A stretch of 61,340 bases of DNA from Rhodopseudomonas sp. BR0M22 (GTDB lineage Bacteria > Pseudomonadota > Alphaproteobacteria > Rhizobiales > Xanthobacteraceae): NCBI RefSeq assembly GCF_010907035.1, contig NZ_QUMK01000030.1, forward strand, positions 1 through 61,340, written 5' to 3'. A program made the translations under genes and the position numbers. The number at the start of each line of letters is the position of its first letter. The first letter of the stretch is position 1. Of the stretch, positions 1 through 61,340 are shown in pieces. The notes beneath the pieces are model-generated. The model was not told where the DNA came from. It made no database searches and saw nothing but the letters and a program-made list of their open reading frames with translations.

Positions 1-44
1 TTTTCCAGGCGCCGGTCACCGAACCGTCCCAAACCAACATCCAT
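1..44 (-). CDS. IS4-type transposase, N-terminal fragment cut by window edge
   Basis: Reading leftward from an ATG at 44, the frame gives MDVGLGRFGDRRLE and then runs off the window. The FGDRRL pattern resembles the N-terminal DNA-binding segment of IS4-family transposases, which often carry a '(F/L)GD(x)RL' motif. A strong purine-rich ribosome site (GAGGAGG) sits just upstream, so this is probably a real start. Only 14 residues are visible, so the identification is tentative. If it is correct, the end of the insertion sequence should lie between 45 and about 125, before the palindromic repeats; I could not define its terminal inverted repeat. Confidence 0.5.
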   Translation of the reverse strand, partial: MDVGLGRFGDRRLE

Positions 45-126
45 CTGCTCCTCCTCGTCCGCGACCGATATCGAGTCAGAGAAAGCTGCCGCCCGCAACA
101 GACAAAGCAGATGTGTGAATGTCGTA

Positions 127-209
127 GGGCTCGACCCGGCAATCCATCCTTCTTTGTGAAGAGTCTTCGCAGACGCGCTACGCGCGTGATGGATGCGCGG
201 GTCGAGCCC
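127..209. repeat. Intergenic inverted repeat
   Basis: The arm at 127-148 (beginning GGGCTCGACCCGG, ending CCATC) is matched by its near reverse complement at 188-209 (beginning GATGGATG, ending GAGCCC). The two could form a stem of about 20 bp around a 39-base loop that itself contains short palindromes. It is of the mobile palindromic type common between genes in Bradyrhizobiaceae. No coding potential is apparent here: the overlapping open frames are arginine- and proline-rich shadows. Confidence 0.65.
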
Positions 210-257
210 GCGCATGACGCCGGGTGTGGGGCTGCCTCCTTGCCGTGGCCGCCACGA

Positions 258-411
258 GTCATTCCGGGGCGCTCGCGTCAGCGAGCGAACCCGGAATCTC
301 GATGTGGTCGTGCTCGGCACACGCCACGCGCCACGCGCCTCGCTGCGTCACCCTCTGCAATAACTTCGAGATTCCGGGTCTGCGTGCTGTCGCACGCATC
401 CCGGAATGACG
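258..411. repeat. Paired palindromic repeat units (family A, first pair)
   Basis: Two units about 45 bases long lie head to head. Unit 258-302 starts GTCATTCCGGGG and ends CCCGGAATCTCGA. Unit 367-411 starts CGAGATTCCGGG and ends CCCGGAATGAC, so it reads as the reverse complement of the first. Each unit has its own inner hairpin (for example GCTCGCGTCAGCGAGC in the first). The pair therefore forms a composite BIME-like element. This is a non-coding, REP-type interspersed repeat. Confidence 0.75.
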
Positions 412-457
412 GTGCTTGTGGCGAAGGTGTCCGGCGTCTGCTCCGCCCTCACCACGA

Positions 458-608
458 GTCATTCCGGGGCGCCGCGTAGCGGCGAGCCCGGAATCCATAA
501 CCACCGATGTTGGTGGTGGAGCAGGGCGTGTCGACGGCTGTGCCTCCCGGTGAGTTCAGCGAGTATGGATTCCGGGCTCACCAGCTTCGCTCGTGCCCCG
601 GAATGACG
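458..608. repeat. Paired palindromic repeat units (family A, second pair)
   Basis: This is a second head-to-head pair of the same family. The unit at 458-502 starts GTCATTCCGGGG and ends CCCGGAATCCATA. The unit at 564-608 starts TATGGATTCCGGGCT and ends CCCCGGAATGAC. The hairpin tips (GCCGCGTAGCGGC in the first) differ from those of the first pair while the outer CATTCCGG/CCGGAATG arms are kept, as expected for a dispersed repeat whose stem is under selection. With the previous pair it fills most of the gene-free stretch before 771. Confidence 0.75.
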
Positions 609-770
609 GAAGGGGGAGGGCGTGTCCTCGAGGAAGACCCCCGTACCCCTCAAAACCTGCACCGATCAGCAACATTACGAAACAATTAACCGGTCGTTAA
701 CCATGTCCTGACAGGTTGGCGGTCGGTAACGGTTCCTTAACCGTCCTCCTCGGCAGCGGGGCGCTACGCC

Positions 771-1874
771 ATGACCAGCATCACCAACGGGCTGAACAAT
801 TACGCGCAGTACGGCGCCGCCTATGCGCGGACCGCCGGCGTGCAGACCTCGCTGGCCACGATCCTGAACGGCAGCGGCGACGACGTGCTGCCAAACGCCA
901 GCAACAATGCGGCGACGCAATTGACGCTGTCGGCGGCGGCGCGGGCGCAGCTCGCCGGCGGCTCGTCCAAGGACTTCTCCGCGGTGATCAGCGATAGCCG
1001 CGCCGCGATCGACAAGCTGTACAAGGCGTCGGGCGTCGCGGCGCCTTACGATGCCAGCGGCAAGCCGACCATCGATCTGTCGGGGCTGGACCGCCGGGCG
1101 CTGTTCGCGATCGCCTCCAATGCCGGCGGCGGGTTCACCGACGCCGAGCAGACGCTGGCAGCGGCCACGCGTATCGCGCAGTTCAACGACGCGCTGTCGC
1201 CGGCGACGCAGACCGCCAATCTGATCGGCGACTTCAGCACCGTCTACAAGGCGGCGGCGAGCTATCTCGACAGCGCCTCCAGCGAAGAGAAGGCGACCGC
1301 GACCTGGCAGACCGAGCGCGCCGCGATCACCAAGGGGCTGGCGGCGACGCAGAGCGATCCGTCGAAGATTCCCTCCGGCATCAGCAACGATCCGGTCGCC
1401 GCCTATCTGGCGCGCTATCCGTCCGGCAGCACCACCACGGCCAAGGATTTCGGCAGCGTCGCCAAGCAGGCCCGGGCCGCGCTCGACGATCAGGCCAAGC
1501 AGGCCACCGCCGCTGGCAAGCTGCTGGTGTACGATCCGGCGCGCAAGACCGGCCAGCAGGCGGATCTCTCGGCGCTCGACAACCGCGCGCTGTCGGCGAT
1601 CTCGCTCAACAAGGACGACCTGTTCTCCAAGGAAGAGGTGTTCGCCGCCAAGCGCGAGCTCGACGGCCGCAATCGCGCCAGCATTCTGGCGGCGCTGAAG
1701 CAGAGCCAGACCTCCGGCAATCCGGCGGATTTCAGCCTCGGCCTGCTCAACACCTATGCGGGCATGAGCGCCGAGGAGCGGACCGCGACCAACTGGACGC
1801 CGGCATTCCGCGACAACGCGGTGCAGAGCTACAAAGCCACCAACTCGCTGCTGTCGATGCTGAAGCGCGGGTAG
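771..1874 (+). CDS. Hypothetical protein, Ala/Ser/Thr-rich, 367 aa
   Basis: I do not recognise a named family. The protein starts MTSITNGLNNYAQYG and is rich in Ala, Ser, Thr and Asp. It has no obvious signal peptide and no hydrophobic membrane segment. Two stretches resemble each other: 'IDLSGLDRRALFAIASN' near residues 101-117 and 'ADLSALDNRALSAISLN' near residues 263-279. Each is followed about ten residues later by an acidic EQ/KE segment and a run 'L..A.R', so the protein may consist of an internal duplication. The ATG follows a gene-free repeat region and shows only a weak ribosome site. It is probably specific to Rhodopseudomonas and Bradyrhizobium relatives. Function unknown. Confidence 0.75.
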   Translation: MTSITNGLNNYAQYGAAYARTAGVQTSLATILNGSGDDVLPNASNNAATQLTLSAAARAQLAGGSSKDFSAVISDSRAAIDKLYKASGVAAPYDASGKPTIDLSGLDRRALFAIASNAGGGFTDAEQTLAAATRIAQFNDALSPATQTANLIGDFSTVYKAAASYLDSASSEEKATATWQTERAAITKGLAATQSDPSKIPSGISNDPVAAYLARYPSGSTTTAKDFGSVAKQARAALDDQAKQATAAGKLLVYDPARKTGQQADLSALDNRALSAISLNKDDLFSKEEVFAAKRELDGRNRASILAALKQSQTSGNPADFSLGLLNTYAGMSAEERTATNWTPAFRDNAVQSYKATNSLLSMLKRG

Positions 1875-1886
1875 GCTCGCCGCCGC

Positions 1887-3173
1887 TCACGCTGCGATCC
1901 GCGCGAGCCACGCCGCCAGCGCGACACCGCCGATCGCCAGTCCCACCAGCACCACTGCACTCGGCCAGGTCCGCCGGCCTCCGAACGCGACCGCATAGGC
2001 GGCCTTCAGGACGTTGTTGGAGGAGGCCGCGATCAGCACCGCGATTGCCACCGCATGTTCGCCGATGCCGGCGGTGCCGCCCTGCGCCAAGTTGAGTACG
2101 AAGGGGTCGATGTCGGAGAAGCCGACGATCGCGGCCAGCCAGTAAATGCCCTGCGTGCCGAATTCGGTTTTCACCCAGGTCGAGGCCAGCGAGATCGCCA
2201 CGAACAGCACCGCGAACACCGCGGCTGCGCCGAGTTCCAGCGGGTTGCCGCGCTCCGACGGCTGGGTGGCTTCGCCGCCCGGCGCCTTGATGATCAGATA
2301 TTGCAGCGCTGCAATCGTCAGGGCGACCGCGGCGAGCCCGAGCATCGGTGCCGCAAGGGCGCGCGCCAGTGTCATGTTGAACACCGCGATCACCACCAGG
2401 ATGCGCAGATACATGATGCCGGTCGCGAGCGTAATCCCGGCCGTCGCCTGACGCCGGAACGTTTCGCTAATGGCAGCCTGCCGCGCCAGCACCACGGTGG
2501 TAGCGGTCGAGGAATACAGCCCGCCGAGGCCGGCCATCCACAGCCCTTGCGCGGCGCGTTGCCAATAGCGCTGCGCCAGGTAGCTCGCATAGGACAGCGC
2601 CGACACCAGCGTCAGCGCCAGCCACACCTGGCGCGGCGTGATGCTGGTGAGTGTCGTCACCGGCTCCGCCGGCAGCAGCGGTAGCACCACTCCGCTGAGG
2701 ATCAGGAACTGTGCCGCGGTGGTGATCTCGCGGGTGTCGACCTTGTGCACCAGCCGGTGCAGCCAGTCGCGCCCTGTCAGCAGCATCACGGCCGTCACCG
2801 TCACGCCCACCGCGACCCAATGCGGCAGCGCCAGCGCGATGGCACCGAGCAGATAGGCGTGGACGTTGAGCAGCAGCACCACCAGCCCGGCGTTGCGTTC
2901 GCCCTGATCGTCACGTTCGCGCAAATGCACCGTGTAGAAGATCGACAGCCAGACCCCGAGCACCAGCAATCCGCCGGTGAAGCCGACCAGATGGGTGGGA
3001 TCGAGCCAGTACAGCACGCCGCCGCCGAGCGACAGCAGCGGGAAGGTTCGCACGCCACCCGGGCGCGCGGATTTGCGCTGCTCGAAGAACTCCTCGAACG
3101 CGAAGCCGAGAAAGAAACTCAGCAGCAGCAACAGCGCCAGACTGTGCACGGAGGGCGTTGCGATCATCGGCAT
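1887..3173 (-). CDS. DUF4010/MgtC-type integral membrane protein
   Basis: The 428-residue polytopic membrane protein has a short N-terminal segment with a hydrophobic helix (SLALLLLLSFFLGFAFEEFF), as in the MgtC/SapB-type N-terminus. About ten further hydrophobic helices follow and match the DUF4010 architecture. The motif 'EFFEQRKSARPGGVRTFPLL' near residues 26-45 is the conserved cytoplasmic loop of this family (usual form R..G.RT). The start was placed at the ATG at 3173 because the longer reading begins with an Arg/Pro-rich segment that looks non-coding. The protein is convergent with the preceding gene, 12 bp away. Family members are of unknown transport function; some MgtC relatives affect Mg2+ or acid tolerance. 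Confidence 0.75.
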   Translation of the reverse strand: MPMIATPSVHSLALLLLLSFFLGFAFEEFFEQRKSARPGGVRTFPLLSLGGGVLYWLDPTHLVGFTGGLLVLGVWLSIFYTVHLRERDDQGERNAGLVVLLLNVHAYLLGAIALALPHWVAVGVTVTAVMLLTGRDWLHRLVHKVDTREITTAAQFLILSGVVLPLLPAEPVTTLTSITPRQVWLALTLVSALSYASYLAQRYWQRAAQGLWMAGLGGLYSSTATTVVLARQAAISETFRRQATAGITLATGIMYLRILVVIAVFNMTLARALAAPMLGLAAVALTIAALQYLIIKAPGGEATQPSERGNPLELGAAAVFAVLFVAISLASTWVKTEFGTQGIYWLAAIVGFSDIDPFVLNLAQGGTAGIGEHAVAIAVLIAASSNNVLKAAYAVAFGGRRTWPSAVVLVGLAIGGVALAAWLARIAA

Positions 3174-3314
3174 CGGCAAGGGGCCGTCCCTACGCGGAAC
3201 GAGTATGGCGCGGGGGAGGGCCGCGACGCCGGCACGCGAACCGTGCCGGCACGGAACTCTAGCAGCCAGCGGGAGGTGGGAGAAGCGATCTCGATCTGCC
3301 GCGCCGGACATGGA

Positions 3315-3350
3315 AGAGCCCCGCCCGGCGGGGGAACGGGACGGGGCTCT
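3315..3350. other. Stem-loop in a 475-bp gene-free stretch
   Basis: AGAGCCCCG at 3315-3323 pairs with CGGGGCTCT at 3342-3350, a 9-bp stem with an 18-base GC-rich loop. No T-run follows on either side, so it is not a classic terminator. The stretch from 3174 to 3648 lies between two divergent genes; apart from this hairpin and presumed promoters I see no convincing gene or RNA in it. Confidence 0.45.
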
Positions 3351-3648
3351 CCGATCCAGCCGCATCGGTTGCGTCCGGACCCACGTTCAAGCGACTTGTG
3401 CATCCACCTGAACGATCGGATTGCAGCGTTCGGGACAGCGAGCGCAGCGTATGTGTTGTGAAGGCAATGCGGGGCTCCCGGCGATGTTCCTTGCAGCGAT
3501 GTCGCATCCGCGGTGATTTTTGCGGTGCAGGGAACCGGGGACCGTGCGTCGGCGTCAACAGCCGCCGGTATCGTTCCTCGCTGGCGTCCGCTACCAATTC
3601 GCATGCGATTCGATCGTGATCGCTTCCCTCCGCCGGAGACCGTCTGCC

Positions 3649-3804
3649 ATGACAATCACCACTGCCCACATTCCAGCCATTGTTGCGCTGATCGCCGGTA
3701 TCCTGATTCTGGTGATGCCGCGGCTGCTGAACTTCATCGTCGCGATCTATCTGATCTGTGTTGGATTGATCGGGCTCGGAGCGTTGCGTTTCTTGCATCT
3801 TTAG
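3649..3804 (+). CDS. DUF3096 family small membrane protein
   Basis: The 51-residue protein is almost entirely two hydrophobic helices (about residues 7-22 and 28-47) with the loop 'MPRLLNF' between them. It starts MTITTAHIPAIVALIAG and ends LRFLHL. This matches the DUF3096 family, a short two-helix inner-membrane protein common in proteobacteria, often annotated only by that domain. The ATG at 3649 follows a CGGAGAC ribosome site with normal spacing. Function unknown. It stands alone, 91 bp before ppdK on the same strand. Confidence 0.7.
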   Translation: MTITTAHIPAIVALIAGILILVMPRLLNFIVAIYLICVGLIGLGALRFLHL

Positions 3805-3895
3805 TCGTCTCGGGTTCCGCCGCCTTGCTTGCGACTGCCAAAACGTGGTCTAAAGCGCCCGTTTTCTGTTCCTCTTTCGCGGACCGTTGAGAGCC

Positions 3896-6913
<3,018 letters not shown>

Positions 6914-6944
6914 GCGGCGCTTCGCCAATTGAACGGACTTGAAG

Positions 6945-6973
6945 TGGCCGGGCATCGTCCCGGCCATTTTTCT
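6945..6973 (+). terminator. Rho-independent terminator after ppdK
   Basis: TGGCCGGG (6945-6952) pairs perfectly with CCCGGCCA (6959-6966) around a 6-base loop. TTTTTCTTT follows at once. It starts 31 bases after the ppdK stop codon. Confidence 0.9.
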
Positions 6974-7236
6974 TTCGGGCCGTCATGCGATCCATTCGCC
7001 GGTCCGTGCGCAACGTTTCGTTAACGACGTTTTGTAGCTCTATCTTTACCACCGTCGTGAAGCCGCGATTCACCATGCGGTCGCGTAGTTCCGCCAACTA
7101 ACAGCTTGCCGTTGCGTGTTGCACGCGTGCATCGGTCATTAACGCACGGGCAACTTTAATCGGATAACAACGCAAACGATCAACTTGTCCGAAACCGTCG
7201 GACTTGATCGCGAGTAAGCGTTGCGTGAGCGTATCG

Positions 7237-8667
7237 ATGTCAGTCATGCGTAACCGGTCGAAGGGCGCACGGATTGCGTCCTTCGGCCTCGGGGTCTGTG
7301 TCTTCGCGGCGCTGCCCAATGAAATCGGCCACCAGGATATCGCGTCGCTGCTGGTTCGGCAGACCGGCGTCACCGAACGCTGGCAGAAGCGGATGTTCGC
7401 TTCGTCGCTCGGTTCCGTGCAGGTCGCGACGTTCTCGTTCGGCCGGCCGATCGGCACTTGGGCGCCGCAGCTCGGCGCGTCGCGTCTCGTCAGCATCGAG
7501 GGCCGCAGCGGCGGCCTGGCCACGACCCGCAACCCGCTGCTGGAGCCGCCCTCGCGCTATCAGGCCTCTGACTATCCGAAGGTCGACCGCACCCTGAAGG
7601 GGGACCGTCTGGCGCTCGCCAAACCGGAACAGACGCCGCATCTGGAAGTCGCGCCGGAGACGGACGATGCAGGATCGCAGGCGCCGAACGTGACCGGCAC
7701 CAAGACCAGCGAGCAGCCCTCCGATACTGAACCGAACATCGCTGTCTCCGCCGCCGACGCAGCACCTGCGCTCGATCCCGAGCTCGCCGAAGCGCTGCAG
7801 TCGGAACCATTGCCGCAATACGACGGATCGCTACCGCTGGATGCGCAGCACCAAGGGGCTGCGCCTGCCGCCACCGCGACACCGCGCGATCCGTTCGCGC
7901 TCAAGACTGCCAGCCTGTTCTTCGGCACCGGCTCGCTCGGTGGCATGGAGGAGACGCTGGAACAGTGGCAGCCCGGCCAAGAGCCGATCATCGTGTCGCC
8001 GAATGCCGCCGATCCGGACATGAAGTCGCCGCAGGCCGCCCTCGGCGATCCGAACGCGGCCGGCGAGACGGTGGCCGGCAAGGGGCAGGTCAACACCGAC
8101 CACCACGTCAAAACGCCGGCCGAACGCCTCGGCCTCGTCGCCGGTTCGAAGCTGTGGGCCAAGCATGAAAAGTGTTTGGCGGAAGCGGTGTATTTCGAAT
8201 CCCGCGGGGAAAAGGTGCGCGGCCAGATCGCGGTGGCGCAGGTGGTGCTGAACCGCGCGTTCTCCGGATTCTACCCCACCAACGTCTGCGGCGTCGTGTA
8301 CCAGAACAAGAACCGCCGCTACGCCTGCCAGTTCACCTTCGCCTGCGACAACGTCGCCGACGTGGTCCGCGAACCGGAGATGTGGGATCGCGCCCGCAAG
8401 ATCGCCCGCGCGATGCTCGACGGTAAGCTGTGGCTGCCCGAGGTCGGCAAGTCGACCCATTACCACGCGTACTGGGTGCGGCCGTCGTGGGTCCACGAGA
8501 TGAAGAAGATGTACAAATTCGGCGTACACACCTTCTATCGTCCGCGCGCCTGGGGCGACGGCAGCGATGCCCCGAGCTGGGGCAGCGCGGCCGAAACCGC
8601 CTCGATCTCCGCCCGGCTCGCCGAAGCCGCCAAGAGTTCGGCCGAGATTCAAGCCAAGGGCAATTGA
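7237..8667 (+). CDS. SleB-type cell wall hydrolase (Hydrolase_2 domain)
   Basis: The C-terminal half (about residues 325-445) is the Hydrolase_2/SleB domain: 'LAEAVYFESRGEKVRGQIAV', then 'VVLNRAFSGFYP', 'CGVVYQN', 'CQFTFACD' and 'STHYHAYWVRPSW'. These include the conserved catalytic Glu of the ESRGE motif and the cysteine pair around CQF. The family hydrolyses peptidoglycan amide or glycosidic links. The N-terminus has a basic stretch followed by a hydrophobic segment (ASFGLGVCVFAALP), consistent with export by a signal peptide or an N-terminal anchor. About 250 residues of low-complexity Pro/Ala/Glu sequence link the two. The start is ambiguous among 7204 (TTG), 7237 and 7246 (ATG). The 323-bp upstream gap contains the ppdK terminator. 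Confidence 0.8.
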   Translation: MSVMRNRSKGARIASFGLGVCVFAALPNEIGHQDIASLLVRQTGVTERWQKRMFASSLGSVQVATFSFGRPIGTWAPQLGASRLVSIEGRSGGLATTRNPLLEPPSRYQASDYPKVDRTLKGDRLALAKPEQTPHLEVAPETDDAGSQAPNVTGTKTSEQPSDTEPNIAVSAADAAPALDPELAEALQSEPLPQYDGSLPLDAQHQGAAPAATATPRDPFALKTASLFFGTGSLGGMEETLEQWQPGQEPIIVSPNAADPDMKSPQAALGDPNAAGETVAGKGQVNTDHHVKTPAERLGLVAGSKLWAKHEKCLAEAVYFESRGEKVRGQIAVAQVVLNRAFSGFYPTNVCGVVYQNKNRRYACQFTFACDNVADVVREPEMWDRARKIARAMLDGKLWLPEVGKSTHYHAYWVRPSWVHEMKKMYKFGVHTFYRPRAWGDGSDAPSWGSAAETASISARLAEAAKSSAEIQAKGN

Positions 8668-8743
8668 TCGGCGCGGTACCGGCGTCCGCCAGGCCGGACG
8701 GTCCGGCCGGCGGCTGTTGTCACTTGATCGGCGCGGCTTGTGG

Positions 8744-9406
8744 TCAGGCGCTGAGGTCGGTCTGGCGTTCCGACGACGACGGCGATGAGTGATAGGATGC
8801 CGCGCCCTGCGCCGAGGTGCGCTGGCCCGCCTCAACCATCGCGGCGAACGCGGCGTCGAGTTGCTCCCGGCTGTAGGTCGAGGACGTACTCTCGCGCGGC
8901 TTCCATTGCGCCTGCGTAATCGCCGTGGAGGCTTTCTCGACCGTGCCGCCGAGCCGCCTAGCGTAGTTCTCCGCCCGCCACTGCGCGAGATTCGGACCGA
9001 GCAATCCGGGTGGGTCCTGCAGGTCGCCGACTGCGCCCGCGGCACGGTTGGACATTTCCGAGACGCCGCTGTTGTAAACGGTTGCGACCACCTTTCCGTC
9101 GACCTTGATCTGGGCGTAGGTATTCTCGGGTGCATTGTCCGCCGGGCCCGCCGGGGGCTCGTTTGCGCGCTGCATTGTCAGCCAGGCCGTTGCCAGCATG
9201 TCGCGCAGCTCCGGAACATCCAACGCCGAGATCGGTGTTCCTCCGGTCAAACGTTTGACCTGCGAGACGTCGATCCTGAATCCGCCTGCATCGCTGCTGG
9301 ATGTCGTCGTCGCCGCGTTGTCGGATGCCGTCGTGCTACGCGTCGAGCCGGTGACTGCCGAGGGGCGCGCATAGGCCGAATTCTGGCTGACTCCCGTTGT
9401 GATCAT
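8744..9406 (-). CDS. Hypothetical protein, 220 aa
   Basis: No family is recognised. The protein starts MITTGVSQNSAYARP and has a Ser/Thr-rich N-terminal 45 residues. A more ordered middle follows (QVKRLTGGTPISALDVPEL, then a Trp-containing helix 'MLATAWLTMQRAN') and then a predicted beta-hairpin 'AQIKVDGKVVATVYNSG'. It has no signal peptide or membrane helix. The ATG at 9406 was chosen because GAGGACAGG lies directly upstream and the longer open frame is Arg-rich shadow. It lies downstream of nadC on the same strand but 168 bp away, so it is probably a separate unit. The gap between the preceding hydrolase and this stop contains nothing recognisable. Confidence 0.65.
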   Translation of the reverse strand: MITTGVSQNSAYARPSAVTGSTRSTTASDNAATTTSSSDAGGFRIDVSQVKRLTGGTPISALDVPELRDMLATAWLTMQRANEPPAGPADNAPENTYAQIKVDGKVVATVYNSGVSEMSNRAAGAVGDLQDPPGLLGPNLAQWRAENYARRLGGTVEKASTAITQAQWKPRESTSSTYSREQLDAAFAAMVEAGQRTSAQGAASYHSSPSSSERQTDLSA

Positions 9407-9573
9407 CACCTGTCCTCGCGGTCTTCCGGTCAACGCCTCAAAAGATACGAGGCAAGTTCCGGGCCGCCGAGGAGCGTTGAAAGTGCGAGCCTTTTTGATC
9501 GAGGCAGCGCGACCAGCCGGCAATTCCCGCCGTGCGCGGCAGAAAATTCCGAACGCTGGTCGCGCTGAGGCTG

Positions 9574-10449
9574 CTACGCGTCGATGTCCAGCGCCACGTC
9601 GAAGTTCGGTGCCGAGTGCGTCAGCGCACCGGAAGAAGCGTAGTCGACGCCGGTGGCGGCGATGCTGCTGATCGACTCGCGCGTCACCCCGCCGGAGGCT
9701 TCGAGCACGACGCGGCCGGCGCTCATCGCCACCGCCTGCTTCAAGGTGTCGAGATTCATGTTGTCGAGCAGCACGACGTCGGCGAGGCCGGTATCCAGCA
9801 CCTCGCGGAGCTGATCGAGGGTGTCGACCTCGATCTCGATCTTGACCAGATGGCCGATCTTGGCCCGCGCCGCTTCCAGCACGGGGCGGATGCCGCCGGC
9901 CACCGCGATGTGGTTGTCCTTGATCAGGATGGCGTCGTCGAGGCCGAAGCGGTGGTTGAAGCCGCCGCCGCAACGCACCGCGTATTTCTCCAGCGCCCGC
10001 AATCCGGGTGTGGTCTTGCGGGTGCAGCAGATCCGCATCTTGCTACCAGCGGTGTGGCGGACGTAATCGGCGGTGAGCGTCGCGATGCCCGACAGTCGGC
10101 CGACGAAATTCAGCGCGGTGCGCTCGCCGGTCAGCACGGCGCGAGCCGGGCCGGAGATCGTCAGCACCTGAATACCTGCCGCCACCGTGTCGCCGTCGCG
10201 CGCATGCGCGGTGATGGCGACTTCGGCCGAGAGTTGCCGGAAGGTTTCGATCGCCAGCGGCAACCCGGCGATCACGCCGGCCTGGCGCGCGACCAGAATC
10301 GCGTGGGCCTGGGTCGCTTCCGGAATCGTCGCAATCGAGGTCACGTCGCCGGCGCGGCCGAGATCCTCATCGAGCGCGCGGCGCACCGCGTCGGTGATCG
10401 CCAATGGCGACAGGAATGCATCGGGATGCAGCAGCGCAGACGGCAACAT
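9574..10449 (-). CDS. nadC: Nicotinate-nucleotide diphosphorylase (carboxylating)
   Basis: NadC (quinolinate phosphoribosyltransferase) converts quinolinate + PRPP to nicotinate mononucleotide + CO2 + PPi, the third dedicated step of de novo NAD synthesis. The 291-aa length is typical. Recognisable segments are '[14 protein letters not shown]' near residue 26, '[10 protein letters not shown]' and '[19 protein letters not shown]' near residue 128, '[22 protein letters not shown]' with the substrate-binding Lys/Arg pairs, and 'LIKDNHI' near residue 201. '[16 protein letters not shown]' and 'DVVLLDNMN' follow. It is the last gene of the nadA-nadB-nadC order, 15 bp after nadB, and probably shares its promoter and NadQ control. 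Confidence 0.95.
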
Positions 10450-10464
10450 GAAAGGTGGTCCTGA

Positions 10465-12081
10465 TCAGGCGAGCGCGGATTGCGCAGAGAGGCGAGGCGA
10501 GGGCGCGGCACCGCCTCCGAGCGCCGCGGCACGTTCGCGCGCCTCGGCGAGCGAGGTGGTCGTGCGCGTCGCCTGTGCCGGGTTCTCGGCCGGATAATCG
10601 GCGCGATAGTGCGCGCCGCGGCTTTCGGTGCGCGCCAGCGCCGCAGTGGCGACCAATAGAGCGGTGGTCGCCATGTTGGCGAGCGTCGTCGAGGTCGTTT
10701 CGGCCTCCAGCGCCGCGAAGGTCCGTACCGCTTCGGCCAGCCCGTCGCGGTCGCGGATCACCCCGACCTTGCCGGCCATGGTCTGCCGCAGCAGCAGCTC
10801 CTGCGCCGGATCGATCGGCGTGGTGGCCGGTTCGTGCGTCTCGAGGCGCGATTTGGTGGCGGAGAGCTCGGTGCCGGCGATGTCCTCGGCGATCCGCGCC
10901 GCATACACCACCGCTTCCAGCAGCGAGTTCGAGGCGAGCCGGTTGGCGCCGTGTGCGCCGGTGCAGGAGACCTCGCCTGCGGCCCACAGCCCACGCAGCG
11001 AGCTGCGGCCGTTCATGTCCACCGCGATGCCGCCCATGTGGTAGTGGGCTGCCGGCGCGATCGGAATCGGCTGTGTGGCCGGATCGATGCCGGCCGAGAT
11101 GCAGCTCTCGTACACGGTCGGGAAATGTTCGGCGAAATGCGCGCCGAGCGCCTTGGTGGCATCGAGATAAGCGCCCCGCCCGGAAGCCACTTCTGCGAAC
11201 ACGCCGCGGGCGACAATGTCGCGCGGCGCCAGTTCGGCGAGCGGATGCGCGGCCAGCATGAAGCGCTCGCCCTGGCCGTTGATCAGGATCGCGCCTTCGC
11301 CGCGCAGCGCCTCGGTGGCGAGCGGGGCGGGATCGCGGCCGACCATGATGGCGGTCGGATGGAATTGTACGAATTCCGGATCGGCAACTCGCGCGCCGGC
11401 ACGCGCCGCGATTGCCAGCCCGACGCCGCGGGCTTCGATCGGATTGGTGGTCACGGCATAGAGATGTCCGATGCCGCCGGTGGCCAGCACCACGGCGCGT
11501 GCCGGGATGTGCATCGGCGTGCCGGCGGCTTGGCCGACCTTGCGCAGCCGCAATCCGGCGACCGCATCGTCGTGCATCATCAGCCCGTCCGCAAACCAGC
11601 CTTCGATCACTTTGATCGACGGCGTGGCGCGCACCGTCTCGGTGAGTGCGCTGATGATTGCCTGTCCGGCCATGTCGCCGCGGACGTGAACAATGCGCCG
11701 CGCCGAATGCGCCGCTTCGCGCGCCACCGCCAGACGGCCTTCAAGGTCGCGGTCGAACGGCACCCCGTAGCTGAGCAGATCGTGGATGCGTGCGGCCGCT
11801 TCGCCGGCGAGGCGATGCGCCACCGCCTCGTCGACCAAACCTGCGCCGACCGCGATGGTGTCGGCCGCGTGCGATTCGGCGCTGTCGCCTTCGCCGACCG
11901 CGGCGGCGATGCCGCCCTGCGCCCAGGCGGTGGAGGCGCCTTCGCCGAGTGGCGCGGCGCTGATCACCGTCACCGGACGCGGCGCCAGCTTCAGCGCACA
12001 GAACAGGCCGGCGAGACCGCCGCCGACGATGACGACGTCACCATGGACGCCAAGATGTGCGAACTCGGGCGTGCTGCTCAT
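10465..12081 (-). CDS. nadB: L-aspartate oxidase
   Basis: This FAD enzyme oxidises L-aspartate to iminoaspartate, the first step of de novo NAD synthesis, and hands the product to NadA. The N-terminal dinucleotide fold reads '[15 protein letters not shown]'. The FAD-site stretch [16 protein letters not shown] follows, and then '[20 protein letters not shown]' with '[12 protein letters not shown]' of the succinate dehydrogenase/fumarate reductase flavoprotein superfamily. It is 538 aa from the ATG at 12081; a TTG four codons upstream is also in frame. The gene lies between nadA and nadC with gaps of 93 and 15 bp, and is probably cotranscribed with them. Confidence 0.95.
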
Positions 12082-12174
12082 GCGGCGATCCAACTCTCAC
12101 GCGACTGTCCGCGAACGCCTTCGATGCACAGCGATGGCGGCACGGACGCCGCCATTCGTCGCGAGCCTACAGGC

Positions 12175-13287
12175 TCAGTTGTTCAGGTTGATCATCCGCT
12201 CAACCGAGCGCCGAGCCGGCGCGATGATGGCGGGATCGACCGTCACTTCCTCACGCAGGTACACCAGGCTGTCGAGGATCTTCGCCAGCGTGATCCGCTT
12301 CATGTGCGGGCACAGATTGCACGGCCGCACCATTTCGACGTCGCGCAGCTCGGCCTGGACGTTGTCGGCCATCGAGCACTCGGTGATCATCACCACGCGC
12401 TTGGGGTGCTTGGTTCTGACCCAGTCGATCATGTGCGCGGTCGAGCCGGTGAAGTCGGCTTCGGCCAGCACGTCCGGCGGGCATTCCGGATGCGCGATGA
12501 TCTTCACGCTCGGATCGGCCTCGCGATAGACGCGCAGCTCGTCGCCGGTGAAGCGCTCGTGCACTTCGCAGGCGCCCTTCCAGGCAATGATCTTCACCTT
12601 GGTCTGGGAGGCGACGTACTTCGCCAGATACTGATCCGGCACCATGATCACGCGGTCGACGCCGAGGCTTTCCACCACCCGCACGGCGTTGGACGAAGTG
12701 CAGCAGATGTCGACCTCGGCCTTCACGTCCGCGGACGTGTTGACGTAAGCCACGACGGGCACGCCGGGGAATTTTTCGCGCAGCAGACGGACGTCCGCGC
12801 CGGTGATCGACGAGGCGAGCGAGCAGCCGGCGCGAGAATCCGGGATCAGCACGCGCTTCTCCGGGTTCAGGATCTTCGAGGTCTCGGCCATGAAGTGCAC
12901 GCCGCACTGCACGATGGTCGAAGCCTTCACCTTGGTGGCTTCGATCGCGAGCTGCAGCGAGTCGCCGACGATGTCGGCGACGCAGTGGAAGATTTCCGGC
13001 GTCTGGTAGTTGTGCGCCAGGATCACGGCGTCGCGCTCGCGCTTCAGCTCGTTGATCGCCTTGATGTAGGGCGCCATGAACGGCCATTCGACCGGCGGGA
13101 TGACGTTCTGCACCTTCGCATACAGATGCGCGGTCGCAGCTTCGACGTCCGGTGTCCAATCGAGCGACGGCATCGGCAGCGCGCGCGCCTTCTCCGCGAC
13201 GCTCAGCGGTGCGCGAATCAGTGCCCCCTGGCGCGCGTGCGGCGGCAGGCCAAAATTCTCGGGGCCATAGAGTTCAGCAAGCGGCAT
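12175..13287 (-). CDS. nadA: Quinolinate synthase
   Basis: NadA condenses iminoaspartate with dihydroxyacetone phosphate to quinolinate, using a [4Fe-4S] cluster. The 370 aa contain the three cluster Cys regions: '[12 protein letters not shown]', 'DICCTSSNA' and '[12 protein letters not shown]'. '[20 protein letters not shown]' is the N-terminal family signature. The ATG at 13287 follows a GGGGAGG ribosome site; an upstream in-frame start at 13314 would overlap an operator-like palindrome and is less likely. It is the first gene of nadABC on the minus strand. The upstream region carries two similar 19-base palindromes that fit repressor control. Confidence 0.95.
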
Positions 13288-13316
13288 CGACGCCTCCCCT
13301 GGTACGTGACCCAATA

Positions 13317-13335
13317 TATACTCAATTTGAGCATA
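13317..13335. promoter_or_regulatory. Putative NadQ operator, proximal copy
   Basis: TATACTCAATTTGAGCATA is an imperfect palindrome (TATNCTCA / TGAGNATA) 30 bases upstream of the nadA ATG. Only one base breaks the symmetry of its 9-base arms. Its position suits a repressor of nadABC. The link to NadQ is an inference from the COG4111-type regulator encoded at 20614-21594. Confidence 0.6.
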
Positions 13336-13457
13336 TTCCGGGCTTGAGAAATCCGGCCACGAAGGGCCGGCATCCTTCCATCCGCTGCGCTTTGAACCGC
13401 TTCCTCGAGCTTCCCGCGCCAGCGGGCCCCGCTTCTGGAACTCATGAGGAAACGACT

Positions 13458-13476
13458 TATCCTCATTAAGAGCAAA
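13458..13476. promoter_or_regulatory. Putative NadQ operator, distal copy
   Basis: TATCCTCATTAAGAGCAAA aligns with the proximal copy without gaps and keeps TAT-N-CTCA, GAGCA and the final A. It lies 141 bases from the first copy, on the far side of the presumed nadA promoter. The intergenic stretch 13288-13641 otherwise contains only promoter sequence for nadA and for the divergent reductase gene. Confidence 0.45.
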
Positions 13477-13641
13477 TCTAATATAACACGCGCAGTCGGG
13501 TTCCGCCAGAGGCCGAAAGAGCTAAATCGTCACAGCAGGGTCACGCAATTGCATCGCTGCGGCGCACCGTGACCTTTACAGGCGGCCATCTGGTTCTCTA
13601 ACTCACGTCGGCACTGACAACCACAATTCAAGGGGAGTGGA

Positions 13642-14628
13642 ATGGCGACGTTCAAGGCAATCAGGATCGACAAGGCCGAGAAAGGCACGACGGCAGCGCT
13701 GACCCAGTTCGACGAAGCCGAGCTGATGGATGGCGATGTCACCGTGGCGGTCGAATGGTCGACCCTGAACTACAAGGACGGTCTCGCCGTCACCGGCAAG
13801 GCGCCTGTGGTGCGCCGCTTCCCGATGATCGCCGGCATCGATTTCGCCGGCACTGTCCTGGAATCCACCCATCCCGACTGGAAGGCCGGCGACAAGGTGG
13901 TGTGCAACGGCTGGGGCATGGGCGAAACCCATCTCGGCGCCTATGCGGAGAAAGCCCGCGTCAAAGGCGACTGGCTGGTGCGCTTGCCGCAATCCCTGAG
14001 CGCGCGTGACGCGATGGCGATCGGCACCGCCGGCTACACCGCGATGCTGAGCGTGCTGGCGCTGGAGAAGCACGGCCTGACCCCGAAGGACGGTCCGGTG
14101 GTCGTCACCGGCGCGGCTGGCGGCGTCGGTTCGGTGGCGATCGCGCTGCTGTCGAAGCTCGGCTATCACGTCATCGCGTCGACCGGCCGTGCGTCCGAAG
14201 AGGCTTACTTGCGTCAGCTCGGCGCTGCCGAGATCATCGACCGCAACGAATTGTCCGGCCCGGCCAAGCCGCTGGCGAAAGAACGATGGGCCGGTGGTAT
14301 CGACAGCGTCGGTTCGACCACGCTGGCCAATCTGTTGGCGATGACCAAGTATCGCGGCGCCATCGCGGCCTGCGGCCTTGCCGCCGGCATGGACCTGCCC
14401 AGCTCGGTCGCCCCGTTCATTTTGCGCGGAGTGTGTCTTTACGGCATCGACTCGGTGATGTGCCCGCTGCCCGACCGCAAACGCGCCTGGGAGCGGCTCG
14501 CCACCGACCTCGATCCGGCAAAACTCGCGGAAATCACGCAGGAAATCAGCCTCGACCAGGTCATCGAGGCCGGCGCCAAGGTGCTCGCTGGCCAGGTCCG
14601 CGGCCGCATCGTGGTGAAAATTACGTAG
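13642..14628 (+). CDS. acuI: AcuI/YhdH-type zinc-free quinone oxidoreductase family (probable acryloyl-CoA reductase)
   Basis: The 328-aa protein belongs to the medium-chain dehydrogenase/reductase superfamily, YhdH/AcuI branch, which reduces acryloyl-CoA to propanoyl-CoA with NADPH. Visible features are '[20 protein letters not shown]' and '[13 protein letters not shown]' near residue 55, the cofactor fold '[18 protein letters not shown]' near residue 153, and 'GIDSVMCP' with the C-terminal 'GRIVVKI'. No zinc-binding Cys set is present, as expected. It is divergent from nadA and has its own AAGGGGAG ribosome site. Substrate assignment is by family only. Confidence 0.85.
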
Positions 14629-14742
14629 GGGATCGGTTACTTCGTTCAGACTTTACCAACCAAGCTGCGCCATTCTTGCCTCAGTTTGTATGGTAAGGAT
14701 CGGGTTAAACGAGTTCCACCCGCTCCCAGTAGGAGTACAGGC

Positions 14743-15342
14743 ATGTTTGCGCGTTTCGTCTTCGGCACCGTGATCTCAGGTGCTGTAGTCCTTCCGGCGA
14801 TGGCCGGTTCGATGAATGCGGACGAGGCGCGCAAATTTGTCGCCAACAAGGTGTTCGCCTTCACCTGCTTCGATGGAACACGCGGCGCAGGCCGCGTGTT
14901 CGATGACGGCGGCGCTGCCGGCCAAGTCCAGTTCTCCGGCTCCGGCCCCAACCGCTTCATGCGCCTGCCGGGCAACACGCTGCAGGTCCGCGGCGAGTCA
15001 ATCTGCGCATCGATCAAGGGCATCCCGTTCGAGCCCTGCTTCAATCTCAACAAGACCAGCGAGCGCAGCTTCCGTGGCTCGGTGTCGGGGATGGGCTTTG
15101 CCTACTGTGACTTCCGTCACTCCGGCCGAATCCAGCTCGCCCGCGCGATTTCGCACTCGCATACGCAGAGCCGCCCACGCTCGCTGCATGCCCCCGGTGT
15201 TCAGCAGCGCGCCGAAGTGACCGCCAGCGTGCCGGTACCGCGCGTCGAGTCGGCCCGGCTCGATCCGCCCAAGGCGGACAACGTCAAGGCCGAAACCGCC
15301 AAGGTCGAAGCCGCATCCGAACTGCGCCGCTCGACGGACTAA
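14743..15342 (+). CDS. Secreted hypothetical protein, 199 aa
   Basis: It starts MFARFVFGTVISGAVVLPAMA, a standard signal peptide with likely cleavage after AMA at about residue 21, so it should be periplasmic. The ordered part (residues 25-140) contains four Cys (in 'FTCFDGTRG', 'ESICASIKG', 'EPCFNLN' and 'AYCDFRH'), which could form two disulfides. The last 50 residues are Ala/Val/Glu/Lys-rich and look disordered. The ATG at 14743 follows AGGAG. I do not recognise a named family; it is probably conserved in Bradyrhizobiaceae. It stands alone between acuI and the MocR gene. Confidence 0.7.
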   Translation: MFARFVFGTVISGAVVLPAMAGSMNADEARKFVANKVFAFTCFDGTRGAGRVFDDGGAAGQVQFSGSGPNRFMRLPGNTLQVRGESICASIKGIPFEPCFNLNKTSERSFRGSVSGMGFAYCDFRHSGRIQLARAISHSHTQSRPRSLHAPGVQQRAEVTASVPVPRVESARLDPPKADNVKAETAKVEAASELRRSTD

Positions 15343-15407
15343 CTGAAACCGTCCGCCCGCCGCCCGCATCACGTTTCAGAGTCGGCGGCCTTGTCATGCG
15401 GGCCGTG

Positions 15408-16766
15408 TCACGCGGGCCATGTCACGCCGATCGCTGCGAGCCGGTCCAATGCGCGGCCGAGTTCAGCGCGCGTCTGTGCTGCAGTCAGGCTGATCCGAAT
15501 CCGCGCCGGCGCCTCGCGAGTAACCGCGAAGGTCGCGGCCGAGACGACCTCGACACCGACAGCTCGGCAAGCGGCCACCGGATCTGCCATCTCCGGCGGC
15601 ACCGCGAGCCACGCATGCGGCGACGGCGTCGAGCTGCTCGTTCGACAATTCGGCAGAACGCGGCGTGCGAGCCGGTGGCGAACACCTACCTCGTCGCGCT
15701 GCCATTCGGCGCGGCGCAGGGCGGTGCCGTCTTCCATCCATCGGCAGGCAATCTCCGCCATCAAGGGCGCCAACGGCCAGAGCGTCGTCTGCGGTTCGGC
15801 CGCGACGGCGCGCGCGACCGGTCCGGCCCCCGCAACTAATCCGAAGCGCAGGCCGGCGGCCACCGACTTCGAGAAACTCGTGACCAGTGTGCAGCGGTTC
15901 GGCAGCAGCGTCGCCAAAGGCGGCGTTGCCGCCAGCGCGCCGTAGATATCGTCTTCGATAATCTGCAGATCGCGCCGCTCGGCGATCCCGGCCAGCTCGG
16001 CACGCCGCGCTTCGCTCATCGTCGCACCCGTCGGATTCTGCAACGCAGGAACCAGCACCACGACGCGCGCCGATGTCGCCCGCGCGGCGCGGTCGAGCGC
16101 CTCCGGCAAGATTCCCTGCGCGTCCATCGCGACGCCATGTAGCGGCAGACCGAGCTGGCGGGCCAATGCCTTGATACCAGGGAAGGTCATCTCCTCGACC
16201 AGCACCGGTTCGCCGGCCGTGCAGATGGCGAGCAGCACCGCGAGCAATGCCTGCTGTGCGCCTGCCGTCGGCACGATGTCGGTGGGACGCAATTCGAGAC
16301 CGCGCGCGGCGACCCAACTCGCTGCGGTCGCGCGGCTGCGGGCAATGGGCGCGGGTGTCGGGTGATCGAGCGCGGCAGCCAATCCTCCATCGCGTGCGAT
16401 GTCCGCCAGAGCCAGATCCAGATCTGTGGTGGACGGATCGATTGCCGGAACGTTGGTGGAGAGATCGATGAGGTGCGGAGCAGAGTTGTCGTTCGGCTTC
16501 TTGAGCACGAACAGGACAGCTTCGCGGCTTTCGGACAGCACGTAGGTGCCGCGTCCGACTTCGCCGGAAATCAGATGTCTCCGGGTCGCTTCGGCGTAAG
16601 CCCGCGACACCGTGCTGACATTAAGCTCGAGGCTCCAGGCGAGTTCACGATGGGTGGGGAGACGGTCTCCCGGTCGCAACGCGCCGGTCGCGATCGCCTC
16701 GGCCAGAGCCTCGACGATGGCGACGTAGCGCACGGGATGTCTGCCGGTAATGTCGGGTATCCACAT
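15408..16766 (-). CDS. MocR-family (GntR HTH + aminotransferase-like) regulator
   Basis: The N-terminal winged helix (residues 1-75) reads 'ALAEAIATGALRPGDRLPTH' followed by 'VSTVSRAYAEATRRHLISGEVGRGTYVL', typical of GntR. A fold-type I aminotransferase domain follows, with 'VPTAGAQQALLAV', 'VLVPALQNPTGATMS', 'IIEDDIYG' and the PLP-lysine segment 'LVTSFSKSVAAGLRFG'. The lysine of SFSK is present, so PLP binding is likely. The start was set at the ATG at 16766; the longer frame adds a Cys/Arg-rich stretch that looks non-coding. It is divergent from alaX with paired ACAATG sites between. MocR proteins often autoregulate and control an adjacent gene; its ligand is unknown. Confidence 0.85.
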   Translation of the reverse strand: MWIPDITGRHPVRYVAIVEALAEAIATGALRPGDRLPTHRELAWSLELNVSTVSRAYAEATRRHLISGEVGRGTYVLSESREAVLFVLKKPNDNSAPHLIDLSTNVPAIDPSTTDLDLALADIARDGGLAAALDHPTPAPIARSRATAASWVAARGLELRPTDIVPTAGAQQALLAVLLAICTAGEPVLVEEMTFPGIKALARQLGLPLHGVAMDAQGILPEALDRAARATSARVVVLVPALQNPTGATMSEARRAELAGIAERRDLQIIEDDIYGALAATPPLATLLPNRCTLVTSFSKSVAAGLRFGLVAGAGPVARAVAAEPQTTLWPLAPLMAEIACRWMEDGTALRRAEWQRDEVGVRHRLARRVLPNCRTSSSTPSPHAWLAVPPEMADPVAACRAVGVEVVSAATFAVTREAPARIRISLTAAQTRAELGRALDRLAAIGVTWPA

Positions 16767-16803
16767 TGTTTGCCAGACAATGTTTTGATTGACCCGCACA
16801 ATG
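16764..16803. promoter_or_regulatory. Putative MocR autoregulatory operator
   Basis: CATTGT at 16764-16769 and ACAATG at 16777-16782 are perfect inverted 6-mers 7 bases apart, and the first overlaps the MocR start codon. A second ACAATG lies at 16798-16803, exactly 21 bases from the first copy. Such phased direct repeats are typical of MocR targets. The remainder of the 356-bp divergent region holds no gene I can support. Confidence 0.5.
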
Positions 16804-17122
16804 CGTCTGCAGATGATGCAAATCAACCTCTGGTCGTGTTGTTAGTTCGGCCAAGAGGGACGCGTGGTGCGAGCCGCTGAGCAGGAGGTCGCATGGTAAC
16901 ATCCCGGCCGTGTTCCTCATGAAAATCGATGCACCACGTTCGAGGTGTGTTCAGGACTAGTCCCGGCCTGATTCGCCTCTGATACCAACGATCCAAACGC
17001 AATGAGATCCGGAGCGCGATTGAATCTCCGGCGGTGGCCGCGCTGCGCGCGACATCGCCAGAGCACGGCTGTCGCGTGGGCTCACCCGATCGCCCATACT
17101 GTTTGTCCGCAACCGAGGCGCC

Positions 17123-17866
17123 ATGACTATCGTCCCCACGATCAAGCTGTTCGAAACCGATGCCTATGTTCGGGAACTGGAGACGACGATCGTCGACCAG
17201 TCCGATACTGGCGTGTGTCTCGAGAAGACGATCTTCTATGCGGAGAGTGGCGGCCAGCCGGGTGATATCGGCGAATTGGTCCTGGACGGCGGCGAGCCGC
17301 TGCTCGTCGCCGATACGCAATATATCCCCGGCCGTCTCCGGATTGCTCATGTCCTGGCGACGCCGCCTGACCGGAGCCTGATCGGCGCCAAGGTGCTGGC
17401 CCGGATCGATTGGGAGAGGCGATACCGGCTGATGCGTCTCCACACCGCTCTGCACCTGTTGTGCAGTCTCGTCGATGCGCCGGTGACGGGATGCGCGATC
17501 TATCCCGATTATGCGCGTCTCGATTTCGATATCGAGGCACCGCTCGATCGTCAGCTATTGACGGACCGCATCAATGCGCTGGTCGGCAGCGATCTGCCGG
17601 TCGAGATTCAGCACCTGAGTGGCGACGAGATGTCGGCCATGCCGTCGCTGGTACGAACAGTTCAGGCTGCGCCGCCGCAGACTGGCAGGCAGCTTCGACT
17701 GGTGAGCATCGGCGACATCGACCGGCAGCCGTGTGGCGGCACTCATGTGGAATCGACCGGCGAGATTGCAGGCCTCACTGTAACCAGCGTCGAGAAGAAG
17801 GGACGCCGCAACAGGCGCGTCAAGATCGCCCTTGCGGCTTCAACCGAGCCCTCGACCGCCGGCTGA
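17123..17866 (+). CDS. AlaX-type alanyl-tRNA editing protein
   Basis: This free-standing relative of the AlaRS editing domain hydrolyses Ser or Gly wrongly attached to tRNA-Ala. The sequence shows the N-terminal barrel ('FYAESGGQPGDIG' near residue 38) and the zinc site HTALH (HxxxH, near residue 106) with CGGTH (CxxxH, near residue 205). The editing centre is therefore complete. It ends with 'SVEKKGRRNRRVKIAL'. The 247-aa length fits the AlaX-M/L type. It is divergent from a MocR regulator; whether that protein controls it is unknown. It is convergent with the DUF2339 gene, with 2 bp between the stops. Confidence 0.88.
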   Translation: MTIVPTIKLFETDAYVRELETTIVDQSDTGVCLEKTIFYAESGGQPGDIGELVLDGGEPLLVADTQYIPGRLRIAHVLATPPDRSLIGAKVLARIDWERRYRLMRLHTALHLLCSLVDAPVTGCAIYPDYARLDFDIEAPLDRQLLTDRINALVGSDLPVEIQHLSGDEMSAMPSLVRTVQAAPPQTGRQLRLVSIGDIDRQPCGGTHVESTGEIAGLTVTSVEKKGRRNRRVKIALAASTEPSTAG

Positions 17867-17868
17867 GG

Positions 17869-20562
17869 TCAATCGTCACTCGGTCGATTCGACGACGAGT
17901 CCGGCGGCGGCTGCAATGGCGCAGTCGCCGCCGCAGCGGGGCGCGTCCGGAACAGGATGCGCTGATACAGCCAGCCGATCGCCACCAGCACCACGCCGAG
18001 GCCCATGAACGACAGAGCGCGGTACACGCCGGTCAGTGTCGACATGTCGATCAGGAAGGCTTTGCAGATCGTCAGCCCGATCACCACCGCCGACGCCAGA
18101 CGCGCGCGCTGCGAGTCGAACACAAGACCGGCACCCAGCAGCAGCACGCCGCAGCCGAGCCAGGCCAGCGAGTAGGTGTACTGTTCGGCGTCGCTCGGAT
18201 CGCCGAGCGACAGCACGGGGCCTTGATACAGCCGCCGGATTTCCAGCGTCACGTAAGCGAGCCCCATGATCAGCGCCAATGCGGCGAAGCCGTTGGCGTA
18301 GGCCGGGCGCCGCACGCCCGCCACCGCGTAGGACAACAGCAGCGCCAGCACGGCCGGCAGCGCATAGCCGAGCAGCAGGCTGTTGATCACAACGCCACCG
18401 ATATAGTTCGACCAGAACGCGGGGTTCTCCAGCAGCAACAGGCCGAAAACGCTGCCCAGCGTCGCGAAGATCGCCAGCACGATAGCGGCGACGTTGTGCA
18501 CCGGGCTGTGGCTGCGCAGCCGCAGCCGTTCGAGGCCGATCGCCATTGCCAGCGTCACGCAGACCTGCAGCGCGACCTCGGTCAATCCCGCGTTGTCGCG
18601 ATAGACATCGCCGCCATTGACGGCGTGGCGGATCTCCATGAACGCCAGCAGCACGGTGAACAGGATCGCCGCCGATTCCACCATGCGGAGCGGCTTGTCG
18701 TCGCCGCGCCGGCGCATCCAGATGCTGGCGAGCCAGAACGAGGCCGCCGGCACGCCGTAGCCCCACAGCAGCCAGTTGAACACCGGCGTGGTGCCGACCG
18801 CGTCGCCGACGATCCTTGGTTCATAGCCGATCCGCGCCACCACGATGCCGGCGAGGATCGCGGTGAGCCAGCGCAGGAACGGGATCGGGCGCTGCAGCGA
18901 GATCCACGCGGTCGCCGCGGCCATCAGCGCCAGCGCGATGGTGAGCCAGCCCTTCTCCAGCGCAAAGGTCAGCGCCAGCGCCAAGGCGGCGAGCGTTCCG
19001 GTCGCGAACAGCGCGATCGAAATCTGCAGCCCGGGCCGGTTGTCGCGTTTGCTCAGCCGTTCGGTCGCCAGACCGAACACAGCCGCGAGCACAACAGCGA
19101 CGATCGTGAACGGAATCGAGCGATCGAGATGTGCGATCCGCGCGTACAGCGCGATCACCAGCGCCAGCGGTGCGAACACCCCCGAGGCCGCCCAGATCAC
19201 CGGCACACCGGCGTTCGGGGAACGGCCTTGAGCCAGGATGCCAAAGCCTGCAAAGCCGAGGCCGAACACGGCGGCGGCGATCAGATGGGTGGTCACTGCG
19301 CCTGCCAGCGGATCGGCGCCGATGCCCGGCAGCGCGCCGCCCGGCAGCACCAGCAGGTCGGGATTGCTGCGCACCACCCAGGACAGGAACACCAGGCCGA
19401 CCAGAGCCGCAGCGGCTCCGACCGCGGCGGTCGCGGCTGCCGCGCGCCAGGCGATGGCGAGCGTCGCGGCAATCAGCACCGCAAACACCAGCAGCGCCGC
19501 ATCGCTGTGCGCGCTGGCGACGACGATCAGCGCGGCACCGAGCAGATAGGTCGCGAGCGATGCCGACGAGACCGGTTCGATCCGGCCCGGCTCGATCGAC
19601 GGTCCGAACAGCAGGCCGCACACCACCAGCAGCGCGGCGAGCACGAAGCCGGTCACGACATGGAACGCATGCGGGGCCACCAGTGTCTCCAGGCCTTCGA
19701 GGCCGGGCAGCGTCCACAGCAGCGCAAGTACGACCGTCGTCACCGCCAGCCATCGCCACAGCCGGATGCGCGCGAGCCCGAACGAGGCGGCGGTCACGAC
19801 GGCGAGATAGATGTACAGCGCCCAGTAATCGGGCTCGCCCGACGACACCAGCACCGGCGTCGCGAAGCCGGCGACGACGCCGAGCCCGGCGAGCGCCGGT
19901 CCGTGCAGCAGCGCTGCGGCCATCGTGCCGAGTGCGACGAGGCCGAGCAGGATGAAGGCGGTCGCGGGGACGAGGAAATCATACAGCGCGTAGGCCGCAT
20001 ACACGGTCGCGAACGCCACCGCGGTGCCGGCTGCGGTGAGGATCGCCGGAATGTTGGCGATCGGCAGCGCGGCGAGTTGCGCCACGCTTTCCTTGCGGCG
20101 GGTCCATTCGCCGGCGATCAGCAGCGCCAGCGCGAACAGGCCGCCGAGCAACACGCGCACGCCGGGGCCGAGCAAGCCCTGCTCGATCGAGTAGCGCACC
20201 ATGAAGAAGCCGCCGAGCGCCAGCGTGAGGCCGCCGACCCACACCACCCAACGTGTGCCGATCCGCTCCTCGAAGCCGGGCTTCTCCGGCTCGGGCGCCG
20301 TCGCGACGGGCTTCGTTTTGGGCGGAGACGGTTGGGCTGCAGCGATCGTTGCAGCAAGCTCCGGCACCGGCTCGACATCCGGGGCCAGCGGCGCCTCGTT
20401 GACTGCGGCAGGCGGAGCCTTGGCGGCCTGCGGTGCTGCCGGGAGCGGTTGTCCAGCCGCAAGGGCGTCGAGCCGGGCGCGCAGTTCGCGGATCTGGGTC
20501 TGTCCCTTGCGGGCGGTCACCAAGGCGACGATGGCGATCGCGAAAGCGAGTAGTTCGAACAT
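17869..20562 (-). CDS. DUF2339 large polytopic membrane protein
   Basis: The 897-aa protein has an N-terminal helix (MFELLAFAIAIVALVTA), a coiled segment with 'IRELRARLDAL', and a Pro/Ala/Glu-rich linker (residues 40-105). From 'FEERIGTRWVVWVGGLTLALG' about 25-28 hydrophobic helices follow in close succession. This pattern and the conserved E(R/K)xG(x)RW(x)VW(V/I)G motif define the DUF2339 family. Its function is unknown; suggestions include envelope maintenance. It ends with a Pro/Ser tail. It lies 52 bp downstream of the nadQ stop and is transcribed in the same direction, possibly as a last operon member. Confidence 0.85.
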   Translation of the reverse strand: MFELLAFAIAIVALVTARKGQTQIRELRARLDALAAGQPLPAAPQAAKAPPAAVNEAPLAPDVEPVPELAATIAAAQPSPPKTKPVATAPEPEKPGFEERIGTRWVVWVGGLTLALGGFFMVRYSIEQGLLGPGVRVLLGGLFALALLIAGEWTRRKESVAQLAALPIANIPAILTAAGTAVAFATVYAAYALYDFLVPATAFILLGLVALGTMAAALLHGPALAGLGVVAGFATPVLVSSGEPDYWALYIYLAVVTAASFGLARIRLWRWLAVTTVVLALLWTLPGLEGLETLVAPHAFHVVTGFVLAALLVVCGLLFGPSIEPGRIEPVSSASLATYLLGAALIVVASAHSDAALLVFAVLIAATLAIAWRAAAATAAVGAAAALVGLVFLSWVVRSNPDLLVLPGGALPGIGADPLAGAVTTHLIAAAVFGLGFAGFGILAQGRSPNAGVPVIWAASGVFAPLALVIALYARIAHLDRSIPFTIVAVVLAAVFGLATERLSKRDNRPGLQISIALFATGTLAALALALTFALEKGWLTIALALMAAATAWISLQRPIPFLRWLTAILAGIVVARIGYEPRIVGDAVGTTPVFNWLLWGYGVPAASFWLASIWMRRRGDDKPLRMVESAAILFTVLLAFMEIRHAVNGGDVYRDNAGLTEVALQVCVTLAMAIGLERLRLRSHSPVHNVAAIVLAIFATLGSVFGLLLLENPAFWSNYIGGVVINSLLLGYALPAVLALLLSYAVAGVRRPAYANGFAALALIMGLAYVTLEIRRLYQGPVLSLGDPSDAEQYTYSLAWLGCGVLLLGAGLVFDSQRARLASAVVIGLTICKAFLIDMSTLTGVYRALSFMGLGVVLVAIGWLYQRILFRTRPAAAATAPLQPPPDSSSNRPSDD

Positions 20563-20613
20563 CCAACCTCCAGGCGAGCGGCCCGGACGGTGGGGCGTTT
20601 CGCGTTGACCTTA

Positions 20614-21594
20614 TTACCGCCGGCCGCGCACGCGCAGGCCGGGGGCGGGGCGTTCCTGCAGCACCTCGCGGCGGAAGCGGAACAGCGCGGCGGGACGCCC
20701 GCCGGTTCGTGTCGACATCTCGCCGGTCGGTTCGACCAGCGCGCCGGCTTCCACCAGGCGGCGGAAATTCTGCTTGTGCAAATGGCGGCCGGAGATCGCT
20801 TCGACCGTATGCTGCAATTCGGTGAGTGTGAACTCGGGCGGGAGAAGTTCGAAGACTACCGGGCGGTATTTCAGCTTGGCGCGCAGCCGCGCGATCGCGG
20901 TCGCGAGGATGCGGCGGTGATCGAACCGCATCGCCATGCCGAGCATCGGCATCTTGCTGCGCGACAGCGCCGCGGGGCGGCCGTCGCGGCGCGCCTCCTC
21001 GATCAGCCCCGCCTCGTACAATAGCTCGTAGCGGTCGAGCACGCGCTCCTCGTCCCAAGGCGCGCCATCCATGCCGAAGAACAGCCGCACGCGGTCCTTG
21101 CGCGCCAGCGCCCGCGCCGTATCCGGCTCCTCGGCCTGCGCCGCCCAGGCGGTGAGTTCGGGAATGATGTCGCGCGCGATGATCGCGGGCTGCTGCTCGC
21201 GCCAGTCTTCCCACGGGAAGAAGCGGTACCACGGCTCGAAGGTGGCGCCCGCCGCGCGTGCGGCGTTGTCGGCGGCGCGGGTCAGCGCCAGATAGCCGAT
21301 CGAGGCGACGTGGACCTCGGTGTCGCCGAGCCGCGCGTGACGGCCGCGGTCGCCGAAGGTGTAGAGCTGCTCGACATAGCCGAGCCGCAGCCCGGTCTGC
21401 TCTTCCACCCAGGCTCGCAGACCGATTTCGAGGGTGCGGTGGGTGATGGCGTCGAACGGGCCGTAGGGCAGGCCGGCGCCGCCGCTGCCGCCCGAGGCGG
21501 TCAGGATCATCGGCTCGTTGGCCTCGATCGCGACGATCGCCGCGGTCAGGCCTATCTCGATCGGAACCGTCGCCTTCTCGCTGACCTCGCTCAT
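20614..21594 (-). CDS. nadQ: NadQ-type NAD biosynthesis regulator (COG4111, NrtR-like winged helix)
   Basis: The 326-aa protein has an N-terminal Nudix-like fold without an intact Nudix catalytic box (residues 10-230; 'GPFDAITHRTLEIGLRAWVE', 'GYVEQLYTFGDRGRHA') and a C-terminal winged helix. The winged helix ('FELLPPEFTLTELQHTVEAI', then 'NFRRLVEAGALVEPTG' and 'GRPAALFRFR') is of the type seen in NrtR regulators. COG4111 proteins are known as NadQ, repressors of nadABC in Rhizobiales. The start overlaps the stop of the upstream phosphatase by 4 bp (ATGA), so the two are translationally coupled. The predicted targets are the palindromes before nadA 8 kb away. Confidence 0.75.
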   Translation of the reverse strand: MSEVSEKATVPIEIGLTAAIVAIEANEPMILTASGGSGGAGLPYGPFDAITHRTLEIGLRAWVEEQTGLRLGYVEQLYTFGDRGRHARLGDTEVHVASIGYLALTRAADNAARAAGATFEPWYRFFPWEDWREQQPAIIARDIIPELTAWAAQAEEPDTARALARKDRVRLFFGMDGAPWDEERVLDRYELLYEAGLIEEARRDGRPAALSRSKMPMLGMAMRFDHRRILATAIARLRAKLKYRPVVFELLPPEFTLTELQHTVEAISGRHLHKQNFRRLVEAGALVEPTGEMSTRTGGRPAALFRFRREVLQERPAPGLRVRGRR

Positions 21595-22097
21595 TCGAGG
21601 TCGACGCGGAACGGCACGCCCTCGATGCTGAGATCGCCGGGCCCGATCGCCTCGAGGGCGCGCAGCATCCGTCCCTGCCGCCCCAGCGCCCGGTCGGCGA
21701 GTGCCACGATCAGCCGATTCGGCGATGCGCAGGGCGAGGCGCGGCGGATCTGACGGGCGATCGTCACCTCGTCGCGGAGCGGATTGAGCGCGCAGGCGGC
21801 GGCGAACGCGCTGGCGGTGGAGCGGCTGATCCCGGCGTAGCAATGCACCACCAGCGGAGCCGATCGGTCCCAGCCCCGGACGAAATCGAGCACCCGGGTG
21901 ATGTGCTCGAGGTTCGGCGCGTTGAAGCCGTCCATCACCTCGGTGATGTCGTCCATCTCGATGCGCAGATGGTTGGCCTCCAGCACCGAGGCTGGCCGCT
22001 GCACCTGGCCGACATTGGCCATCACCGAGAGCACATGGCTGGCCTCGGTCGCCGCAACGGTCGGATGCAGGGCTGCGAGCGAGCAGACGTGAATCAT
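21591..22097 (-). CDS. Tyrosine phosphatase family protein
   Basis: The 168-aa cytosolic protein contains the P-loop HCYAGISR at residues 85-92, which matches the HCxxGxxR catalytic motif of protein tyrosine and dual-specificity phosphatases with Cys86 as nucleophile. An upstream 'RIEMDDITE' segment (around residue 45) occupies the position of the general-acid loop. Length and order fit the small phosphatases annotated in Rhizobiales next to nadQ. Its substrate is unknown; nucleotides or inositol phosphates are as plausible as protein. It is 65 bp downstream of the HD gene and overlaps nadQ. Confidence 0.8.
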   Translation of the reverse strand: MIHVCSLAALHPTVAATEASHVLSVMANVGQVQRPASVLEANHLRIEMDDITEVMDGFNAPNLEHITRVLDFVRGWDRSAPLVVHCYAGISRSTASAFAAACALNPLRDEVTIARQIRRASPCASPNRLIVALADRALGRQGRMLRALEAIGPGDLSIEGVPFRVDLE

Positions 22098-22162
22098 GGG
22101 CCTTTCCGAAGTTGGCGCAATCCTAATCCTGCGCCGCGGGCGGTGAAAGCGCGATGACGGCC

Positions 22163-22780
22163 TCAATCCTGGAGGCTCTGGAACCGGGCCAGCAGCCGCT
22201 TTTCGGCCTTTCCGGCCGGCCACGGCGTCAGATAGTCCTCGACCATCGCCTCCGGCAGTCCCGGATCGTTGCCGAACAGCCGCTTGGCCTCGGCCTTGGT
22301 GAAGCCGGCCAAATGGGTCGCTTCGAGGTAGGCGGAGCCGCGGTCGGCGGCCTTGATCTGGCGTTCGATCGCCTCGTCCAGCACCGCCGGCAGGCCGAAG
22401 CGAATGTGGATCGCGCCGAGCAGGCGCTTTTCCACCCGCTTGTAGGATTCGCCGATCACCGCCTTGAATGGCGAGATCATGTCGCCGATCACGTATTCCG
22501 GTGCGTCATGGAGGAGAGCCGCGAGCCGCAGCCTGGCGTCGATCCGCGGGTTCTTCTCGCGCATCACCGCCTCGACCAGCAGCGTGTGCTGCGCCACCGA
22601 GAAAATATGCGCACCCGAGGTCTGGCCGTTCCACCGCGCCACCCGGGCGAGGCCGTGGGCGATGTCGGCGAATTCGACGTCGAGCGGCGACGGGTCGAGC
22701 AGGTCGAGCCTGCGGCCGGACAGCATCCGCTGCCAGACGCGGGGCGAAGCTTGCGGCGATTTCTTCGGCGAAGACGGCAT
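22163..22780 (-). CDS. HD-domain phosphohydrolase (YfbR-like)
   Basis: The 205-aa protein has the metal ligands of the HD superfamily: H58 and H65 in 'GAHIFSVAQH', the His91-Asp92 pair in 'LLHDAPEYVIGD', and a downstream Asp in 'IKAADRGSA'. The 'HDAPEYVIGDMISPFK' block is close to 5'-deoxynucleotidase YfbR and related phosphohydrolases acting on nucleotides. It is the first gene of the three-gene unit HD - phosphatase - nadQ, so a role in (deoxy)nucleotide or NAD-related turnover is a reasonable inference. No NadQ-like palindrome is seen upstream. Confidence 0.8.
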   Translation of the reverse strand: MPSSPKKSPQASPRVWQRMLSGRRLDLLDPSPLDVEFADIAHGLARVARWNGQTSGAHIFSVAQHTLLVEAVMREKNPRIDARLRLAALLHDAPEYVIGDMISPFKAVIGESYKRVEKRLLGAIHIRFGLPAVLDEAIERQIKAADRGSAYLEATHLAGFTKAEAKRLFGNDPGLPEAMVEDYLTPWPAGKAEKRLLARFQSLQD

Positions 22781-22954
22781 GAGGATTCGAAACGAGACAA
22801 TCTGAGCGGACGCGCCGCGGCGGCGGAGATGTGACCGCCATATAGGCAGCCTTGCCCGAACTAAGCCACCGTGTCGGCCCAGTTCTGCACGATCTTGAGA
22901 GTACGATCGATGTCCTTGTGCTGGTGGGCGTATTGCACCAATGGGGACGACACG

Positions 22955-23125
22955 ATGGGGAGATTGGATCGCTGTGATGGGGAGCGGTTGCGGTGCGGTG
23001 ATGCGGACGATCTGGCCGCACCCGCGGTGACGCCGCGGGATCTGAAGAAGGAAAACGAGGCGCTGAAGGAACTGGTCGTCAGCCTCTCCGAACTGGTGAT
23101 GAAGCGTGTGGCCGATCGGCGCTGA
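22955..23125 (+). CDS. Small hypothetical protein with C-terminal helix, 56 aa
   Basis: It starts MGRLDRCDGERLRCG and ends with a charged amphipathic helix 'LKKENEALKELVVSLSELVM' that should form a coiled coil. The heptad pattern of Leu/Val is clean. A GGGGACGA purine stretch precedes the ATG. Similar short helices occur as the leucine-zipper part of IS3-type OrfA proteins, but no transposase HTH is present. It is convergent with tag, with 6 bp between the stops. Function unknown. Confidence 0.5.
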   Translation: MGRLDRCDGERLRCGDADDLAAPAVTPRDLKKENEALKELVVSLSELVMKRVADRR

Positions 23126-23131
23126 GACAGC

Positions 23132-23788
23132 TCAGCGCTGACGCAAGGCAGGCTGCTTCGCCGGCGCCGCAGAACGCCGCGCCGGCTTCTTCATCGCTCC
23201 GCAGGTGGCGTGGCAGTGGCAGTCGACCAGATGGTCGTTGACCATCCCGACCGCCTGCATGAACGCGTACACGATCGTCGGACCGACGAACTTGAAACCG
23301 CGCCCCGCCAGCTCCTTGGAGATCTTCACCGACAGCGGTGTCGATGCCGGCACGCTCGCGGTGGTCTTGAATGTGTTCACCTTCGGCGCGCCGCCGACGA
23401 AGTCCCACAGCAGTTTCGAGAAGCCCGGACCTTCTTCCTGAATCTCAAGCCACGCTTTGGAGCTGCCGATCGCTCCTTCGATCTTGGCACGGTTGCGAAC
23501 GATGCCGACGTCGTTCATCAGCGCAGCCACCTTGTCGGCGTCGTAGCGCGCAATCTTGGCCGGATCGAAATCGTCGAAGGCACGGCGGAAATTGTCGCGC
23601 TTGCGCAGGATGGTGATCCACGACAGCCCGGCCTGGAAGCCGTCGAGGATGAGCTTCTCGTACAGCGCGCGGTCGTCGTATTCCGGCACGCCCCATTCGG
23701 TGTCGTGATAGGCGACGTAGAGCGGATCGTCGCCCGGCCATGGGCAGCGGACGAGGCCGTCGGCACCGATACGTGCGGAGCGCGTCAT
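23132..23788 (-). CDS. tag: DNA-3-methyladenine glycosylase I
   Basis: This base-excision enzyme removes 3-methyladenine from alkylated DNA. The 218-aa protein shows the family N-terminus 'RCPWPGDDPLYVAYHDTEWG' (near residue 14), 'LYEKLILDGFQAGLSWITIL' with the substrate-pocket Glu and Trp, and 'GRGFKFVGPTIVYAFMQAVG'. The C-terminal zinc site 'DHLVDCHCH' is present; with the N-terminal Cys15 it supplies the zinc ligands of Tag. The last 20 residues are a basic Pro/Ala tail. The start codon overlaps the ygfZ stop (ATGA), giving a two-gene unit. Confidence 0.92.
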   Translation of the reverse strand: MTRSARIGADGLVRCPWPGDDPLYVAYHDTEWGVPEYDDRALYEKLILDGFQAGLSWITILRKRDNFRRAFDDFDPAKIARYDADKVAALMNDVGIVRNRAKIEGAIGSSKAWLEIQEEGPGFSKLLWDFVGGAPKVNTFKTTASVPASTPLSVKISKELAGRGFKFVGPTIVYAFMQAVGMVNDHLVDCHCHATCGAMKKPARRSAAPAKQPALRQR

Positions 23789-24666
23789 GTCCCGGTCTTC
23801 CGCTGCGTCGGTGTCAGTTCGTCGGGATTGGCGATCTGCAAGGTGATGCCGGCTGCGCTGAGCGGCAGCGACGCCTCGCGTGCCTCGGCGACGCGGTCGA
23901 TCCGCAGCAGTGCGAGCCCGCGGCCCGTGGCCGAGGATCCCATCGTGCCGACGCTCTTGTCGCCGGCGGTGATCTCGCTGCCCGGCTGCGGCGCGGCGCC
24001 GTCGAAGGTGACGCGCACGATGCGAGTGCGCGCGGTGCCGCGGTGGTGCATCCGCGACACCACTTCCTGGCCGATGTAGCAGCCCTTGCTGAAGTCGACG
24101 CCGTGCAGCCGGTCCATATTGGCTTCGTGCGGAAACGCGTCCGCATAGCCGAAGTCGAGGCCGCCGGCCGGGACGCCGCAAGCGATGCGATGCGCCTCGT
24201 ACTCGTCCGCCGCCGCTATCGTGGCGCCGAGTGCTTCGGCGGTTGCGCTGGCCAGGATCTCAGGCACCAGGATGCGCCAGCCGAGCTGTTCGGCGCGGGG
24301 GTCGCGGAAGCCCATCTCCGGCGGCTGCGACGGTTCGCCGCCCCACAGGGCCAGCACGCCCAGCCGGTCCGACAGGTTCTCGATCAGCACCTTGGCGCGC
24401 AGCTTGTAGAATTTCAGCTTGGTGGCGAGCGCGTCCGTGAGCGGTTTCGGACAATCCAGCAGAAAGCCGCCGTCGTCCTCGGTCGGAAGCTCGGTGATCA
24501 GGAAATCGGTCACGACCTTGCCCTGCGGCGTCAGCAAGGCGCCGAATCGGCCGGAGCCGGGCTCCAGCTTGGTGAGGTCGGTGGTGACCAGACCGTTCAG
24601 CAGGTGCCGCGCGTCGGGGCCGCTGATCTTGAGAACGCCACGGTCGGCGAGGAAGGCTGCCTTCAT
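23785..24666 (-). CDS. ygfZ: Folate-binding protein YgfZ
   Basis: YgfZ is a tetrahydrofolate-binding relative of the glycine cleavage T-protein that supports repair and assembly of certain Fe-S enzymes. The 293-aa protein contains the diagnostic KGCYIGQEV motif at residues 194-202, with the conserved Cys, and the preceding 'HGVDFSKG'. The N-terminal 'LADRGVLKISGPDARHLLNG' and 'VTTDL' are typical. It is the first gene of the ygfZ-tag pair and is divergent from the dihydroorotase gene, with 147 bp between them. Confidence 0.9.
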   Translation of the reverse strand: MKAAFLADRGVLKISGPDARHLLNGLVTTDLTKLEPGSGRFGALLTPQGKVVTDFLITELPTEDDGGFLLDCPKPLTDALATKLKFYKLRAKVLIENLSDRLGVLALWGGEPSQPPEMGFRDPRAEQLGWRILVPEILASATAEALGATIAAADEYEAHRIACGVPAGGLDFGYADAFPHEANMDRLHGVDFSKGCYIGQEVVSRMHHRGTARTRIVRVTFDGAAPQPGSEITAGDKSVGTMGSSATGRGLALLRIDRVAEAREASLPLSAAGITLQIANPDELTPTQRKTGT

Positions 24667-24813
24667 TGATCTCTCTCGTGACGCCGGCCGGAAACATCCT
24701 TGCGTTCACGGTCCGGCCGACTAAGACATCCCAAAGTAGGCGGCCGGGCGCTGGTCAACAAGGCTTTGCAAGACCCGCGCCGTTCGGCTCCACAACGGGC
24801 ACCCGAGGACGCG

Positions 24814-26148
24814 ATGACCGGTACATTCGACATCATTCTGAAGGGCGGCACCATCGTCAACCAGGACGGCGAGGGCACCTCCGACATCGGCATCAAGGAC
24901 GGCCGCATTGCCGCGCTCGGTTCGCTCGACACCGCAAAGGCGGGCGAGACGATCGATTGCCGCGGCCTGCATGTGCTGCCGGGCGTGATCGACACCCAGG
25001 TGCATTTCCGCGAGCCCGGCCTGACCCACAAGGAAGATCTCGAAACCGGCTCGCGCAGCGCCGTGATGGGCGGCGTGACCGCGGTGTTCGAGATGCCGAA
25101 CACCAATCCGCTGACGATCACCGAAGAGACCTTCACCGACAAGGTGAAGCGCGCCGAGCATCGCATGCACTGCGACTTCGCGTTCTTCATCGGCGGCACC
25201 CGCGACAATGTCGAGGACCTGCCCAAGCTCGAGCGCGCCCGTGGCTGCGCCGGCGTCAAGGTGTTCATCGGCTCGTCGACCGGCAGCCTCTTGGTCGAGG
25301 ACGACCCGAGCCTCAAGCGCATCCTGTCGGTGATTCAGCGCCGCGCCGCGTTTCACGCCGAGGACGAGTATCGCCTCAACGATCGCAAGGGCGAACGGAT
25401 CGAGGGCGATCCGCGGTCGCATCCGGTGTGGCGCGACGACGTTGCCGCGTTGCAAGCGACGCAGCGGCTGGTCGCGATCGCGCGCGAGACCGGCAAGCGT
25501 ATCCATGTGCTGCACGTGTCGACCCGGCAGGAGATGGAGTTTCTGCGCGAGCACAAGGATGTCGCGTCGGTCGAAGTGACGCCGCATCATCTGACGCTGG
25601 TGGCGCCGGAGTGCTACGATCGGCTCGGCACCAAAGCGCAGATGAATCCGCCGGTGCGCGATGCCTGGCACCGCGACGGCATCTGGCACGGGCTGGCGCA
25701 GGGCGTGGTCGACGTGCTCGGTTCCGATCACGCGCCGCATACGCTGGAAGAAAAGGCCAAGACCTATCCGGCCTCGCCCTCGGGCATGACCGGCGTGCAG
25801 ACCTTGGTGCCGACCATGCTGGACCACGTCAATGCCGGCCGGCTGTCGCTGGCGCGCTTCGTCGATCTCACCAGCGCCGGCCCGGCGCGCTTGTTCAACA
25901 TCGCCTGCAAGGGCCGCATCGCCGCGGGCTTCGATGCCGACTTCACGGTGGTCGATCTGAAGCGCAGCGAGACCATCACCAACGACTGGGTGGCCTCACG
26001 CGCCGGCTGGACTCCCTATGACGGCGTTCGCGTCACCGGCTGGCCGGTCGGCACCTTCGTGCGCGGCGCCCGGGTGATGTGGCAGGGCGAACTGACGACG
26101 CCGTCGCGCGGCGAGCCGGTGCGGTTTCTCGAGACGCTGAAGCCGTAA
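24814..26148 (+). CDS. pyrC: Dihydroorotase (class I type)
   Basis: This zinc amidohydrolase interconverts N-carbamoyl-aspartate and dihydroorotate in pyrimidine synthesis. The 444 aa carry 'GVIDTQVHFREPGLTHKEDL' (metal ligands HxH; here Q-V-H-F-R, so the first His is replaced by Gln), 'RIHVLHVSTRQE', 'VTPHHLTL' and 'DVLGSDHAPHTLEEK'. These fit class I dihydroorotase or allantoinase. The His-to-Gln change in the DxHxH motif ('DTQVH') is unusual and should be noted: most active members have DxHVH. The ATG at 24814 precedes the conserved N-terminus 'FDIILKGGTIV'. A second, canonical pyrC may exist elsewhere in the genome; this copy may act on another cyclic amide. Confidence 0.75.
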   Translation: MTGTFDIILKGGTIVNQDGEGTSDIGIKDGRIAALGSLDTAKAGETIDCRGLHVLPGVIDTQVHFREPGLTHKEDLETGSRSAVMGGVTAVFEMPNTNPLTITEETFTDKVKRAEHRMHCDFAFFIGGTRDNVEDLPKLERARGCAGVKVFIGSSTGSLLVEDDPSLKRILSVIQRRAAFHAEDEYRLNDRKGERIEGDPRSHPVWRDDVAALQATQRLVAIARETGKRIHVLHVSTRQEMEFLREHKDVASVEVTPHHLTLVAPECYDRLGTKAQMNPPVRDAWHRDGIWHGLAQGVVDVLGSDHAPHTLEEKAKTYPASPSGMTGVQTLVPTMLDHVNAGRLSLARFVDLTSAGPARLFNIACKGRIAAGFDADFTVVDLKRSETITNDWVASRAGWTPYDGVRVTGWPVGTFVRGARVMWQGELTTPSRGEPVRFLETLKP

Positions 26149-26339
26149 GTGGTCACGTCAGCCCAACAGTTTTGATTCCTGCGGCTACCGCGTCAGGTTC
26201 GGATAACTTGGCCTTGGCGAGATTGACGGCCGGACTACGCGACGTGCGAAGTACCGGGGCGGACGAAAGTTCCCGAGGCGGCCTGTAGTACTCGCCGATC
26301 CGCGCCTCGGACGAATACGTGTTTGTGAAAGCACAGAGT

Positions 26340-26373
26340 GCGGGGGCCGCCGATTGTGCGGATAGGCCCCCGC
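26340..26373. other. Stem-loop in a 511-bp gene-free stretch
   Basis: GCGGGGGCC (26340-26348) pairs with GGCCCCCGC (26365-26373) around a 16-base loop. There is no T-run. The interval 26149-26659 between the dihydroorotase and a short downstream gene has open frames on both strands, but they are Arg/Pro/Ser-rich without recognisable motifs, and I see no gene in it. Confidence 0.35.
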
Positions 26374-26659
26374 CGTCCACTCCGATCTTCCGGCCACCCG
26401 CTGCCATCGCGCTCTTCACCGATCACTTCAGTCTGCCCCCGCGTCGTTTTGTCCTCGGCTCCGGGGAACTCCGGTGGGGTATTTTGCGTATCCCCTGCAC
26501 GATCATCCTCAGCGATGATCGGAGCCAGAATGATTCGGTTCGCGCCGGGTGCGCGGCAGGACGATTGGTTAACAGGAAAGCAACTTAACGGGCGCAGCAT
26601 TTCGCGTCGCACGATCGCCGGGATCGTCGATTGACCGATACGCCGAAGGGGGATTCCAG

Positions 26660-26815
26660 ATGGAAGCTCAGAAGACCGCGGTCGAAGCGATCGTCGCATT
26701 GACCGGATACGACCGTTCCGTGGTGGCCGAATTCATTCGCCGGTTCTATCTCGCCGGCGTCCGCGATCCGAAGCGGCTGACGTTCAAGGGGCTGCAGGCC
26801 TTCGCCCGCACCTGA
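26660..26815 (+). CDS. Small hypothetical protein, 51 aa
   Basis: MEAQKTAVEAIVALTGYDRS begins a compact, mostly helical protein with the segment 'VVAEFIRRFYLAGVRDPKRL'. A GAAGGGGG ribosome site lies 8 bases upstream, and composition differs from the Arg/Pro-rich shadows around it. I recognise no family; the size and helix pattern might suit a small DNA- or protein-binding factor. It is convergent with the 91-residue gene at 26841-27116. Confidence 0.5.
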   Translation: MEAQKTAVEAIVALTGYDRSVVAEFIRRFYLAGVRDPKRLTFKGLQAFART

Positions 26816-26840
26816 GTCGTCCTGCGCGCGGTGATTCGCG

Positions 26841-27116
26841 TTACTGCCTGGCCAAGCCGATCGAGAATTCGCCGTTGAGCACGCGGCCGGGAAGGCCTTC
26901 GACGAATTTTGCCACCGCGTCTTCGCCATAGGTGGCGACCAGCTCGGCGAAGGCCGTGAACAGGCTGGCTTGCGCCAGACAGTCGCCGTCCACCCCCTCG
27001 TGCAGGGCTTCGGCCCATGCCTCGCTGAGATAGTTTAGGGCGGTCTGCTTCTGCTCGCGGTCGGATTGGACGTCGTGGTCGATCGGGTAAGTCGTGAGGC
27101 TCATGAACTTCAGCAT
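26841..27116 (-). CDS. Hypothetical protein, 91 aa
   Basis: A small acidic, mostly helical protein: 'QSDREQKQTALNYLSEAWAE', 'GVDGDCLAQASLFTAFAELV', 'YGEDAVAKFVEGLPGRVLNG'. It has no signal peptide or membrane segment. The ATG at 27116 has GGGGGAG about 10 bases upstream; a second ATG at 27104 (MSLTTYP) is possible. It is likely a conserved Bradyrhizobiaceae protein of unknown function. It stands alone; the 118 bp upstream holds only a presumed promoter. Confidence 0.6.
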   Translation of the reverse strand: MLKFMSLTTYPIDHDVQSDREQKQTALNYLSEAWAEALHEGVDGDCLAQASLFTAFAELVATYGEDAVAKFVEGLPGRVLNGEFSIGLARQ

Positions 27117-27234
27117 GCTCGGCGCGCTCCCCCAGCGAAGCGCGGTGGGGTAGTGTTAGCATGCGGGTGCCGAACGCCTAGGCAGTTCTTTAGGAAAGGT
27201 TAACGGGCCTGTTGAAACCGCGCTGCAAGAGCGG

Positions 27235-27675
27235 TCAGTTCGCGTACCGAGCGGTGAGGTCGCGGGAAAGCTTGGAGCCCTCCTCCAGATACCGCCGGAC
27301 CGCCACGGTCGCCGCCGGCGTGCAGGTTCGGTAGGTCTGCTGGAACCCGTTATAGCCCCGATTGAAGGCCGCGATCAGACGGGTTCGCCGCTCGCCGGAG
27401 GGGGTCTCGGCATCGATCAGCGCCTGCATCTCGTTGCGCCATTTCGGGCCGTCGTTGCCGCCGCAGATCCCGCGCAGGTAATGCAAGGTCCCCATAATCT
27501 CCGCGAGCCGCTGCAATTCGGCGTCGAACGGCGCTGCCCCGTCCTGCGCGCGCGCCGGGGCGAGCCCGCAGCAGGCCAGGATCATCAACACGGCGAAGGA
27601 GCGCTTCAGCATGGCCGGCCTGATAGGCCGTTTCAACGGCCGCAGCAAGGTATCGGCGGGCCCTGGCGGCGCCAT
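27235..27675 (-). CDS. TIGR02301-family exported protein
   Basis: The protein matches the alphaproteobacterial TIGR02301 family: 'AELQRLAEIMGTLHYLRGIC' near residue 53, 'KWRNEMQALIDAE' and 'RLIAAFNRGYNGFQQTYRTC', with two conserved Cys likely in a disulfide. An N-terminal signal peptide is visible as 'MLKRSFAVLMILACCGLAPA'. Two starts are possible: 27675, which overlaps the upstream Nudix stop as TAATG, and 27612, which begins directly at the signal peptide (125 aa). The coupled start is listed, but 27612 may be the true one. Likely periplasmic, function unknown. It is the last gene of a three-gene unit with the Nudix and 165-aa genes. Confidence 0.75.
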   Translation of the reverse strand: MAPPGPADTLLRPLKRPIRPAMLKRSFAVLMILACCGLAPARAQDGAAPFDAELQRLAEIMGTLHYLRGICGGNDGPKWRNEMQALIDAETPSGERRTRLIAAFNRGYNGFQQTYRTCTPAATVAVRRYLEEGSKLSRDLTARYAN

Positions 27676-28118
27676 TAGGTTCCAATCAGAGCGCGGGCGT
27701 CCTCAACCAGGTCGGCCAGCCCCTCGGTTGTCGGGAATGAGGCCAATTCGGCGGGGGCGATCCAGCGCGCATCGTCCAGCTCCTCGTTGAGCTGCGGTTC
27801 CCCGCCAGCCCAGCGCGCGGCAAACACCATGATGACGTAATGCCCTGCCGCACTTGCGGCGGACGGCAGCACCTCGCGCCGTCCGGCGAGGCCGACGATC
27901 TCGATCGGCAGCGCGGTTTCCTCGTCGACTTCCCGCACGACCGCCTGTTCCAGCGTCTCGCCGAATTCGACCCGGCCGCCCGGCAGCGAGTACAGGCCCT
28001 TGCCCGGCATCCTTGCCCGGCGCACCAGCAGGAGGCGGCCCTCCCGGAAGATGGCGGCGCTGACGGCGAGTTGCGGGTGGCGCGGCTGCGCCGGTGCGGC
28101 TTCGGTCACGGCGGTCAA
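27675..28118 (-). CDS. Nudix hydrolase
   Basis: The 147-aa protein carries an intact Nudix box at residues 47-67 (GG-RVEFGETLEQAVV-REVDEE pattern, matching GX5EX7REUXEEXGU). The region before it, 'VSAAIFREGRLLLVRRARMP', and the later 'GHYVIMVFAARWAGGE' resemble ADP-ribose or NADH pyrophosphatase-type Nudix proteins of about 140 aa. The substrate cannot be told from sequence. The gene overlaps the upstream 165-aa gene by 4 bp and the downstream TIGR02301 gene by 1 bp, so the three are translationally coupled. Confidence 0.85.
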   Translation of the reverse strand: MTAVTEAAPAQPRHPQLAVSAAIFREGRLLLVRRARMPGKGLYSLPGGRVEFGETLEQAVVREVDEETALPIEIVGLAGRREVLPSAASAAGHYVIMVFAARWAGGEPQLNEELDDARWIAPAELASFPTTEGLADLVEDARALIGT

Positions 28119-28612
28119 TGGGCCATGATGTAGTCGACGTCGGCTTCGCTGCCTTGGCCGTTGATGATGCCGCCGGCGCGGCCGATCAGCGGCTTGATCC
28201 AGCCCACCGCACTCTCGGCGAGCTTGGCCCGGGTGCCGTCCTGCGAGGCCTGGCGCATCGCTTCGCCGACGGCTGTGAGGATGGCCGTCATGTTGTTGGT
28301 GATGTCGTCGAAATCGGATCTTATCCCTGGATCGGCCGTGTCATAGGCTTCGATCGCGAGATCGCGTGCCTTGAAATTCGACGCCTTGAAGTGTTCCGCG
28401 TAGGAGAGGGGATGCCACGACAGGAAGTCTTCCGAGCATTCCGGCATGTCCGGAATCATTTCGAGCAGCATCACGGCTTCGTTGAAGTGATTCAGGTAGT
28501 CGGTGGCCAGACCGGTCTTCGGATTGATATTGGCGGCAGCAAACTGAGCCGCCCGCGCCTCGTCGTATCGGGAGGGCGCAGTTTGCGCAGCTGTGGATTC
28601 ACTCGACGCCAT
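28115..28612 (-). CDS. Conserved hypothetical protein, 165 aa
   Basis: From the ATG at 28612 (alternative three codons upstream) the protein runs MASSESTAAQ, a disordered start, then an all-helical core: 'NINPKTGLATDYLNHFNEAV', 'EDFLSWHPLSYAEHFKASNF', 'EAYDTADPGIRSDFDDITNN'. The core continues to 'YIMAH' at the end. The 'NPKTGLATDYLNHFNE(A)(V)ML' block is strongly patterned and looks conserved in Rhizobiales. No signal peptide or membrane helix. It is the first gene of the unit with the Nudix hydrolase, 61 bp divergent from the SRAP gene. Function unknown. Confidence 0.7.
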   Translation of the reverse strand: MASSESTAAQTAPSRYDEARAAQFAAANINPKTGLATDYLNHFNEAVMLLEMIPDMPECSEDFLSWHPLSYAEHFKASNFKARDLAIEAYDTADPGIRSDFDDITNNMTAILTAVGEAMRQASQDGTRAKLAESAVGWIKPLIGRAGGIINGQGSEADVDYIMAH

Positions 28613-28673
28613 CGGCGGCATTTTTGTTTACCGAAGTTAACAAGCACTGAACACGCCACCGGATCCTGACAGC

Positions 28674-29447
28674 ATGTGCGGACGCTTCGTGATCACCTCG
28701 GCTCCCGCCGCTATCCGACAGCTGTTTGGCTACGCCGATCAGCCTAATTTTCCGTCACGCTACAACATCGCCCCGACCCAGCCGATTCCGGTGGTCATCG
28801 CCGATCAGGGAACCCGGCGGTTCCGGCTGATGCGCTGGGGGCTGATTCCGTCCTGGGTGAAGGATCCGCGGACGTTTTCGCTGCTGATCAACGCGCGCGC
28901 CGAGACGGTGCAGGACAAGCCGGCCTTCCGCAACGCGTTCAGGCGCCGGCGCTGCCTGGTGCCGGCCGACGGCTACTACGAATGGAAGGCGGGCGGTTCG
29001 CGCAAGCAGCCCTATTTCATTCAACCGGCCGGCGGCGGGCCGATCGGGTTTGCCGCGCTGTGGGAGACCTGGACCGGCCCGAACGGCGAGGAGCTCGATA
29101 CGGTGGCGATCGTTACCACCGCGGCGCGCGGCGGCCTGGCGGACCTGCACGACCGCGTCCCGGTGACGATCGCGCCGCATCACTTCGCGCGCTGGCTGGA
29201 GGCGGACGAAACCGACACCAACGCGGTGATGGCGTTGCTGCGTCCACCAGGGGAGGGCGAATTCGTCTGGCACCCCGTGTCGACCGCAGTGAACCGCACC
29301 GCCAACGACAACCCGCAGCTGATCCTGCCGATTGCCGTTGAAGAGGTCGATGCCCCTCCGCCAGTCGCTACGGAGCCCTCGCCACCGAAGCGCACGGCGC
29401 GGCCCAAGATTTCGGCGGACGACAGCGGGCAGGGCTCGTTGTTCTGA
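28674..29447 (+). CDS. SOS response-associated peptidase (SRAP/YedK family)
   Basis: SRAP proteins (E. coli YedK, human HMCES) form a thiazolidine crosslink to abasic sites in single-stranded DNA through Cys2 and protect them. The sequence has all key elements: MCGRF with Cys2, 'YNIAPTQPIPV' with the active-site Asn near residue 35, 'RWGLIPSWVKD', 'NARAETV' near residue 76, 'RRCLVPADGYYEWK' with the Glu near residue 103, and 'LHDRVPVTI' with the conserved His. The 257-aa length is typical, with a C-terminal Pro-rich tail. It is divergent from the 165-aa hypothetical gene. Confidence 0.92.
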   Translation: MCGRFVITSAPAAIRQLFGYADQPNFPSRYNIAPTQPIPVVIADQGTRRFRLMRWGLIPSWVKDPRTFSLLINARAETVQDKPAFRNAFRRRRCLVPADGYYEWKAGGSRKQPYFIQPAGGGPIGFAALWETWTGPNGEELDTVAIVTTAARGGLADLHDRVPVTIAPHHFARWLEADETDTNAVMALLRPPGEGEFVWHPVSTAVNRTANDNPQLILPIAVEEVDAPPPVATEPSPPKRTARPKISADDSGQGSLF

Positions 29448-29472
29448 GCTGCCGACATGGTAGGATAGCTCC

Positions 29473-29703
29473 ATGACAGACGAGCAGGTCAAAGAGATTT
29501 TGGATCGCGTGCTCACTTGGCCCCGCGAGCGCCGCGAGGACGCGGCGCAGTTGTTGCTCGCATTGGAAGCGCGCGAGGGCGAGTTCTATCAGCCTGACGA
29601 CGACGAGTGGGCTGCGATTGAACAAGGGTTGGCTCAAGCTCGTCGCGGCGAATTTGCTTCTGCCGACGACATCGCGGCACTGCTGTCGCCGCCCCGCGCG
29701 TGA
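29473..29703 (+). CDS. Antitoxin-like protein of a ParE/RelE-type TA pair
   Basis: A 76-aa acidic protein, 'MTDEQVKEILDRVLTWPRER' then 'EDAAQLLLALEAREGEFYQP', with 'EWAAIEQGLAQARRGEFASA' near the end. The pattern of an N-terminal helix and a C-terminal segment 'DDDEWAAIEQGLAQARRGEF' is that of small antitoxins paired with ParE/RelE toxins; the last part probably wraps the toxin. It overlaps the toxin start by 4 bp (GTGA), the usual TA arrangement. It starts 25 bp after the SRAP stop and could be partly read from its promoter. Confidence 0.75.
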   Translation: MTDEQVKEILDRVLTWPRERREDAAQLLLALEAREGEFYQPDDDEWAAIEQGLAQARRGEFASADDIAALLSPPRA

Positions 29704-29996
29704 GGGTCCGGTTCACCCGGCGAGCAACCGACGACCTTCGTGAAATCCTCGGCTATTTGGACGCGCGCAGTCCTGCCGCGGCCGATCGGGTCCGACAGGC
29801 CATCTTGGAGACGGTCCGATTGATTGCGGACCGTCCTCATATCGGATTGCGCAACGCCAGAGCGCCCGCGCTGCGAAGCTGTCTTGTCGGCCGCTATCCC
29901 TACCGCGTTCACTATTCGGTCGAGAACGCGGAGGTTTGGATCATCCACATCCGGCATTCGGCGCGCCGGCCGTTTGATCCGGACTGGTCCGACTGA
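29700..29996 (+). CDS. ParE/RelE-family toxin
   Basis: The 98-aa protein has the ParE/RelE fold pattern: 'VRFTRRATDDLREILGYLDA', 'AADRVRQAILETVRLIADRP', 'GLRNARAPALRSCLVGRYPY' and 'RVHYSVENAEVWIIHIRHSA'. The 'P(H/E)xG... R... (Y)RV(x)Y' order and final IRH(S/G) motif are family marks. ParE members inhibit gyrase and RelE members cut mRNA; ParE is more likely from 'LRSCLVGRYPYRVHY'. It starts with GTG inside the antitoxin stop codon. It is convergent with the FAD oxidase gene, 2 bp between stops. Confidence 0.85.
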   Translation: MRVRFTRRATDDLREILGYLDARSPAAADRVRQAILETVRLIADRPHIGLRNARAPALRSCLVGRYPYRVHYSVENAEVWIIHIRHSARRPFDPDWSD

Positions 29997-29998
29997 AG

Positions 29999-31426
29999 CT
30001 ACACCACCTTGCCGGGATTCATGATGCCGTGCGGGTCCAGCAGGGCTTTGATCGACCGCATCAGTTCGATCGCGGTCTTGTCCTTCACCTCGGCGAGCTC
30101 GTCGCGCTTCATCACGCCGATGCCGTGTTCGGCCGAGATCGAACCGCCGAGCCGCAGCACGACGTCGAATACCACTTGGCTGACATCGTGCCAGCGGGCC
30201 AGAAACTCGGCCTTGTCGGCGCCGACCGGCTGGCTGACGTTGTAGTGAATATTGCCGTCGCCAAGATGGCCGAACGGCACCGGGCGCGCACCCGGGATGA
30301 GGGCGACCACGGCGGCATTGGCTTGTTCGATGAACTGCGGCACCGCGGCGACCGGCACCGAGATGTCGTGCTTGATCGAACCGCCTTCCGGCTTCTGCGC
30401 CGGCGAGATCTCCTCACGCAGCTTCCAGAACGCCTGCTGCTGCTGCACCGAACTTGCGATCGCCGCGTCCACGACGATACCGTCTTCGAAGCCGCGCTCG
30501 AGGATCGTCTCCAGTGCGGCGCGGGCGTCGTCGCGCGGCGACGACAATTCGATCAGCACGTACCACGGATAGCGCGCTTCGAGTGGATCGCGGTTGTTGG
30601 CGTGGCGCACCGAGAAATCGAGCGGCGTCTCCGCGATCAGTTCGAAGCTGGTCAGGTTGCCGGCCGCCTCTCCTTGCGCGATGCCGAGCAGCTTCAGCGC
30701 GTCGTCCGGCGATTGCAGGCCGACGAACGCGGTCTCGACCGCCCGCGGCTTCGGAAACAATTTCAGGGTTGCCGCAGTGATGATACCGAGCGTGCCTTCG
30801 GCGCCGATGAACAGATCGCGCAGATCGTAGCCGGTGTTGTCCTTCTTCAGCTTGGACAGCAGGTTCATCACCCGGCCGTCGGCGAGCACGACCTCGACGC
30901 CGAGCGCCATGTCGCGCGCCAGCCCATAGGCGAGCGCCGCAGTACCGCCGGCATTGGTGGAGAGGTTGCCGCCGATGGTGCAACTACCTTGCGCGCCGAG
31001 CGACAGCGGAAACAGCCGGTCCACCTCCGCGGCCTTCTCCTGCACCCGCTGCAGGATGGCGCCGGCTTCGACCGTGATGGTGTTCGACGAGGTATCGACT
31101 TCACGGATCTTGTCCATCCGCTTCAACGAAATCACCACCTCGCCATTGTGCGGAGTCTGCCCGCCGACGAGGCCAGTGTTGCCGCCCTGCGGCACCAGCG
31201 CGACGCGCGCCTCGTTCGCCAGCTTGCAGATCGCCACGACTTCCTCGGTCGACCCCGGACGCAGCACCAGCGGCGAGTGGCCGCGATACAGATTGCGCTC
31301 CTCGGTGATGTAGGCTTCGAGCTCCAGAGGATCGGTCAGCGCATGCTTATCGCCGACGATCGCGGTGAAGCGCGCGATCAGCTCGGGCGAAAGAGGTGCG
31401 GGCGAGAGCGGGCTGACGATATTCAT
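29999..31426 (-). CDS. FAD-linked oxidase (GlcD / D-2-hydroxyglutarate dehydrogenase type)
   Basis: The 475-aa flavoprotein belongs to the vanillyl-alcohol-oxidase/FAD_binding_4 superfamily. It has the PP-loop region 'LVPQGGNTGLVGGQTP' near residue 77, 'AGAILQRVQEKAAE', 'GAEGTLGIITAATLKLFPKP' near residue 212, and the C-terminal 'PFGHLGDGNIHYNV' and 'SAEHGIGVMKRDEL'. The His residues in GHLGDGNIH and EHGIG are the metal/substrate site of D-2-hydroxyacid dehydrogenases. D-2-hydroxyglutarate or D-lactate are the likeliest substrates. A degenerate palindromic repeat lies between its start and the upstream sua5 gene. Confidence 0.85.
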   Translation of the reverse strand: MNIVSPLSPAPLSPELIARFTAIVGDKHALTDPLELEAYITEERNLYRGHSPLVLRPGSTEEVVAICKLANEARVALVPQGGNTGLVGGQTPHNGEVVISLKRMDKIREVDTSSNTITVEAGAILQRVQEKAAEVDRLFPLSLGAQGSCTIGGNLSTNAGGTAALAYGLARDMALGVEVVLADGRVMNLLSKLKKDNTGYDLRDLFIGAEGTLGIITAATLKLFPKPRAVETAFVGLQSPDDALKLLGIAQGEAAGNLTSFELIAETPLDFSVRHANNRDPLEARYPWYVLIELSSPRDDARAALETILERGFEDGIVVDAAIASSVQQQQAFWKLREEISPAQKPEGGSIKHDISVPVAAVPQFIEQANAAVVALIPGARPVPFGHLGDGNIHYNVSQPVGADKAEFLARWHDVSQVVFDVVLRLGGSISAEHGIGVMKRDELAEVKDKTAIELMRSIKALLDPHGIMNPGKVV

Positions 31427-31441
31427 GGTGTTTCCTCTTCC

Positions 31442-31533
31442 CTGTCGTTGCGAGGAACGAAGCGAGCCGATCCGAAGCGCGTCTCAGACGCTTCTCGATT
31501 GGTCCGTTTCGCGCGCGACGACGTCGCGATGGA
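31442..31533. repeat. Degenerate intergenic repeat (family B)
   Basis: The stretch begins TGTCGTTGCGAGGAACGAAG and ends GACGTCGCGATGG. It resembles the widespread Bradyrhizobiaceae element that begins CGTTGCGAGGAGCGAAGCGA and ends with its reverse complement (TCGCAATG). Here the right arm is eroded (CGTCGCGATGG). It lies between sua5 and the FAD-linked oxidase, both on the minus strand, and its right side nearly touches the sua5 stop. Confidence 0.55.
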
Positions 31534-31545
31534 TTTGTTTGTTGG

Positions 31546-32544
31546 TCATGGGCGCGGTGCCGCTGCACGGCGCAGGCGATCGTTGATCGCTTCACCGAGC
31601 CCGTGGTGCGGGATCGGCATCACCGCGATGCCGCGAGCGCCGTGATCATCGAGCGCGCGGAGAGCGCCGAACAGATGTGCGGCAGCTTCTGTGAGATCGC
31701 CGCCGGGCGACAGGTTGTGCACGGCAACGGTCGTCTCCGCACCCGGCAGCACATCAGGACCGAATGCGAGCAGAGCTTCGCCCGGCTTCACCTCGGTCGC
31801 GTTCAGCCGCACCGTTGCGCGCGGCGCGTAGTGCGAGGCCAGCATGCCCGGCGCGAGCGGCGCGTGATCATTGGCGTTGTTAGTTACTGCTGGTGCGCCC
31901 AGCTTGTGACCGAGCACGCGTTCGATCGCTTCGCGCGGCAGACCGCCGGGGCGGAGCAGGACAGGTGCGCCGAGGCAACTGACGATCGTCGATTCGACGC
32001 CGACCATCACCGGCCCACCGTCGACGATCACGTCGATCCGGCCGTCGAGATCGGAAGCGACATGCGCCGCGGTGGTCGGCGACACGTGACCGGACCTGTT
32101 GGCGGACGGCGCCACCACTGGCCCGCCGAAGGCGCGCAGCAGGGCCTGTGCCACCGGATGCGACGGCACGCGGAGGGCGACGCTGTCGAGGCCGGCGGTG
32201 GCGAGATCGCACACGGAGCAATTCACCGCCTTCGGCAGTACCAGCGTCAGCGGTCCCGGCCAGAACGCTGCGGCGAGGCGCAGCGCGGCGGCATCGAACC
32301 GCGCGACCGTGCGTGCGGCTTCGAGGCTGGCGACGTGAGCGATCAATGGATTGAATGACGGCCGACCCTTCGCCGCGTAGAGCCGCGCCACCGCTTCAGC
32401 ATTGGCCGCATCGGCACCGAGCCCGTACACCGTCTCGGTGGGGAACGCGACCAGCCCGCCGCCGCGCAGCACGCGCGCAGCTTCGTCCGCATCGGTCGCG
32501 GCCAGCGTCTTGGTGATCAGGTCGAGCATCATTTCGGGTTTCAT
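31546..32544 (-). CDS. L-threonylcarbamoyladenylate synthase (Sua5 type)
   Basis: The enzyme makes threonylcarbamoyl-AMP from Thr, HCO3- and ATP for the t6A modification of ANN-decoding tRNAs. The YrdC domain shows 'GGLVAFPTETVYGLGADA' near residue 30, 'AKGRPSFNPLIAHV' near residue 57, 'RVPSHPVAQALLRAFG', 'APSANRSGHVSPT' and 'ESTIVSC'. A C-terminal Sua5 domain ('GMLASHYAP' onward) marks the long Sua5 form, 332 aa. The ATG at 32544 gives MKPEMMLDLI; the longer frame is non-coding in look. Upstream 230 bp separates it from the divergent AraC gene. Confidence 0.92.
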   Translation of the reverse strand: MKPEMMLDLITKTLAATDADEAARVLRGGGLVAFPTETVYGLGADAANAEAVARLYAAKGRPSFNPLIAHVASLEAARTVARFDAAALRLAAAFWPGPLTLVLPKAVNCSVCDLATAGLDSVALRVPSHPVAQALLRAFGGPVVAPSANRSGHVSPTTAAHVASDLDGRIDVIVDGGPVMVGVESTIVSCLGAPVLLRPGGLPREAIERVLGHKLGAPAVTNNANDHAPLAPGMLASHYAPRATVRLNATEVKPGEALLAFGPDVLPGAETTVAVHNLSPGGDLTEAAAHLFGALRALDDHGARGIAVMPIPHHGLGEAINDRLRRAAAPRP

Positions 32545-32775
32545 ATCGCAAATCGGGCGGTTGCGAAGTAGCAAAGTCGACGTGCTGCGATGCGCCGCGC
32601 GTGGAAGCTCTGCGATCGCGCCTTGTGGCTTGCGGTCTCGCGCAAACCGCGAATCCGGCCGATCCGCGCGCGAAAACCCCGTCAAATGGGCAGGTTAGGC
32701 GGCGTTTCGGGCCGGGGCTTGCAAGCTCCGCCAATATAGAGTGAGGATATTTCGTTCAAACAGGCGCCCCTTCTG

Positions 32776-33678
32776 ATGCAGCTCAATCCTCTCCTTCATG
32801 CCGAACGCGTCACCGGCCGAAGGCAATCGGCCTTGATCGATCTGTGGTCGACCACGGGATTTGCCGCGGCTGTCAGCGAGGTGACGGGGCCGCATATCTA
32901 CGAGTTCGGCGAGCTGCCGGTGCCGACCGTGGCGATCACGCTGTACGACGTGCGGCGCCACGTTCTGATGGAAAACGGCAAGGTTCGCCGCGACGCGCCA
33001 GTGCGGTCCGGGCGGTTTCGCATCGGTCAGCCGGGCCGGCGCGTGGTGGTGGACGCGATTCCGGACACCCAATGGGGCAAGCTGCTGCTGCTGTATCTCG
33101 GCGAACCGCTGCTGAAAGACGTCGGCGCGTCGCTCGGCTCCGCCGGTCCGATCTGCCTGCGCGACACCGCGTGGGACGTTGACGATCCGCTGCTGGAAGT
33201 GTCGGCCAAGCGCCTGGTCGAGGCGAGCGACAGCGGCGACCGGCCGAACGCGCTGCTCGCCGAGCAGCTGGCCTATACACTCGCGCTGCATCTGACCGAT
33301 CGCTATTCGGCGCCGCGCGCCGTGACCGCGGACCAATCCGCACCGCTGGAAGCACCGGTGCGCGACCGTATCACCGAGTTCGTCCGTGCCGATCTTGGTG
33401 CGCCGATCACGTTGGCGGCGATGGCCGAGGTCGCGGGCATGAGCCCGTCCTGCTTCATTCGCAGCTTCAAGCGTTCCACCGGCATGACGCCGCATCGCTT
33501 CGTGGTGGAACAGCGCGTCGCTGCCGCCCGGCGGCTGCTCGAGACGTCGGATCTGCCGATCGTCGAGATCGCGCTCGGCGTCGGCTTCTCGTCGCAGTCG
33601 CATTTCGGCGTCGCGTTCCGCCAGGTCACCGGTGAAAGCCCCGCTCGGTATCGCCGGACGCAGCGCGGGCGCGAGTAA
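32776..33678 (+). CDS. AraC-family transcriptional regulator
   Basis: The 300-aa protein has an N-terminal sensory domain of unknown ligand (residues 1-190, with 'GPHIYEFGELPVPTVAITLY') and a C-terminal AraC/XylS double HTH. The first HTH is 'ITLAAMAEVAGMSPSCFIRS' with 'FKRSTGMTPHRFV', the second 'LPIVEIALGVGFSSQSHFGV' with 'FRQVTGESPARYRR'. It precedes the MFS permease and amidohydrolase genes by 125 bp and may activate them, but no operator was recognised. The ATG is preceded by only a weak ribosome site. Confidence 0.85.
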   Translation: MQLNPLLHAERVTGRRQSALIDLWSTTGFAAAVSEVTGPHIYEFGELPVPTVAITLYDVRRHVLMENGKVRRDAPVRSGRFRIGQPGRRVVVDAIPDTQWGKLLLLYLGEPLLKDVGASLGSAGPICLRDTAWDVDDPLLEVSAKRLVEASDSGDRPNALLAEQLAYTLALHLTDRYSAPRAVTADQSAPLEAPVRDRITEFVRADLGAPITLAAMAEVAGMSPSCFIRSFKRSTGMTPHRFVVEQRVAAARRLLETSDLPIVEIALGVGFSSQSHFGVAFRQVTGESPARYRRTQRGRE

Positions 33679-33803
33679 TTTTTCGACAGAAAGCCGCGGA
33701 CACCGCGGGACGCTGACAATTTTCCGGCAGACGTGTTCTCACGATTGCGAAATTTGTCGCCGACGAGCGGTCGCCCGGTGAAGGCGAGCGAGGGAGGATA
33801 CGT

Positions 33804-35090
33804 ATGACGACATCTTCGAGCACGGTCGCGCCGATCACGGACACCAGCCTGACCGGCTTCTACAAAGACATGACCGTTACCGAGAAGCGCACGTTCTGGG
33901 CCTGTGCCACAGGCTGGGCGCTCGACGGCATGGACTTCATGATCTACCCGCTGGTGATCGGCACGATCATCGCGCTGTGGAAGGTCGATGCCGGCGCGGC
34001 CGGTCTCGCGGGCACGGTGACGCTGCTGGCCTCCGCAGTCGGCGGCTGGGCGGCGGGTTATCTGGCCGACCGGATCGGCCGCGTCCGCACGCTGCAGTTC
34101 ACGATCATCTGGTTTTCGTTGTTTTCGCTGCTGTGCGCGTTCGCGCAGAACTTCGAGCAATTGCTGATCCTGCGCGCGCTACTCGGCTTCGGCTTCGGCG
34201 GCGAATGGGCGGCCGGTGCCGTGCTGATCGGTGAGACGATCCGTCCGCAATATCGCGGCCGTGCGGTCGGCTCGGTGCAGTCGGGCTGGGCGGTCGGTTG
34301 GGGCATGGCGGTGCTGGCGCAGGCTGCGCTGTTCTCGCTGTTGCCGGCCGACCAGGCGTGGCGCTGGATGTTCGCGATCGGCGCGCTACCGGCGCTGCTG
34401 GTGCTGTATCTGCGCGCCTATGTGAAAGAGCCCGAGGTTGCTGTGGAGGCTCGTGCCAAGGTTACGGCGGCGGGTGGTAGCCGTTCGATCCTGGCGATCT
34501 TCCAGGGCCGGATCCTGAAGACTACCATCCTGGCCTCGCTGGTCGCGACCGGCTGCCAGGGCGGTTACTACGCGATCACCTTCTGGGTGCCGCGCTTCCT
34601 CACCACCGAACGCAAGCTCTCGATCGTCGGCTCGACCGGCTATCTGGCGACGCTGATCGTCGGCTCGTTCGTCGGCTATCTGGTCGGTGCGTGGTTCGCC
34701 GATCGGTTTGGCCGTCGCAGCCTGTTCCTGACGTTCTCGCTGGGCGCGATGGTGGTGGTGCTCGCTTACACGCAGCTTCCGCTTTCCAACGAAATGCTCT
34801 GGGTGCTCGGCTTCCCGCTCGGCTTCTTCGCCTCGGGCTACTTCTCCGGCATGGGTGCGTTCCTGACTGAGCTGTTCCCGACCAGCCTGCGCGGCTCGGG
34901 CCAGGGCTTCTGTTACAATTTCGGCCGCGGCGTCGGTGCGCTGTTTCCGTTCCTGGTCGGCTATCTGTCGCAGGTCACGACGCTCGCCAATGCGATCTGC
35001 CTGTTCGCGGTGTTCGCTTACGTGCTGTTCTTCGCCGCCGCCTATGCGCTGCCGGAGACCCGCGGCAGGGTGCTCAGCGCCGATGAGTAA
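33804..35090 (+). CDS. MFS transporter, 12-helix (sugar/aromatic acid type)
   Basis: The 428-aa permease has 12 hydrophobic segments and the MFS motif A after helix 2 ('GYLADRIGRVRTLQ') with its repeat after helix 8 ('AWFADRFGRRSLFL'). The N-terminus 'WALDGMDFMIYPLVIGTI' with its DxxD/E-like acidic residue is typical of the aromatic acid:H+ and metabolite:H+ symporter families. 'ELFPTSLRGSGQGFCYNFGR' near residue 355 is also conserved there. It overlaps the downstream amidohydrolase by 8 bp. Together with the AraC regulator it suggests uptake and hydrolysis of a carboxylated, possibly lactone-forming, compound. Confidence 0.85.
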   Translation: MTTSSSTVAPITDTSLTGFYKDMTVTEKRTFWACATGWALDGMDFMIYPLVIGTIIALWKVDAGAAGLAGTVTLLASAVGGWAAGYLADRIGRVRTLQFTIIWFSLFSLLCAFAQNFEQLLILRALLGFGFGGEWAAGAVLIGETIRPQYRGRAVGSVQSGWAVGWGMAVLAQAALFSLLPADQAWRWMFAIGALPALLVLYLRAYVKEPEVAVEARAKVTAAGGSRSILAIFQGRILKTTILASLVATGCQGGYYAITFWVPRFLTTERKLSIVGSTGYLATLIVGSFVGYLVGAWFADRFGRRSLFLTFSLGAMVVVLAYTQLPLSNEMLWVLGFPLGFFASGYFSGMGAFLTELFPTSLRGSGQGFCYNFGRGVGALFPFLVGYLSQVTTLANAICLFAVFAYVLFFAAAYALPETRGRVLSADE

Positions 35091-35985
35091 GGCTGATACG
35101 TCCAAGGAACCGGCTCCGGCGTGTCCGGGGCCGGATCCGGCCCCGCGGCGGCCGACGCGTTACGTCGTGCCGCCCGGCGCGGTCGATACCCATGCCCACG
35201 TCATCGGGTTGCCGCCGGATTATCCGTTCGTGGATGTCCGCAGCTACACGCCGCCGGCGGCGACGCCGGAGTCCTATCTGGCGATGCTCGATGCCACCGG
35301 CATGACCTACGGCGTGGTGGTGCAGGTCAGCGTGCACGGCACCGACAATCGGCTGATGCTGGAGACGCTGCAGGCGCATCGCGATCGGCTGAAGGGCATC
35401 GCGGTGATCCCGCTCGGGCTGCCGGACAAGGAACTGGCGGCGCTGAAGGATGCCGGCGTCGTCGGCCTCCGCCTGAACATCCTGTATGGCGGCGGCATCG
35501 GGTTCGAGCGCGTCGGCGAATATGCGGCGATGGCCAAGGAGCTCGGCTGGCATCTGCAGTTCCTGATCGACGCCAAGGATCTGGTGCCGCTGGCGCCGCA
35601 GCTCGGGGATCTGCCGGTGCCGTTTATCGTCGATCACTGGGGGCACTTCCCGGTGTCGCGCGGGATCGATGATCCCGGCTTCCGGACGCTGGTGTCGCTG
35701 GTGCGCGACGGCGCCTGGGTCAAGCTGTCGGGCGCCTATCGGAATACGGTGGCGGGATTCCCCTATCTCGACACCATTCCGTTCGCCCGCCTGTTGCACG
35801 AGACGGCACCGGATCGCTGCGTCTGGGGCAGCGACTGGCCGCATGTCGCGACCTGGCAGCACATGATGAACGTCGGCGAGTTGCTCGATCTGCTCGCCGA
35901 CTGGGTGCCGGACGCGGCTGCGCGTGACCGCGTCTTCACCGACAACGCCTACCGGCTTTACGGCTTCACGCCCGTTCAGGGCTGA
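35083..35985 (+). CDS. Amidohydrolase-2 family protein (2-pyrone-4,6-dicarboxylate lactonase-like)
   Basis: The 300-aa metal-dependent hydrolase has the HxH pair in 'AVDTHAHVIGLPPDY' near residue 37, a middle His in 'IVDHWGHFPVSRG' near residue 188, and the Asp of 'VWGSDWPHVATW' near residue 250. Order and length match the TIM-barrel LigI-type lactonases and related decarboxylases. The first 26 residues are a Pro-rich extension. The start overlaps the MFS stop, ensuring cotranslation. The substrate is inferred only from family; a dicarboxylate lactone imported by the MFS protein is plausible. Confidence 0.85.
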   Translation: MSKADTSKEPAPACPGPDPAPRRPTRYVVPPGAVDTHAHVIGLPPDYPFVDVRSYTPPAATPESYLAMLDATGMTYGVVVQVSVHGTDNRLMLETLQAHRDRLKGIAVIPLGLPDKELAALKDAGVVGLRLNILYGGGIGFERVGEYAAMAKELGWHLQFLIDAKDLVPLAPQLGDLPVPFIVDHWGHFPVSRGIDDPGFRTLVSLVRDGAWVKLSGAYRNTVAGFPYLDTIPFARLLHETAPDRCVWGSDWPHVATWQHMMNVGELLDLLADWVPDAAARDRVFTDNAYRLYGFTPVQG

Positions 35986-36105
35986 ACTTTCACGGGTCCA
36001 ACCGCCGCTCCGACCGGAGGCGGCGGTTGGATAAAAATCCTGCAGAATATCCCATAGGAACGCTTGCGAAGCCGAAAGGCGGACGCTATAAGCCGGGCCT
36101 CTTGT

Positions 36106-36182
36106 CGGAGTGTGGCTCAGCCCGGTAGAGCACTGCGTTCGGGACGCAGGGGTCGCAGGTTCGAATCCTGCCACTCCGACCA
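36106..36182 (+). tRNA. tRNA-Pro (anticodon CGG)
   Basis: The 77-base gene folds into a complete cloverleaf: acceptor CGGAGTG/CACTCCG, D stem GCTC/GAGC, anticodon stem CTGCG/CGCAG with loop TTCGGGA (anticodon CGG), T arm GCAGG-TTCGAAT-CCTGC. A discriminator A is followed by an encoded CCA at 36180-36182. It reads proline CCG codons. The 305 bases that follow up to the SseB stop contain no supportable gene. The monooxygenase block starts just beyond, which is a typical insertion setting although no integrase or att repeat is visible. Confidence 0.97.
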
Positions 36183-36487
36183 AGATTTTCAATGGCTTCC
36201 AGAGCTTTCAGTGGCTCGCTGCCAAATTCTCCCGATCCGTTTCTCAACATGCAGGCAATGTCTCGCTGGGGGCGGGACCTGGCGATACGCTTGTGTTGGG
36301 CGATAGGCGATCGCTGCCATTGTTTCGCATCCTGAACGGTCATCGAGAACGTTCGAGGCGCTTGCAAACAATCGACAGTGCATTTGCCTGCGCTTGTCAT
36401 GTTGAGGACGGCGTCGATCCTTCACGGGCCGAACACTGACCCCACAGCGCGCTGCGCCGGCTGCTTGGTGGCGAGAGCGCCGCAACT

Positions 36488-37009
36488 CTATTCTCTGTGC
36501 CCAGAGCTTTTCGGGATGATCCGACCCGGCGGGACTATGGGAGTCTTGCCAGAGGCGTGACCTTGCGTCGGCGACGGAGAATGTCGTCGGCCGGATGTCG
36601 CACCGACCGCTGCGAAGATCTTGCCGCCGGTGATCATTTCGATCTCCGGCGCGGGCAGAGGCTTTTGGCATTCGGACGATGGATTGAGCCAGAAGTTCGA
36701 CCCCGGCAGCATCGCGAACAAATCCGCGGCGACAGCGCCGAGACAGCTTTCGGGTTCCCTGACGTATTCGGAGATGCGCAGCTGCGAGGTGAAGGCCGGA
36801 TGCCAACGTAGCCCCTGAAATTCGACCGTGGCGACGTTGATGGTCTCCTGTGGCTGCAGCGCACGGCTTTCGCCGGGCGCAACGGGCGCCTCCGGCACCA
36901 GGATGTAGATCTCGGTGTTGAGCAGCGCCTGATAGAATGCCGGCGCGGCATCCGGATCGCGAGCGGCGGCCTGCATCAACGCTTCGAGATTGTTCTGCGG
37001 TTCGAACAC
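36488..37009 (-). CDS. SseB-domain protein, C-terminus possibly degenerate
   Basis: Residues 1 to about 125 match the SseB N-terminal domain: 'NLEALMQAAARDPDAAPAFY', 'ALLNTEIYILVPE', 'GLRWHPAFTSQLRISEYV' and 'LNPSSECQKPLPAPEIEMI'. The last 45 residues (from 'FAAVGATSGRRHSP' on) are Pro/Ser/Gly-rich and unlike the usual SseB continuation, so the 3' end may have decayed by a frameshift. The 173-aa length is short for a two-domain SseB but not unusual for one domain. It lies 34 bp downstream of the AcoR1 stop in the same direction. Function unclear; SseB in E. coli affects serine sensitivity. Confidence 0.65.
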   Translation of the reverse strand: MFEPQNNLEALMQAAARDPDAAPAFYQALLNTEIYILVPEAPVAPGESRALQPQETINVATVEFQGLRWHPAFTSQLRISEYVREPESCLGAVAADLFAMLPGSNFWLNPSSECQKPLPAPEIEMITGGKIFAAVGATSGRRHSPSPTQGHASGKTPIVPPGRIIPKSSGHRE

Positions 37010-37043
37010 GGACGTCCTCCCTGCTGGTGTGCGACGTGACCCA

Positions 37044-38966
37044 TCAATCCGGCTCGCGCAGCGCGCGATAGATCATGTTGCGCGACACGCCGAGCCGGCG
37101 CGCCGCCTTGCTGACGTTGTTGCCGGCTTCGGCATAGGCGCTGAGCAGTTGCGCGCGCTGCAGATCGCGCAGCCCGCGCTTGAGACCGCCGCCGCTCGGT
37201 ACGCCCGCAGACAGCCGCTTGGCGGAGAGATCGCCAAGCGCGGTTTTGACCGCGGCCTCGCCGATCAGGCAGCCTTGTTCGGCGAGCGATAGCCGCGACA
37301 GTACGTTGCGCAATTGCCGGATGTTGCCATGCCATTCGAGCTCGGTCAGCCGTTCGATTGCGCCCGGCGTCAGCCGTGCCGACGGATCGATCCGGGACAT
37401 CACATGCCTTGCGATGTCGGCGAAGTCGGATCGCGCGCGCAGCGGCGGTAGCGTGACCTCGAGCGTGTTCAGGCGAAACAGCAGATCGGCACGGAAGCGG
37501 CCCTTGGCGATCGACTCGTCGAGATCGGCATTGGTGGCCGACACCAGTTGCACGTCGACCTTGCGCTTGGCGCCGCCGACCGGGCGCACCGTCCAGTCGT
37601 CGAGGAAGCGAAGCAGCACCGCCTGCAGCGACACCGGCATGTCGCCGATCTCGTCGAGAAACAGCGTTCCGCCATCGGCCTCCCTGAACAGTCCGGTCGA
37701 TCCGCCCTTGCGCGCGCCGGTGAACGAGCCCTCGGCGTAACCGAACAATTCGGCCTCGATCAGACTGTCGGGCAGCGCCGCGCAGTTCACCGGGACGAAT
37801 GATCCGCTGCGGCGGCTCGCAGCGTGGGCATGGCGGGCGAGCTGTTCCTTGCCGGTGCCTGTCTCGCCGCGCACCAGGATCGGCATCCTGCGCGCCGCCG
37901 CGTTCTCGACCTGGCGCACGATCGCCGCGATCGCCGGATCGGCGGAAACGAATTCGATGGCGGGCTGCGGCTGCGGCGCCGGGACGCGCGGCTGCGACAG
38001 CATCGGGAACTGACGCGTGTTCTCGATGGTGGCGACGAACTGGCTGCCGACGTCGTCCTCCAGGCTCTGCCGCTCGCTGCGCCGGCCTTCGTCGACGAAG
38101 CGGGTGAAGTTGGTCCGGAACACATCGGCGAAATGGCGTCCGGCCGCGGCCGGCAACCCGTGTAGGAGCACGCGCGCCGCACGATTAGCGGCGAGAATGC
38201 CGCCATCCTCGTCGATCGCGAGCAGGCCGGCGCTCAGCGTGTGCAAGTACTCGCCGCGATTGTGAAACGCGATCAGAATGTTGCCGCGGTGATACTCCCG
38301 AAACAGCCCGTTTTCGATCTGCGTCGCCGCCATTCCCACGAGAGCCTGGGTGTGGGTCTGGCGCGACAGACAATCTGACGAGGCGTCGAGGATGCCGGTG
38401 AGTTCGCCGTCCGGCGCGAAGATCGGAGCCGCGACGCAGGTCAGGTTGTTGTAGCGCGGAAAGAAGTGCTGATCGCCGTGGACCGCGACCGGCCGCTTGA
38501 GATGCGCCGCGGTGCCGAGCCCGTTGGTTCCGCAATGACGCTCGGTCCACAGCGCGCCGGGCCTGATGCCCGCCGCGTCGGACGCGTCGCGGAAGCTGCG
38601 ATCGCCGATGATGTCGAGCAGCAGGCCTTCGGCGCTCGCGAAAGCCACCATGAAATTCGAGCCGGAGATCTGCTGATGCAGCGTGTGCATCTCGGCCAGC
38701 GCCAATCCGCGCACCAGCGAGCAGCGTTGTTGCTCCTGGCGCAGCGTGGCCGGGTTGACGAACTCCGGCGGCGGCGGCTGCCGCATATCGAGTCCGAGTG
38801 CGATGCAGCGCATCCAGCTGTCGTAAATATCGACCGGCATGTAGCCGGCGGGTGAGCCGCCGCGTTGCTCGAGCGCCAAGCCGATATTGTCGAGGCGACG
38901 CCCGGCCAGCAGCATCGACTGCCCTCCCTGATCCAGCATCAGACGTTCCTCCGTCCCGCGAGCCAT
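37044..38966 (-). CDS. AcoR-type sigma-54-dependent activator, copy 1
   Basis: The 640-aa protein has an N-terminal GAF-like sensor (about residues 45-205, 'GALWTERHCGTNGLGTAAHL', 'GELTGILDASSD'), a PAS-like stretch (230-290), the sigma-54 AAA+ domain (325-545) and a Fis HTH ('NNVSKAARRLGVSRNMIYRA') at the end. Walker A is GETGTGKEQLARHA and Walker B LFLDEIGD. The sigma-54 contact loop reads GSFTGA instead of GAFTGA. It resembles AcoR and MimR, activator of Mycobacterium mimABCD. The ATG at 38966 follows GAGAAG. The gene is divergent from the monooxygenase operon, whose sigma-54 promoter and palindromic upstream site lie in the 270-bp gap. The inducer is unknown. Confidence 0.88.
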   Translation of the reverse strand: MARGTEERLMLDQGGQSMLLAGRRLDNIGLALEQRGGSPAGYMPVDIYDSWMRCIALGLDMRQPPPPEFVNPATLRQEQQRCSLVRGLALAEMHTLHQQISGSNFMVAFASAEGLLLDIIGDRSFRDASDAAGIRPGALWTERHCGTNGLGTAAHLKRPVAVHGDQHFFPRYNNLTCVAAPIFAPDGELTGILDASSDCLSRQTHTQALVGMAATQIENGLFREYHRGNILIAFHNRGEYLHTLSAGLLAIDEDGGILAANRAARVLLHGLPAAAGRHFADVFRTNFTRFVDEGRRSERQSLEDDVGSQFVATIENTRQFPMLSQPRVPAPQPQPAIEFVSADPAIAAIVRQVENAAARRMPILVRGETGTGKEQLARHAHAASRRSGSFVPVNCAALPDSLIEAELFGYAEGSFTGARKGGSTGLFREADGGTLFLDEIGDMPVSLQAVLLRFLDDWTVRPVGGAKRKVDVQLVSATNADLDESIAKGRFRADLLFRLNTLEVTLPPLRARSDFADIARHVMSRIDPSARLTPGAIERLTELEWHGNIRQLRNVLSRLSLAEQGCLIGEAAVKTALGDLSAKRLSAGVPSGGGLKRGLRDLQRAQLLSAYAEAGNNVSKAARRLGVSRNMIYRALREPD

Positions 38967-39046
38967 ATTCGGCTTCTCGTTGCGGCGTTCGAATTTCAAC
39001 ATATTCCAACTAAGCAAAATTCCAAAACGGTCGTTCCCCGCGAGAA

Positions 39047-39086
39047 GTGTTCCGTCGCGGAACACCAGTGTTCACCACGCTGGTCC
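39047..39086. promoter_or_regulatory. Putative upstream activating sites for the AcoR-type regulator
   Basis: GTGTTCCGTCGCGGAACAC (39047-39065) is a perfect 8-bp inverted repeat with a 3-base centre. A second copy of GTGTTC begins at 39068, exactly 21 bases (two turns) further on, with a weaker right half. The pair lies 66-105 bases upstream of the -24 element, a normal distance for a sigma-54 activator site. Confidence 0.65.
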
Positions 39087-39151
39087 GATGCGGATCGTGC
39101 CTGCGCTGCAGCACTTTCTGGAAGTGTATGCAATTCAGTCTGTTAGTCGCG

Positions 39152-39167
39152 TGGCATGGCTCTTGCT
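39152..39167 (+). promoter_or_regulatory. Sigma-54 (-24/-12) promoter of the monooxygenase operon
   Basis: TGGCATGGCTCTTGCT matches the consensus TGGCAC-N5-TTGCW at all essential positions; GG and GC are exactly 10 bases apart. Transcription should start near 39178, about 60 bases before the dehydrogenase ATG. The match with two flanking sigma-54 activator genes makes this a strong call. Confidence 0.85.
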
Positions 39168-39236
39168 GTTGTTAGTTCGTCGCCGGCGTCAACATGGTGA
39201 CGGAACAAAAATAATTTCCAGGGAGCGAAGGGTTCA

Positions 39237-40280
39237 ATGAAAGCCGCGGTTCTGCATGAATTCGACGAGAAGCTGACAGCGAAGGAATTCGTCAAATACG
39301 AGGACGTGGCGGACCCGAAGATCACGCGGCCGTCGGACGTCGTGGTGCGGATCGGCGGCGCGGGCGTGTGCCGGACGGATCTGCACATCGTCGAAGGCAT
39401 CTGGCGCAGCAAGGTTGACGTCAACCTGCCTTACATCATGGGCCACGAGAATGCCGGCTGGGTCGAAGCGATCGGCCCCGGTGTCGAAGGCATCAAGGTC
39501 GGCGATCCGGTGATCTGTCATCCGCTGGTGACCAGCGGTCACTGCCTGGCGTGTCGGCGCGGCAACGACATGCACGCCGACGGCAGCGTGTTCCCCGGCA
39601 TCAATGCCAATGGCGGCTACGCGGAGTATCTGCTGACGGGGCAGCGTTCGCTGATCAAGTTGCCGAAGACGCTCGCGCCGAAAGATGTAGCTCCCTACAC
39701 CGACGCCGGTCTCACCGCGTATCGAGCTGCCAAAAAGGCGTCGCGGCATCTGTTGCCCGGCCAATACGTTGCGGTCATCGGCGCCGGCGGCCTCGGTCAT
39801 ATCGGCATTCAGGTTCTGGCGGCGTTGTGCGCCGCCGAAATCATCGTGGTCGATCGCGACGACAAGTCGCTCGAACTCGCCAAGACCTGCGGCGCGCACC
39901 ATCTGGTGAAAGCCGACGGCAACGAGGTCGAAGCGATGCTGGCGCTGACCGCCGGGCGCGGTGCCGAAGCCGTGATCGATTTCGTCGGCGAAGGCGAGGC
40001 CGTCGCCCGCGGTCTGGCGATGACGGCCAACGACGGCTTCTACTACGTGGTCGGCTACGGCGGAAAAATCGAACTGCCGACCATCGACCTGATCACCTCG
40101 GAAAAGACCATCGTGGGCAATCTGGTCGGCAGCTATGCCGAGCTTGTCGAACTGATGACGCTCGCCGATCGCGGTCTCGTTCAGCTTCACACCAAGGAAT
40201 ACAAGCTCAGCGCCGCCAACGACGCGCTGCACGATCTGCATCATGGCCGCATCCACGGCCGGGCCGTGCTGGTGCCATGA
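39237..40280 (+). CDS. Zinc-type alcohol dehydrogenase, first gene of the monooxygenase operon
   Basis: The 347-aa medium-chain dehydrogenase has catalytic-zinc ligands Cys45 ('GAGVCRTDLH'), His70 and Glu71 ('IMGHENAGWVE'), and a Rossmann motif 'VIGAGGLGHIGIQVL' followed by 'IIVVDRDD', whose Asp favours NAD. The structural-zinc lobe, normally with four Cys, reads 'SGHCLACRRGNDMHADG' and has only two, so this site is probably empty. In di-iron monooxygenase clusters this gene oxidises the alcohol product (for example 2-propanol to acetone, or acetol onward). The ATG follows CAGGGAGCGAAG. The next gene overlaps its stop by 4 bp. Confidence 0.88.
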   Translation: MKAAVLHEFDEKLTAKEFVKYEDVADPKITRPSDVVVRIGGAGVCRTDLHIVEGIWRSKVDVNLPYIMGHENAGWVEAIGPGVEGIKVGDPVICHPLVTSGHCLACRRGNDMHADGSVFPGINANGGYAEYLLTGQRSLIKLPKTLAPKDVAPYTDAGLTAYRAAKKASRHLLPGQYVAVIGAGGLGHIGIQVLAALCAAEIIVVDRDDKSLELAKTCGAHHLVKADGNEVEAMLALTAGRGAEAVIDFVGEGEAVARGLAMTANDGFYYVVGYGGKIELPTIDLITSEKTIVGNLVGSYAELVELMTLADRGLVQLHTKEYKLSAANDALHDLHHGRIHGRAVLVP

Positions 40281-40699
40281 CGAACCGCTGCGAGGCGGTT
40301 CGCTCGCCGCCGCAAACCTGGATGGGCGACATGACCAAGAGCAGTGCGGACGATCCGCCGGATGCCGACAGGTCGGATCGCGACGCGGCCCGCGCTAGCA
40401 TGCTGGCACGGCACCGGCTGATCGAAGCGATCATCCGCAACAACGAGGCGCAGCTGCGCAATGATAGCGCGCGCGGCGGCGCCGAGATCGAACTGCATTG
40501 CGCGCTCCGCGACAGCAAACTGCCGGATGCGGGGACCGACGCGACTGCCGAAGTCGAGCGGATGACCGCGCGACTGCGGCAGTTGCGGGACGAACACGAA
40601 CGCCTCGTCGCCGAACGCGAGTGGCTGAACGCCTCGCTGCTCGAGTTCGACGCGGGACCACAGGGCGGGGGCCACAACCACCGAACGGGAAACGCATGA
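40277..40699 (+). CDS. Unrecognised protein in monooxygenase operon, 140 aa
   Basis: I recognise no family. The first 45 residues are hydrophilic and Asp/Ser-rich. Residues 46-125 form long charged helices: 'ARHRLIEAIIRNNEAQLRND', 'EVERMTARLRQLRDEHERLV', with heptads suggesting a coiled coil. The end 'AGPQGGGHNHRTGNA' is flexible. It starts in the dehydrogenase stop codon (ATGA) and overlaps the next gene by 4 bp (ATGA), so all three are coupled; an internal ATG at 40331 is an alternative. Coupling between the dehydrogenase and hydroxylase genes suggests an accessory or assembly role, which is only inferred. Confidence 0.75.
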   Translation: MTNRCEAVRSPPQTWMGDMTKSSADDPPDADRSDRDAARASMLARHRLIEAIIRNNEAQLRNDSARGGAEIELHCALRDSKLPDAGTDATAEVERMTARLRQLRDEHERLVAEREWLNASLLEFDAGPQGGGHNHRTGNA

Positions 40700-40974
40700 T
40701 GACCAGCAACAGCATCGGGACTGCGGGGAAGGGACCGGGCGCAGACGGCTTCGCGCCATCCGACCCGATCGAACTCAGCGACGAGGACCGCTCTAAAGAC
40801 GGCTTCTTCGTGCAGCTCGCGGGCGTCGCCGAGGCGATGATCGCCGAGCACGGCAAGGACTTCGCGATGGGCGCGCTCGTGCTCACGGCGCGGTTCATCG
40901 CCGAAGGCAAGCCCCTCACCAAGGGCGCTGCGAGTCTCGACCCGGCCCAGCGGCCGGTTTCCGGCCCGTCCTGA
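40696..40974 (+). CDS. Unrecognised protein in monooxygenase operon, 92 aa
   Basis: No family recognised. The protein is small and acidic at the front ('DPIELSDEDRSKDGFFVQLA') with a hydrophobic helix-rich middle 'GVAEAMIAEHGKDFAMGALV' and 'LTARFIAEGKPLTKGAASLD'. It has no signal peptide, and the middle is too short and polar to be a clear membrane anchor. Two ATGs (40696 and 40699) sit at the start; the first overlaps the upstream stop. It is the last of three coupled genes, 108 bp before the hydroxylase gene. It may be a monooxygenase accessory protein. Confidence 0.75.
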   Translation: MMTSNSIGTAGKGPGADGFAPSDPIELSDEDRSKDGFFVQLAGVAEAMIAEHGKDFAMGALVLTARFIAEGKPLTKGAASLDPAQRPVSGPS

Positions 40975-41082
40975 ACGACGGACCTCCGACCATCGGACGC
41001 CACCGCTCTAACCGCGACAACACCGGCTTCCGACCAACAAAGGCAGAGAGTGAAGTCAACGCAACGTCCAAGGGAGAAGTAA

Positions 41083-42756
41083 ATGTCCGAGACACTGACG
41101 CTGAACAAGATCGTGAACCAGAAGGGGATCAGCACTGCGGAAGCCGCGAATCGGGTGTCCGATCTCGGCTGGACGCCGAGCTACGTCCAGGAGGCGATGA
41201 CCTTCCCGACCGACTACAAGATCTCGCGGGTGCCGCGCGACCCGATGAAGCAGGTCTTGCGCTCCTACTTCCCGATGCAGGAGGAGAAGGACAATCGCGT
41301 CTACGGCGCGCTCGACGCGGCGCTGCGCGGCGACATGTTCCGCAATGTCGAGCCGCGCTGGGTCGAATGGATGAAGCTGTTCCTGGCGATCATTCCGTTT
41401 CCGGAGATCTCCGCGGCGCGGTCGATGGCCATGGTCGGCCGGCTGGCGCCGGGCGAGGAACTGCGCACCGGCTTTACCATGCAGATGGTCGACGAGTTCC
41501 GCCACTCCACGATTCAGATGAATCTGAAGAAGTGGTACATGGAAAACTACATCGATCCGGCCGGCTTCGACATCACCGAAGCGGCATTCGGCAAGTGCTA
41601 CGCCACCACGATCGGCCGGCAGTTCGCCGAAGGCTTCCTCACCGGCGACGCCATCACCGCCGCCAACATCTACCTGACGGTGGTGGCCGAGACCGCCTTC
41701 ACCAACACGCTGTTCGTCGCCATGCCGTCGGAAGCCGCCCGGAACGGCGACTATGCGCTGCCGACCGTGTTCCTGTCGGTGCAGTCCGACGAATCGCGCC
41801 ACATCGGCAACGGTCACTCGATGCTGATGGCGATGATCCACGATCCGTCGAACCACCAGCTGCTCGAGCGCGACCTGAAATACGCATTCTGGCAGAACCA
41901 CGCCATCGTCGACGCCGCGATCGGCACCTTCATCGAATACGGCACCACCAACCGCGACAAGAACAAGGAATCCTACGCCGAGCTGTGGCACCGCTGGATC
42001 TACGAAGACTACTACCGGACCTACATGCTGCCGCTCGAAAAATACGGCATCAAGATCCACCACGACGACGTCGCCGAGGCCTGGGACCGGATCGTCAAGA
42101 AGAATTACGTCCACAAGACCGCGCAGTTCTTCTCGGTCGGCTGGTCGTTCAACTTCTGGCGGATCGAAGCCCAGACCGAGAAGGACTTCGAATGGTTCGA
42201 GCACAAGTACCCGGGCTGGTACGCCGAATTCGGCGATTACTGGAAGTGGTACGCGAAGCTGTCGAAGCCGGGCGAGAAGGTGATCGCCTTCAATTCCGAC
42301 GTCGGCTACGTCTATCCGCACCGCTGCTGGAGCTGCATGGTGCCGTGCCTGATCCGCGAGGATTTCTGCTGCGACGAAGTCGACGGCAAGGTCTACACCT
42401 ACTGCTCGGAAGGCTGCCGCTGGACCCACAAGGTGGCGTTCGCCGCCGAGTACGAAGGTCGCGCCACGCCGGCGATGGGGCGCTTCAGCGGTCGGCGCGA
42501 GTGGGAGGAGTGCTACCACGGCTGGGATCACGCCGACGCCCTGGTCGATCTCGGCTTCGTGCGCTCCGACGGTAAGACGCTGGTGCCGCAGCCGCACCTG
42601 CGTTTCGAGCAGAAGGACATGTGGACGCTCGACCACGTCCGCGGCAACACGCTCGGCAGCCCGCTGCGCGCGTTCCGTGCATTGAAGCCCGGCGCCGAAC
42701 GCGACGCCGCCGTCGCCGAGTATCGCAAGGGCTTCACCATCAACCCCTGCAACTGA
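41083..42756 (+). CDS. prmA: Soluble di-iron monooxygenase, hydroxylase large subunit (MimA/PrmA type)
   Basis: This subunit holds the di-iron centre that activates O2 for hydroxylation of small alkanes, ketones or phenols. Six ligands are visible: E108, E138 and H141 (DEFRH), E203, E237 and H240 (DESRH). Their spacings (30, 3, 65, 34, 3) equal those of methane monooxygenase MmoX (E114, E144, H147, E209, E243, H246). A Cys-rich C-terminal part follows ('HRCWSCMVPCLIREDFCC', then 'YCSEGCRWTHKV'), as in MimA/PrmA. The 557-aa length is typical. It is preceded by AAGGGAGAAG and belongs to the sigma-54 operon. Propane, acetone and phenol are all known substrates of this branch, so the true one is open. 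Confidence 0.95.
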   Translation: MSETLTLNKIVNQKGISTAEAANRVSDLGWTPSYVQEAMTFPTDYKISRVPRDPMKQVLRSYFPMQEEKDNRVYGALDAALRGDMFRNVEPRWVEWMKLFLAIIPFPEISAARSMAMVGRLAPGEELRTGFTMQMVDEFRHSTIQMNLKKWYMENYIDPAGFDITEAAFGKCYATTIGRQFAEGFLTGDAITAANIYLTVVAETAFTNTLFVAMPSEAARNGDYALPTVFLSVQSDESRHIGNGHSMLMAMIHDPSNHQLLERDLKYAFWQNHAIVDAAIGTFIEYGTTNRDKNKESYAELWHRWIYEDYYRTYMLPLEKYGIKIHHDDVAEAWDRIVKKNYVHKTAQFFSVGWSFNFWRIEAQTEKDFEWFEHKYPGWYAEFGDYWKWYAKLSKPGEKVIAFNSDVGYVYPHRCWSCMVPCLIREDFCCDEVDGKVYTYCSEGCRWTHKVAFAAEYEGRATPAMGRFSGRREWEECYHGWDHADALVDLGFVRSDGKTLVPQPHLRFEQKDMWTLDHVRGNTLGSPLRAFRALKPGAERDAAVAEYRKGFTINPCN

Positions 42757-42774
42757 GCGAGGTCGGAAGGCGAG

Positions 42775-42796
42775 GGGGCCGCTCAGCGCGGTCCCC
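42775..42796 (+). other. Intercistronic stem-loop between prmA and prmB
   Basis: GGGGCCGC (42775-42782) pairs with GCGG-T-CCCC (42788-42796, one bulged T) around TCAGC. There is no T-run, so it is more likely an mRNA 3'-end stabiliser than a terminator. It may raise prmA transcript levels over downstream genes. Confidence 0.4.
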
Positions 42797-42861
42797 TGGT
42801 CCCCCGCCGATGCGGCGCCGCGCGCGCTGTGAGCTTCGTTCCCCTAACCAGGCCGAGATCC

Positions 42862-43905
42862 ATGTCGGAAACCACCACCACCTACAAGGTCCGCCTCGAG
42901 CCGGTCGGCATCGAGATGGATGTCGAGGAAGGCGAGACCGTGCTGGATGCCGGCTTTCGCCAGGGCATTGCGCTGATGCATGGCTGCAAGGAAGGCCAGT
43001 GCGGCTCCTGCAAGGCGCGTGTGCTGAGCGGCGATATCGAGATGCTGAAGTATTCGACCTTCGCGCTGCCCGATTACGAGCGCGAGAACGAACACGTCCT
43101 GCTCTGCAAGACCCACGCCTACAGCGATCTCGAAGTCGAGCTGCTGAATTTCGACGAAGAGCTGCTGTCGCATTCGATCGCGGTGAAATCGTTCGAGGCG
43201 CGGCTCGCCAAGGTGACGGCGCTGACCCACGATATTCGCCTGCTCGAAATCGACCTCGACAAGCCGATGAAGTTTTGGGCCGGTCAGTATGTCGATCTGA
43301 CGCTGCCCGACGTCGGCGTGACGCGGGCGTTCTCGATGGCCAATGCGCCGGTCGACGGCACGCGGCTGTCCTTCATCATCAAGAAATATCCGAACGGCCT
43401 GTTCTCGTCACAGCTCGACGGCGCGCTGCAGCCTGGCGCTGTGCTGCAGGCCAAGGGGCCTTACGGCACCTGCTTCCGCCGCGAGGGGCGAACCGGCCCG
43501 CTGCTGCTGATCGGCGGCGGATCCGGGATGTCGCCGCTGTGGTCGATGCTGTCGGATCAGGTGCAGAGCGGCGATCAGCGGCCGGTGCGGTTCTTCTACG
43601 GCGCGCGCACGCGGGCCGATCTGTTCATGCTCGACGAGATCGCGGCGGTGGCCAAGGCCCTGCCGGACTTCCAGTTCATCCCGGCGCTGTCGCATGCCTC
43701 CGCCGACGATCAGTGGGACGGCGAGACCGGTTTCATTCACGAGGTGGTGCAGCGGCGGCTTGCCGCCGAGTCTCTGAGCGGGGTGATCGACGCTTACGCC
43801 TGCGGGCCGGTGCCGATGATCGATGCGGTGCTGCCGGTACTGCAAATGGCGAATGTCGAGCCCGATCACATCTTCTTCGACAAATTCACGCCGGCCACGC
43901 GCTGA
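42862..43905 (+). CDS. prmB: Monooxygenase reductase subunit (2Fe-2S/FAD)
   Basis: This 347-aa protein passes electrons from NAD(P)H to the hydroxylase. A plant-type ferredoxin domain (residues 8-97) has cluster ligands C42, C47, C50 and C82 in the spacing Cx4Cx2Cx31C. A ferredoxin-reductase module follows with FAD motif 'RAFSMAN' (RxFS) near residue 156 and the nucleotide motif 'LLIGGGSGMSPLWSML' near residue 215. The C-terminal 'YACGPVPMIDAV' and 'FFDKF' complete it. The ATG at 42862 is preferred over a GTG at 42829. Confidence 0.95.
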   Translation: MSETTTTYKVRLEPVGIEMDVEEGETVLDAGFRQGIALMHGCKEGQCGSCKARVLSGDIEMLKYSTFALPDYERENEHVLLCKTHAYSDLEVELLNFDEELLSHSIAVKSFEARLAKVTALTHDIRLLEIDLDKPMKFWAGQYVDLTLPDVGVTRAFSMANAPVDGTRLSFIIKKYPNGLFSSQLDGALQPGAVLQAKGPYGTCFRREGRTGPLLLIGGGSGMSPLWSMLSDQVQSGDQRPVRFFYGARTRADLFMLDEIAAVAKALPDFQFIPALSHASADDQWDGETGFIHEVVQRRLAAESLSGVIDAYACGPVPMIDAVLPVLQMANVEPDHIFFDKFTPATR

Positions 43906-43972
43906 CGGCCGATGCTTTCCACGACGACCGAACGCCGTTCGGCGAGATTAATCATAACCCAGGGAGGATGAC

Positions 43973-45037
43973 ATGAGTGCGAGCCCACAGACCGTGCAGA
44001 AGTCCGGTGCCGCCGGATCGGCGATCTTCGCCGGATCCGACAGTCGTAAGTACAATTACTACGAGCCCAAGGCCCGCAAGGCGACGCATTACGAGGACAT
44101 GACCGTCGACGTGCAGCCCGATCCGGAGCGCTATCTGCTGCAGGATTGGATCATCTCGTTTCCGGACGGCACGCCGACCTATTCCAAGACCTGGACCAAG
44201 GCGCTGAGCTCGAACTGGCATCAATTCCGCGCCGTCGATCAGGAGTGGGAGCGCACGCACTATCAGCGGCAGTCGACGATCTGCGGCATGGTGCAGGGCG
44301 TCATCGAGAATGCGCGCAAGTCCGGCGCGCCGAAGCGCTTCGACGCCGCATGGGTCAAGGTGCTGCAGGATCATCTCGGCGCCTACAAGCACGCCGAATT
44401 CGGGCTCGGCACCTCGCTGATGCAGGCGCAGCGCTACGGCTACACGCAGATGATCAACAACGCGACGCTGACCAATTCGTCCTACAAGCTTCGCTTCTCG
44501 CAAGACCTGACGCTGTATCTCAGCGAGATCGGCATGGATCTCGGCAACTTCGACCACACCGCAGGCAAGACGCACTGGCTCGAAGATCCGATCTGGCAGG
44601 GGACCCGCAGGGCGATCGAAGCCATCATGGGAGCGACCGACTATCTCGAGCAGTATCTCGCGACCAACCTGGTGTTCGAGCCGCTGGTCGGCGAGCTGTT
44701 CCGCAGCGGCTTCATCATGCAGATGGCCGCGTCGCAGGGCGATTTCGCGACGCCCTCGGTGGTCGCGGCGGCGGAAGCGGACTATGAGCGCAATCTCGCC
44801 AACACCGTCGAGCTGGCGCACATGCTGACGCACGACAAGGAGCACGGCGCGCACAACACCAAGCTGTTCAACGGCTGGATCGCCCATCACGGCGCGCTCG
44901 CCAAGGAGGCCGCCGCCAATCTGCAGCCGATCTGGTCGCAGCCGCGCGTCAAGGTGTCGAGCTTCGACGACGCGCAGGAGCGCGCGCACAACCGGATCCA
45001 GACGATCTGCTCGCAGGTCGGCCTCAAGGCGCCGTAG
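43973..45037 (+). CDS. prmC: Soluble di-iron monooxygenase, hydroxylase small (beta) subunit
   Basis: The 354-aa protein aligns in pattern with the beta subunits of the MimC/PrmC and toluene/phenol monooxygenase type: 'YNYYEPKARKATHYEDMTVD', 'WIISFPDGTPTYSKTWT' and 'LSEIGMDLGNFDHTAGKTHW'. It continues with 'LEDPIWQGTRRAIEAIMGAT' and 'EPLVGELFRSGFIMQMAA'. It is all-helical and lacks the DExRH ligands, as expected for a non-catalytic subunit that forms the (alpha-beta)2 core. It has a CAGGGAGGA ribosome site and lies 67 bp from prmB. Confidence 0.95.
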   Translation: MSASPQTVQKSGAAGSAIFAGSDSRKYNYYEPKARKATHYEDMTVDVQPDPERYLLQDWIISFPDGTPTYSKTWTKALSSNWHQFRAVDQEWERTHYQRQSTICGMVQGVIENARKSGAPKRFDAAWVKVLQDHLGAYKHAEFGLGTSLMQAQRYGYTQMINNATLTNSSYKLRFSQDLTLYLSEIGMDLGNFDHTAGKTHWLEDPIWQGTRRAIEAIMGATDYLEQYLATNLVFEPLVGELFRSGFIMQMAASQGDFATPSVVAAAEADYERNLANTVELAHMLTHDKEHGAHNTKLFNGWIAHHGALAKEAAANLQPIWSQPRVKVSSFDDAQERAHNRIQTICSQVGLKAP

Positions 45038-45116
45038 CGGCCTCACCGCGGCGCGCGGACAGTCGTCCGGGCGTCGCTCGACCCCCTTCAAGCCATCACC
45101 TGTTCAGGAGAACGAC

Positions 45117-45476
45117 ATGACCGAGGCCGCGACCAACATCTTCAAGTCGATGAAGGACATCAAATTCGAAGAGACGATCTCGCATCAATGCGGGGTCACG
45201 ATGAACGACAGCGTCGAGGCGCGCGCCATCGCCGAAGTGATGGAGCAGAAGGCCGGCGTCAAGGTGACGTTCATGCCGGCGATGATCCGGATCGACGGCG
45301 AGGGCAAGCTGGTCTTCAAAATGAGCGAGATCAGCGAAGCGCTCGGCCGCGAGATGACACCGTATCTGTTCGAGATCTCGACCTCCACGCATTACGGCCG
45401 AATGGTGATGGTCGACGACGACACCGTGGTCTGCTTCGGCGACATGAACGAAGCGCTCGCCTACATCGAGCACTGA
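45117..45476 (+). CDS. prmD: Monooxygenase coupling (effector) protein, MmoB/DmpM family
   Basis: The 119-aa cofactor-free protein binds the hydroxylase and tunes substrate access and O2 reactivity. It shows the MmoB/DmpM pattern: 'CGVTMNDSVEARAIAEVMEQ', 'KAGVKVTFMPAMIRIDGEGK', 'FEISTSTHYGRMVMVDDDTV' with 'VCFGDMNEALAYIEH' at the end. It lies 79 bp downstream of prmC with a CAGGAG ribosome site. A strong stem-loop follows, before the accessory genes. Confidence 0.93.
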   Translation: MTEAATNIFKSMKDIKFEETISHQCGVTMNDSVEARAIAEVMEQKAGVKVTFMPAMIRIDGEGKLVFKMSEISEALGREMTPYLFEISTSTHYGRMVMVDDDTVVCFGDMNEALAYIEH

Positions 45477-45482
45477 TGCGGC

Positions 45483-45509
45483 GCAGGGCCGGGCACAGTC
45501 CGGCCCTGC
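45483..45509 (+). other. Strong intercistronic stem-loop after prmD
   Basis: GCAGGGCCGG (45483-45492) pairs perfectly with CCGGCCCTGC (45500-45509) around a 7-base loop, 6 bases after the prmD stop. No T-run follows. It divides the structural genes prmABCD from the amidohydrolase-DUF59-groEL part and could set a higher level of the former. Confidence 0.5.
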
Positions 45510-45572
45510 CTGACAGAGATCCAACGATCAACAATCGATGTGCCCAACGCGGCACGACCAGGGAGAAGCGCG

Positions 45573-46613
45573 ATGTACAGGACCGCATCAGGGGAAGAGA
45601 TCTTTGTGATCGACGGCCACACCCATTTCTGGGACGGCAGCCCGGCGAACCAGAAGAACATCCACGGCAAGCAATTCATCGAGTGTTTCTATGCCTATCA
45701 CGCCAATCTGAGCCCGCCCGACGAAAAGTGGACGCTTGAGCAGTTCGAGAAGTACGACGCCAGGACGATGCACGACGATCTGTTCGTGCGTGGCTACGAC
45801 GATATGGCGATCTTGCAATCGACCTATCTGACCGATTTCTACAACCACGGCTTCAACACTGTGGAGCGTAATGCGGCGTTGAAAAGCGAGTATCCGGAGC
45901 GCTTTATCCTCAACGGCGCGTTCGACCCGCGCGACGGCAACAAGGGACTCGAGCAGCTGCACGCCGACGTCGAGAAGTACAAGCTGACCGGCGTCAAGCT
46001 TTACACCGCCGAATGGCGCGGCGAGTCGAAGGGCTACCGGCTCGACGACAAGGAGTCCTATACGTTCCTCGAGGCCGCAGAGAAGCTCGGCATCAAGAAT
46101 ATTCACGTCCACAAGGGCCCGACCATCATCCCGCTGAACAAGGACTCGTTCCATGTCGGCGATATCGACGACGTCGCGACCTCGTTCCAGGGGCTCAACT
46201 TCATCGTCGAACACTGCGGCCTGCCGCGGCTCGACGATTTCTGCTGGATCGCCACCCAGGAGACCAACGTCTATGGCGGCCTCGCGGTGGCGTTGCCGTT
46301 CATCCACACCCGCCCGGCCTATTTCGCGCATGTGATGGCCGAGCTGCTGTTCTGGATCGGCCCGGACAAGATTCTCTATGGCAGCGACTACGGCATCTGG
46401 ACGCCGAAATGGCTGATCGATCGCTTCATGGCGTTCGAGATTCCGGAGGAGCTCAGCAAGGAAACCGGCGCGGTGCTGACGCTGGAGACCAAGAAGAAGA
46501 TCCTCGGGCTCAACGCGGCACGGCTCTACAACATCGATATCGACGCCCAGAAGCAGCGGATCGGTGCGGCCGGCGGCTACGATCACCTCGCCGCAGCTCA
46601 CGCGGCGGAGTGA
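45573..46613 (+). CDS. Amidohydrolase-2 family protein conserved in propane-type monooxygenase clusters
   Basis: The 346-aa TIM-barrel hydrolase has the metal-binding HTH motif in 'FVIDGHTHFWDG' near residue 16, His in 'GIKNIHVHKGPTIIP' near residue 178, 'FIVEHCGLPRLDDFCW' near residue 213 and Asp in 'ILYGSDYGIWTP' near residue 270. Such a gene directly follows mimD/prmD in Mycobacterium and Gordonia-type clusters, where its role is not established; it may act on a metabolite or in maturation. It has an AGGGAGAAG site and lies 4 bp before the DUF59 gene. Confidence 0.88.
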   Translation: MYRTASGEEIFVIDGHTHFWDGSPANQKNIHGKQFIECFYAYHANLSPPDEKWTLEQFEKYDARTMHDDLFVRGYDDMAILQSTYLTDFYNHGFNTVERNAALKSEYPERFILNGAFDPRDGNKGLEQLHADVEKYKLTGVKLYTAEWRGESKGYRLDDKESYTFLEAAEKLGIKNIHVHKGPTIIPLNKDSFHVGDIDDVATSFQGLNFIVEHCGLPRLDDFCWIATQETNVYGGLAVALPFIHTRPAYFAHVMAELLFWIGPDKILYGSDYGIWTPKWLIDRFMAFEIPEELSKETGAVLTLETKKKILGLNAARLYNIDIDAQKQRIGAAGGYDHLAAAHAAE

Positions 46614-46617
46614 GGCG

Positions 46618-47382
46618 ATGACTGCCGTGACGATCGCAGATCTTGAGGCCGAGGTCTGGCGCGCATTGGAGACCATCACCGATCCGGAGCTCGACGAATC
46701 GGTGACGGATCTGAAGTTCGTCACGGGGGTCGATGTGGATGCGGGTTACCGCGTCCACATCGGCTTCCGCCTGCCGACCTATTGGTGCGCCGCCAACTTC
46801 TCGTTCCTGATGGCCGACGACATGCGTACCGCGGTGCTGCAGCTGCCGTGGGTGCGCTCGGTCGAGGTCACGCTCGGCGAGCACATGTATGCCGACAAGA
46901 TCAACACCGGCCTGAAGGAGGGGCGGTCCTTCGAGGAGACGTTCGGCGAGGAAGCCGATGGCGATCTCGTCGAGGTGCGGCGAACCTTCCTGCTGAAGGC
47001 ATTGCAACGTCGGCAGGCGGCGCTGCTGGCGCATCTGATCGATCAGGGCTTCGCGCCGACGATGCTGGTCGATCTGACTTACCACGAACTCGCGGCGCTG
47101 GATCTCGACCAGGCGGGTGCCCGGCTCGTCGCGCGCTACCTGGAACGGCGTCCGGTCGTCGCCGGCGCCAATGCGGGTCTGGCCTTCGTCGATGTCGAGG
47201 GACAGCCGCTGCAGGCCGAGACGCTCGCTGCCTATGTTCGCGCGTTGCGGCGCGTCGACGTCAACGCCGAGTTCAACAGCGCGCTGTGCAGAGGGTTGTT
47301 GCATGTCCGCTTCGATACCGAGACGCCGCTAACGTCCCGGCGCGCAAAACCGCAGGACCAGACGCAACGCGCGCCCGTTTAG
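46618..47382 (+). CDS. DUF59 (MIP18/PaaD-like) protein with long C-terminal extension
   Basis: Residues 1 to about 110 are a DUF59 domain of the Fe-S carrier family (SufT/PaaD/MIP18): 'EVWRALETITDPELDESVTD', 'FRLPTYWCAANFSFLMADDM', 'LPWVRSVEVTLGEHMYADKI'. The conserved Cys is present, but the Pro that usually follows (T..CP) is Ala. The remaining 140 residues ('RRTFLLKALQRRQAALLAHL', 'DLTYHELAALDLDQAGARLV', 'VNAEFNSALCRGLLHVRFDT') belong to no domain I know and contain another Cys. Total 254 aa against about 100-150 for plain DUF59 proteins. Its place before groEL suggests delivery of iron or folding help to the di-iron hydroxylase. Confidence 0.85.
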   Translation: MTAVTIADLEAEVWRALETITDPELDESVTDLKFVTGVDVDAGYRVHIGFRLPTYWCAANFSFLMADDMRTAVLQLPWVRSVEVTLGEHMYADKINTGLKEGRSFEETFGEEADGDLVEVRRTFLLKALQRRQAALLAHLIDQGFAPTMLVDLTYHELAALDLDQAGARLVARYLERRPVVAGANAGLAFVDVEGQPLQAETLAAYVRALRRVDVNAEFNSALCRGLLHVRFDTETPLTSRRAKPQDQTQRAPV

Positions 47383-47414
47383 CTCGCACACAACAAAAAC
47401 CAGGGAGGATCACG

Positions 47415-49043
47415 ATGGCTAAGATGATGCTTCACGATGCCCCGGCGCGCGAAGCGCTGGGACGCGGGGTCGCCAAGCTGGCGAAAGCAGTCAGCGGAAC
47501 GCTCGGGCCGAAGGGGATGAATGCCGTCATGGACCGGCCGATCGGTACGCCGCTGGTTTCGCGCGACGGCGTCAGCATCGCGGCCGAAATCGAGCTGGAA
47601 TGCCCGTTCGAGAATATGGGGGCGCAAGTGCTGCGCGAGGTCTCGAAGCAGACCAACGAGGTCGCCGGCGACGGCACCACGACGGCGACCGTGCTGGCGG
47701 ATTTCCTGGTGCAGCAGGGTCTCAAGCTGCTCGCCGGCGGTGCCAACGCGGTCGAGCTCGTCGAGGGGGTGGAAGCCGCCGTCGAGGAAACCATCAGGGC
47801 ACTCAAACGCGCAGCGAAACCGGTCGACGGTCCGAACGGCATTCGCGCCATCGCCACGATCGCTGTCAACGATGCCCGGCTCGGCGCGATGGTCGCAGAA
47901 GCGTTTGCGCGCGCCGGCAATCACGGCATCGTCGCGGTGGAGTTCGGCTCCACGGTCGAGACCACGCTGGAAGTCGTCGAGGGCATGGCGTTCGAGCGCG
48001 GCTATCTCTCCCACCACATGGTCACCGACGTGGAGCGCATGCAGGTGGTGCTCGACGAGCCCTACATCCTGATGACCGACCACAAGATCCAGACCAGCGA
48101 TCAGCTCGCCGGTGTGTTCGCGCTGATCGAGAAGAGCGGGCGACCGCTCCTGATCATCGCCGAGGAGGTGGCACCGCCGGTGATCATGATGCTGCTGTCG
48201 CGGCGCGAGAAGACCAACATCAAGGTCGCGGCGATTCACCCGCCGGAATATGGCCACTGGCGCAAAGCCATGCTGGAAGACATCGCGGTCGCGACCGGCG
48301 GCCGGGTGATTTCACGTGATCTCGGCGGCACATTGGAACGCGCCAAGCTCGAGGATCTCGGCGCAGCGCGGCAGGTGCGGATCTCGTCCTCTAAGACGTT
48401 GATCACGGCAGGCCACGGTAAACCTAACGAAATCGAAGCTCGCCGCGCGCAGGTGCTGCGGCAGTACGAGGCCGCTCCGGAAAACATCGAACGCGATAAA
48501 TTCCAGGAGCGATTGGCCAAGCTTTCCGGTGGTACGGCGATGATACTCGCCGGCGGCGCCACGCCGGTCGAACAGAAACGCCGCGCGCAACTGATCGAGG
48601 ATTCGATCAACGCCACCCGCGCGGCGATCGAGGAGGGCATCGTGCCCGGCGGCGGTGTCGCCTTGATCAGGGTCGCCCCCGAACTCGATGGCTTGATCGG
48701 AAAGCTCGAGGGCAGCGCGCGGCAGGGCGCGGAGCTGGTGCAGCGTGCGCTGAGCCAGCCGCTCGCCTGCATCGTTGCTAATTGCGGCCGCGACAGCTCC
48801 GCCGCTGTCGACAAAGTCGCCAAGGCCAGCAACGGTTACGGCTTCGACGCACGCACCGGCACCACGGTCGACATGATCAAGTCCGGCATCATCGATCCGG
48901 TGAAGGTCAGCTACTCGGCCGTCCGCAACGCCGGCTCTGTCGCCGCACTGATCCTGACCACACAGACGCTGATCGCCAAGAAGCCGGAGGTTCACGACAT
49001 CACCGCCGAACCCGCCCGTGGCGGCGGCGCGGAGCTGCTGTGA
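47415..49043 (+). CDS. groEL: Chaperonin GroEL paralogue dedicated to the monooxygenase (MimG-like)
   Basis: The 542-aa protein has all GroEL landmarks: 'TLGPKGMNAVM' near residue 30, the nucleotide loop 'GDGTTTATVL', 'GIVPGGGVALI' near residue 410 and 'GYGFDARTGTTVDMIKSGII' near the end. It departs from housekeeping GroEL in many places and ends RGGGAELL instead of a GGM-repeat tail. No groES accompanies it. In Mycobacterium, MimG is a GroEL-like protein needed for productive folding of MimA, so the same role is likely here. It uses an AGGGAGGAT site and is the last gene of the operon. Confidence 0.92.
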   Translation: MAKMMLHDAPAREALGRGVAKLAKAVSGTLGPKGMNAVMDRPIGTPLVSRDGVSIAAEIELECPFENMGAQVLREVSKQTNEVAGDGTTTATVLADFLVQQGLKLLAGGANAVELVEGVEAAVEETIRALKRAAKPVDGPNGIRAIATIAVNDARLGAMVAEAFARAGNHGIVAVEFGSTVETTLEVVEGMAFERGYLSHHMVTDVERMQVVLDEPYILMTDHKIQTSDQLAGVFALIEKSGRPLLIIAEEVAPPVIMMLLSRREKTNIKVAAIHPPEYGHWRKAMLEDIAVATGGRVISRDLGGTLERAKLEDLGAARQVRISSSKTLITAGHGKPNEIEARRAQVLRQYEAAPENIERDKFQERLAKLSGGTAMILAGGATPVEQKRRAQLIEDSINATRAAIEEGIVPGGGVALIRVAPELDGLIGKLEGSARQGAELVQRALSQPLACIVANCGRDSSAAVDKVAKASNGYGFDARTGTTVDMIKSGIIDPVKVSYSAVRNAGSVAALILTTQTLIAKKPEVHDITAEPARGGGAELL

Positions 49044-49113
49044 GAGTGCACTCGTCGGTGCAGCCCTCGGAAAGCTTCCACTGATTGAAGCGATACGACC
49101 GTGACCACGTGCC

Positions 49114-49223
49114 GGGCTCCTCATCCCGAGGAGCCCGGCGAAGCCGGGCGTCTCGAAGGATGGGCCACGTTCGACTCGCGGCCCATGGTTCGAGACGGCG
49201 CTGCGCGCCTCCTCACCATGAGG
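49114..49223. repeat. Intergenic palindromic repeat (family C)
   Basis: It begins GGGCTCCTCATCCCGAGGAG and ends CCTCCTCACCATGAGG. The inner arms CGTCTCGAAGGATGGGCC and GGCCCATGGTTCGAGACG are near-perfect inverted copies around 13 bases. This is a well-known type of Bradyrhizobiaceae repeat. It lies between the convergent groEL and AcoR2 genes and could act as a bidirectional terminator or transcript end. Confidence 0.75.
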
Positions 49224-49277
49224 TTGTGCCCGTTGAGAGCGTCTCGGTGAATCAAGAAGTATACTGTTGGATAGCGA

Positions 49278-51257
49278 TCACCGCGGCGCCGTCTGACCCA
49301 GCGCGCGGTACACCGTGTTGCGGGATACGCCGAGGCGGCGGGCGGTTTCGCTGACATTGCCGGCGGTCTCGGCATGCACCGCGAGGATGCTGGCGAGCTG
49401 CATGTCCTGCAACGATCCGAGCTTCGTTGGTGGTGTCTGGCCGATCAGGTCGGCAATCGTCGCCGATCCCGGCTCGTCGCCGCAGGCGAGGGCGATGCGC
49501 GCCAGGATGTTGCGCAATTCGCGGATATTGCCGGGCCAGGATCGTGCCGCAAGCGATGCGATCGTCTGTGCTCCGACGTTGCAGCGCGGATCGATGCCGT
49601 CGATCAGATGTCGCACGATCGACTCGAAGTCGGTCCGATCGCGCAGGCGCGGCAGGGTGACTTCGACCGTGTTGAGCCGATACAGCAGGTCGGATCTGAA
49701 ACGGCCCTGGGCGACCGCGTCCTCGAGTCCCGCATTGGTGGCCGAGACCAGAAAGACATCCACCCGCTTGCGTGCGCCGCCGACCGGCCGCACCGTCCAA
49801 TCGTCGATCAGACGCAGCAGCACTGCCTGCAGTGCGATCGGCATGTCGCCGATTTCGTCGAGGAACAAGGTCCCTCCGTCGGCTTCCTGCACCAGCCCGG
49901 GCGCGCCGCCGCGGCGGGCGCCGGTGAACGCGCCCTCGGCGTAGCCGAACAGTTCGGCCTCGATCAGGCTGTCCGGCAGCGCCGCGCAGTTGACCGGCAC
50001 GAAGGCGCCGGTTCTGCCGCTGGCGGCGTGGGCATGGCGGGCGAGCTGTTCCTTGCCGGTGCCGGTCTCGCCGAGGATCAGGATCGGCACTTTTCGGGCG
50101 GCAGCGATTTCGACGCGGCGGACGACGGCCTGCACCGCCGGATCAGCAGCGACGAAGCTGGTCGCCGGCGAAGGGGAACGGCGCGATTGCCGATTCGCAG
50201 GACGGGCACAGTCCGGACGCTTTGTGGCCGGATCCTCGCAAAAGCGTAAGCCTGGAGGCGGCGCCGGCCGCGCTTCCGAATTCGGTCGGCGATCACCGGG
50301 CGGATCCGCCCGCTGCGGGCTGCGATCCGAGCCGCTGGGCCGCCGCCTCGCGTGCAGCACGATCACGGCGCCAATTCCGGTGTCCTCATGGGCGACGAGA
50401 TCGAAGCTGGCGCTCGGAATCAGCTCCTTCAGCTTCGTCGGCCAGTCGGTGAAGTCGAGCTGCTTGAGGATCCGGGTCGGCGGATCGTGGGCGCCGCCAC
50501 GCCGGCTGTCGGCGATTGCCTTGCGGGCAATCTCGCTGCCGTGAAGGATATTGCCGCGCCGATCGATCAGCAGACATTCGTCGGCTGCCCAGATCGCGCG
50601 GTTGGCGAGATAGTGCTGCAGCAGGCGTTCGTGATCTTCCTTGATGGCGCGGGCCAGCACGCTTTCGACCTGCTGCCCGACGCAGACCGCGAGCGCCAGG
50701 CTGTGCGGATTGAAAGTCGCAGCCGGTCCGGAAATGTCGACGATGCCGAGGACTTCGCCGTCGATTGGATCGCGTACCGGAACCGCCGCGCAAGTCCAGC
50801 GCTGGACTTCGGTGCAGAAGTGCTCGGCGCCGTGGATCTGCACCGGCCGCGCTTCCGCCATCGCCGCGCCGATCGCGTTGGTGCCGATATCGGCCTCGCT
50901 CCAGCGGCCGCCATGTTCGAGATGCACGGCCCGCCCGGCATCGATCACGCGCGCGTCGCCTTCGGTATCGATGATGAGACCCGATGGGTCGGTCAGGATC
51001 ATGATTGAATGGGCATCGCTCAAAAACGTCCGAGAGTTCTCCAGCGCCGGACGTGCTGCGTGACGTAGCGCGCCGTGCTTGGCGCGCTGACGAAACAGCT
51101 CGGCTTCGGCGACCAGCGGAGCGGTCGCGCGGTCGACTGCGACTTGATGGCGACGTGAACGCTGCCACGAATTCGCCACAGGGGACCGCAGCTCGCCCGC
51201 CAGCGCGCCGCGTTCAACGAAGCGCTCCCAGGCGGCGCGAACGTCTCGCTGGTCCAT
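49278..51257 (-). CDS. AcoR-type sigma-54-dependent activator, copy 2
   Basis: The 659-aa protein repeats the architecture of copy 1: a GAF sensor (residues 40-215, 'GRWSEADIGTNAIGAAMAEA', 'GEVLGIVDISGPA'), a PAS-like piece (235-305), the AAA+ domain (about 370-575) and a Fis HTH ('GNVSETARRLGVSRNTVYRA'). Walker A is GETGTGKEQLARHA; the sigma-54 loop is the standard GAFTGA. Between sensor and AAA+ there is an Arg/Pro/Ser-rich linker of about 60 residues absent from copy 1. The ATG at 51257 follows AAGGGAG. It closes the right side of the monooxygenase block. The 431 bp upstream (51258-51688) hold no recognised site or gene. Confidence 0.87.
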   Translation of the reverse strand: MDQRDVRAAWERFVERGALAGELRSPVANSWQRSRRHQVAVDRATAPLVAEAELFRQRAKHGALRHAARPALENSRTFLSDAHSIMILTDPSGLIIDTEGDARVIDAGRAVHLEHGGRWSEADIGTNAIGAAMAEARPVQIHGAEHFCTEVQRWTCAAVPVRDPIDGEVLGIVDISGPAATFNPHSLALAVCVGQQVESVLARAIKEDHERLLQHYLANRAIWAADECLLIDRRGNILHGSEIARKAIADSRRGGAHDPPTRILKQLDFTDWPTKLKELIPSASFDLVAHEDTGIGAVIVLHARRRPSGSDRSPQRADPPGDRRPNSEARPAPPPGLRFCEDPATKRPDCARPANRQSRRSPSPATSFVAADPAVQAVVRRVEIAAARKVPILILGETGTGKEQLARHAHAASGRTGAFVPVNCAALPDSLIEAELFGYAEGAFTGARRGGAPGLVQEADGGTLFLDEIGDMPIALQAVLLRLIDDWTVRPVGGARKRVDVFLVSATNAGLEDAVAQGRFRSDLLYRLNTVEVTLPRLRDRTDFESIVRHLIDGIDPRCNVGAQTIASLAARSWPGNIRELRNILARIALACGDEPGSATIADLIGQTPPTKLGSLQDMQLASILAVHAETAGNVSETARRLGVSRNTVYRALGQTAPR

Positions 51258-51688
51258 GTCGGCTCCCTTGGCGTCATGGCATCCGAGGCGCCGATGAGCG
51301 GCGCCCAACCGGGCCGCTGCCCGGCTGCTCGCGATCACCTCGGCGAATTCGTTGACCCTCGACATGTCCCGCGCGAACTCGCTCAGTGTCTGTAAGGAGG
51401 CTGGCGAACTCGCGAATGGTGAACTTATACCTCCTCAGCAAAGTGGCAAGAAATAGTCCGTGCCGAATGCGGCAAGCCAAGAAGAAATCGTTGTTGCAAT
51501 GCGGTTGCGAAGAACTTCTGGTTTGCATTGCGAGACGAGCGTGACTACCACGACGTGTAGCACGTTGCCGATACTGCTCGTTGTCGGCGCTGGCGTTCTT
51601 TGCGCGTTTCGTCGCACAATTGGCGTGACGACAACAGCGCCGCTGAGTGGCGCCTGCCCTGAATTCCGTCAGCAGAGGAAGGCCCGTA

Positions 51689-52084
51689 ATGGCGAAGCCG
51701 GTTCATTCGATGGTTCGTGTGCTCGACGAAGAACGGTCGCTGAAGTACTACCGCGCGGCCTTTGGGCTGGAGCCAGCCGATCGTATCGCTTTCGACGATT
51801 TCACACTGATCTACCTGCGTCATCCGTCGTCTCCGTTCGAACTTGAACTCACCGTCAATGCCGATCGAACCGAGCCCTATCAGCTCGGCGATGGCTACGG
51901 CCATCTTGCGGTGGTGGTCGACGATGTGGCCGCGGAGCACGCGCGCTTTGAGCGTGAAAATCTCGCGCCCGGTCCGCTCCGGGAATTGCGGCACGATGGC
52001 GGCGTGTTGGCACGCTTCTTCTTCGCCGCAGATCCGGACGGTTACAAGATCGAGGTGATCCAGAAGGGGGGCCGGTTCGGTTGA
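51689..52084 (+). CDS. VOC-family protein (glyoxalase I-like)
   Basis: A 131-aa single-unit vicinal oxygen chelate protein: 'MAKPVHSMVRVLDEERSLKY', 'YRAAFGLEPADRIAFDDFTL', 'ELELTVNADRTEPYQLGDGY', 'GHLAVVVDDVAAEHARFERE', 'FFFAADPDGYKIEVIQKG'. The metal-ligand positions of glyoxalase I (His near the N-terminus, Glu in ELEL, His in GHLAV, Glu in KIEV) are all filled, so a lactoylglutathione lyase is likely. The start at 51689 follows CAGAGGAAGG. It may detoxify methylglyoxal arising from acetol, which would fit its place beside the monooxygenase block, but that is only an inference. Confidence 0.82.
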   Translation: MAKPVHSMVRVLDEERSLKYYRAAFGLEPADRIAFDDFTLIYLRHPSSPFELELTVNADRTEPYQLGDGYGHLAVVVDDVAAEHARFERENLAPGPLRELRHDGGVLARFFFAADPDGYKIEVIQKGGRFG

Positions 52085-52265
52085 TGAAGGAGGCGATGGA
52101 GCCGCTGCGTCGGCGGCACATTGCAAGTCGAACAAGCCGGAACTCGAACAAGCCGCAATTGATGTGGTGCAACTGCGCGGCCGGGGCGTTGTCAAGAAAT
52201 GACCATCGATTGGTCTCGGAACAACTCTCGCCTCGCTGACATTGATCCCCCAACAGGAGGTTCAG

Positions 52266-52526
52266 ATGTCCAACCGCTTTCGTATCGCTTCGCTCGTTTA
52301 CATGATGACCAACGCCGTGTTGTTCGGCGTCGGCATGGTGGCCGTGCTGACCATTCCGGCGCTTTCGCGGAACGCGATGGACTGGGTTCCGTTGGCGGTC
52401 GCGGCGAGCTTCATTCTGGCCGCGCCGATTGCGTGGTGGATCGCGCCGCGGCTGCGCGCCCGCTACTGGCGTCACCGGGACGGCGACGTCATTTCCGGCC
52501 CCTCGACGGCGACCGATAACCCCTGA
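52266..52526 (+). CDS. Small two-helix membrane protein, 86 aa
   Basis: It has two hydrophobic helices: residues 8-32 ('LVYMMTNAVLFGVGMVAVLT') and 43-64 ('WVPLAVAASFILAAPIAWWI'). A basic tail 'RLRARYWRHRDG' follows, so both ends should be cytoplasmic. An AGGAGG site lies just upstream. I do not recognise a named family. It precedes the FNR box and the Crp/Fnr regulator gene on the same strand. Confidence 0.7.
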   Translation: MSNRFRIASLVYMMTNAVLFGVGMVAVLTIPALSRNAMDWVPLAVAASFILAAPIAWWIAPRLRARYWRHRDGDVISGPSTATDNP

Positions 52527-52574
52527 GGCGTCGTCCGCTGTGGCGACCAGCCGCGGCTGGTCGCCACAGCGCCG

Positions 52575-52588
52575 TTGATCAAGATCAA
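52575..52588. promoter_or_regulatory. FNR/FixK-type box
   Basis: TTGATCAAGATCAA fits the consensus TTGAT-N4-ATCAA at every position. It lies 62-76 bases upstream of the Crp/Fnr gene start, the right distance for activation of that promoter by FnrL, FixK or AadR under low oxygen. Confidence 0.8.
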
Positions 52589-52650
52589 CTGGCGGCCACG
52601 GCTCTCGCCCGTATCCTCGGCGGCTCGAGCGTGAACCTTGGTCGGTTGTG

Positions 52651-53325
52651 ATGAGTTTGCCTGCTGTCGATTGGTTACGCGGCTTCCCGGCACTCGGGGA
52701 GCTGCCGGAGACGGAGCGATCGTCCCTCGCGGGTACGGCGATGGCCATGAGCCTGCCGGCGGGCGCGTCGGTGTTCGCGCCGGACCAGCCGTGCGGCATG
52801 TTCATCCTGGTCTGCAGCGGCACGGTGCGCGTGTTTCAGCTCGATCCGGCCGGCAACGAGATCGTCCTCTACCGGCTTGGCCCCGGCAGTATCTGCATCC
52901 TGACGACATTGGCGCTGCTCGCCTCCGACAGTTACAGCGCGTTCGCGGTGACCGAGAGCCCGGTCGAGGCGGTCGGCCTGCCGGCCGCGACCTTTCACGA
53001 TCTGATGGGGCGCTCGTCGCAATTCCGCAGTTTCGTGTTCAACGCCCAGGCCGCCCGCATGGCGGACCTGATGGCGGTGATCCAGAACGTCGCATTCGCC
53101 TCGATCGAGACCCGGCTGGCCTCGCGCCTGCTGGCGCTCGCCGCCGATGGGCGCGAGTTGTCGATCACCCATGCCCAGCTCGCTGCCGAAATCGGCTCGG
53201 CACGGGAGGTTGTCAGCCGTCACCTCAAGACCTTCGAGCGCCGCGGCTGGGTCAGTCTCGGGCGCGGCCGGGTGGAGCTGCGCAACGCCGCACCGCTGCG
53301 CGCCGCCGCCCGATCCGCCCACTGA
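52651..53325 (+). CDS. Crp/Fnr-family regulator (DNR/FixK-like, no Fe-S cysteines)
   Basis: The 224-aa protein has a cyclic-nucleotide-type sensor domain ('FAPDQPCGMFILVCSGTVRV', 'LYRLGPGSICILTTLALLAS') and a C-terminal winged HTH with 'ITHAQLAAEIGSAREVVSRH', 'LKTFERRGWVSLGRGRVELR'. The E-SR motif (GSAREVVSRH) suits FNR-type TTGAT sites. It lacks the N-terminal Cys cluster of FNR, so it does not bind a [4Fe-4S] cluster in that way; DNR-like NO sensing through heme, or redox or partner control, is possible. It is placed behind an FNR box, so it probably acts second in an oxygen cascade. The DUF2892 and AhpD-like genes follow. Confidence 0.85.
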   Translation: MSLPAVDWLRGFPALGELPETERSSLAGTAMAMSLPAGASVFAPDQPCGMFILVCSGTVRVFQLDPAGNEIVLYRLGPGSICILTTLALLASDSYSAFAVTESPVEAVGLPAATFHDLMGRSSQFRSFVFNAQAARMADLMAVIQNVAFASIETRLASRLLALAADGRELSITHAQLAAEIGSAREVVSRHLKTFERRGWVSLGRGRVELRNAAPLRAAARSAH

Positions 53326-53363
53326 GACTGCTTTTGCGGATTTTCGCTTCCTCGCGAGCGCCG

Positions 53364-53376
53364 GTGACTTGGTCAC
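53364..53376. promoter_or_regulatory. Palindrome before DUF2892 gene
   Basis: GTGACTTGGTCAC is a perfect 5-bp inverted repeat around TTG, 63-75 bases before the DUF2892 start. It resembles sites of Crp-family regulators (half-site GTGA), so it may bind the product of the upstream gene. The call is weak. Confidence 0.3.
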
Positions 53377-53438
53377 AGACCGTGACTCACCATCGCCGTA
53401 CAACCAGCGCGTCACTCAACCGAGCGAGGGGAACGACA

Positions 53439-53627
53439 ATGACTGTGAACATGGGAATGATCGATCGTGTGCTGCGCGCCATCGTGGGCGCCGGCCTGAT
53501 TTATTGGGCGCTCACCACCGGGCCGATCTGGGCCTGGATCGGCGTCGTGCCGCTGTTGACGGCGGCGATCGGTTTCTGCCCGGCCTATACGCTGTTCGGT
53601 ATCAAGACCTGCGCGACCAAGTCTTGA
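53439..53627 (+). CDS. DUF2892 (YgaP-type) inner membrane protein
   Basis: The 62-aa protein has a short amphipathic start (MTVNMGMIDRVLRAIVGAG), one or two tightly spaced hydrophobic helices ('LIYWALTTGPIWAWIGVVPL') and the DUF2892 signature 'GFCPAYTLFGIKTC' at the end. The same module is fused to a rhodanese in YgaP. In many denitrifiers and phototrophs such genes lie near Crp/Fnr regulators and are induced in anaerobiosis. The ATG follows GAGGGGAAC. Confidence 0.82.
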   Translation: MTVNMGMIDRVLRAIVGAGLIYWALTTGPIWAWIGVVPLLTAAIGFCPAYTLFGIKTCATKS

Positions 53628-53704
53628 CGCCGTCGACCCAAGTGTGGCTCTCGGGGCGGCGCAGCCCGTTCCCGGGAGTTGCCTTTTTCTGAATAGGGGA
53701 AACC

Positions 53705-54082
53705 ATGCACAAGAATTGGATCGATCTGACGGGCGAGCTCTCGGTGGCGCTGCGCGAAGTCCGCACCGGGGCGCCGGACGTCATGAAGGGCTTCTCGGCG
53801 ATCGCGCAGGCGGCGCTCAAGGCCAATGCGCTGGATACCAAGACCAAGGAGCTGATCGCTCTGGCGATCTCGGTGGCGACGCGTTGCGATGGCTGCATCG
53901 GCTTTCACGCCGAAGCCGCAGTCAAGCACGGCGCGACCCGCGACGAGGTGATGGAGACGATGGGCATGGCGATTTACATGGGCGCCGGTCCCAGCGTGAT
54001 GTACGCCGCCCAAGCGGTCGAGGCTTACGATCAGTTCGCCAAGAAGAAGGCGGCCGCATCCGCTCCGTCCGCTGCGGAGTAA
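53705..54082 (+). CDS. AhpD-like carboxymuconolactone decarboxylase family protein
   Basis: A 125-aa helical protein with the redox motif Cys61-Asp-Gly-Cys64 and His68 ('TRCDGCIGFHAEAAVKHGAT'), the catalytic set of the AhpD branch of the CMD family. Family members act as thiol peroxidase partners. 'ELIALAISVATRCDGC' and 'MAIYMGAGPSVMYAAQAVEA' are typical. It lies 77 bp after the DUF2892 gene; with the Crp/Fnr regulator it may form an oxidative or nitrosative stress unit. Confidence 0.88.
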   Translation: MHKNWIDLTGELSVALREVRTGAPDVMKGFSAIAQAALKANALDTKTKELIALAISVATRCDGCIGFHAEAAVKHGATRDEVMETMGMAIYMGAGPSVMYAAQAVEAYDQFAKKKAAASAPSAAE

Positions 54083-54130
54083 CCACGAACCGCATTTGGC
54101 GACCAATTTCGCTCTGCGGTAGAGAATTTC

Positions 54131-54165
54131 ACGCAAGGAGGCCGCCTTGGCGGCCCGCCTTGCGT
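54131..54165 (+). other. GC-rich stem-loop, AhpD-ribB intergenic region
   Basis: ACGCAAGG (54131-54138) pairs with CCTTGCGT (54158-54165), enclosing GGCCGCC (54140-54146) with GGCGGCC (54149-54155). The fully paired hairpin is about 35 bases long, with no T-run after it. It may end the AhpD transcript or act in the ribB leader. No FMN riboswitch pattern is present here. Confidence 0.55.
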
Positions 54166-54185
54166 CCTCGCCCGTGCTGCGTCAT

Positions 54186-54217
54186 ATGGTCGGGTCTTGT
54201 CCGAGAGATCCGACCAT
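54186..54217 (+). promoter_or_regulatory. Hairpin masking the ribB start codon
   Basis: ATGGTCGG (54186-54193) pairs perfectly with CCGACCAT (54210-54217). The right arm contains the first two bases of the ribB ATG at 54216, and the GAGAG ribosome site lies in the 16-base loop. Translation of ribB could therefore depend on opening this stem. Confidence 0.4.
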
Positions 54218-55295
54218 GGCGCATCCGATTCAAGAAGTTCTGCAAGCCTTCGCCGCCGGCGAAATCGTCGTCGTCACCGATGACGACGATCGTGAGGGAG
54301 AAGGCGATCTGGTGGTCGCCGCCTCGCTGTGCACCGCCGAGAAGATGGCGTTCATCATCCGTCATACCTCGGGCATCGTGTGCGCCCCGATCACCATGGA
54401 CGATGCGCGGCGGCTGCGGCTCGACCCGATGGTTGCGCACAACGACAGCAACCATACCACCGCCTTCACCGTCTCGATCGACTACAAGCCGGACAACGGC
54501 ACCGGGATTTCGGCGGACGAACGCGCCTCGTGCTGCCGCGCGCTCGCCAATCCGAATGCTGGCGCCAACGACTTCGCCCGCCCCGGTCACATCTTTCCGC
54601 TGATCGCGCGCGAGGGCGGCGTGCTGCTGCGCTCCGGTCATACCGAGGCCGCGGTCGATCTGTGCAAGCTCGCCGGTCTGCCGCCGGTCGGCGTGATCAG
54701 CGAATTGATGAACGACGACGGCACCGTCACCAAGGGCGCGCAGGTCGTCGAATTCGCCAAGAAGCATAATCTCAAGTTGGTGACCATCGCGGACCTGATT
54801 TCGTATCGTCAGGCGCGCGAGAAGTTGATCGAGCGCGTCGCGACGTTTTCTATCGATAGTCCGATCGGTCCGATGCAGGGCTATGCCTACCGTTCGCCGT
54901 TCGACGAAATCGCCCACGTCGCCTGTGTCTACAACGGCATCGGCGACGGCAAGAACGTGCTCACCCGGTTCCACAAGCCGAACATCGTCAAAGAACTCTT
55001 CACCGGTCCGCGGCGGATGCAGGCGGTGCTCGATCACTTCAAGGCGAACGGTTCCGGCGTGCTGGTCTATCTGCGCGATGGCGCCGCTGGCGTGCCGGTC
55101 GCGCCGCTCGACGAGCAGAAGACCGCCGAGGCCGACCGGCATCGGCAGTGGCGCGAGATCGGCGTCGGCGCGCAGATCCTGCGAGATCTCGGTGTGACGT
55201 CGATCCGGAATCTCACCACGTCGCAGATCGACTACAAGGGCTTGTCCGGTTTCGGCATCGAGATCGTCGGCACCGAGCACCTTGAAGGCACCTGA
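54216..55295 (+). CDS. ribB: 3,4-dihydroxy-2-butanone-4-phosphate synthase with degenerate GCHII-like domain
   Basis: The N-terminal 205 residues form an intact RibB: 'VVTDDDDREGEGDLVVAASL' near residue 22 with the acidic metal-binding cluster, 'HNDSNHTTAFTVSIDYK', 'ARPGHIFPLIAREGGVLLRS' and 'GHTEAAVDLCKLAG'. RibB converts ribulose 5-phosphate to the four-carbon precursor of riboflavin. The C-terminal part has the GTP cyclohydrolase II fold pattern but none of its three zinc Cys: the 'SECLTGDVFGS(x)RCDCG' block is replaced by 'FTGPRRMQAVLDHF'-type sequence. It is therefore a RibBX-type protein without cyclohydrolase activity. The ATG at 54216 is preferred to one at 54147. Confidence 0.9.
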   Translation: MAHPIQEVLQAFAAGEIVVVTDDDDREGEGDLVVAASLCTAEKMAFIIRHTSGIVCAPITMDDARRLRLDPMVAHNDSNHTTAFTVSIDYKPDNGTGISADERASCCRALANPNAGANDFARPGHIFPLIAREGGVLLRSGHTEAAVDLCKLAGLPPVGVISELMNDDGTVTKGAQVVEFAKKHNLKLVTIADLISYRQAREKLIERVATFSIDSPIGPMQGYAYRSPFDEIAHVACVYNGIGDGKNVLTRFHKPNIVKELFTGPRRMQAVLDHFKANGSGVLVYLRDGAAGVPVAPLDEQKTAEADRHRQWREIGVGAQILRDLGVTSIRNLTTSQIDYKGLSGFGIEIVGTEHLEGT

Positions 55296-55355
55296 CCGAG
55301 GTCTTACCCTCCCCATCAACATCGCCCGATGCGGCAAGGTCTGAAAGGACAATCG

Positions 55356-56570
55356 ATGAGCGTGCGCGCGCAAACCAAGGACAAGCCGGCTCCTGCGAGC
55401 TTCAAGTGGGAGGATCCCCTCCTCTTGGAAGATCAGCTCACCGAAGACGAGCGAATGATCCGCGACACCGCGCGCGCTTACGCCCAGGACAAGCTGCTGC
55501 CGCGCGTCAATCAGGCCTATCTCGAAGAGAAGACCGATCGCGAGATCTTCAACGAGATGGGTTCGCTCGGCCTGATCGGCGTCACGCTGCCGGAGGAATA
55601 CGGCTGCGCCAATGCCAGCTACGTCGCCTACGGCCTGGTGGCCCGCGAGATCGAGCGGGTCGACAGCGGCTATCGCTCGATGAACAGCGTGCAGTCGTCG
55701 CTGGTGATGTATCCGATCTACGCCTATGGCGACGAGAACCAGCGCAAGAAGTACCTGCCCAAGCTCGCCTCCGGCGAATGGGTCGGCTGCTTCGGCCTCA
55801 CCGAGCCGGACGCCGGCTCGGACCCCGGCGGCATGAAGACCAAGGCCGAGAAGGTCGCCGACGGCTATCGCCTCACCGGCAGCAAGATGTGGATCTCGAA
55901 CGCGCCGATCGCCGACGTGTTCGTGGTGTGGGCGAAGTCCGCCGCGCACGACAATCAGATCCGCGGCTTCGTCCTCGAGAAGGGCATGAAGGGCCTGTCG
56001 GCGCCGAAGGTCGGCGGCAAGCTCTCCCTGCGCGCCTCGATCACCGGCGAGATCGTGATGGACGGCGTGGTGGTGCCGGAGGAGAATCTGTTGCCGAACG
56101 TCTCCGGCCTCAAGGGCCCGTTCGGTTGCCTCAACCGCGCCCGCTACGGCATCTCCTGGGGCGCGATGGGCGCTGCGGAAGACTGCTTCCACCGCGCCCG
56201 GCAGTACACGCTCGACCGCAAGCAGTTCAACCGTCCGCTCGCCGCCACCCAGCTGGTGCAGAAGAAGCTCGCCGACATGGAGACCGAGATCACCCTCGGC
56301 CTGCAGGCGTCTTTGCGCGTCGGCCGGCTGATGGACGAGGGCAAGATGGCGCCGGAGATGATCTCGATCGTCAAGCGCAACAATTGCGGCAAGGCACTCG
56401 ACATCGCCCGCATGGCTCGCGACATGCACGGCGGCAACGGCATCCAGATCGAGTACCATGTGATGCGCCACGCCCAGAACCTCGAGACGGTGAACACCTA
56501 CGAGGGTACCCACGACGTTCACGCCCTGATCCTGGGACGGGCGATCACCGGGCTGCAGGCGTTTTCGTAA
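55356..56570 (+). CDS. gcdH: Glutaryl-CoA dehydrogenase
   Basis: This FAD enzyme oxidises and decarboxylates glutaryl-CoA to crotonyl-CoA, the end of lysine, tryptophan and anaerobic benzoate degradation. The 404 aa contain '[20 protein letters not shown]', '[20 protein letters not shown]' near residue 145, '[20 protein letters not shown]' and '[20 protein letters not shown]', with the catalytic Glu in '[19 protein letters not shown]' near the end. The pattern matches GcdH over other acyl-CoA dehydrogenases. It begins 60 bp after ribB; the ATG at 55356 follows TGAAAGGAC. Confidence 0.92.
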
Positions 56571-56615
56571 GGCGGGGCGTAAGTCCGCGCCCTTTGTTCC
56601 GCGCTCTGCCGTTAT

Positions 56616-56706
56616 CGCCCGCGTAGGCGGGCGACCCAGTATCCCAGAGTGTTCGCTATATGCGATGGCGGTGAGTACTGGATCCCCCGCATGCGCGGGG
56701 GATGAC
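56616..56706. repeat. Intergenic palindromic repeat (family D)
   Basis: The stretch begins CGCCCGCGTAGGCGGGCGAC and ends CCCCCGCATGCGCGGGGGAT. Between these two hairpins lie inverted pieces CCAGTATCC and GTACTGGATC around a variable centre. It corresponds to a repeat common in Bradyrhizobium and Rhodopseudomonas intergenic regions. It lies between gcdH and the MBL hydrolase gene. Confidence 0.75.
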
Positions 56707-56759
56707 CACCCGGGCGAGTTGGTAAGAACAAACAACAATCAAATTTGGTTGGAAACGCC

Positions 56760-57692
56760 ATGAGCGACGAGAGCAGGTCCGAAGACGACGTTCCGTTCAA
56801 TCGCGAGTTCGCGTTGCAGCCCGGAGTGGTCGAGGAAATCCGTCCCGGCCTGCGCCGCGTGTTGTGCAACAACCCGTCGCCGTTCACCTTCACCGGCACC
56901 GTCAGCTACATCGTCGGCCGCGGCAAGGTCGCGATCATTGATCCGGGTCCTGCGGACGAAGCCCATGCCAATGCGCTGCTGGACGCCGTCAAAGGCGAGA
57001 CCGTTACGCACATTCTGGTCACCCACACCCACAAGGATCACTCGCCCGGCACGCCGCTGATCAAGCAGGCGACCGGCGCGACCGTCTATGCCGAAGGGCC
57101 GCATCGGGCGTCGCGGCCGTATTTCGAGAGTGAGACGGTGTCGACCGAATCCGGCGCCGACCGCAACTTCAAGCCCGATATCGCGATCCGCGACGGCGAC
57201 GTGATCGAGGGCGACGGTTGGACCATCGAGTCGGTGGCGACGCCGGGCCACACCGCCAATCACATGGCGTTCGCCTGGCGCGAGGGCGACGCGCTGTTCG
57301 TCGGCGATCACATCATGGGCTGGTCGACCACCATCGTGGCGCCGCCGGACGGCTCGATGCCTGACTACATGGCGTCGCTCGACCGTCTGATCGGCCGCGA
57401 CGAGCAGCTCTATCTGTCCGGTCACGGCGCCGAGATTCCGGAAGGCCCGCGCTACTCGCGCTTTCTGAAGCGGCACCGGCTGGCGCGCGAAGCCTCGATC
57501 CTGCATCGCCTCGGCAAGGGCGAGACCGACATTCCCAGCATGGTGCGGGCGATCTATATCGGCATCGACCCGCGGCTGGTGAGCGCTGCAGGCTATTCGG
57601 TGCTGGCACATCTGGAAGATCTGGTAATGCGCGGCGTCGTCGCCACTGACGGCGATCCGGTGATCGGCGGCCGCTACCGGCTGGCCCGTTAG
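56760..57692 (+). CDS. MBL-fold metallo-hydrolase (LACTB2-like)
   Basis: The 310-aa protein has the binuclear-zinc motif HTHKDHS (HxHxDH) near residue 94, 'VESVATPGHTANHMAFAWRE' with the third-ligand His near residue 165, 'ALFVGDHIMGW' and a later 'YLSGHGAEIPEGPRY' with the final His. A C-terminal helical winged-helix piece (residues 240-310) matches the LACTB2/beta-lactamase-like 2 type. This subgroup includes RNA endonucleases and thioesterases; the substrate is unknown. The ATG at 56760 follows a repeat and has a weak site. Confidence 0.85.
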   Translation: MSDESRSEDDVPFNREFALQPGVVEEIRPGLRRVLCNNPSPFTFTGTVSYIVGRGKVAIIDPGPADEAHANALLDAVKGETVTHILVTHTHKDHSPGTPLIKQATGATVYAEGPHRASRPYFESETVSTESGADRNFKPDIAIRDGDVIEGDGWTIESVATPGHTANHMAFAWREGDALFVGDHIMGWSTTIVAPPDGSMPDYMASLDRLIGRDEQLYLSGHGAEIPEGPRYSRFLKRHRLAREASILHRLGKGETDIPSMVRAIYIGIDPRLVSAAGYSVLAHLEDLVMRGVVATDGDPVIGGRYRLAR

Positions 57693-57705
57693 CAGCCGCT
57701 TTTCC

Positions 57706-59457
57706 TCACAGCTTGTACGCGGTGCGGAAGCCGCCCCAGTGGCGGCCGCGCACCCGCACCGGGACGTCGATCTCGCGCATCATCACGGTCTGGCCGCCGC
57801 CCATGTCGCGGGCGTAGCTCTGGATCAGGAACGAGCGGGTGTTGCGGCCGGCCGCGAGTCCGGCCGGATCGTTGAAGATCCGGCGGTTGCGGGCATTGGC
57901 GGTGTTGAAGGCGACATCGCCCGGCCGCTGCGGTTGCGAGTACAGTTTGTTGTGGACCGGCAGATAGCCGTTACGATCGATCATCACGCAGAACGCCATC
58001 CTCGGGTCCTTCGCCAGGAAGGCTTCCTGGAACGAGGGGAGGGCGCCGTCGGCCCAATCGAGGTATTGGGTGCGATATTGTTTCGGATCGGTGCCGGGGA
58101 TCTCGATGTAGTTCTCATCGAACATCTGCTCGAGCGTCACCGCGCCCGACGCAATGCCGCGCTCGAACATCCTGGCAAGTTCATGCCCGGCCTCGATGGC
58201 GCGGGTGACGAACTCGGTGTTCTCGTCGCGGATCACCCAGAGCCGATCCTCGATCCGCTCCTGCAGACCCGCGTCGGGGGCGACGAACCGCGCCAACGCC
58301 CCGGCCTTGCCTTGCTCGGTGATGCGAATGCGGCACCTGCCGATATCCTGCAACTCGGCGGAGAGTTGCTGCCCGGTGGCGAGGCCGGTCACGGCCGGGC
58401 TGCTGATCAGTAACCCGTCCATCGAGATTTCGTATACCGGCGCGGAGATCTTGCCGCGGGGAGTCTCGATCTCGATCTGCAGGTGGCACGGCAGCTTCTC
58501 CCGGCGTCGGGCGTCTTCGCGATCGCCGAGCTTGAGCAGAACCGCGGTGCGTGCCCGCAGCTTCTCGGCGAGAGACGTGACGTTCTGACCAGCGCGGGCG
58601 ACTTCGTCGCCGTGCTGCTCGGCTTCGCGGGTGGCGCTGTCGATTTCGGCGGTGCTGTCGCCGACCGAGGCGATGAAGGTCGAGGCCGAGGTGGCGTTGC
58701 CGGCGATGTCGCCGGTGGTGGCGTTCTGTTCGGCGACCGCGCCGTTGACCGTCTCGAACACCGGCCGGATCGCTGCAATCGCACTGGTGATGCGATGGAC
58801 CGCGTCGGCCGAGCTGGAAGCGTCGCGCTGCAGCGCGTCGATCTTGTGCTTGATCTCCTCGGTGGCCTCTTGGGTCTGAACTGCCAGCGCCTTCACCTCG
58901 GTCGCCACCACGGCGAATCCACGCCCCGCCGCGCCGGCGCGCGCAGCCTCGATCGTCGAGTTCAGGGCGAGCAGCGTGGTCTGGCGGGCAATCTGCGAGA
59001 TCAGATTGACCACGTTGCCGATTGCCGCCGACGAATCCCGCAGCCGTTCGACATTGGCAGTAGCTTCCTGGGCGGCGGCGCTGGCGTCGTCGGCGAGCTG
59101 CGAGGCTTGGCGGACCTGGGCACCGATCCCCTCGGCCGAATGGGTGAACTTGTCGGCAGCTTGTGAGAACGAATCTGCGGTGGCCTGAGCGGCGCTGGTC
59201 CGGCCGGTGAGAGCATCGGTGCGCTCACGGATGGTGTGCAGGGTCGTGGTCGTCGACTGCACGCCGGTGGTCACCGAGACGGCGGCGCGTTCGAGCTGGC
59301 GGATCAGGGAGCCGAGCTCGAGCTCCAGCAGTTCAAGGATTTCACGCGCCGAATCGGTCTCGGCGACCGCCGGTTCGGCCGCAGGCTGGGTCGAAACCGC
59401 AACGACGTTCGGGGCCGCCGTCTCCGGCAGCCGCTTGCGAAATAAGCCGAACGCCAT
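57706..59457 (-). CDS. Soluble methyl-accepting chemotaxis protein with PilZ-like and Cache-like parts
   Basis: The 583-aa protein has no transmembrane helix. Residues 1-45 are an Ala/Pro/Glu linker; residues 50-310 are a chemotaxis signalling coiled coil with hairpin tip 'IGNVVNLISQIARQTTLLAL' and 'NSTIEAARAGAAGRGFAVVA'. Residues 320-400 look like PilZ ('RRREKLPCHLQIE', then 'YEISMDGLLISSPA'). Residues 400-583 resemble a Cache-like sensor found in alphaproteobacteria ('TQYLDWADGALPSFQEAFLA', 'MAFCVMIDRNGYLPVHNKLY', 'FNTANARNRRIFNDPAGLAA'). The order signal-PilZ-sensor is inverted relative to standard chemoreceptors. It is convergent with the MBL hydrolase gene, 13 bp between stops. Confidence 0.85.
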   Translation of the reverse strand: MAFGLFRKRLPETAAPNVVAVSTQPAAEPAVAETDSAREILELLELELGSLIRQLERAAVSVTTGVQSTTTTLHTIRERTDALTGRTSAAQATADSFSQAADKFTHSAEGIGAQVRQASQLADDASAAAQEATANVERLRDSSAAIGNVVNLISQIARQTTLLALNSTIEAARAGAAGRGFAVVATEVKALAVQTQEATEEIKHKIDALQRDASSSADAVHRITSAIAAIRPVFETVNGAVAEQNATTGDIAGNATSASTFIASVGDSTAEIDSATREAEQHGDEVARAGQNVTSLAEKLRARTAVLLKLGDREDARRREKLPCHLQIEIETPRGKISAPVYEISMDGLLISSPAVTGLATGQQLSAELQDIGRCRIRITEQGKAGALARFVAPDAGLQERIEDRLWVIRDENTEFVTRAIEAGHELARMFERGIASGAVTLEQMFDENYIEIPGTDPKQYRTQYLDWADGALPSFQEAFLAKDPRMAFCVMIDRNGYLPVHNKLYSQPQRPGDVAFNTANARNRRIFNDPAGLAAGRNTRSFLIQSYARDMGGGQTVMMREIDVPVRVRGRHWGGFRTAYKL

Positions 59458-59653
59458 AATACCTCCCGTATAACTAGAATTTAGCGAGATACTCTCTCTT
59501 TTCTACGTGAAGTTACGGTTAAATTTTCTTTCGCTGGAATTCTGGATTTCGCGCCTCGGTACGGTGGCGAGCCTTTGATTTTGGCGGATGCGCCGCTTAT
59601 AAACCCGCGCCGCAGCCCGAAATTCCAACGCATCGACCCGCGAAAGAGAGCGC

Positions 59654-60400
59654 ATGGCCGGACATTCGCAATTCAAGAACATTATGCACCGCAAGGGCCG
59701 GCAGGACGCACAGCGGTCCAAGCTGTTCAGTAAGCTCGCCCGCGAAATCACGGTGGCCGCCAAGCTCGGCACGCCGGACCCGGCGATGAACCCCCGGCTG
59801 CGGGCCGCGGTGCTCGCGGCGCGTGCGGAAAACATGCCGAAGGACAATATCGAGCGCGCGATCAAGAAGGCGATCGGCGGCGACTCTGAGAACTATGACG
59901 AAATCCGTTATGAGGGCTACGGCCCCGGCGGCGTCGCCGTCATCGTCGAGGCGCTGACTGACAACCGCAACCGCGCCGCTTCCGATATCCGCTCGTTCTT
60001 CACCAAGTCCGGCGGCAATCTCGGTGAAACCGGCTCGGTCTCTTTCATGTTCGACCGCACCGGCATCGTCGAATACGACGCCGACAAGGCCTCCGCCGAC
60101 GAGATGCTCGACGCCGCGATTGAAGCCGGCGCGGACGATGTCGTGTCGTCGGAGTCGGGCCATGAGATCTACGCTTCGCAGGAGACCTTCCGCGATGTCG
60201 CCAAGGCGCTCGAAGCCAAGTTCGGCGAAGCCCGCAAGGCGGCGCTAATCTGGAAGCCGCAGAACACGGTCGCGGTCGACGACGAGACCGGCGAGAAGCT
60301 GTTCAAGCTGATGGACGCTCTGAACGACCACGACGACGTGCAGAACGTCTATGCCAACTTCGAAGTCTCCGACGCCCTGATGGCGAAAATGGCCGGCTGA
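59654..60400 (+). CDS. yebC: YebC/PmpR-family transcriptional/translation regulator
   Basis: The 248-aa protein has the diagnostic YebC N-terminus '[20 protein letters not shown]' and '[20 protein letters not shown]', '[20 protein letters not shown]' and '[20 protein letters not shown]'. YebC proteins have been described both as DNA-binding regulators and, more recently, as factors relieving ribosome stalling on proline-rich stretches. It lies upstream of ruvC, the common order yebC-ruvCAB, with a proline-rich small gene on the opposite strand between. The 196-bp upstream gap from the chemoreceptor gene holds its promoter. Confidence 0.95.
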
Positions 60401-60445
60401 TCCGGACTGCGCGGCCGGTCGGCCGCGCATCCAGCGGGCGTCGCT

Positions 60446-60751
60446 CTACAGCACGACGATGTTGTACTTCGCGGGGCCGACGACCGAGGCCACACGCATG
60501 CTGACCGTGTTCTGGGTGTTGCTGTCTTCGTAGATGATGGTCTGGTCCGGCGGAACCGGCGGCGGCGGCGGTGGCGCCGCCGTATACGGCGGGTTGGGCA
60601 CCGTCTTGGTCGTCAGGGTGCCGGTAGTGCCGGCCGGCGGCAGCGGGCCGACTTCCGGAAGCGTCGGGAAGGTGAGGTTGTCGACAGCAACAGCATAGAG
60701 ATCCGTTTCAGACTGCCGCCTGACCTGGCCGTGGGTGATGACGCGGGTCAT
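60446..60751 (-). CDS. Hypothetical proline-rich protein, 101 aa
   Basis: The protein begins MTRVITHGQVRRQSETDLYA and has a central Pro/Gly/Thr-rich stretch including a polyproline run ('AAPPPPPPVPPDQ') near residues 58-70, then 'SNTQNTVSMRVASVVGPAKY'. It has no signal peptide or membrane helix. It is of unknown function and has no family I know; it lies between yebC and ruvC on the opposite strand. Confidence 0.6.
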   Translation of the reverse strand: MTRVITHGQVRRQSETDLYAVAVDNLTFPTLPEVGPLPPAGTTGTLTTKTVPNPPYTAAPPPPPPVPPDQTIIYEDSNTQNTVSMRVASVVGPAKYNIVVL

Positions 60752-60966
60752 GGTCCGTGCTCCTGAGGTTCGAGTTAAGATAGCAAAAGAAGATCATAAC
60801 AACTATAAGTTGTAAATTGATGTGTGCTCGCCTCGGGATCGCCCGAGGGAAGGAGCGCGCTGGTGTCGGTTCGTTGTCGGCGACTGCGCTGACGAGCCTG
60901 CGCCAGTCATTCCCTGGGTACGGCTGCCCGTTGCTATTTTGTTCTTAAGCTTTTCGGCGCTATCAC

Positions 60967-61340
60967 ATGGCCATGACACCATCGCCGAATCACAGCGTCC
61001 GCATTCTTGGCGTCGACCCCGGCCTCCGCCGCACCGGCTGGGGTGTGGTCGAGAGCGAGGGCAATCGGCTGGTGTATGTGGCGTGCGGCTCGGTGGAGCC
61101 GCGCGATACCCTGCCGCTCGCTGAGCGCTTGCTGGCGATCCATGATGGGCTGGCGAAGGTGCTGGCCGCCTACGCGCCGGCCGAGGCTGCGGTGGAGCAG
61201 ACTTTCGTCAACAAGGACGGCGCTGCGACGTTGAAGCTCGGCCAGGCGCGCGGCGTGGCGATGCTGGTGCCGGCGATGCACGGTCTCCTGGTCGCCGAAT
61301 ACGCGCCCAATCTCGTTAAAAAAACGGTGGTCGGCGCCTG
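60967..61340 (+). CDS. ruvC: Crossover junction endodeoxyribonuclease RuvC, 5' part (cut by window end)
   Basis: RuvC cuts Holliday junctions during recombinational repair. The visible 124 residues include '[20 protein letters not shown]' with the first catalytic Asp, '[20 protein letters not shown]' with the catalytic Glu, and '[16 protein letters not shown]' and '[15 protein letters not shown]'. The rest lies beyond the window. An ATG two codons later is also in frame. ruvA and ruvB probably follow. Confidence 0.93.

What the first reader, a model, noticed from the sequence alone, without database searches (positions are those of the whole stretch)
36488..51257. Complete MimABCD/PrmABCD-type monooxygenase island in a probable phototroph, just past tRNA-Pro
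All parts of a propane/acetone/phenol-type soluble di-iron monooxygenase system are present: four core subunits, alcohol dehydrogenase, amidohydrolase, DUF59 protein, a dedicated GroEL and two sigma-54 activators. The large subunit has six di-iron ligands spaced exactly as in MmoX. The block begins 0.3 kb after tRNA-Pro(CGG), a common insertion position. If the organism is a Rhodopseudomonas, this could let it use propane, 2-propanol or acetone, or small phenols.
Basis: partly seen in the sequence, partly recalled or inferred. Interest (0 to 1): 0.8.

Follow-up and report, generated by a model that had tools for sequence, protein, structure and literature searches.

The report
Monooxygenase gene block in a phototroph
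A purple photosynthetic bacterium carries a complete, well-preserved gene set for an oxygen-using enzyme that probably oxidises small compounds such as acetone, 2-propanol or propane; the enzyme type is known, but the set sits between different neighbours in different genomes and includes a small unstudied protein that usually goes with this enzyme in related bacteria.

Summary
Window 36588-52087 is a 15.5 kb block encoding a group-5 soluble di-iron monooxygenase (mimABCD order), alcohol dehydrogenase, amidohydrolase, DUF59 protein, GroEL and two sigma-54 activators. The genome has two Photo_RC genes; its genus includes Rhodopseudomonas sp. AAP120. MimA falls with Rhodococcus PrmA (100/100), in a proteobacterial branch known from Methylocella. 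The block follows tRNA-Pro, where four near relatives hold an unrelated 6-8 kb. Three other same-genus genomes, and one of another genus, carry it between other flanks. No att repeat or integrase was found, composition is host-like and divergence core-like, so recent tRNA-directed integration is not shown. Best reading: a functional module for 2-propanol/acetone via acetol, perhaps propane; phenol is less supported. Most novel point: the small orf2 family, without database match, is in 21 of 22 group-5-positive genomes among 397 of the order, and otherwise only as two degenerate hits. Verdict: new member of a known kind, with one unstudied accessory gene worth testing.

The parts
36106..36182 (+). 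tRNA-Pro(CGG); left border of the variable site
   Evidence: ARAGORN, Rfam RF00005; left-flank similarity to 6 same-genus genomes ends at 36182-36191
36588..52087 (.). conserved block (same ends within a few tens of bases in G011, G007, G001; in G020 the alignment stops before the last gene)
36488..37009 (-). SseB N-terminal-domain protein; conserved part begins at about 36588
   Evidence: PF07179 E 2.9e-16; similarity edge
37044..39065 (-). sigma-54 activator a (GAF-AAA+-Fis HTH)
39152..39167 (+). -24/-12 sigma-54 promoter-like site TGGCATG-N4-TTGCT, 70 bp before ADH
   Evidence: only match in the window, 0.05 expected; a similar site before ADH in 32 of 82 loci, background 0.013 per 300 bp
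39237..40280 (+). zinc-dependent alcohol dehydrogenase (ADH)
   Evidence: PF08240/PF00107; best PDB sequence 1h2b alcohol dehydrogenase E 4.5e-101
40331..40699 (+). orf1, small protein, coiled-coil-like by eye, no family above cut-off (frame open from 40277)
   Evidence: dN 0.10, dS 0.43 against G011
40696..40974 (+). orf2, small protein of a family linked to mimA; its start overlaps the orf1 stop
   Evidence: dN 0.10, dS 0.35 against G011
41083..42756 (+). mimA-type hydroxylase large subunit with six di-iron ligands
   Evidence: PF02332 E 6.1e-63; alignment to MmoX; tree
42829..43905 (+). mimB-type reductase (Fer2-FAD-NAD)
43973..45037 (+). mimC-type hydroxylase small subunit
   Evidence: PF02332 E 5.3e-75
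45117..45476 (+). mimD-type coupling protein
   Evidence: PF02406 E 5.9e-26; NF045941 MimD 111.1 bits, below its cut-off of 150
45573..46613 (+). Amidohydro_2 protein with intact metal-ligand pattern (ORF listed from 45540)
   Evidence: model fold like ACMSD / dihydroxybenzoate decarboxylases
46618..47382 (+). DUF59/FeS_assembly_P protein with C-terminal extension
   Evidence: PF01883 E 3.9e-13; alignment
47415..49043 (+). GroEL of the block (MimG-like by position)
   Evidence: NF009487 700 bits; best PDB chaperonin E 1.4e-150
49278..51365 (-). sigma-54 activator b, paralogue of a
   Evidence: cross-similarity of a to b copies 71-78% DNA
51689..52084 (+). glyoxalase-I-like VOC protein, right end of the block
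   Evidence: PF00903 E 7.4e-12; NF050074 lactoylglutathione lyase 115.7 bits, cut-off 165

Best explanation
The block is a functional catabolic module built around a group-5 soluble di-iron monooxygenase. Inferred working: small C3 substrates (2-propanol, acetone, perhaps propane) or their products are sensed by the two GAF-domain sigma-54 activators; RNA polymerase-sigma54 starts at the 39152-39167 site and reads ADH-orf1-orf2-mimABCD-amidohydrolase-DUF59-GroEL. The block's GroEL folds the MimA/MimC hydroxylase; MimB passes electrons from NADH and MimD couples O2 activation. ADH oxidises 2-propanol to acetone (or acetol to methylglyoxal), the hydroxylase oxidises acetone to acetol, and the glyoxalase-like protein helps remove methylglyoxal towards lactate. 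The block occurs between different flanks in different genomes of the genus; here it stands in place of other DNA behind tRNA-Pro. Shown: gene content, ligand positions, clade, promoter-like site, purifying selection, patchiness and changed flanks. Inferred: substrates, operon, regulation, chaperone role, route of transfer.
For: Domains and ligands. Tree: window with two Rhodococcus PrmA rows 100/100, with the R. ruber YYL row 99/95, apart from the other types. mimA dN 0.002, dS 0.21 against AAP120. Promoter-like site. Acetone route, from relatives: in an actinobacterium the Mim cluster is strongly induced on acetone and on 2-hydroxyisobutyrate, and acetone hydroxylation to acetol is proposed (PMC7176365, abstract and passages); [quoted passage not shown] in M. 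[quoted passage not shown] The window's last gene is 75% identical to the VOC gene of a GMC module in Bradyrhizobium CB82.
Against: No growth or enzyme data for this strain were found. No GMC acetol oxidase was found in 30000-58000 of the window. M. silvestris PrMO is reported to make mostly 1-propanol from propane, and the model of that species gives the acetone-to-acetol step to P450s, not PrMO (PMC7364539). MimD and the VOC protein score below their NCBIfam cut-offs. Acetone carboxylase gamma (PF08882) was not found in 16 genomes, but no control genome rang, so absence is not shown. Downstream steps elsewhere in the genome were not searched for.
Confidence: 0.62

Rival explanations
1. Aromatic route: the enzyme mainly hydroxylates phenol-like compounds (phenol to hydroquinone) and the amidohydrolase processes an aromatic carboxylate.
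For: Mycobacterial MimABCD is known for phenol para-hydroxylation (recalled). After an uncharacterised TIM-barrel protein as first hit, the amidohydrolase model is closest in fold to dihydroxybenzoate and carboxyvanillate decarboxylases, LigJ hydratase and ACMSD (Foldseek, TM about 0.5-0.6, 12-16% identity).
Against: No ring-cleavage gene was annotated in the block; the fold match is at superfamily level and no PDB sequence matches, even by profile; the amidohydrolase also sits in actinobacterial propane clusters (PMC4428276, passages).
Confidence: 0.17
2. Propane (or another gaseous alkane) is the real growth substrate and acetone oxidation is secondary.
For: Group-5 prmABCD is described as fundamental for propane growth in Mycobacterium, Rhodococcus and Gordonia (PMC11057499, passages); Methylocella prmA is required at high propane (PMC7660913); in Caballeronia the cluster lies beside methylcitrate-cycle genes.
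Against: [quoted passage not shown] silvestris.
Confidence: 0.18
3. Origin by vertical descent: the genus ancestor had the block, most species lost it, and it was moved by rearrangement rather than gained laterally.
For: Synonymous divergence of block genes from AAP120 (0.15-0.67) is like that of two core genes (0.37, 0.45); GC is host-like.
Against: The five nearest genomes at this site (91-93% flank identity) all lack a mimA match anywhere; four of them share the same other DNA at the site, and the block has different flanks in the five genomes compared (for G007 on one side only, its contig ends there).
Confidence: 0.35
4. Decayed or silent relic.
For: None found.
Against: Frames of the annotated genes are open; mimA dN 0.002 against dS 0.21; promoter-like site kept.
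Confidence: 0.02

Closest known systems
Group-5 propane monooxygenase of Methylocella (PrMO; prmABCDGR in PMC6778391, passages)
   Same: Same proteobacterial branch of MimA/PrmA (M. tundrae 79% identical; tree), A-B-C-D order, GroEL and a sigma-54 regulator
   Different: The M. tundrae plasmid locus has no match to amidohydrolase, DUF59, ADH or orf2 in 23.6 kb and has a GMC/VOC/cytochrome module
Actinobacterial prmABCD / mimABCD (Rhodococcus, Gordonia, Mycobacterium)
   Same: A-B-C-D order; metal-dependent hydrolase, metal-sulfur cluster protein, ADH and GroEL downstream (PMC4428276, passages; L034)
   Different: 63-64% identity of the large subunit in two plasmid records; no orf2-like gene found in those two loci, L034 and L039; ADH lies downstream there, upstream here
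Bradyrhizobium BTAi1 locus (L051; a photosynthetic strain, recalled) and loci L050-L060
   Same: Same gene order including SseB, ADH, orf1, orf2 and promoter site; MimA 91-93%
   Different: Other genera; L054 is cut short and L060 shows no second activator in the locus
Group-6 SDIMO (SmoABCD; PH-06 PrmABCD; group names recalled)
   Same: di-iron monooxygenase with a GroEL gene beside it
   Different: Order alpha-beta-coupling-reductase and another place in the tree

Membership tests
Group-5 SDIMO (PrmABCD/MimABCD) | Large subunit in the PrmA/MimA clade | tested here: met
   Tree of 48 rows: 100/100 with two Rhodococcus PrmA rows, 99/95 with R. ruber YYL; the program warns of long branches among outer rows; group labels of reference rows are recalled. 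BCP1 PrmA (R. aetherivorans) is group 5 per PMC11057499 (passage); L034 is the same species, but identity to BCP1 PrmA was not tested.
Group-5 SDIMO (PrmABCD/MimABCD) | Six di-iron ligands | tested here: met
   Spacing identical to MmoX
Group-5 SDIMO (PrmABCD/MimABCD) | Order large subunit-reductase-small subunit-coupling protein, no Rieske or gamma subunit among them | tested here: met
   the group-2 and group-6 loci fetched differ
Group-5 SDIMO (PrmABCD/MimABCD) | GroEL gene in the cluster | tested here: met
   47415-49043
NCBIfam NF045941 MimD equivalog | Curated score cut-off of 150 bits | tested here: not met
   111.1 bits
Propane/acetone monooxygenase (function) | Turnover of propane, acetone or phenol | not testable with these tools
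   needs enzyme or growth assay
tRNA-integrated genomic island | Insertion at the 3' end of a tRNA gene | tested here: met
   Synteny with relatives breaks at 36182-36191 and resumes at 52214-52238
tRNA-integrated genomic island | Direct repeat of the tRNA 3' end at the far edge, and an integrase | tested here: not met
   Only one tRNA match in the window; a 45-bp repeat exists in relative G005 but not here; no integrase among the genes annotated in the block
Glyoxalase I (NF050074) | Curated cut-off 165 bits | tested here: not met
   115.7 bits

The most novel reading that the evidence does not exclude
orf2 (with orf1, and in most of the other proteobacterial loci a WD40 gene beside it) is an unrecognised partner of the proteobacterial group-5 monooxygenase: a two-helix protein that binds the hydroxylase or its chaperone during assembly or gates its activity, in the way that MmoD does for methane monooxygenase (MmoD comparison recalled).
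Probability: 0.45. Interest if true: 0.6.

Novelty: new member of a known kind. Interest (0 to 1): 0.42.

Why it matters
The proteobacterial branch of group-5 monooxygenases is reported to group organisms with no known alkane growth, so its natural substrate is open (PMC7660913, passages). A genus with closely related carriers and non-carriers makes that testable. If orf2 is an assembly or control factor, it could be a missing part for making these enzymes in other hosts.

Tried and rejected
Frames 39551-40699 (+) and 54132-56738 (-) were first taken as genes; neither matches Pfam and overlapping frames do. A dedicated WD40 protein elsewhere in Rhodopseudomonas: hits of 36-40% occur in 15 of 16 genomes whether or not they carry mim, so unspecific. 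Structure search for orf2: best PDB hit E 4.3; no Pfam, NCBIfam or PDB sequence match of weight (best single-member E 0.0075 to a DNA-binding protein model). PDB sequence or profile relatives of the amidohydrolase: none at E 0.001 and 0.01. Conserved ends of the block as mobile-element ends: the right edge falls at the end of the VOC gene and the left in the end of the SseB gene, and no shared terminal sequence was seen by eye. Genes in three alternative tRNA-Pro inserts (10 ORFs of L129, L133, L139): curlin repeat, lytic transglycosylase, chemoreceptor and an EAD5 domain, six without a match, no integrase. Papers: 'propane monooxygenase' with 'WD40' gave 0 papers; 'propane monooxygenase', 'Rhodopseudomonas' and 'acetone' gave 2, of which PMC9213486 uses the genus name only for Rhodoblastus and in a reference and PMC10316377 was seen as a listing only; some searches were seen as listings apart from the papers cited here by passages.
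Full report
What is there. The window is contig C83 of a 5.29 Mb, 159-contig genome. Behind tRNA-Pro(CGG) at 36106-36182 lies a gene block: SseB-domain gene, sigma-54 activator, ADH, two small genes, mimA, mimB, mimC, mimD, amidohydrolase, DUF59/FeS-assembly gene, GroEL, second sigma-54 activator, glyoxalase-like gene. Two stretches of the whole genome match the hydroxylase family PF02332 at E<=0.001, namely mimA and mimC. The di-iron ligand positions have MmoX spacing.

Which monooxygenase. A tree of 48 large subunits places the window with two Rhodococcus PrmA rows (100/100) and, further out, the R. ruber YYL row (99/95), away from the reference rows for groups 1, 2, 4 and 6 and the group-3-like row (group labels recalled; the program warned of long branches among the outer rows). 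The nearest rows are G007, AAP120, G001 and G020, then Bradyrhizobium. A review describes the Methylocella proteins as a distinct cluster in group 5 that groups with organisms not known for alkane growth (PMC7660913, passages); M. tundrae falls in the same proteobacterial branch as the window.

Distribution. Large-subunit matches at E<=1e-50 occur in 24 of 397 genomes of the order, 22 of them at 80-100% identity and 2 at 32%, and in 6 of 385 genomes of the class draw, 3 of them at 77-100% and 3 at 33-35%. In the genus 4 of 16 genomes, the window's own included, have a 99-100% copy; G002 has only a distant 29% protein, which the tree puts beside a toluene-4-monooxygenase-type row (96/70). Among 72,556 plasmid records, 15 hold an 80-90% copy, one of them partial.

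Site. The left flank (33000-36191) is found contiguous at 88-93% in 6 of 15 other same-genus genomes (G010, G004, G015, G003, G005, G011), and the right flank resumes at 52214-52238 in the five of these that were read across. In G010, G004, G015 and G003 the stretch between is an orthologous, unrelated ~6 kb (with 2 kb more in G010); in G005 it is other DNA with a 45-bp copy of the tRNA 3' end, as expected of an attachment site. So the site is variable and tRNA-linked in this genus. The window itself has no such repeat, and no integrase was annotated in the block. The same block lies between different flanks in G011, G007 and G001; G020 of another genus carries it without the last gene in the alignment. 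One limit: G007's contig ends 99 bp beyond the block on one side.

Age and selection. Against AAP120, block genes have dS 0.15-0.67 and two core genes 0.37 and 0.45; mimA has dN 0.002 and dS 0.21. Against four near genomes that lack the block, one core gene has dS 0.21-0.25. GC of the block is 0.63-0.65, of the rest of the window 0.64-0.68. This fits gain from a related lineage, or loss in the near relatives; it does not suggest a recent gift from a distant donor. Lateral movement is favoured by the changed flanks but not proved.

Control. One TGGCAYR-N4-TTGCW site is in the window (0.05 expected), 70 bp before ADH. A slightly looser pattern is found within 300 bp before ADH in 32 of 82 loci with a testable upstream stretch, before mimA in 15 of 91, before the amidohydrolase in 0 of 85 and before GroEL in 0 of 87, against a background of 0.013 per 300 bp. 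L049-L060, G001, G007, G020 and the window all have it before ADH. With two sigma-54 activators in the block, sigma-54 control of an ADH-to-GroEL transcript is likely; it was not shown.

Accessory genes. In the 80 named loci (tblastn, coverage at least 30%): amidohydrolase 75, DUF59 73, GroEL 75, orf2 family 72, ADH 72, WD40 gene 55, orf1 family 39, an extra RpoN 14; some loci are cut short by contig ends, and WD40 hits may be unspecific. Five lack an amidohydrolase hit (L071, L081, L082, L083, L089; three of these are under 12 kb). The plasmid loci of Azospirillum B510 and M. tundrae lack amidohydrolase and DUF59 while keeping GroEL. The amidohydrolase keeps HxH, H179/H181, H215 and D273 in 17 of 17 rows of A7; in Rhodococcus JS3073 the second His of HxH is Ala. 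Its model (pLDDT 86.9) resembles ACMSD-type decarboxylases at TM about 0.5-0.6 and 12-16% identity, the first hit being an uncharacterised TIM-barrel protein. Its job, catalysis or maturation, is unknown.

orf2. The family (30-row alignment A2) has no Pfam, NCBIfam or PDB match of weight and is predicted as a helical hairpin at about residues 29-70, 40 residues of the model having pLDDT of 90 or more. In the order draw it is found in 23 of 397 genomes: 21 of the 22 group-5 genomes, plus G238 (E 1.7e-8, three stops inside) and G355 (E 0.003, three stops inside). The one group-5 genome without it, G216, has only 1,235 bases of sequence before mimA. Fisher's exact test gives 1.3e-31, not corrected for kinship. 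Of the 21, 19 lie on the mimA contig: 17 within 5 kb on its 5' side and two at about 10 and 11 kb on the other side; two are on other contigs. G176's copy has one stop inside. In the class draw (385 genomes) the two strong hits are both group-5 genomes; G447 (77% MimA) lacks it, and two weak hits (E 0.003, 0.008) look like chance. So the link is strong but not absolute, and the two actinobacterial loci tested (L034, L039) show none.

Function. For the C3 reading I rely on literature on relatives: acetone to acetol by Mim and induction of its cluster (PMC7176365), Methylocella prmA in 2-propanol and acetone growth (PMC7660913), and the acetol step with a lactoylglutathione lyase gene of near number in M. 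silvestris (PMC7364539), all seen as passages. The window's VOC protein is 75% identical to one in a GMC/VOC/cytochrome module of Bradyrhizobium CB82. Against it: M. silvestris PrMO is reported to make mostly 1-propanol from propane and its model gives the acetone step to P450s, and in Caballeronia the cluster lies beside methylcitrate-cycle genes, which would suit a propionate-yielding route from propane.

Judgement. The finding is real and complete, and of a known kind. Its use lies in closely related carriers and non-carriers in one genus, and in the unstudied orf2 family.

Noticed in passing
49082-49247: Dispersed palindromic repeat between GroEL and the second activator; the (truncated) hit list shows many copies of about 110-170 bp at 80-94% in the genus. 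No blastn match in the joined G011, G001 and G007 stretches, and one 75% match in G020's, outside its block.
   Followed up: partly
56609-56706: A second dispersed, hairpin-forming repeat with many listed copies in the genus, on the 3' side of an acyl-CoA dehydrogenase gene.
   Followed up: partly
L133:1165-1246 and 5076-5120: In relative G005 the same tRNA-Pro site holds a ~4 kb stretch bounded by a 45-bp copy of the tRNA 3' end; three of its ORFs match no Pfam family.
   Followed up: partly
L037:6825-8087; L121, L122, L124 and 11 more named loci: Mim clusters of Rhodobacterales-type records carry their own extra RpoN (sigma-54) gene near the WD40/orf2 genes: 14 of 80 named loci plus plasmid pAMI4.
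   Followed up: no
L079: Record titled Mycobacterium sp. KBS0706 has a proteobacterial-type MimA (85%) with sigma-54-type promoter sites; the organism name may be wrong.
   Followed up: no
L039:16497-17537: Rhodococcus JS3073 amidohydrolase has Ala for the second His of the HxH metal motif.
   Followed up: no
34936-35985: Another Amidohydro_2 gene sits in the core flank just before tRNA-Pro.
   Followed up: no
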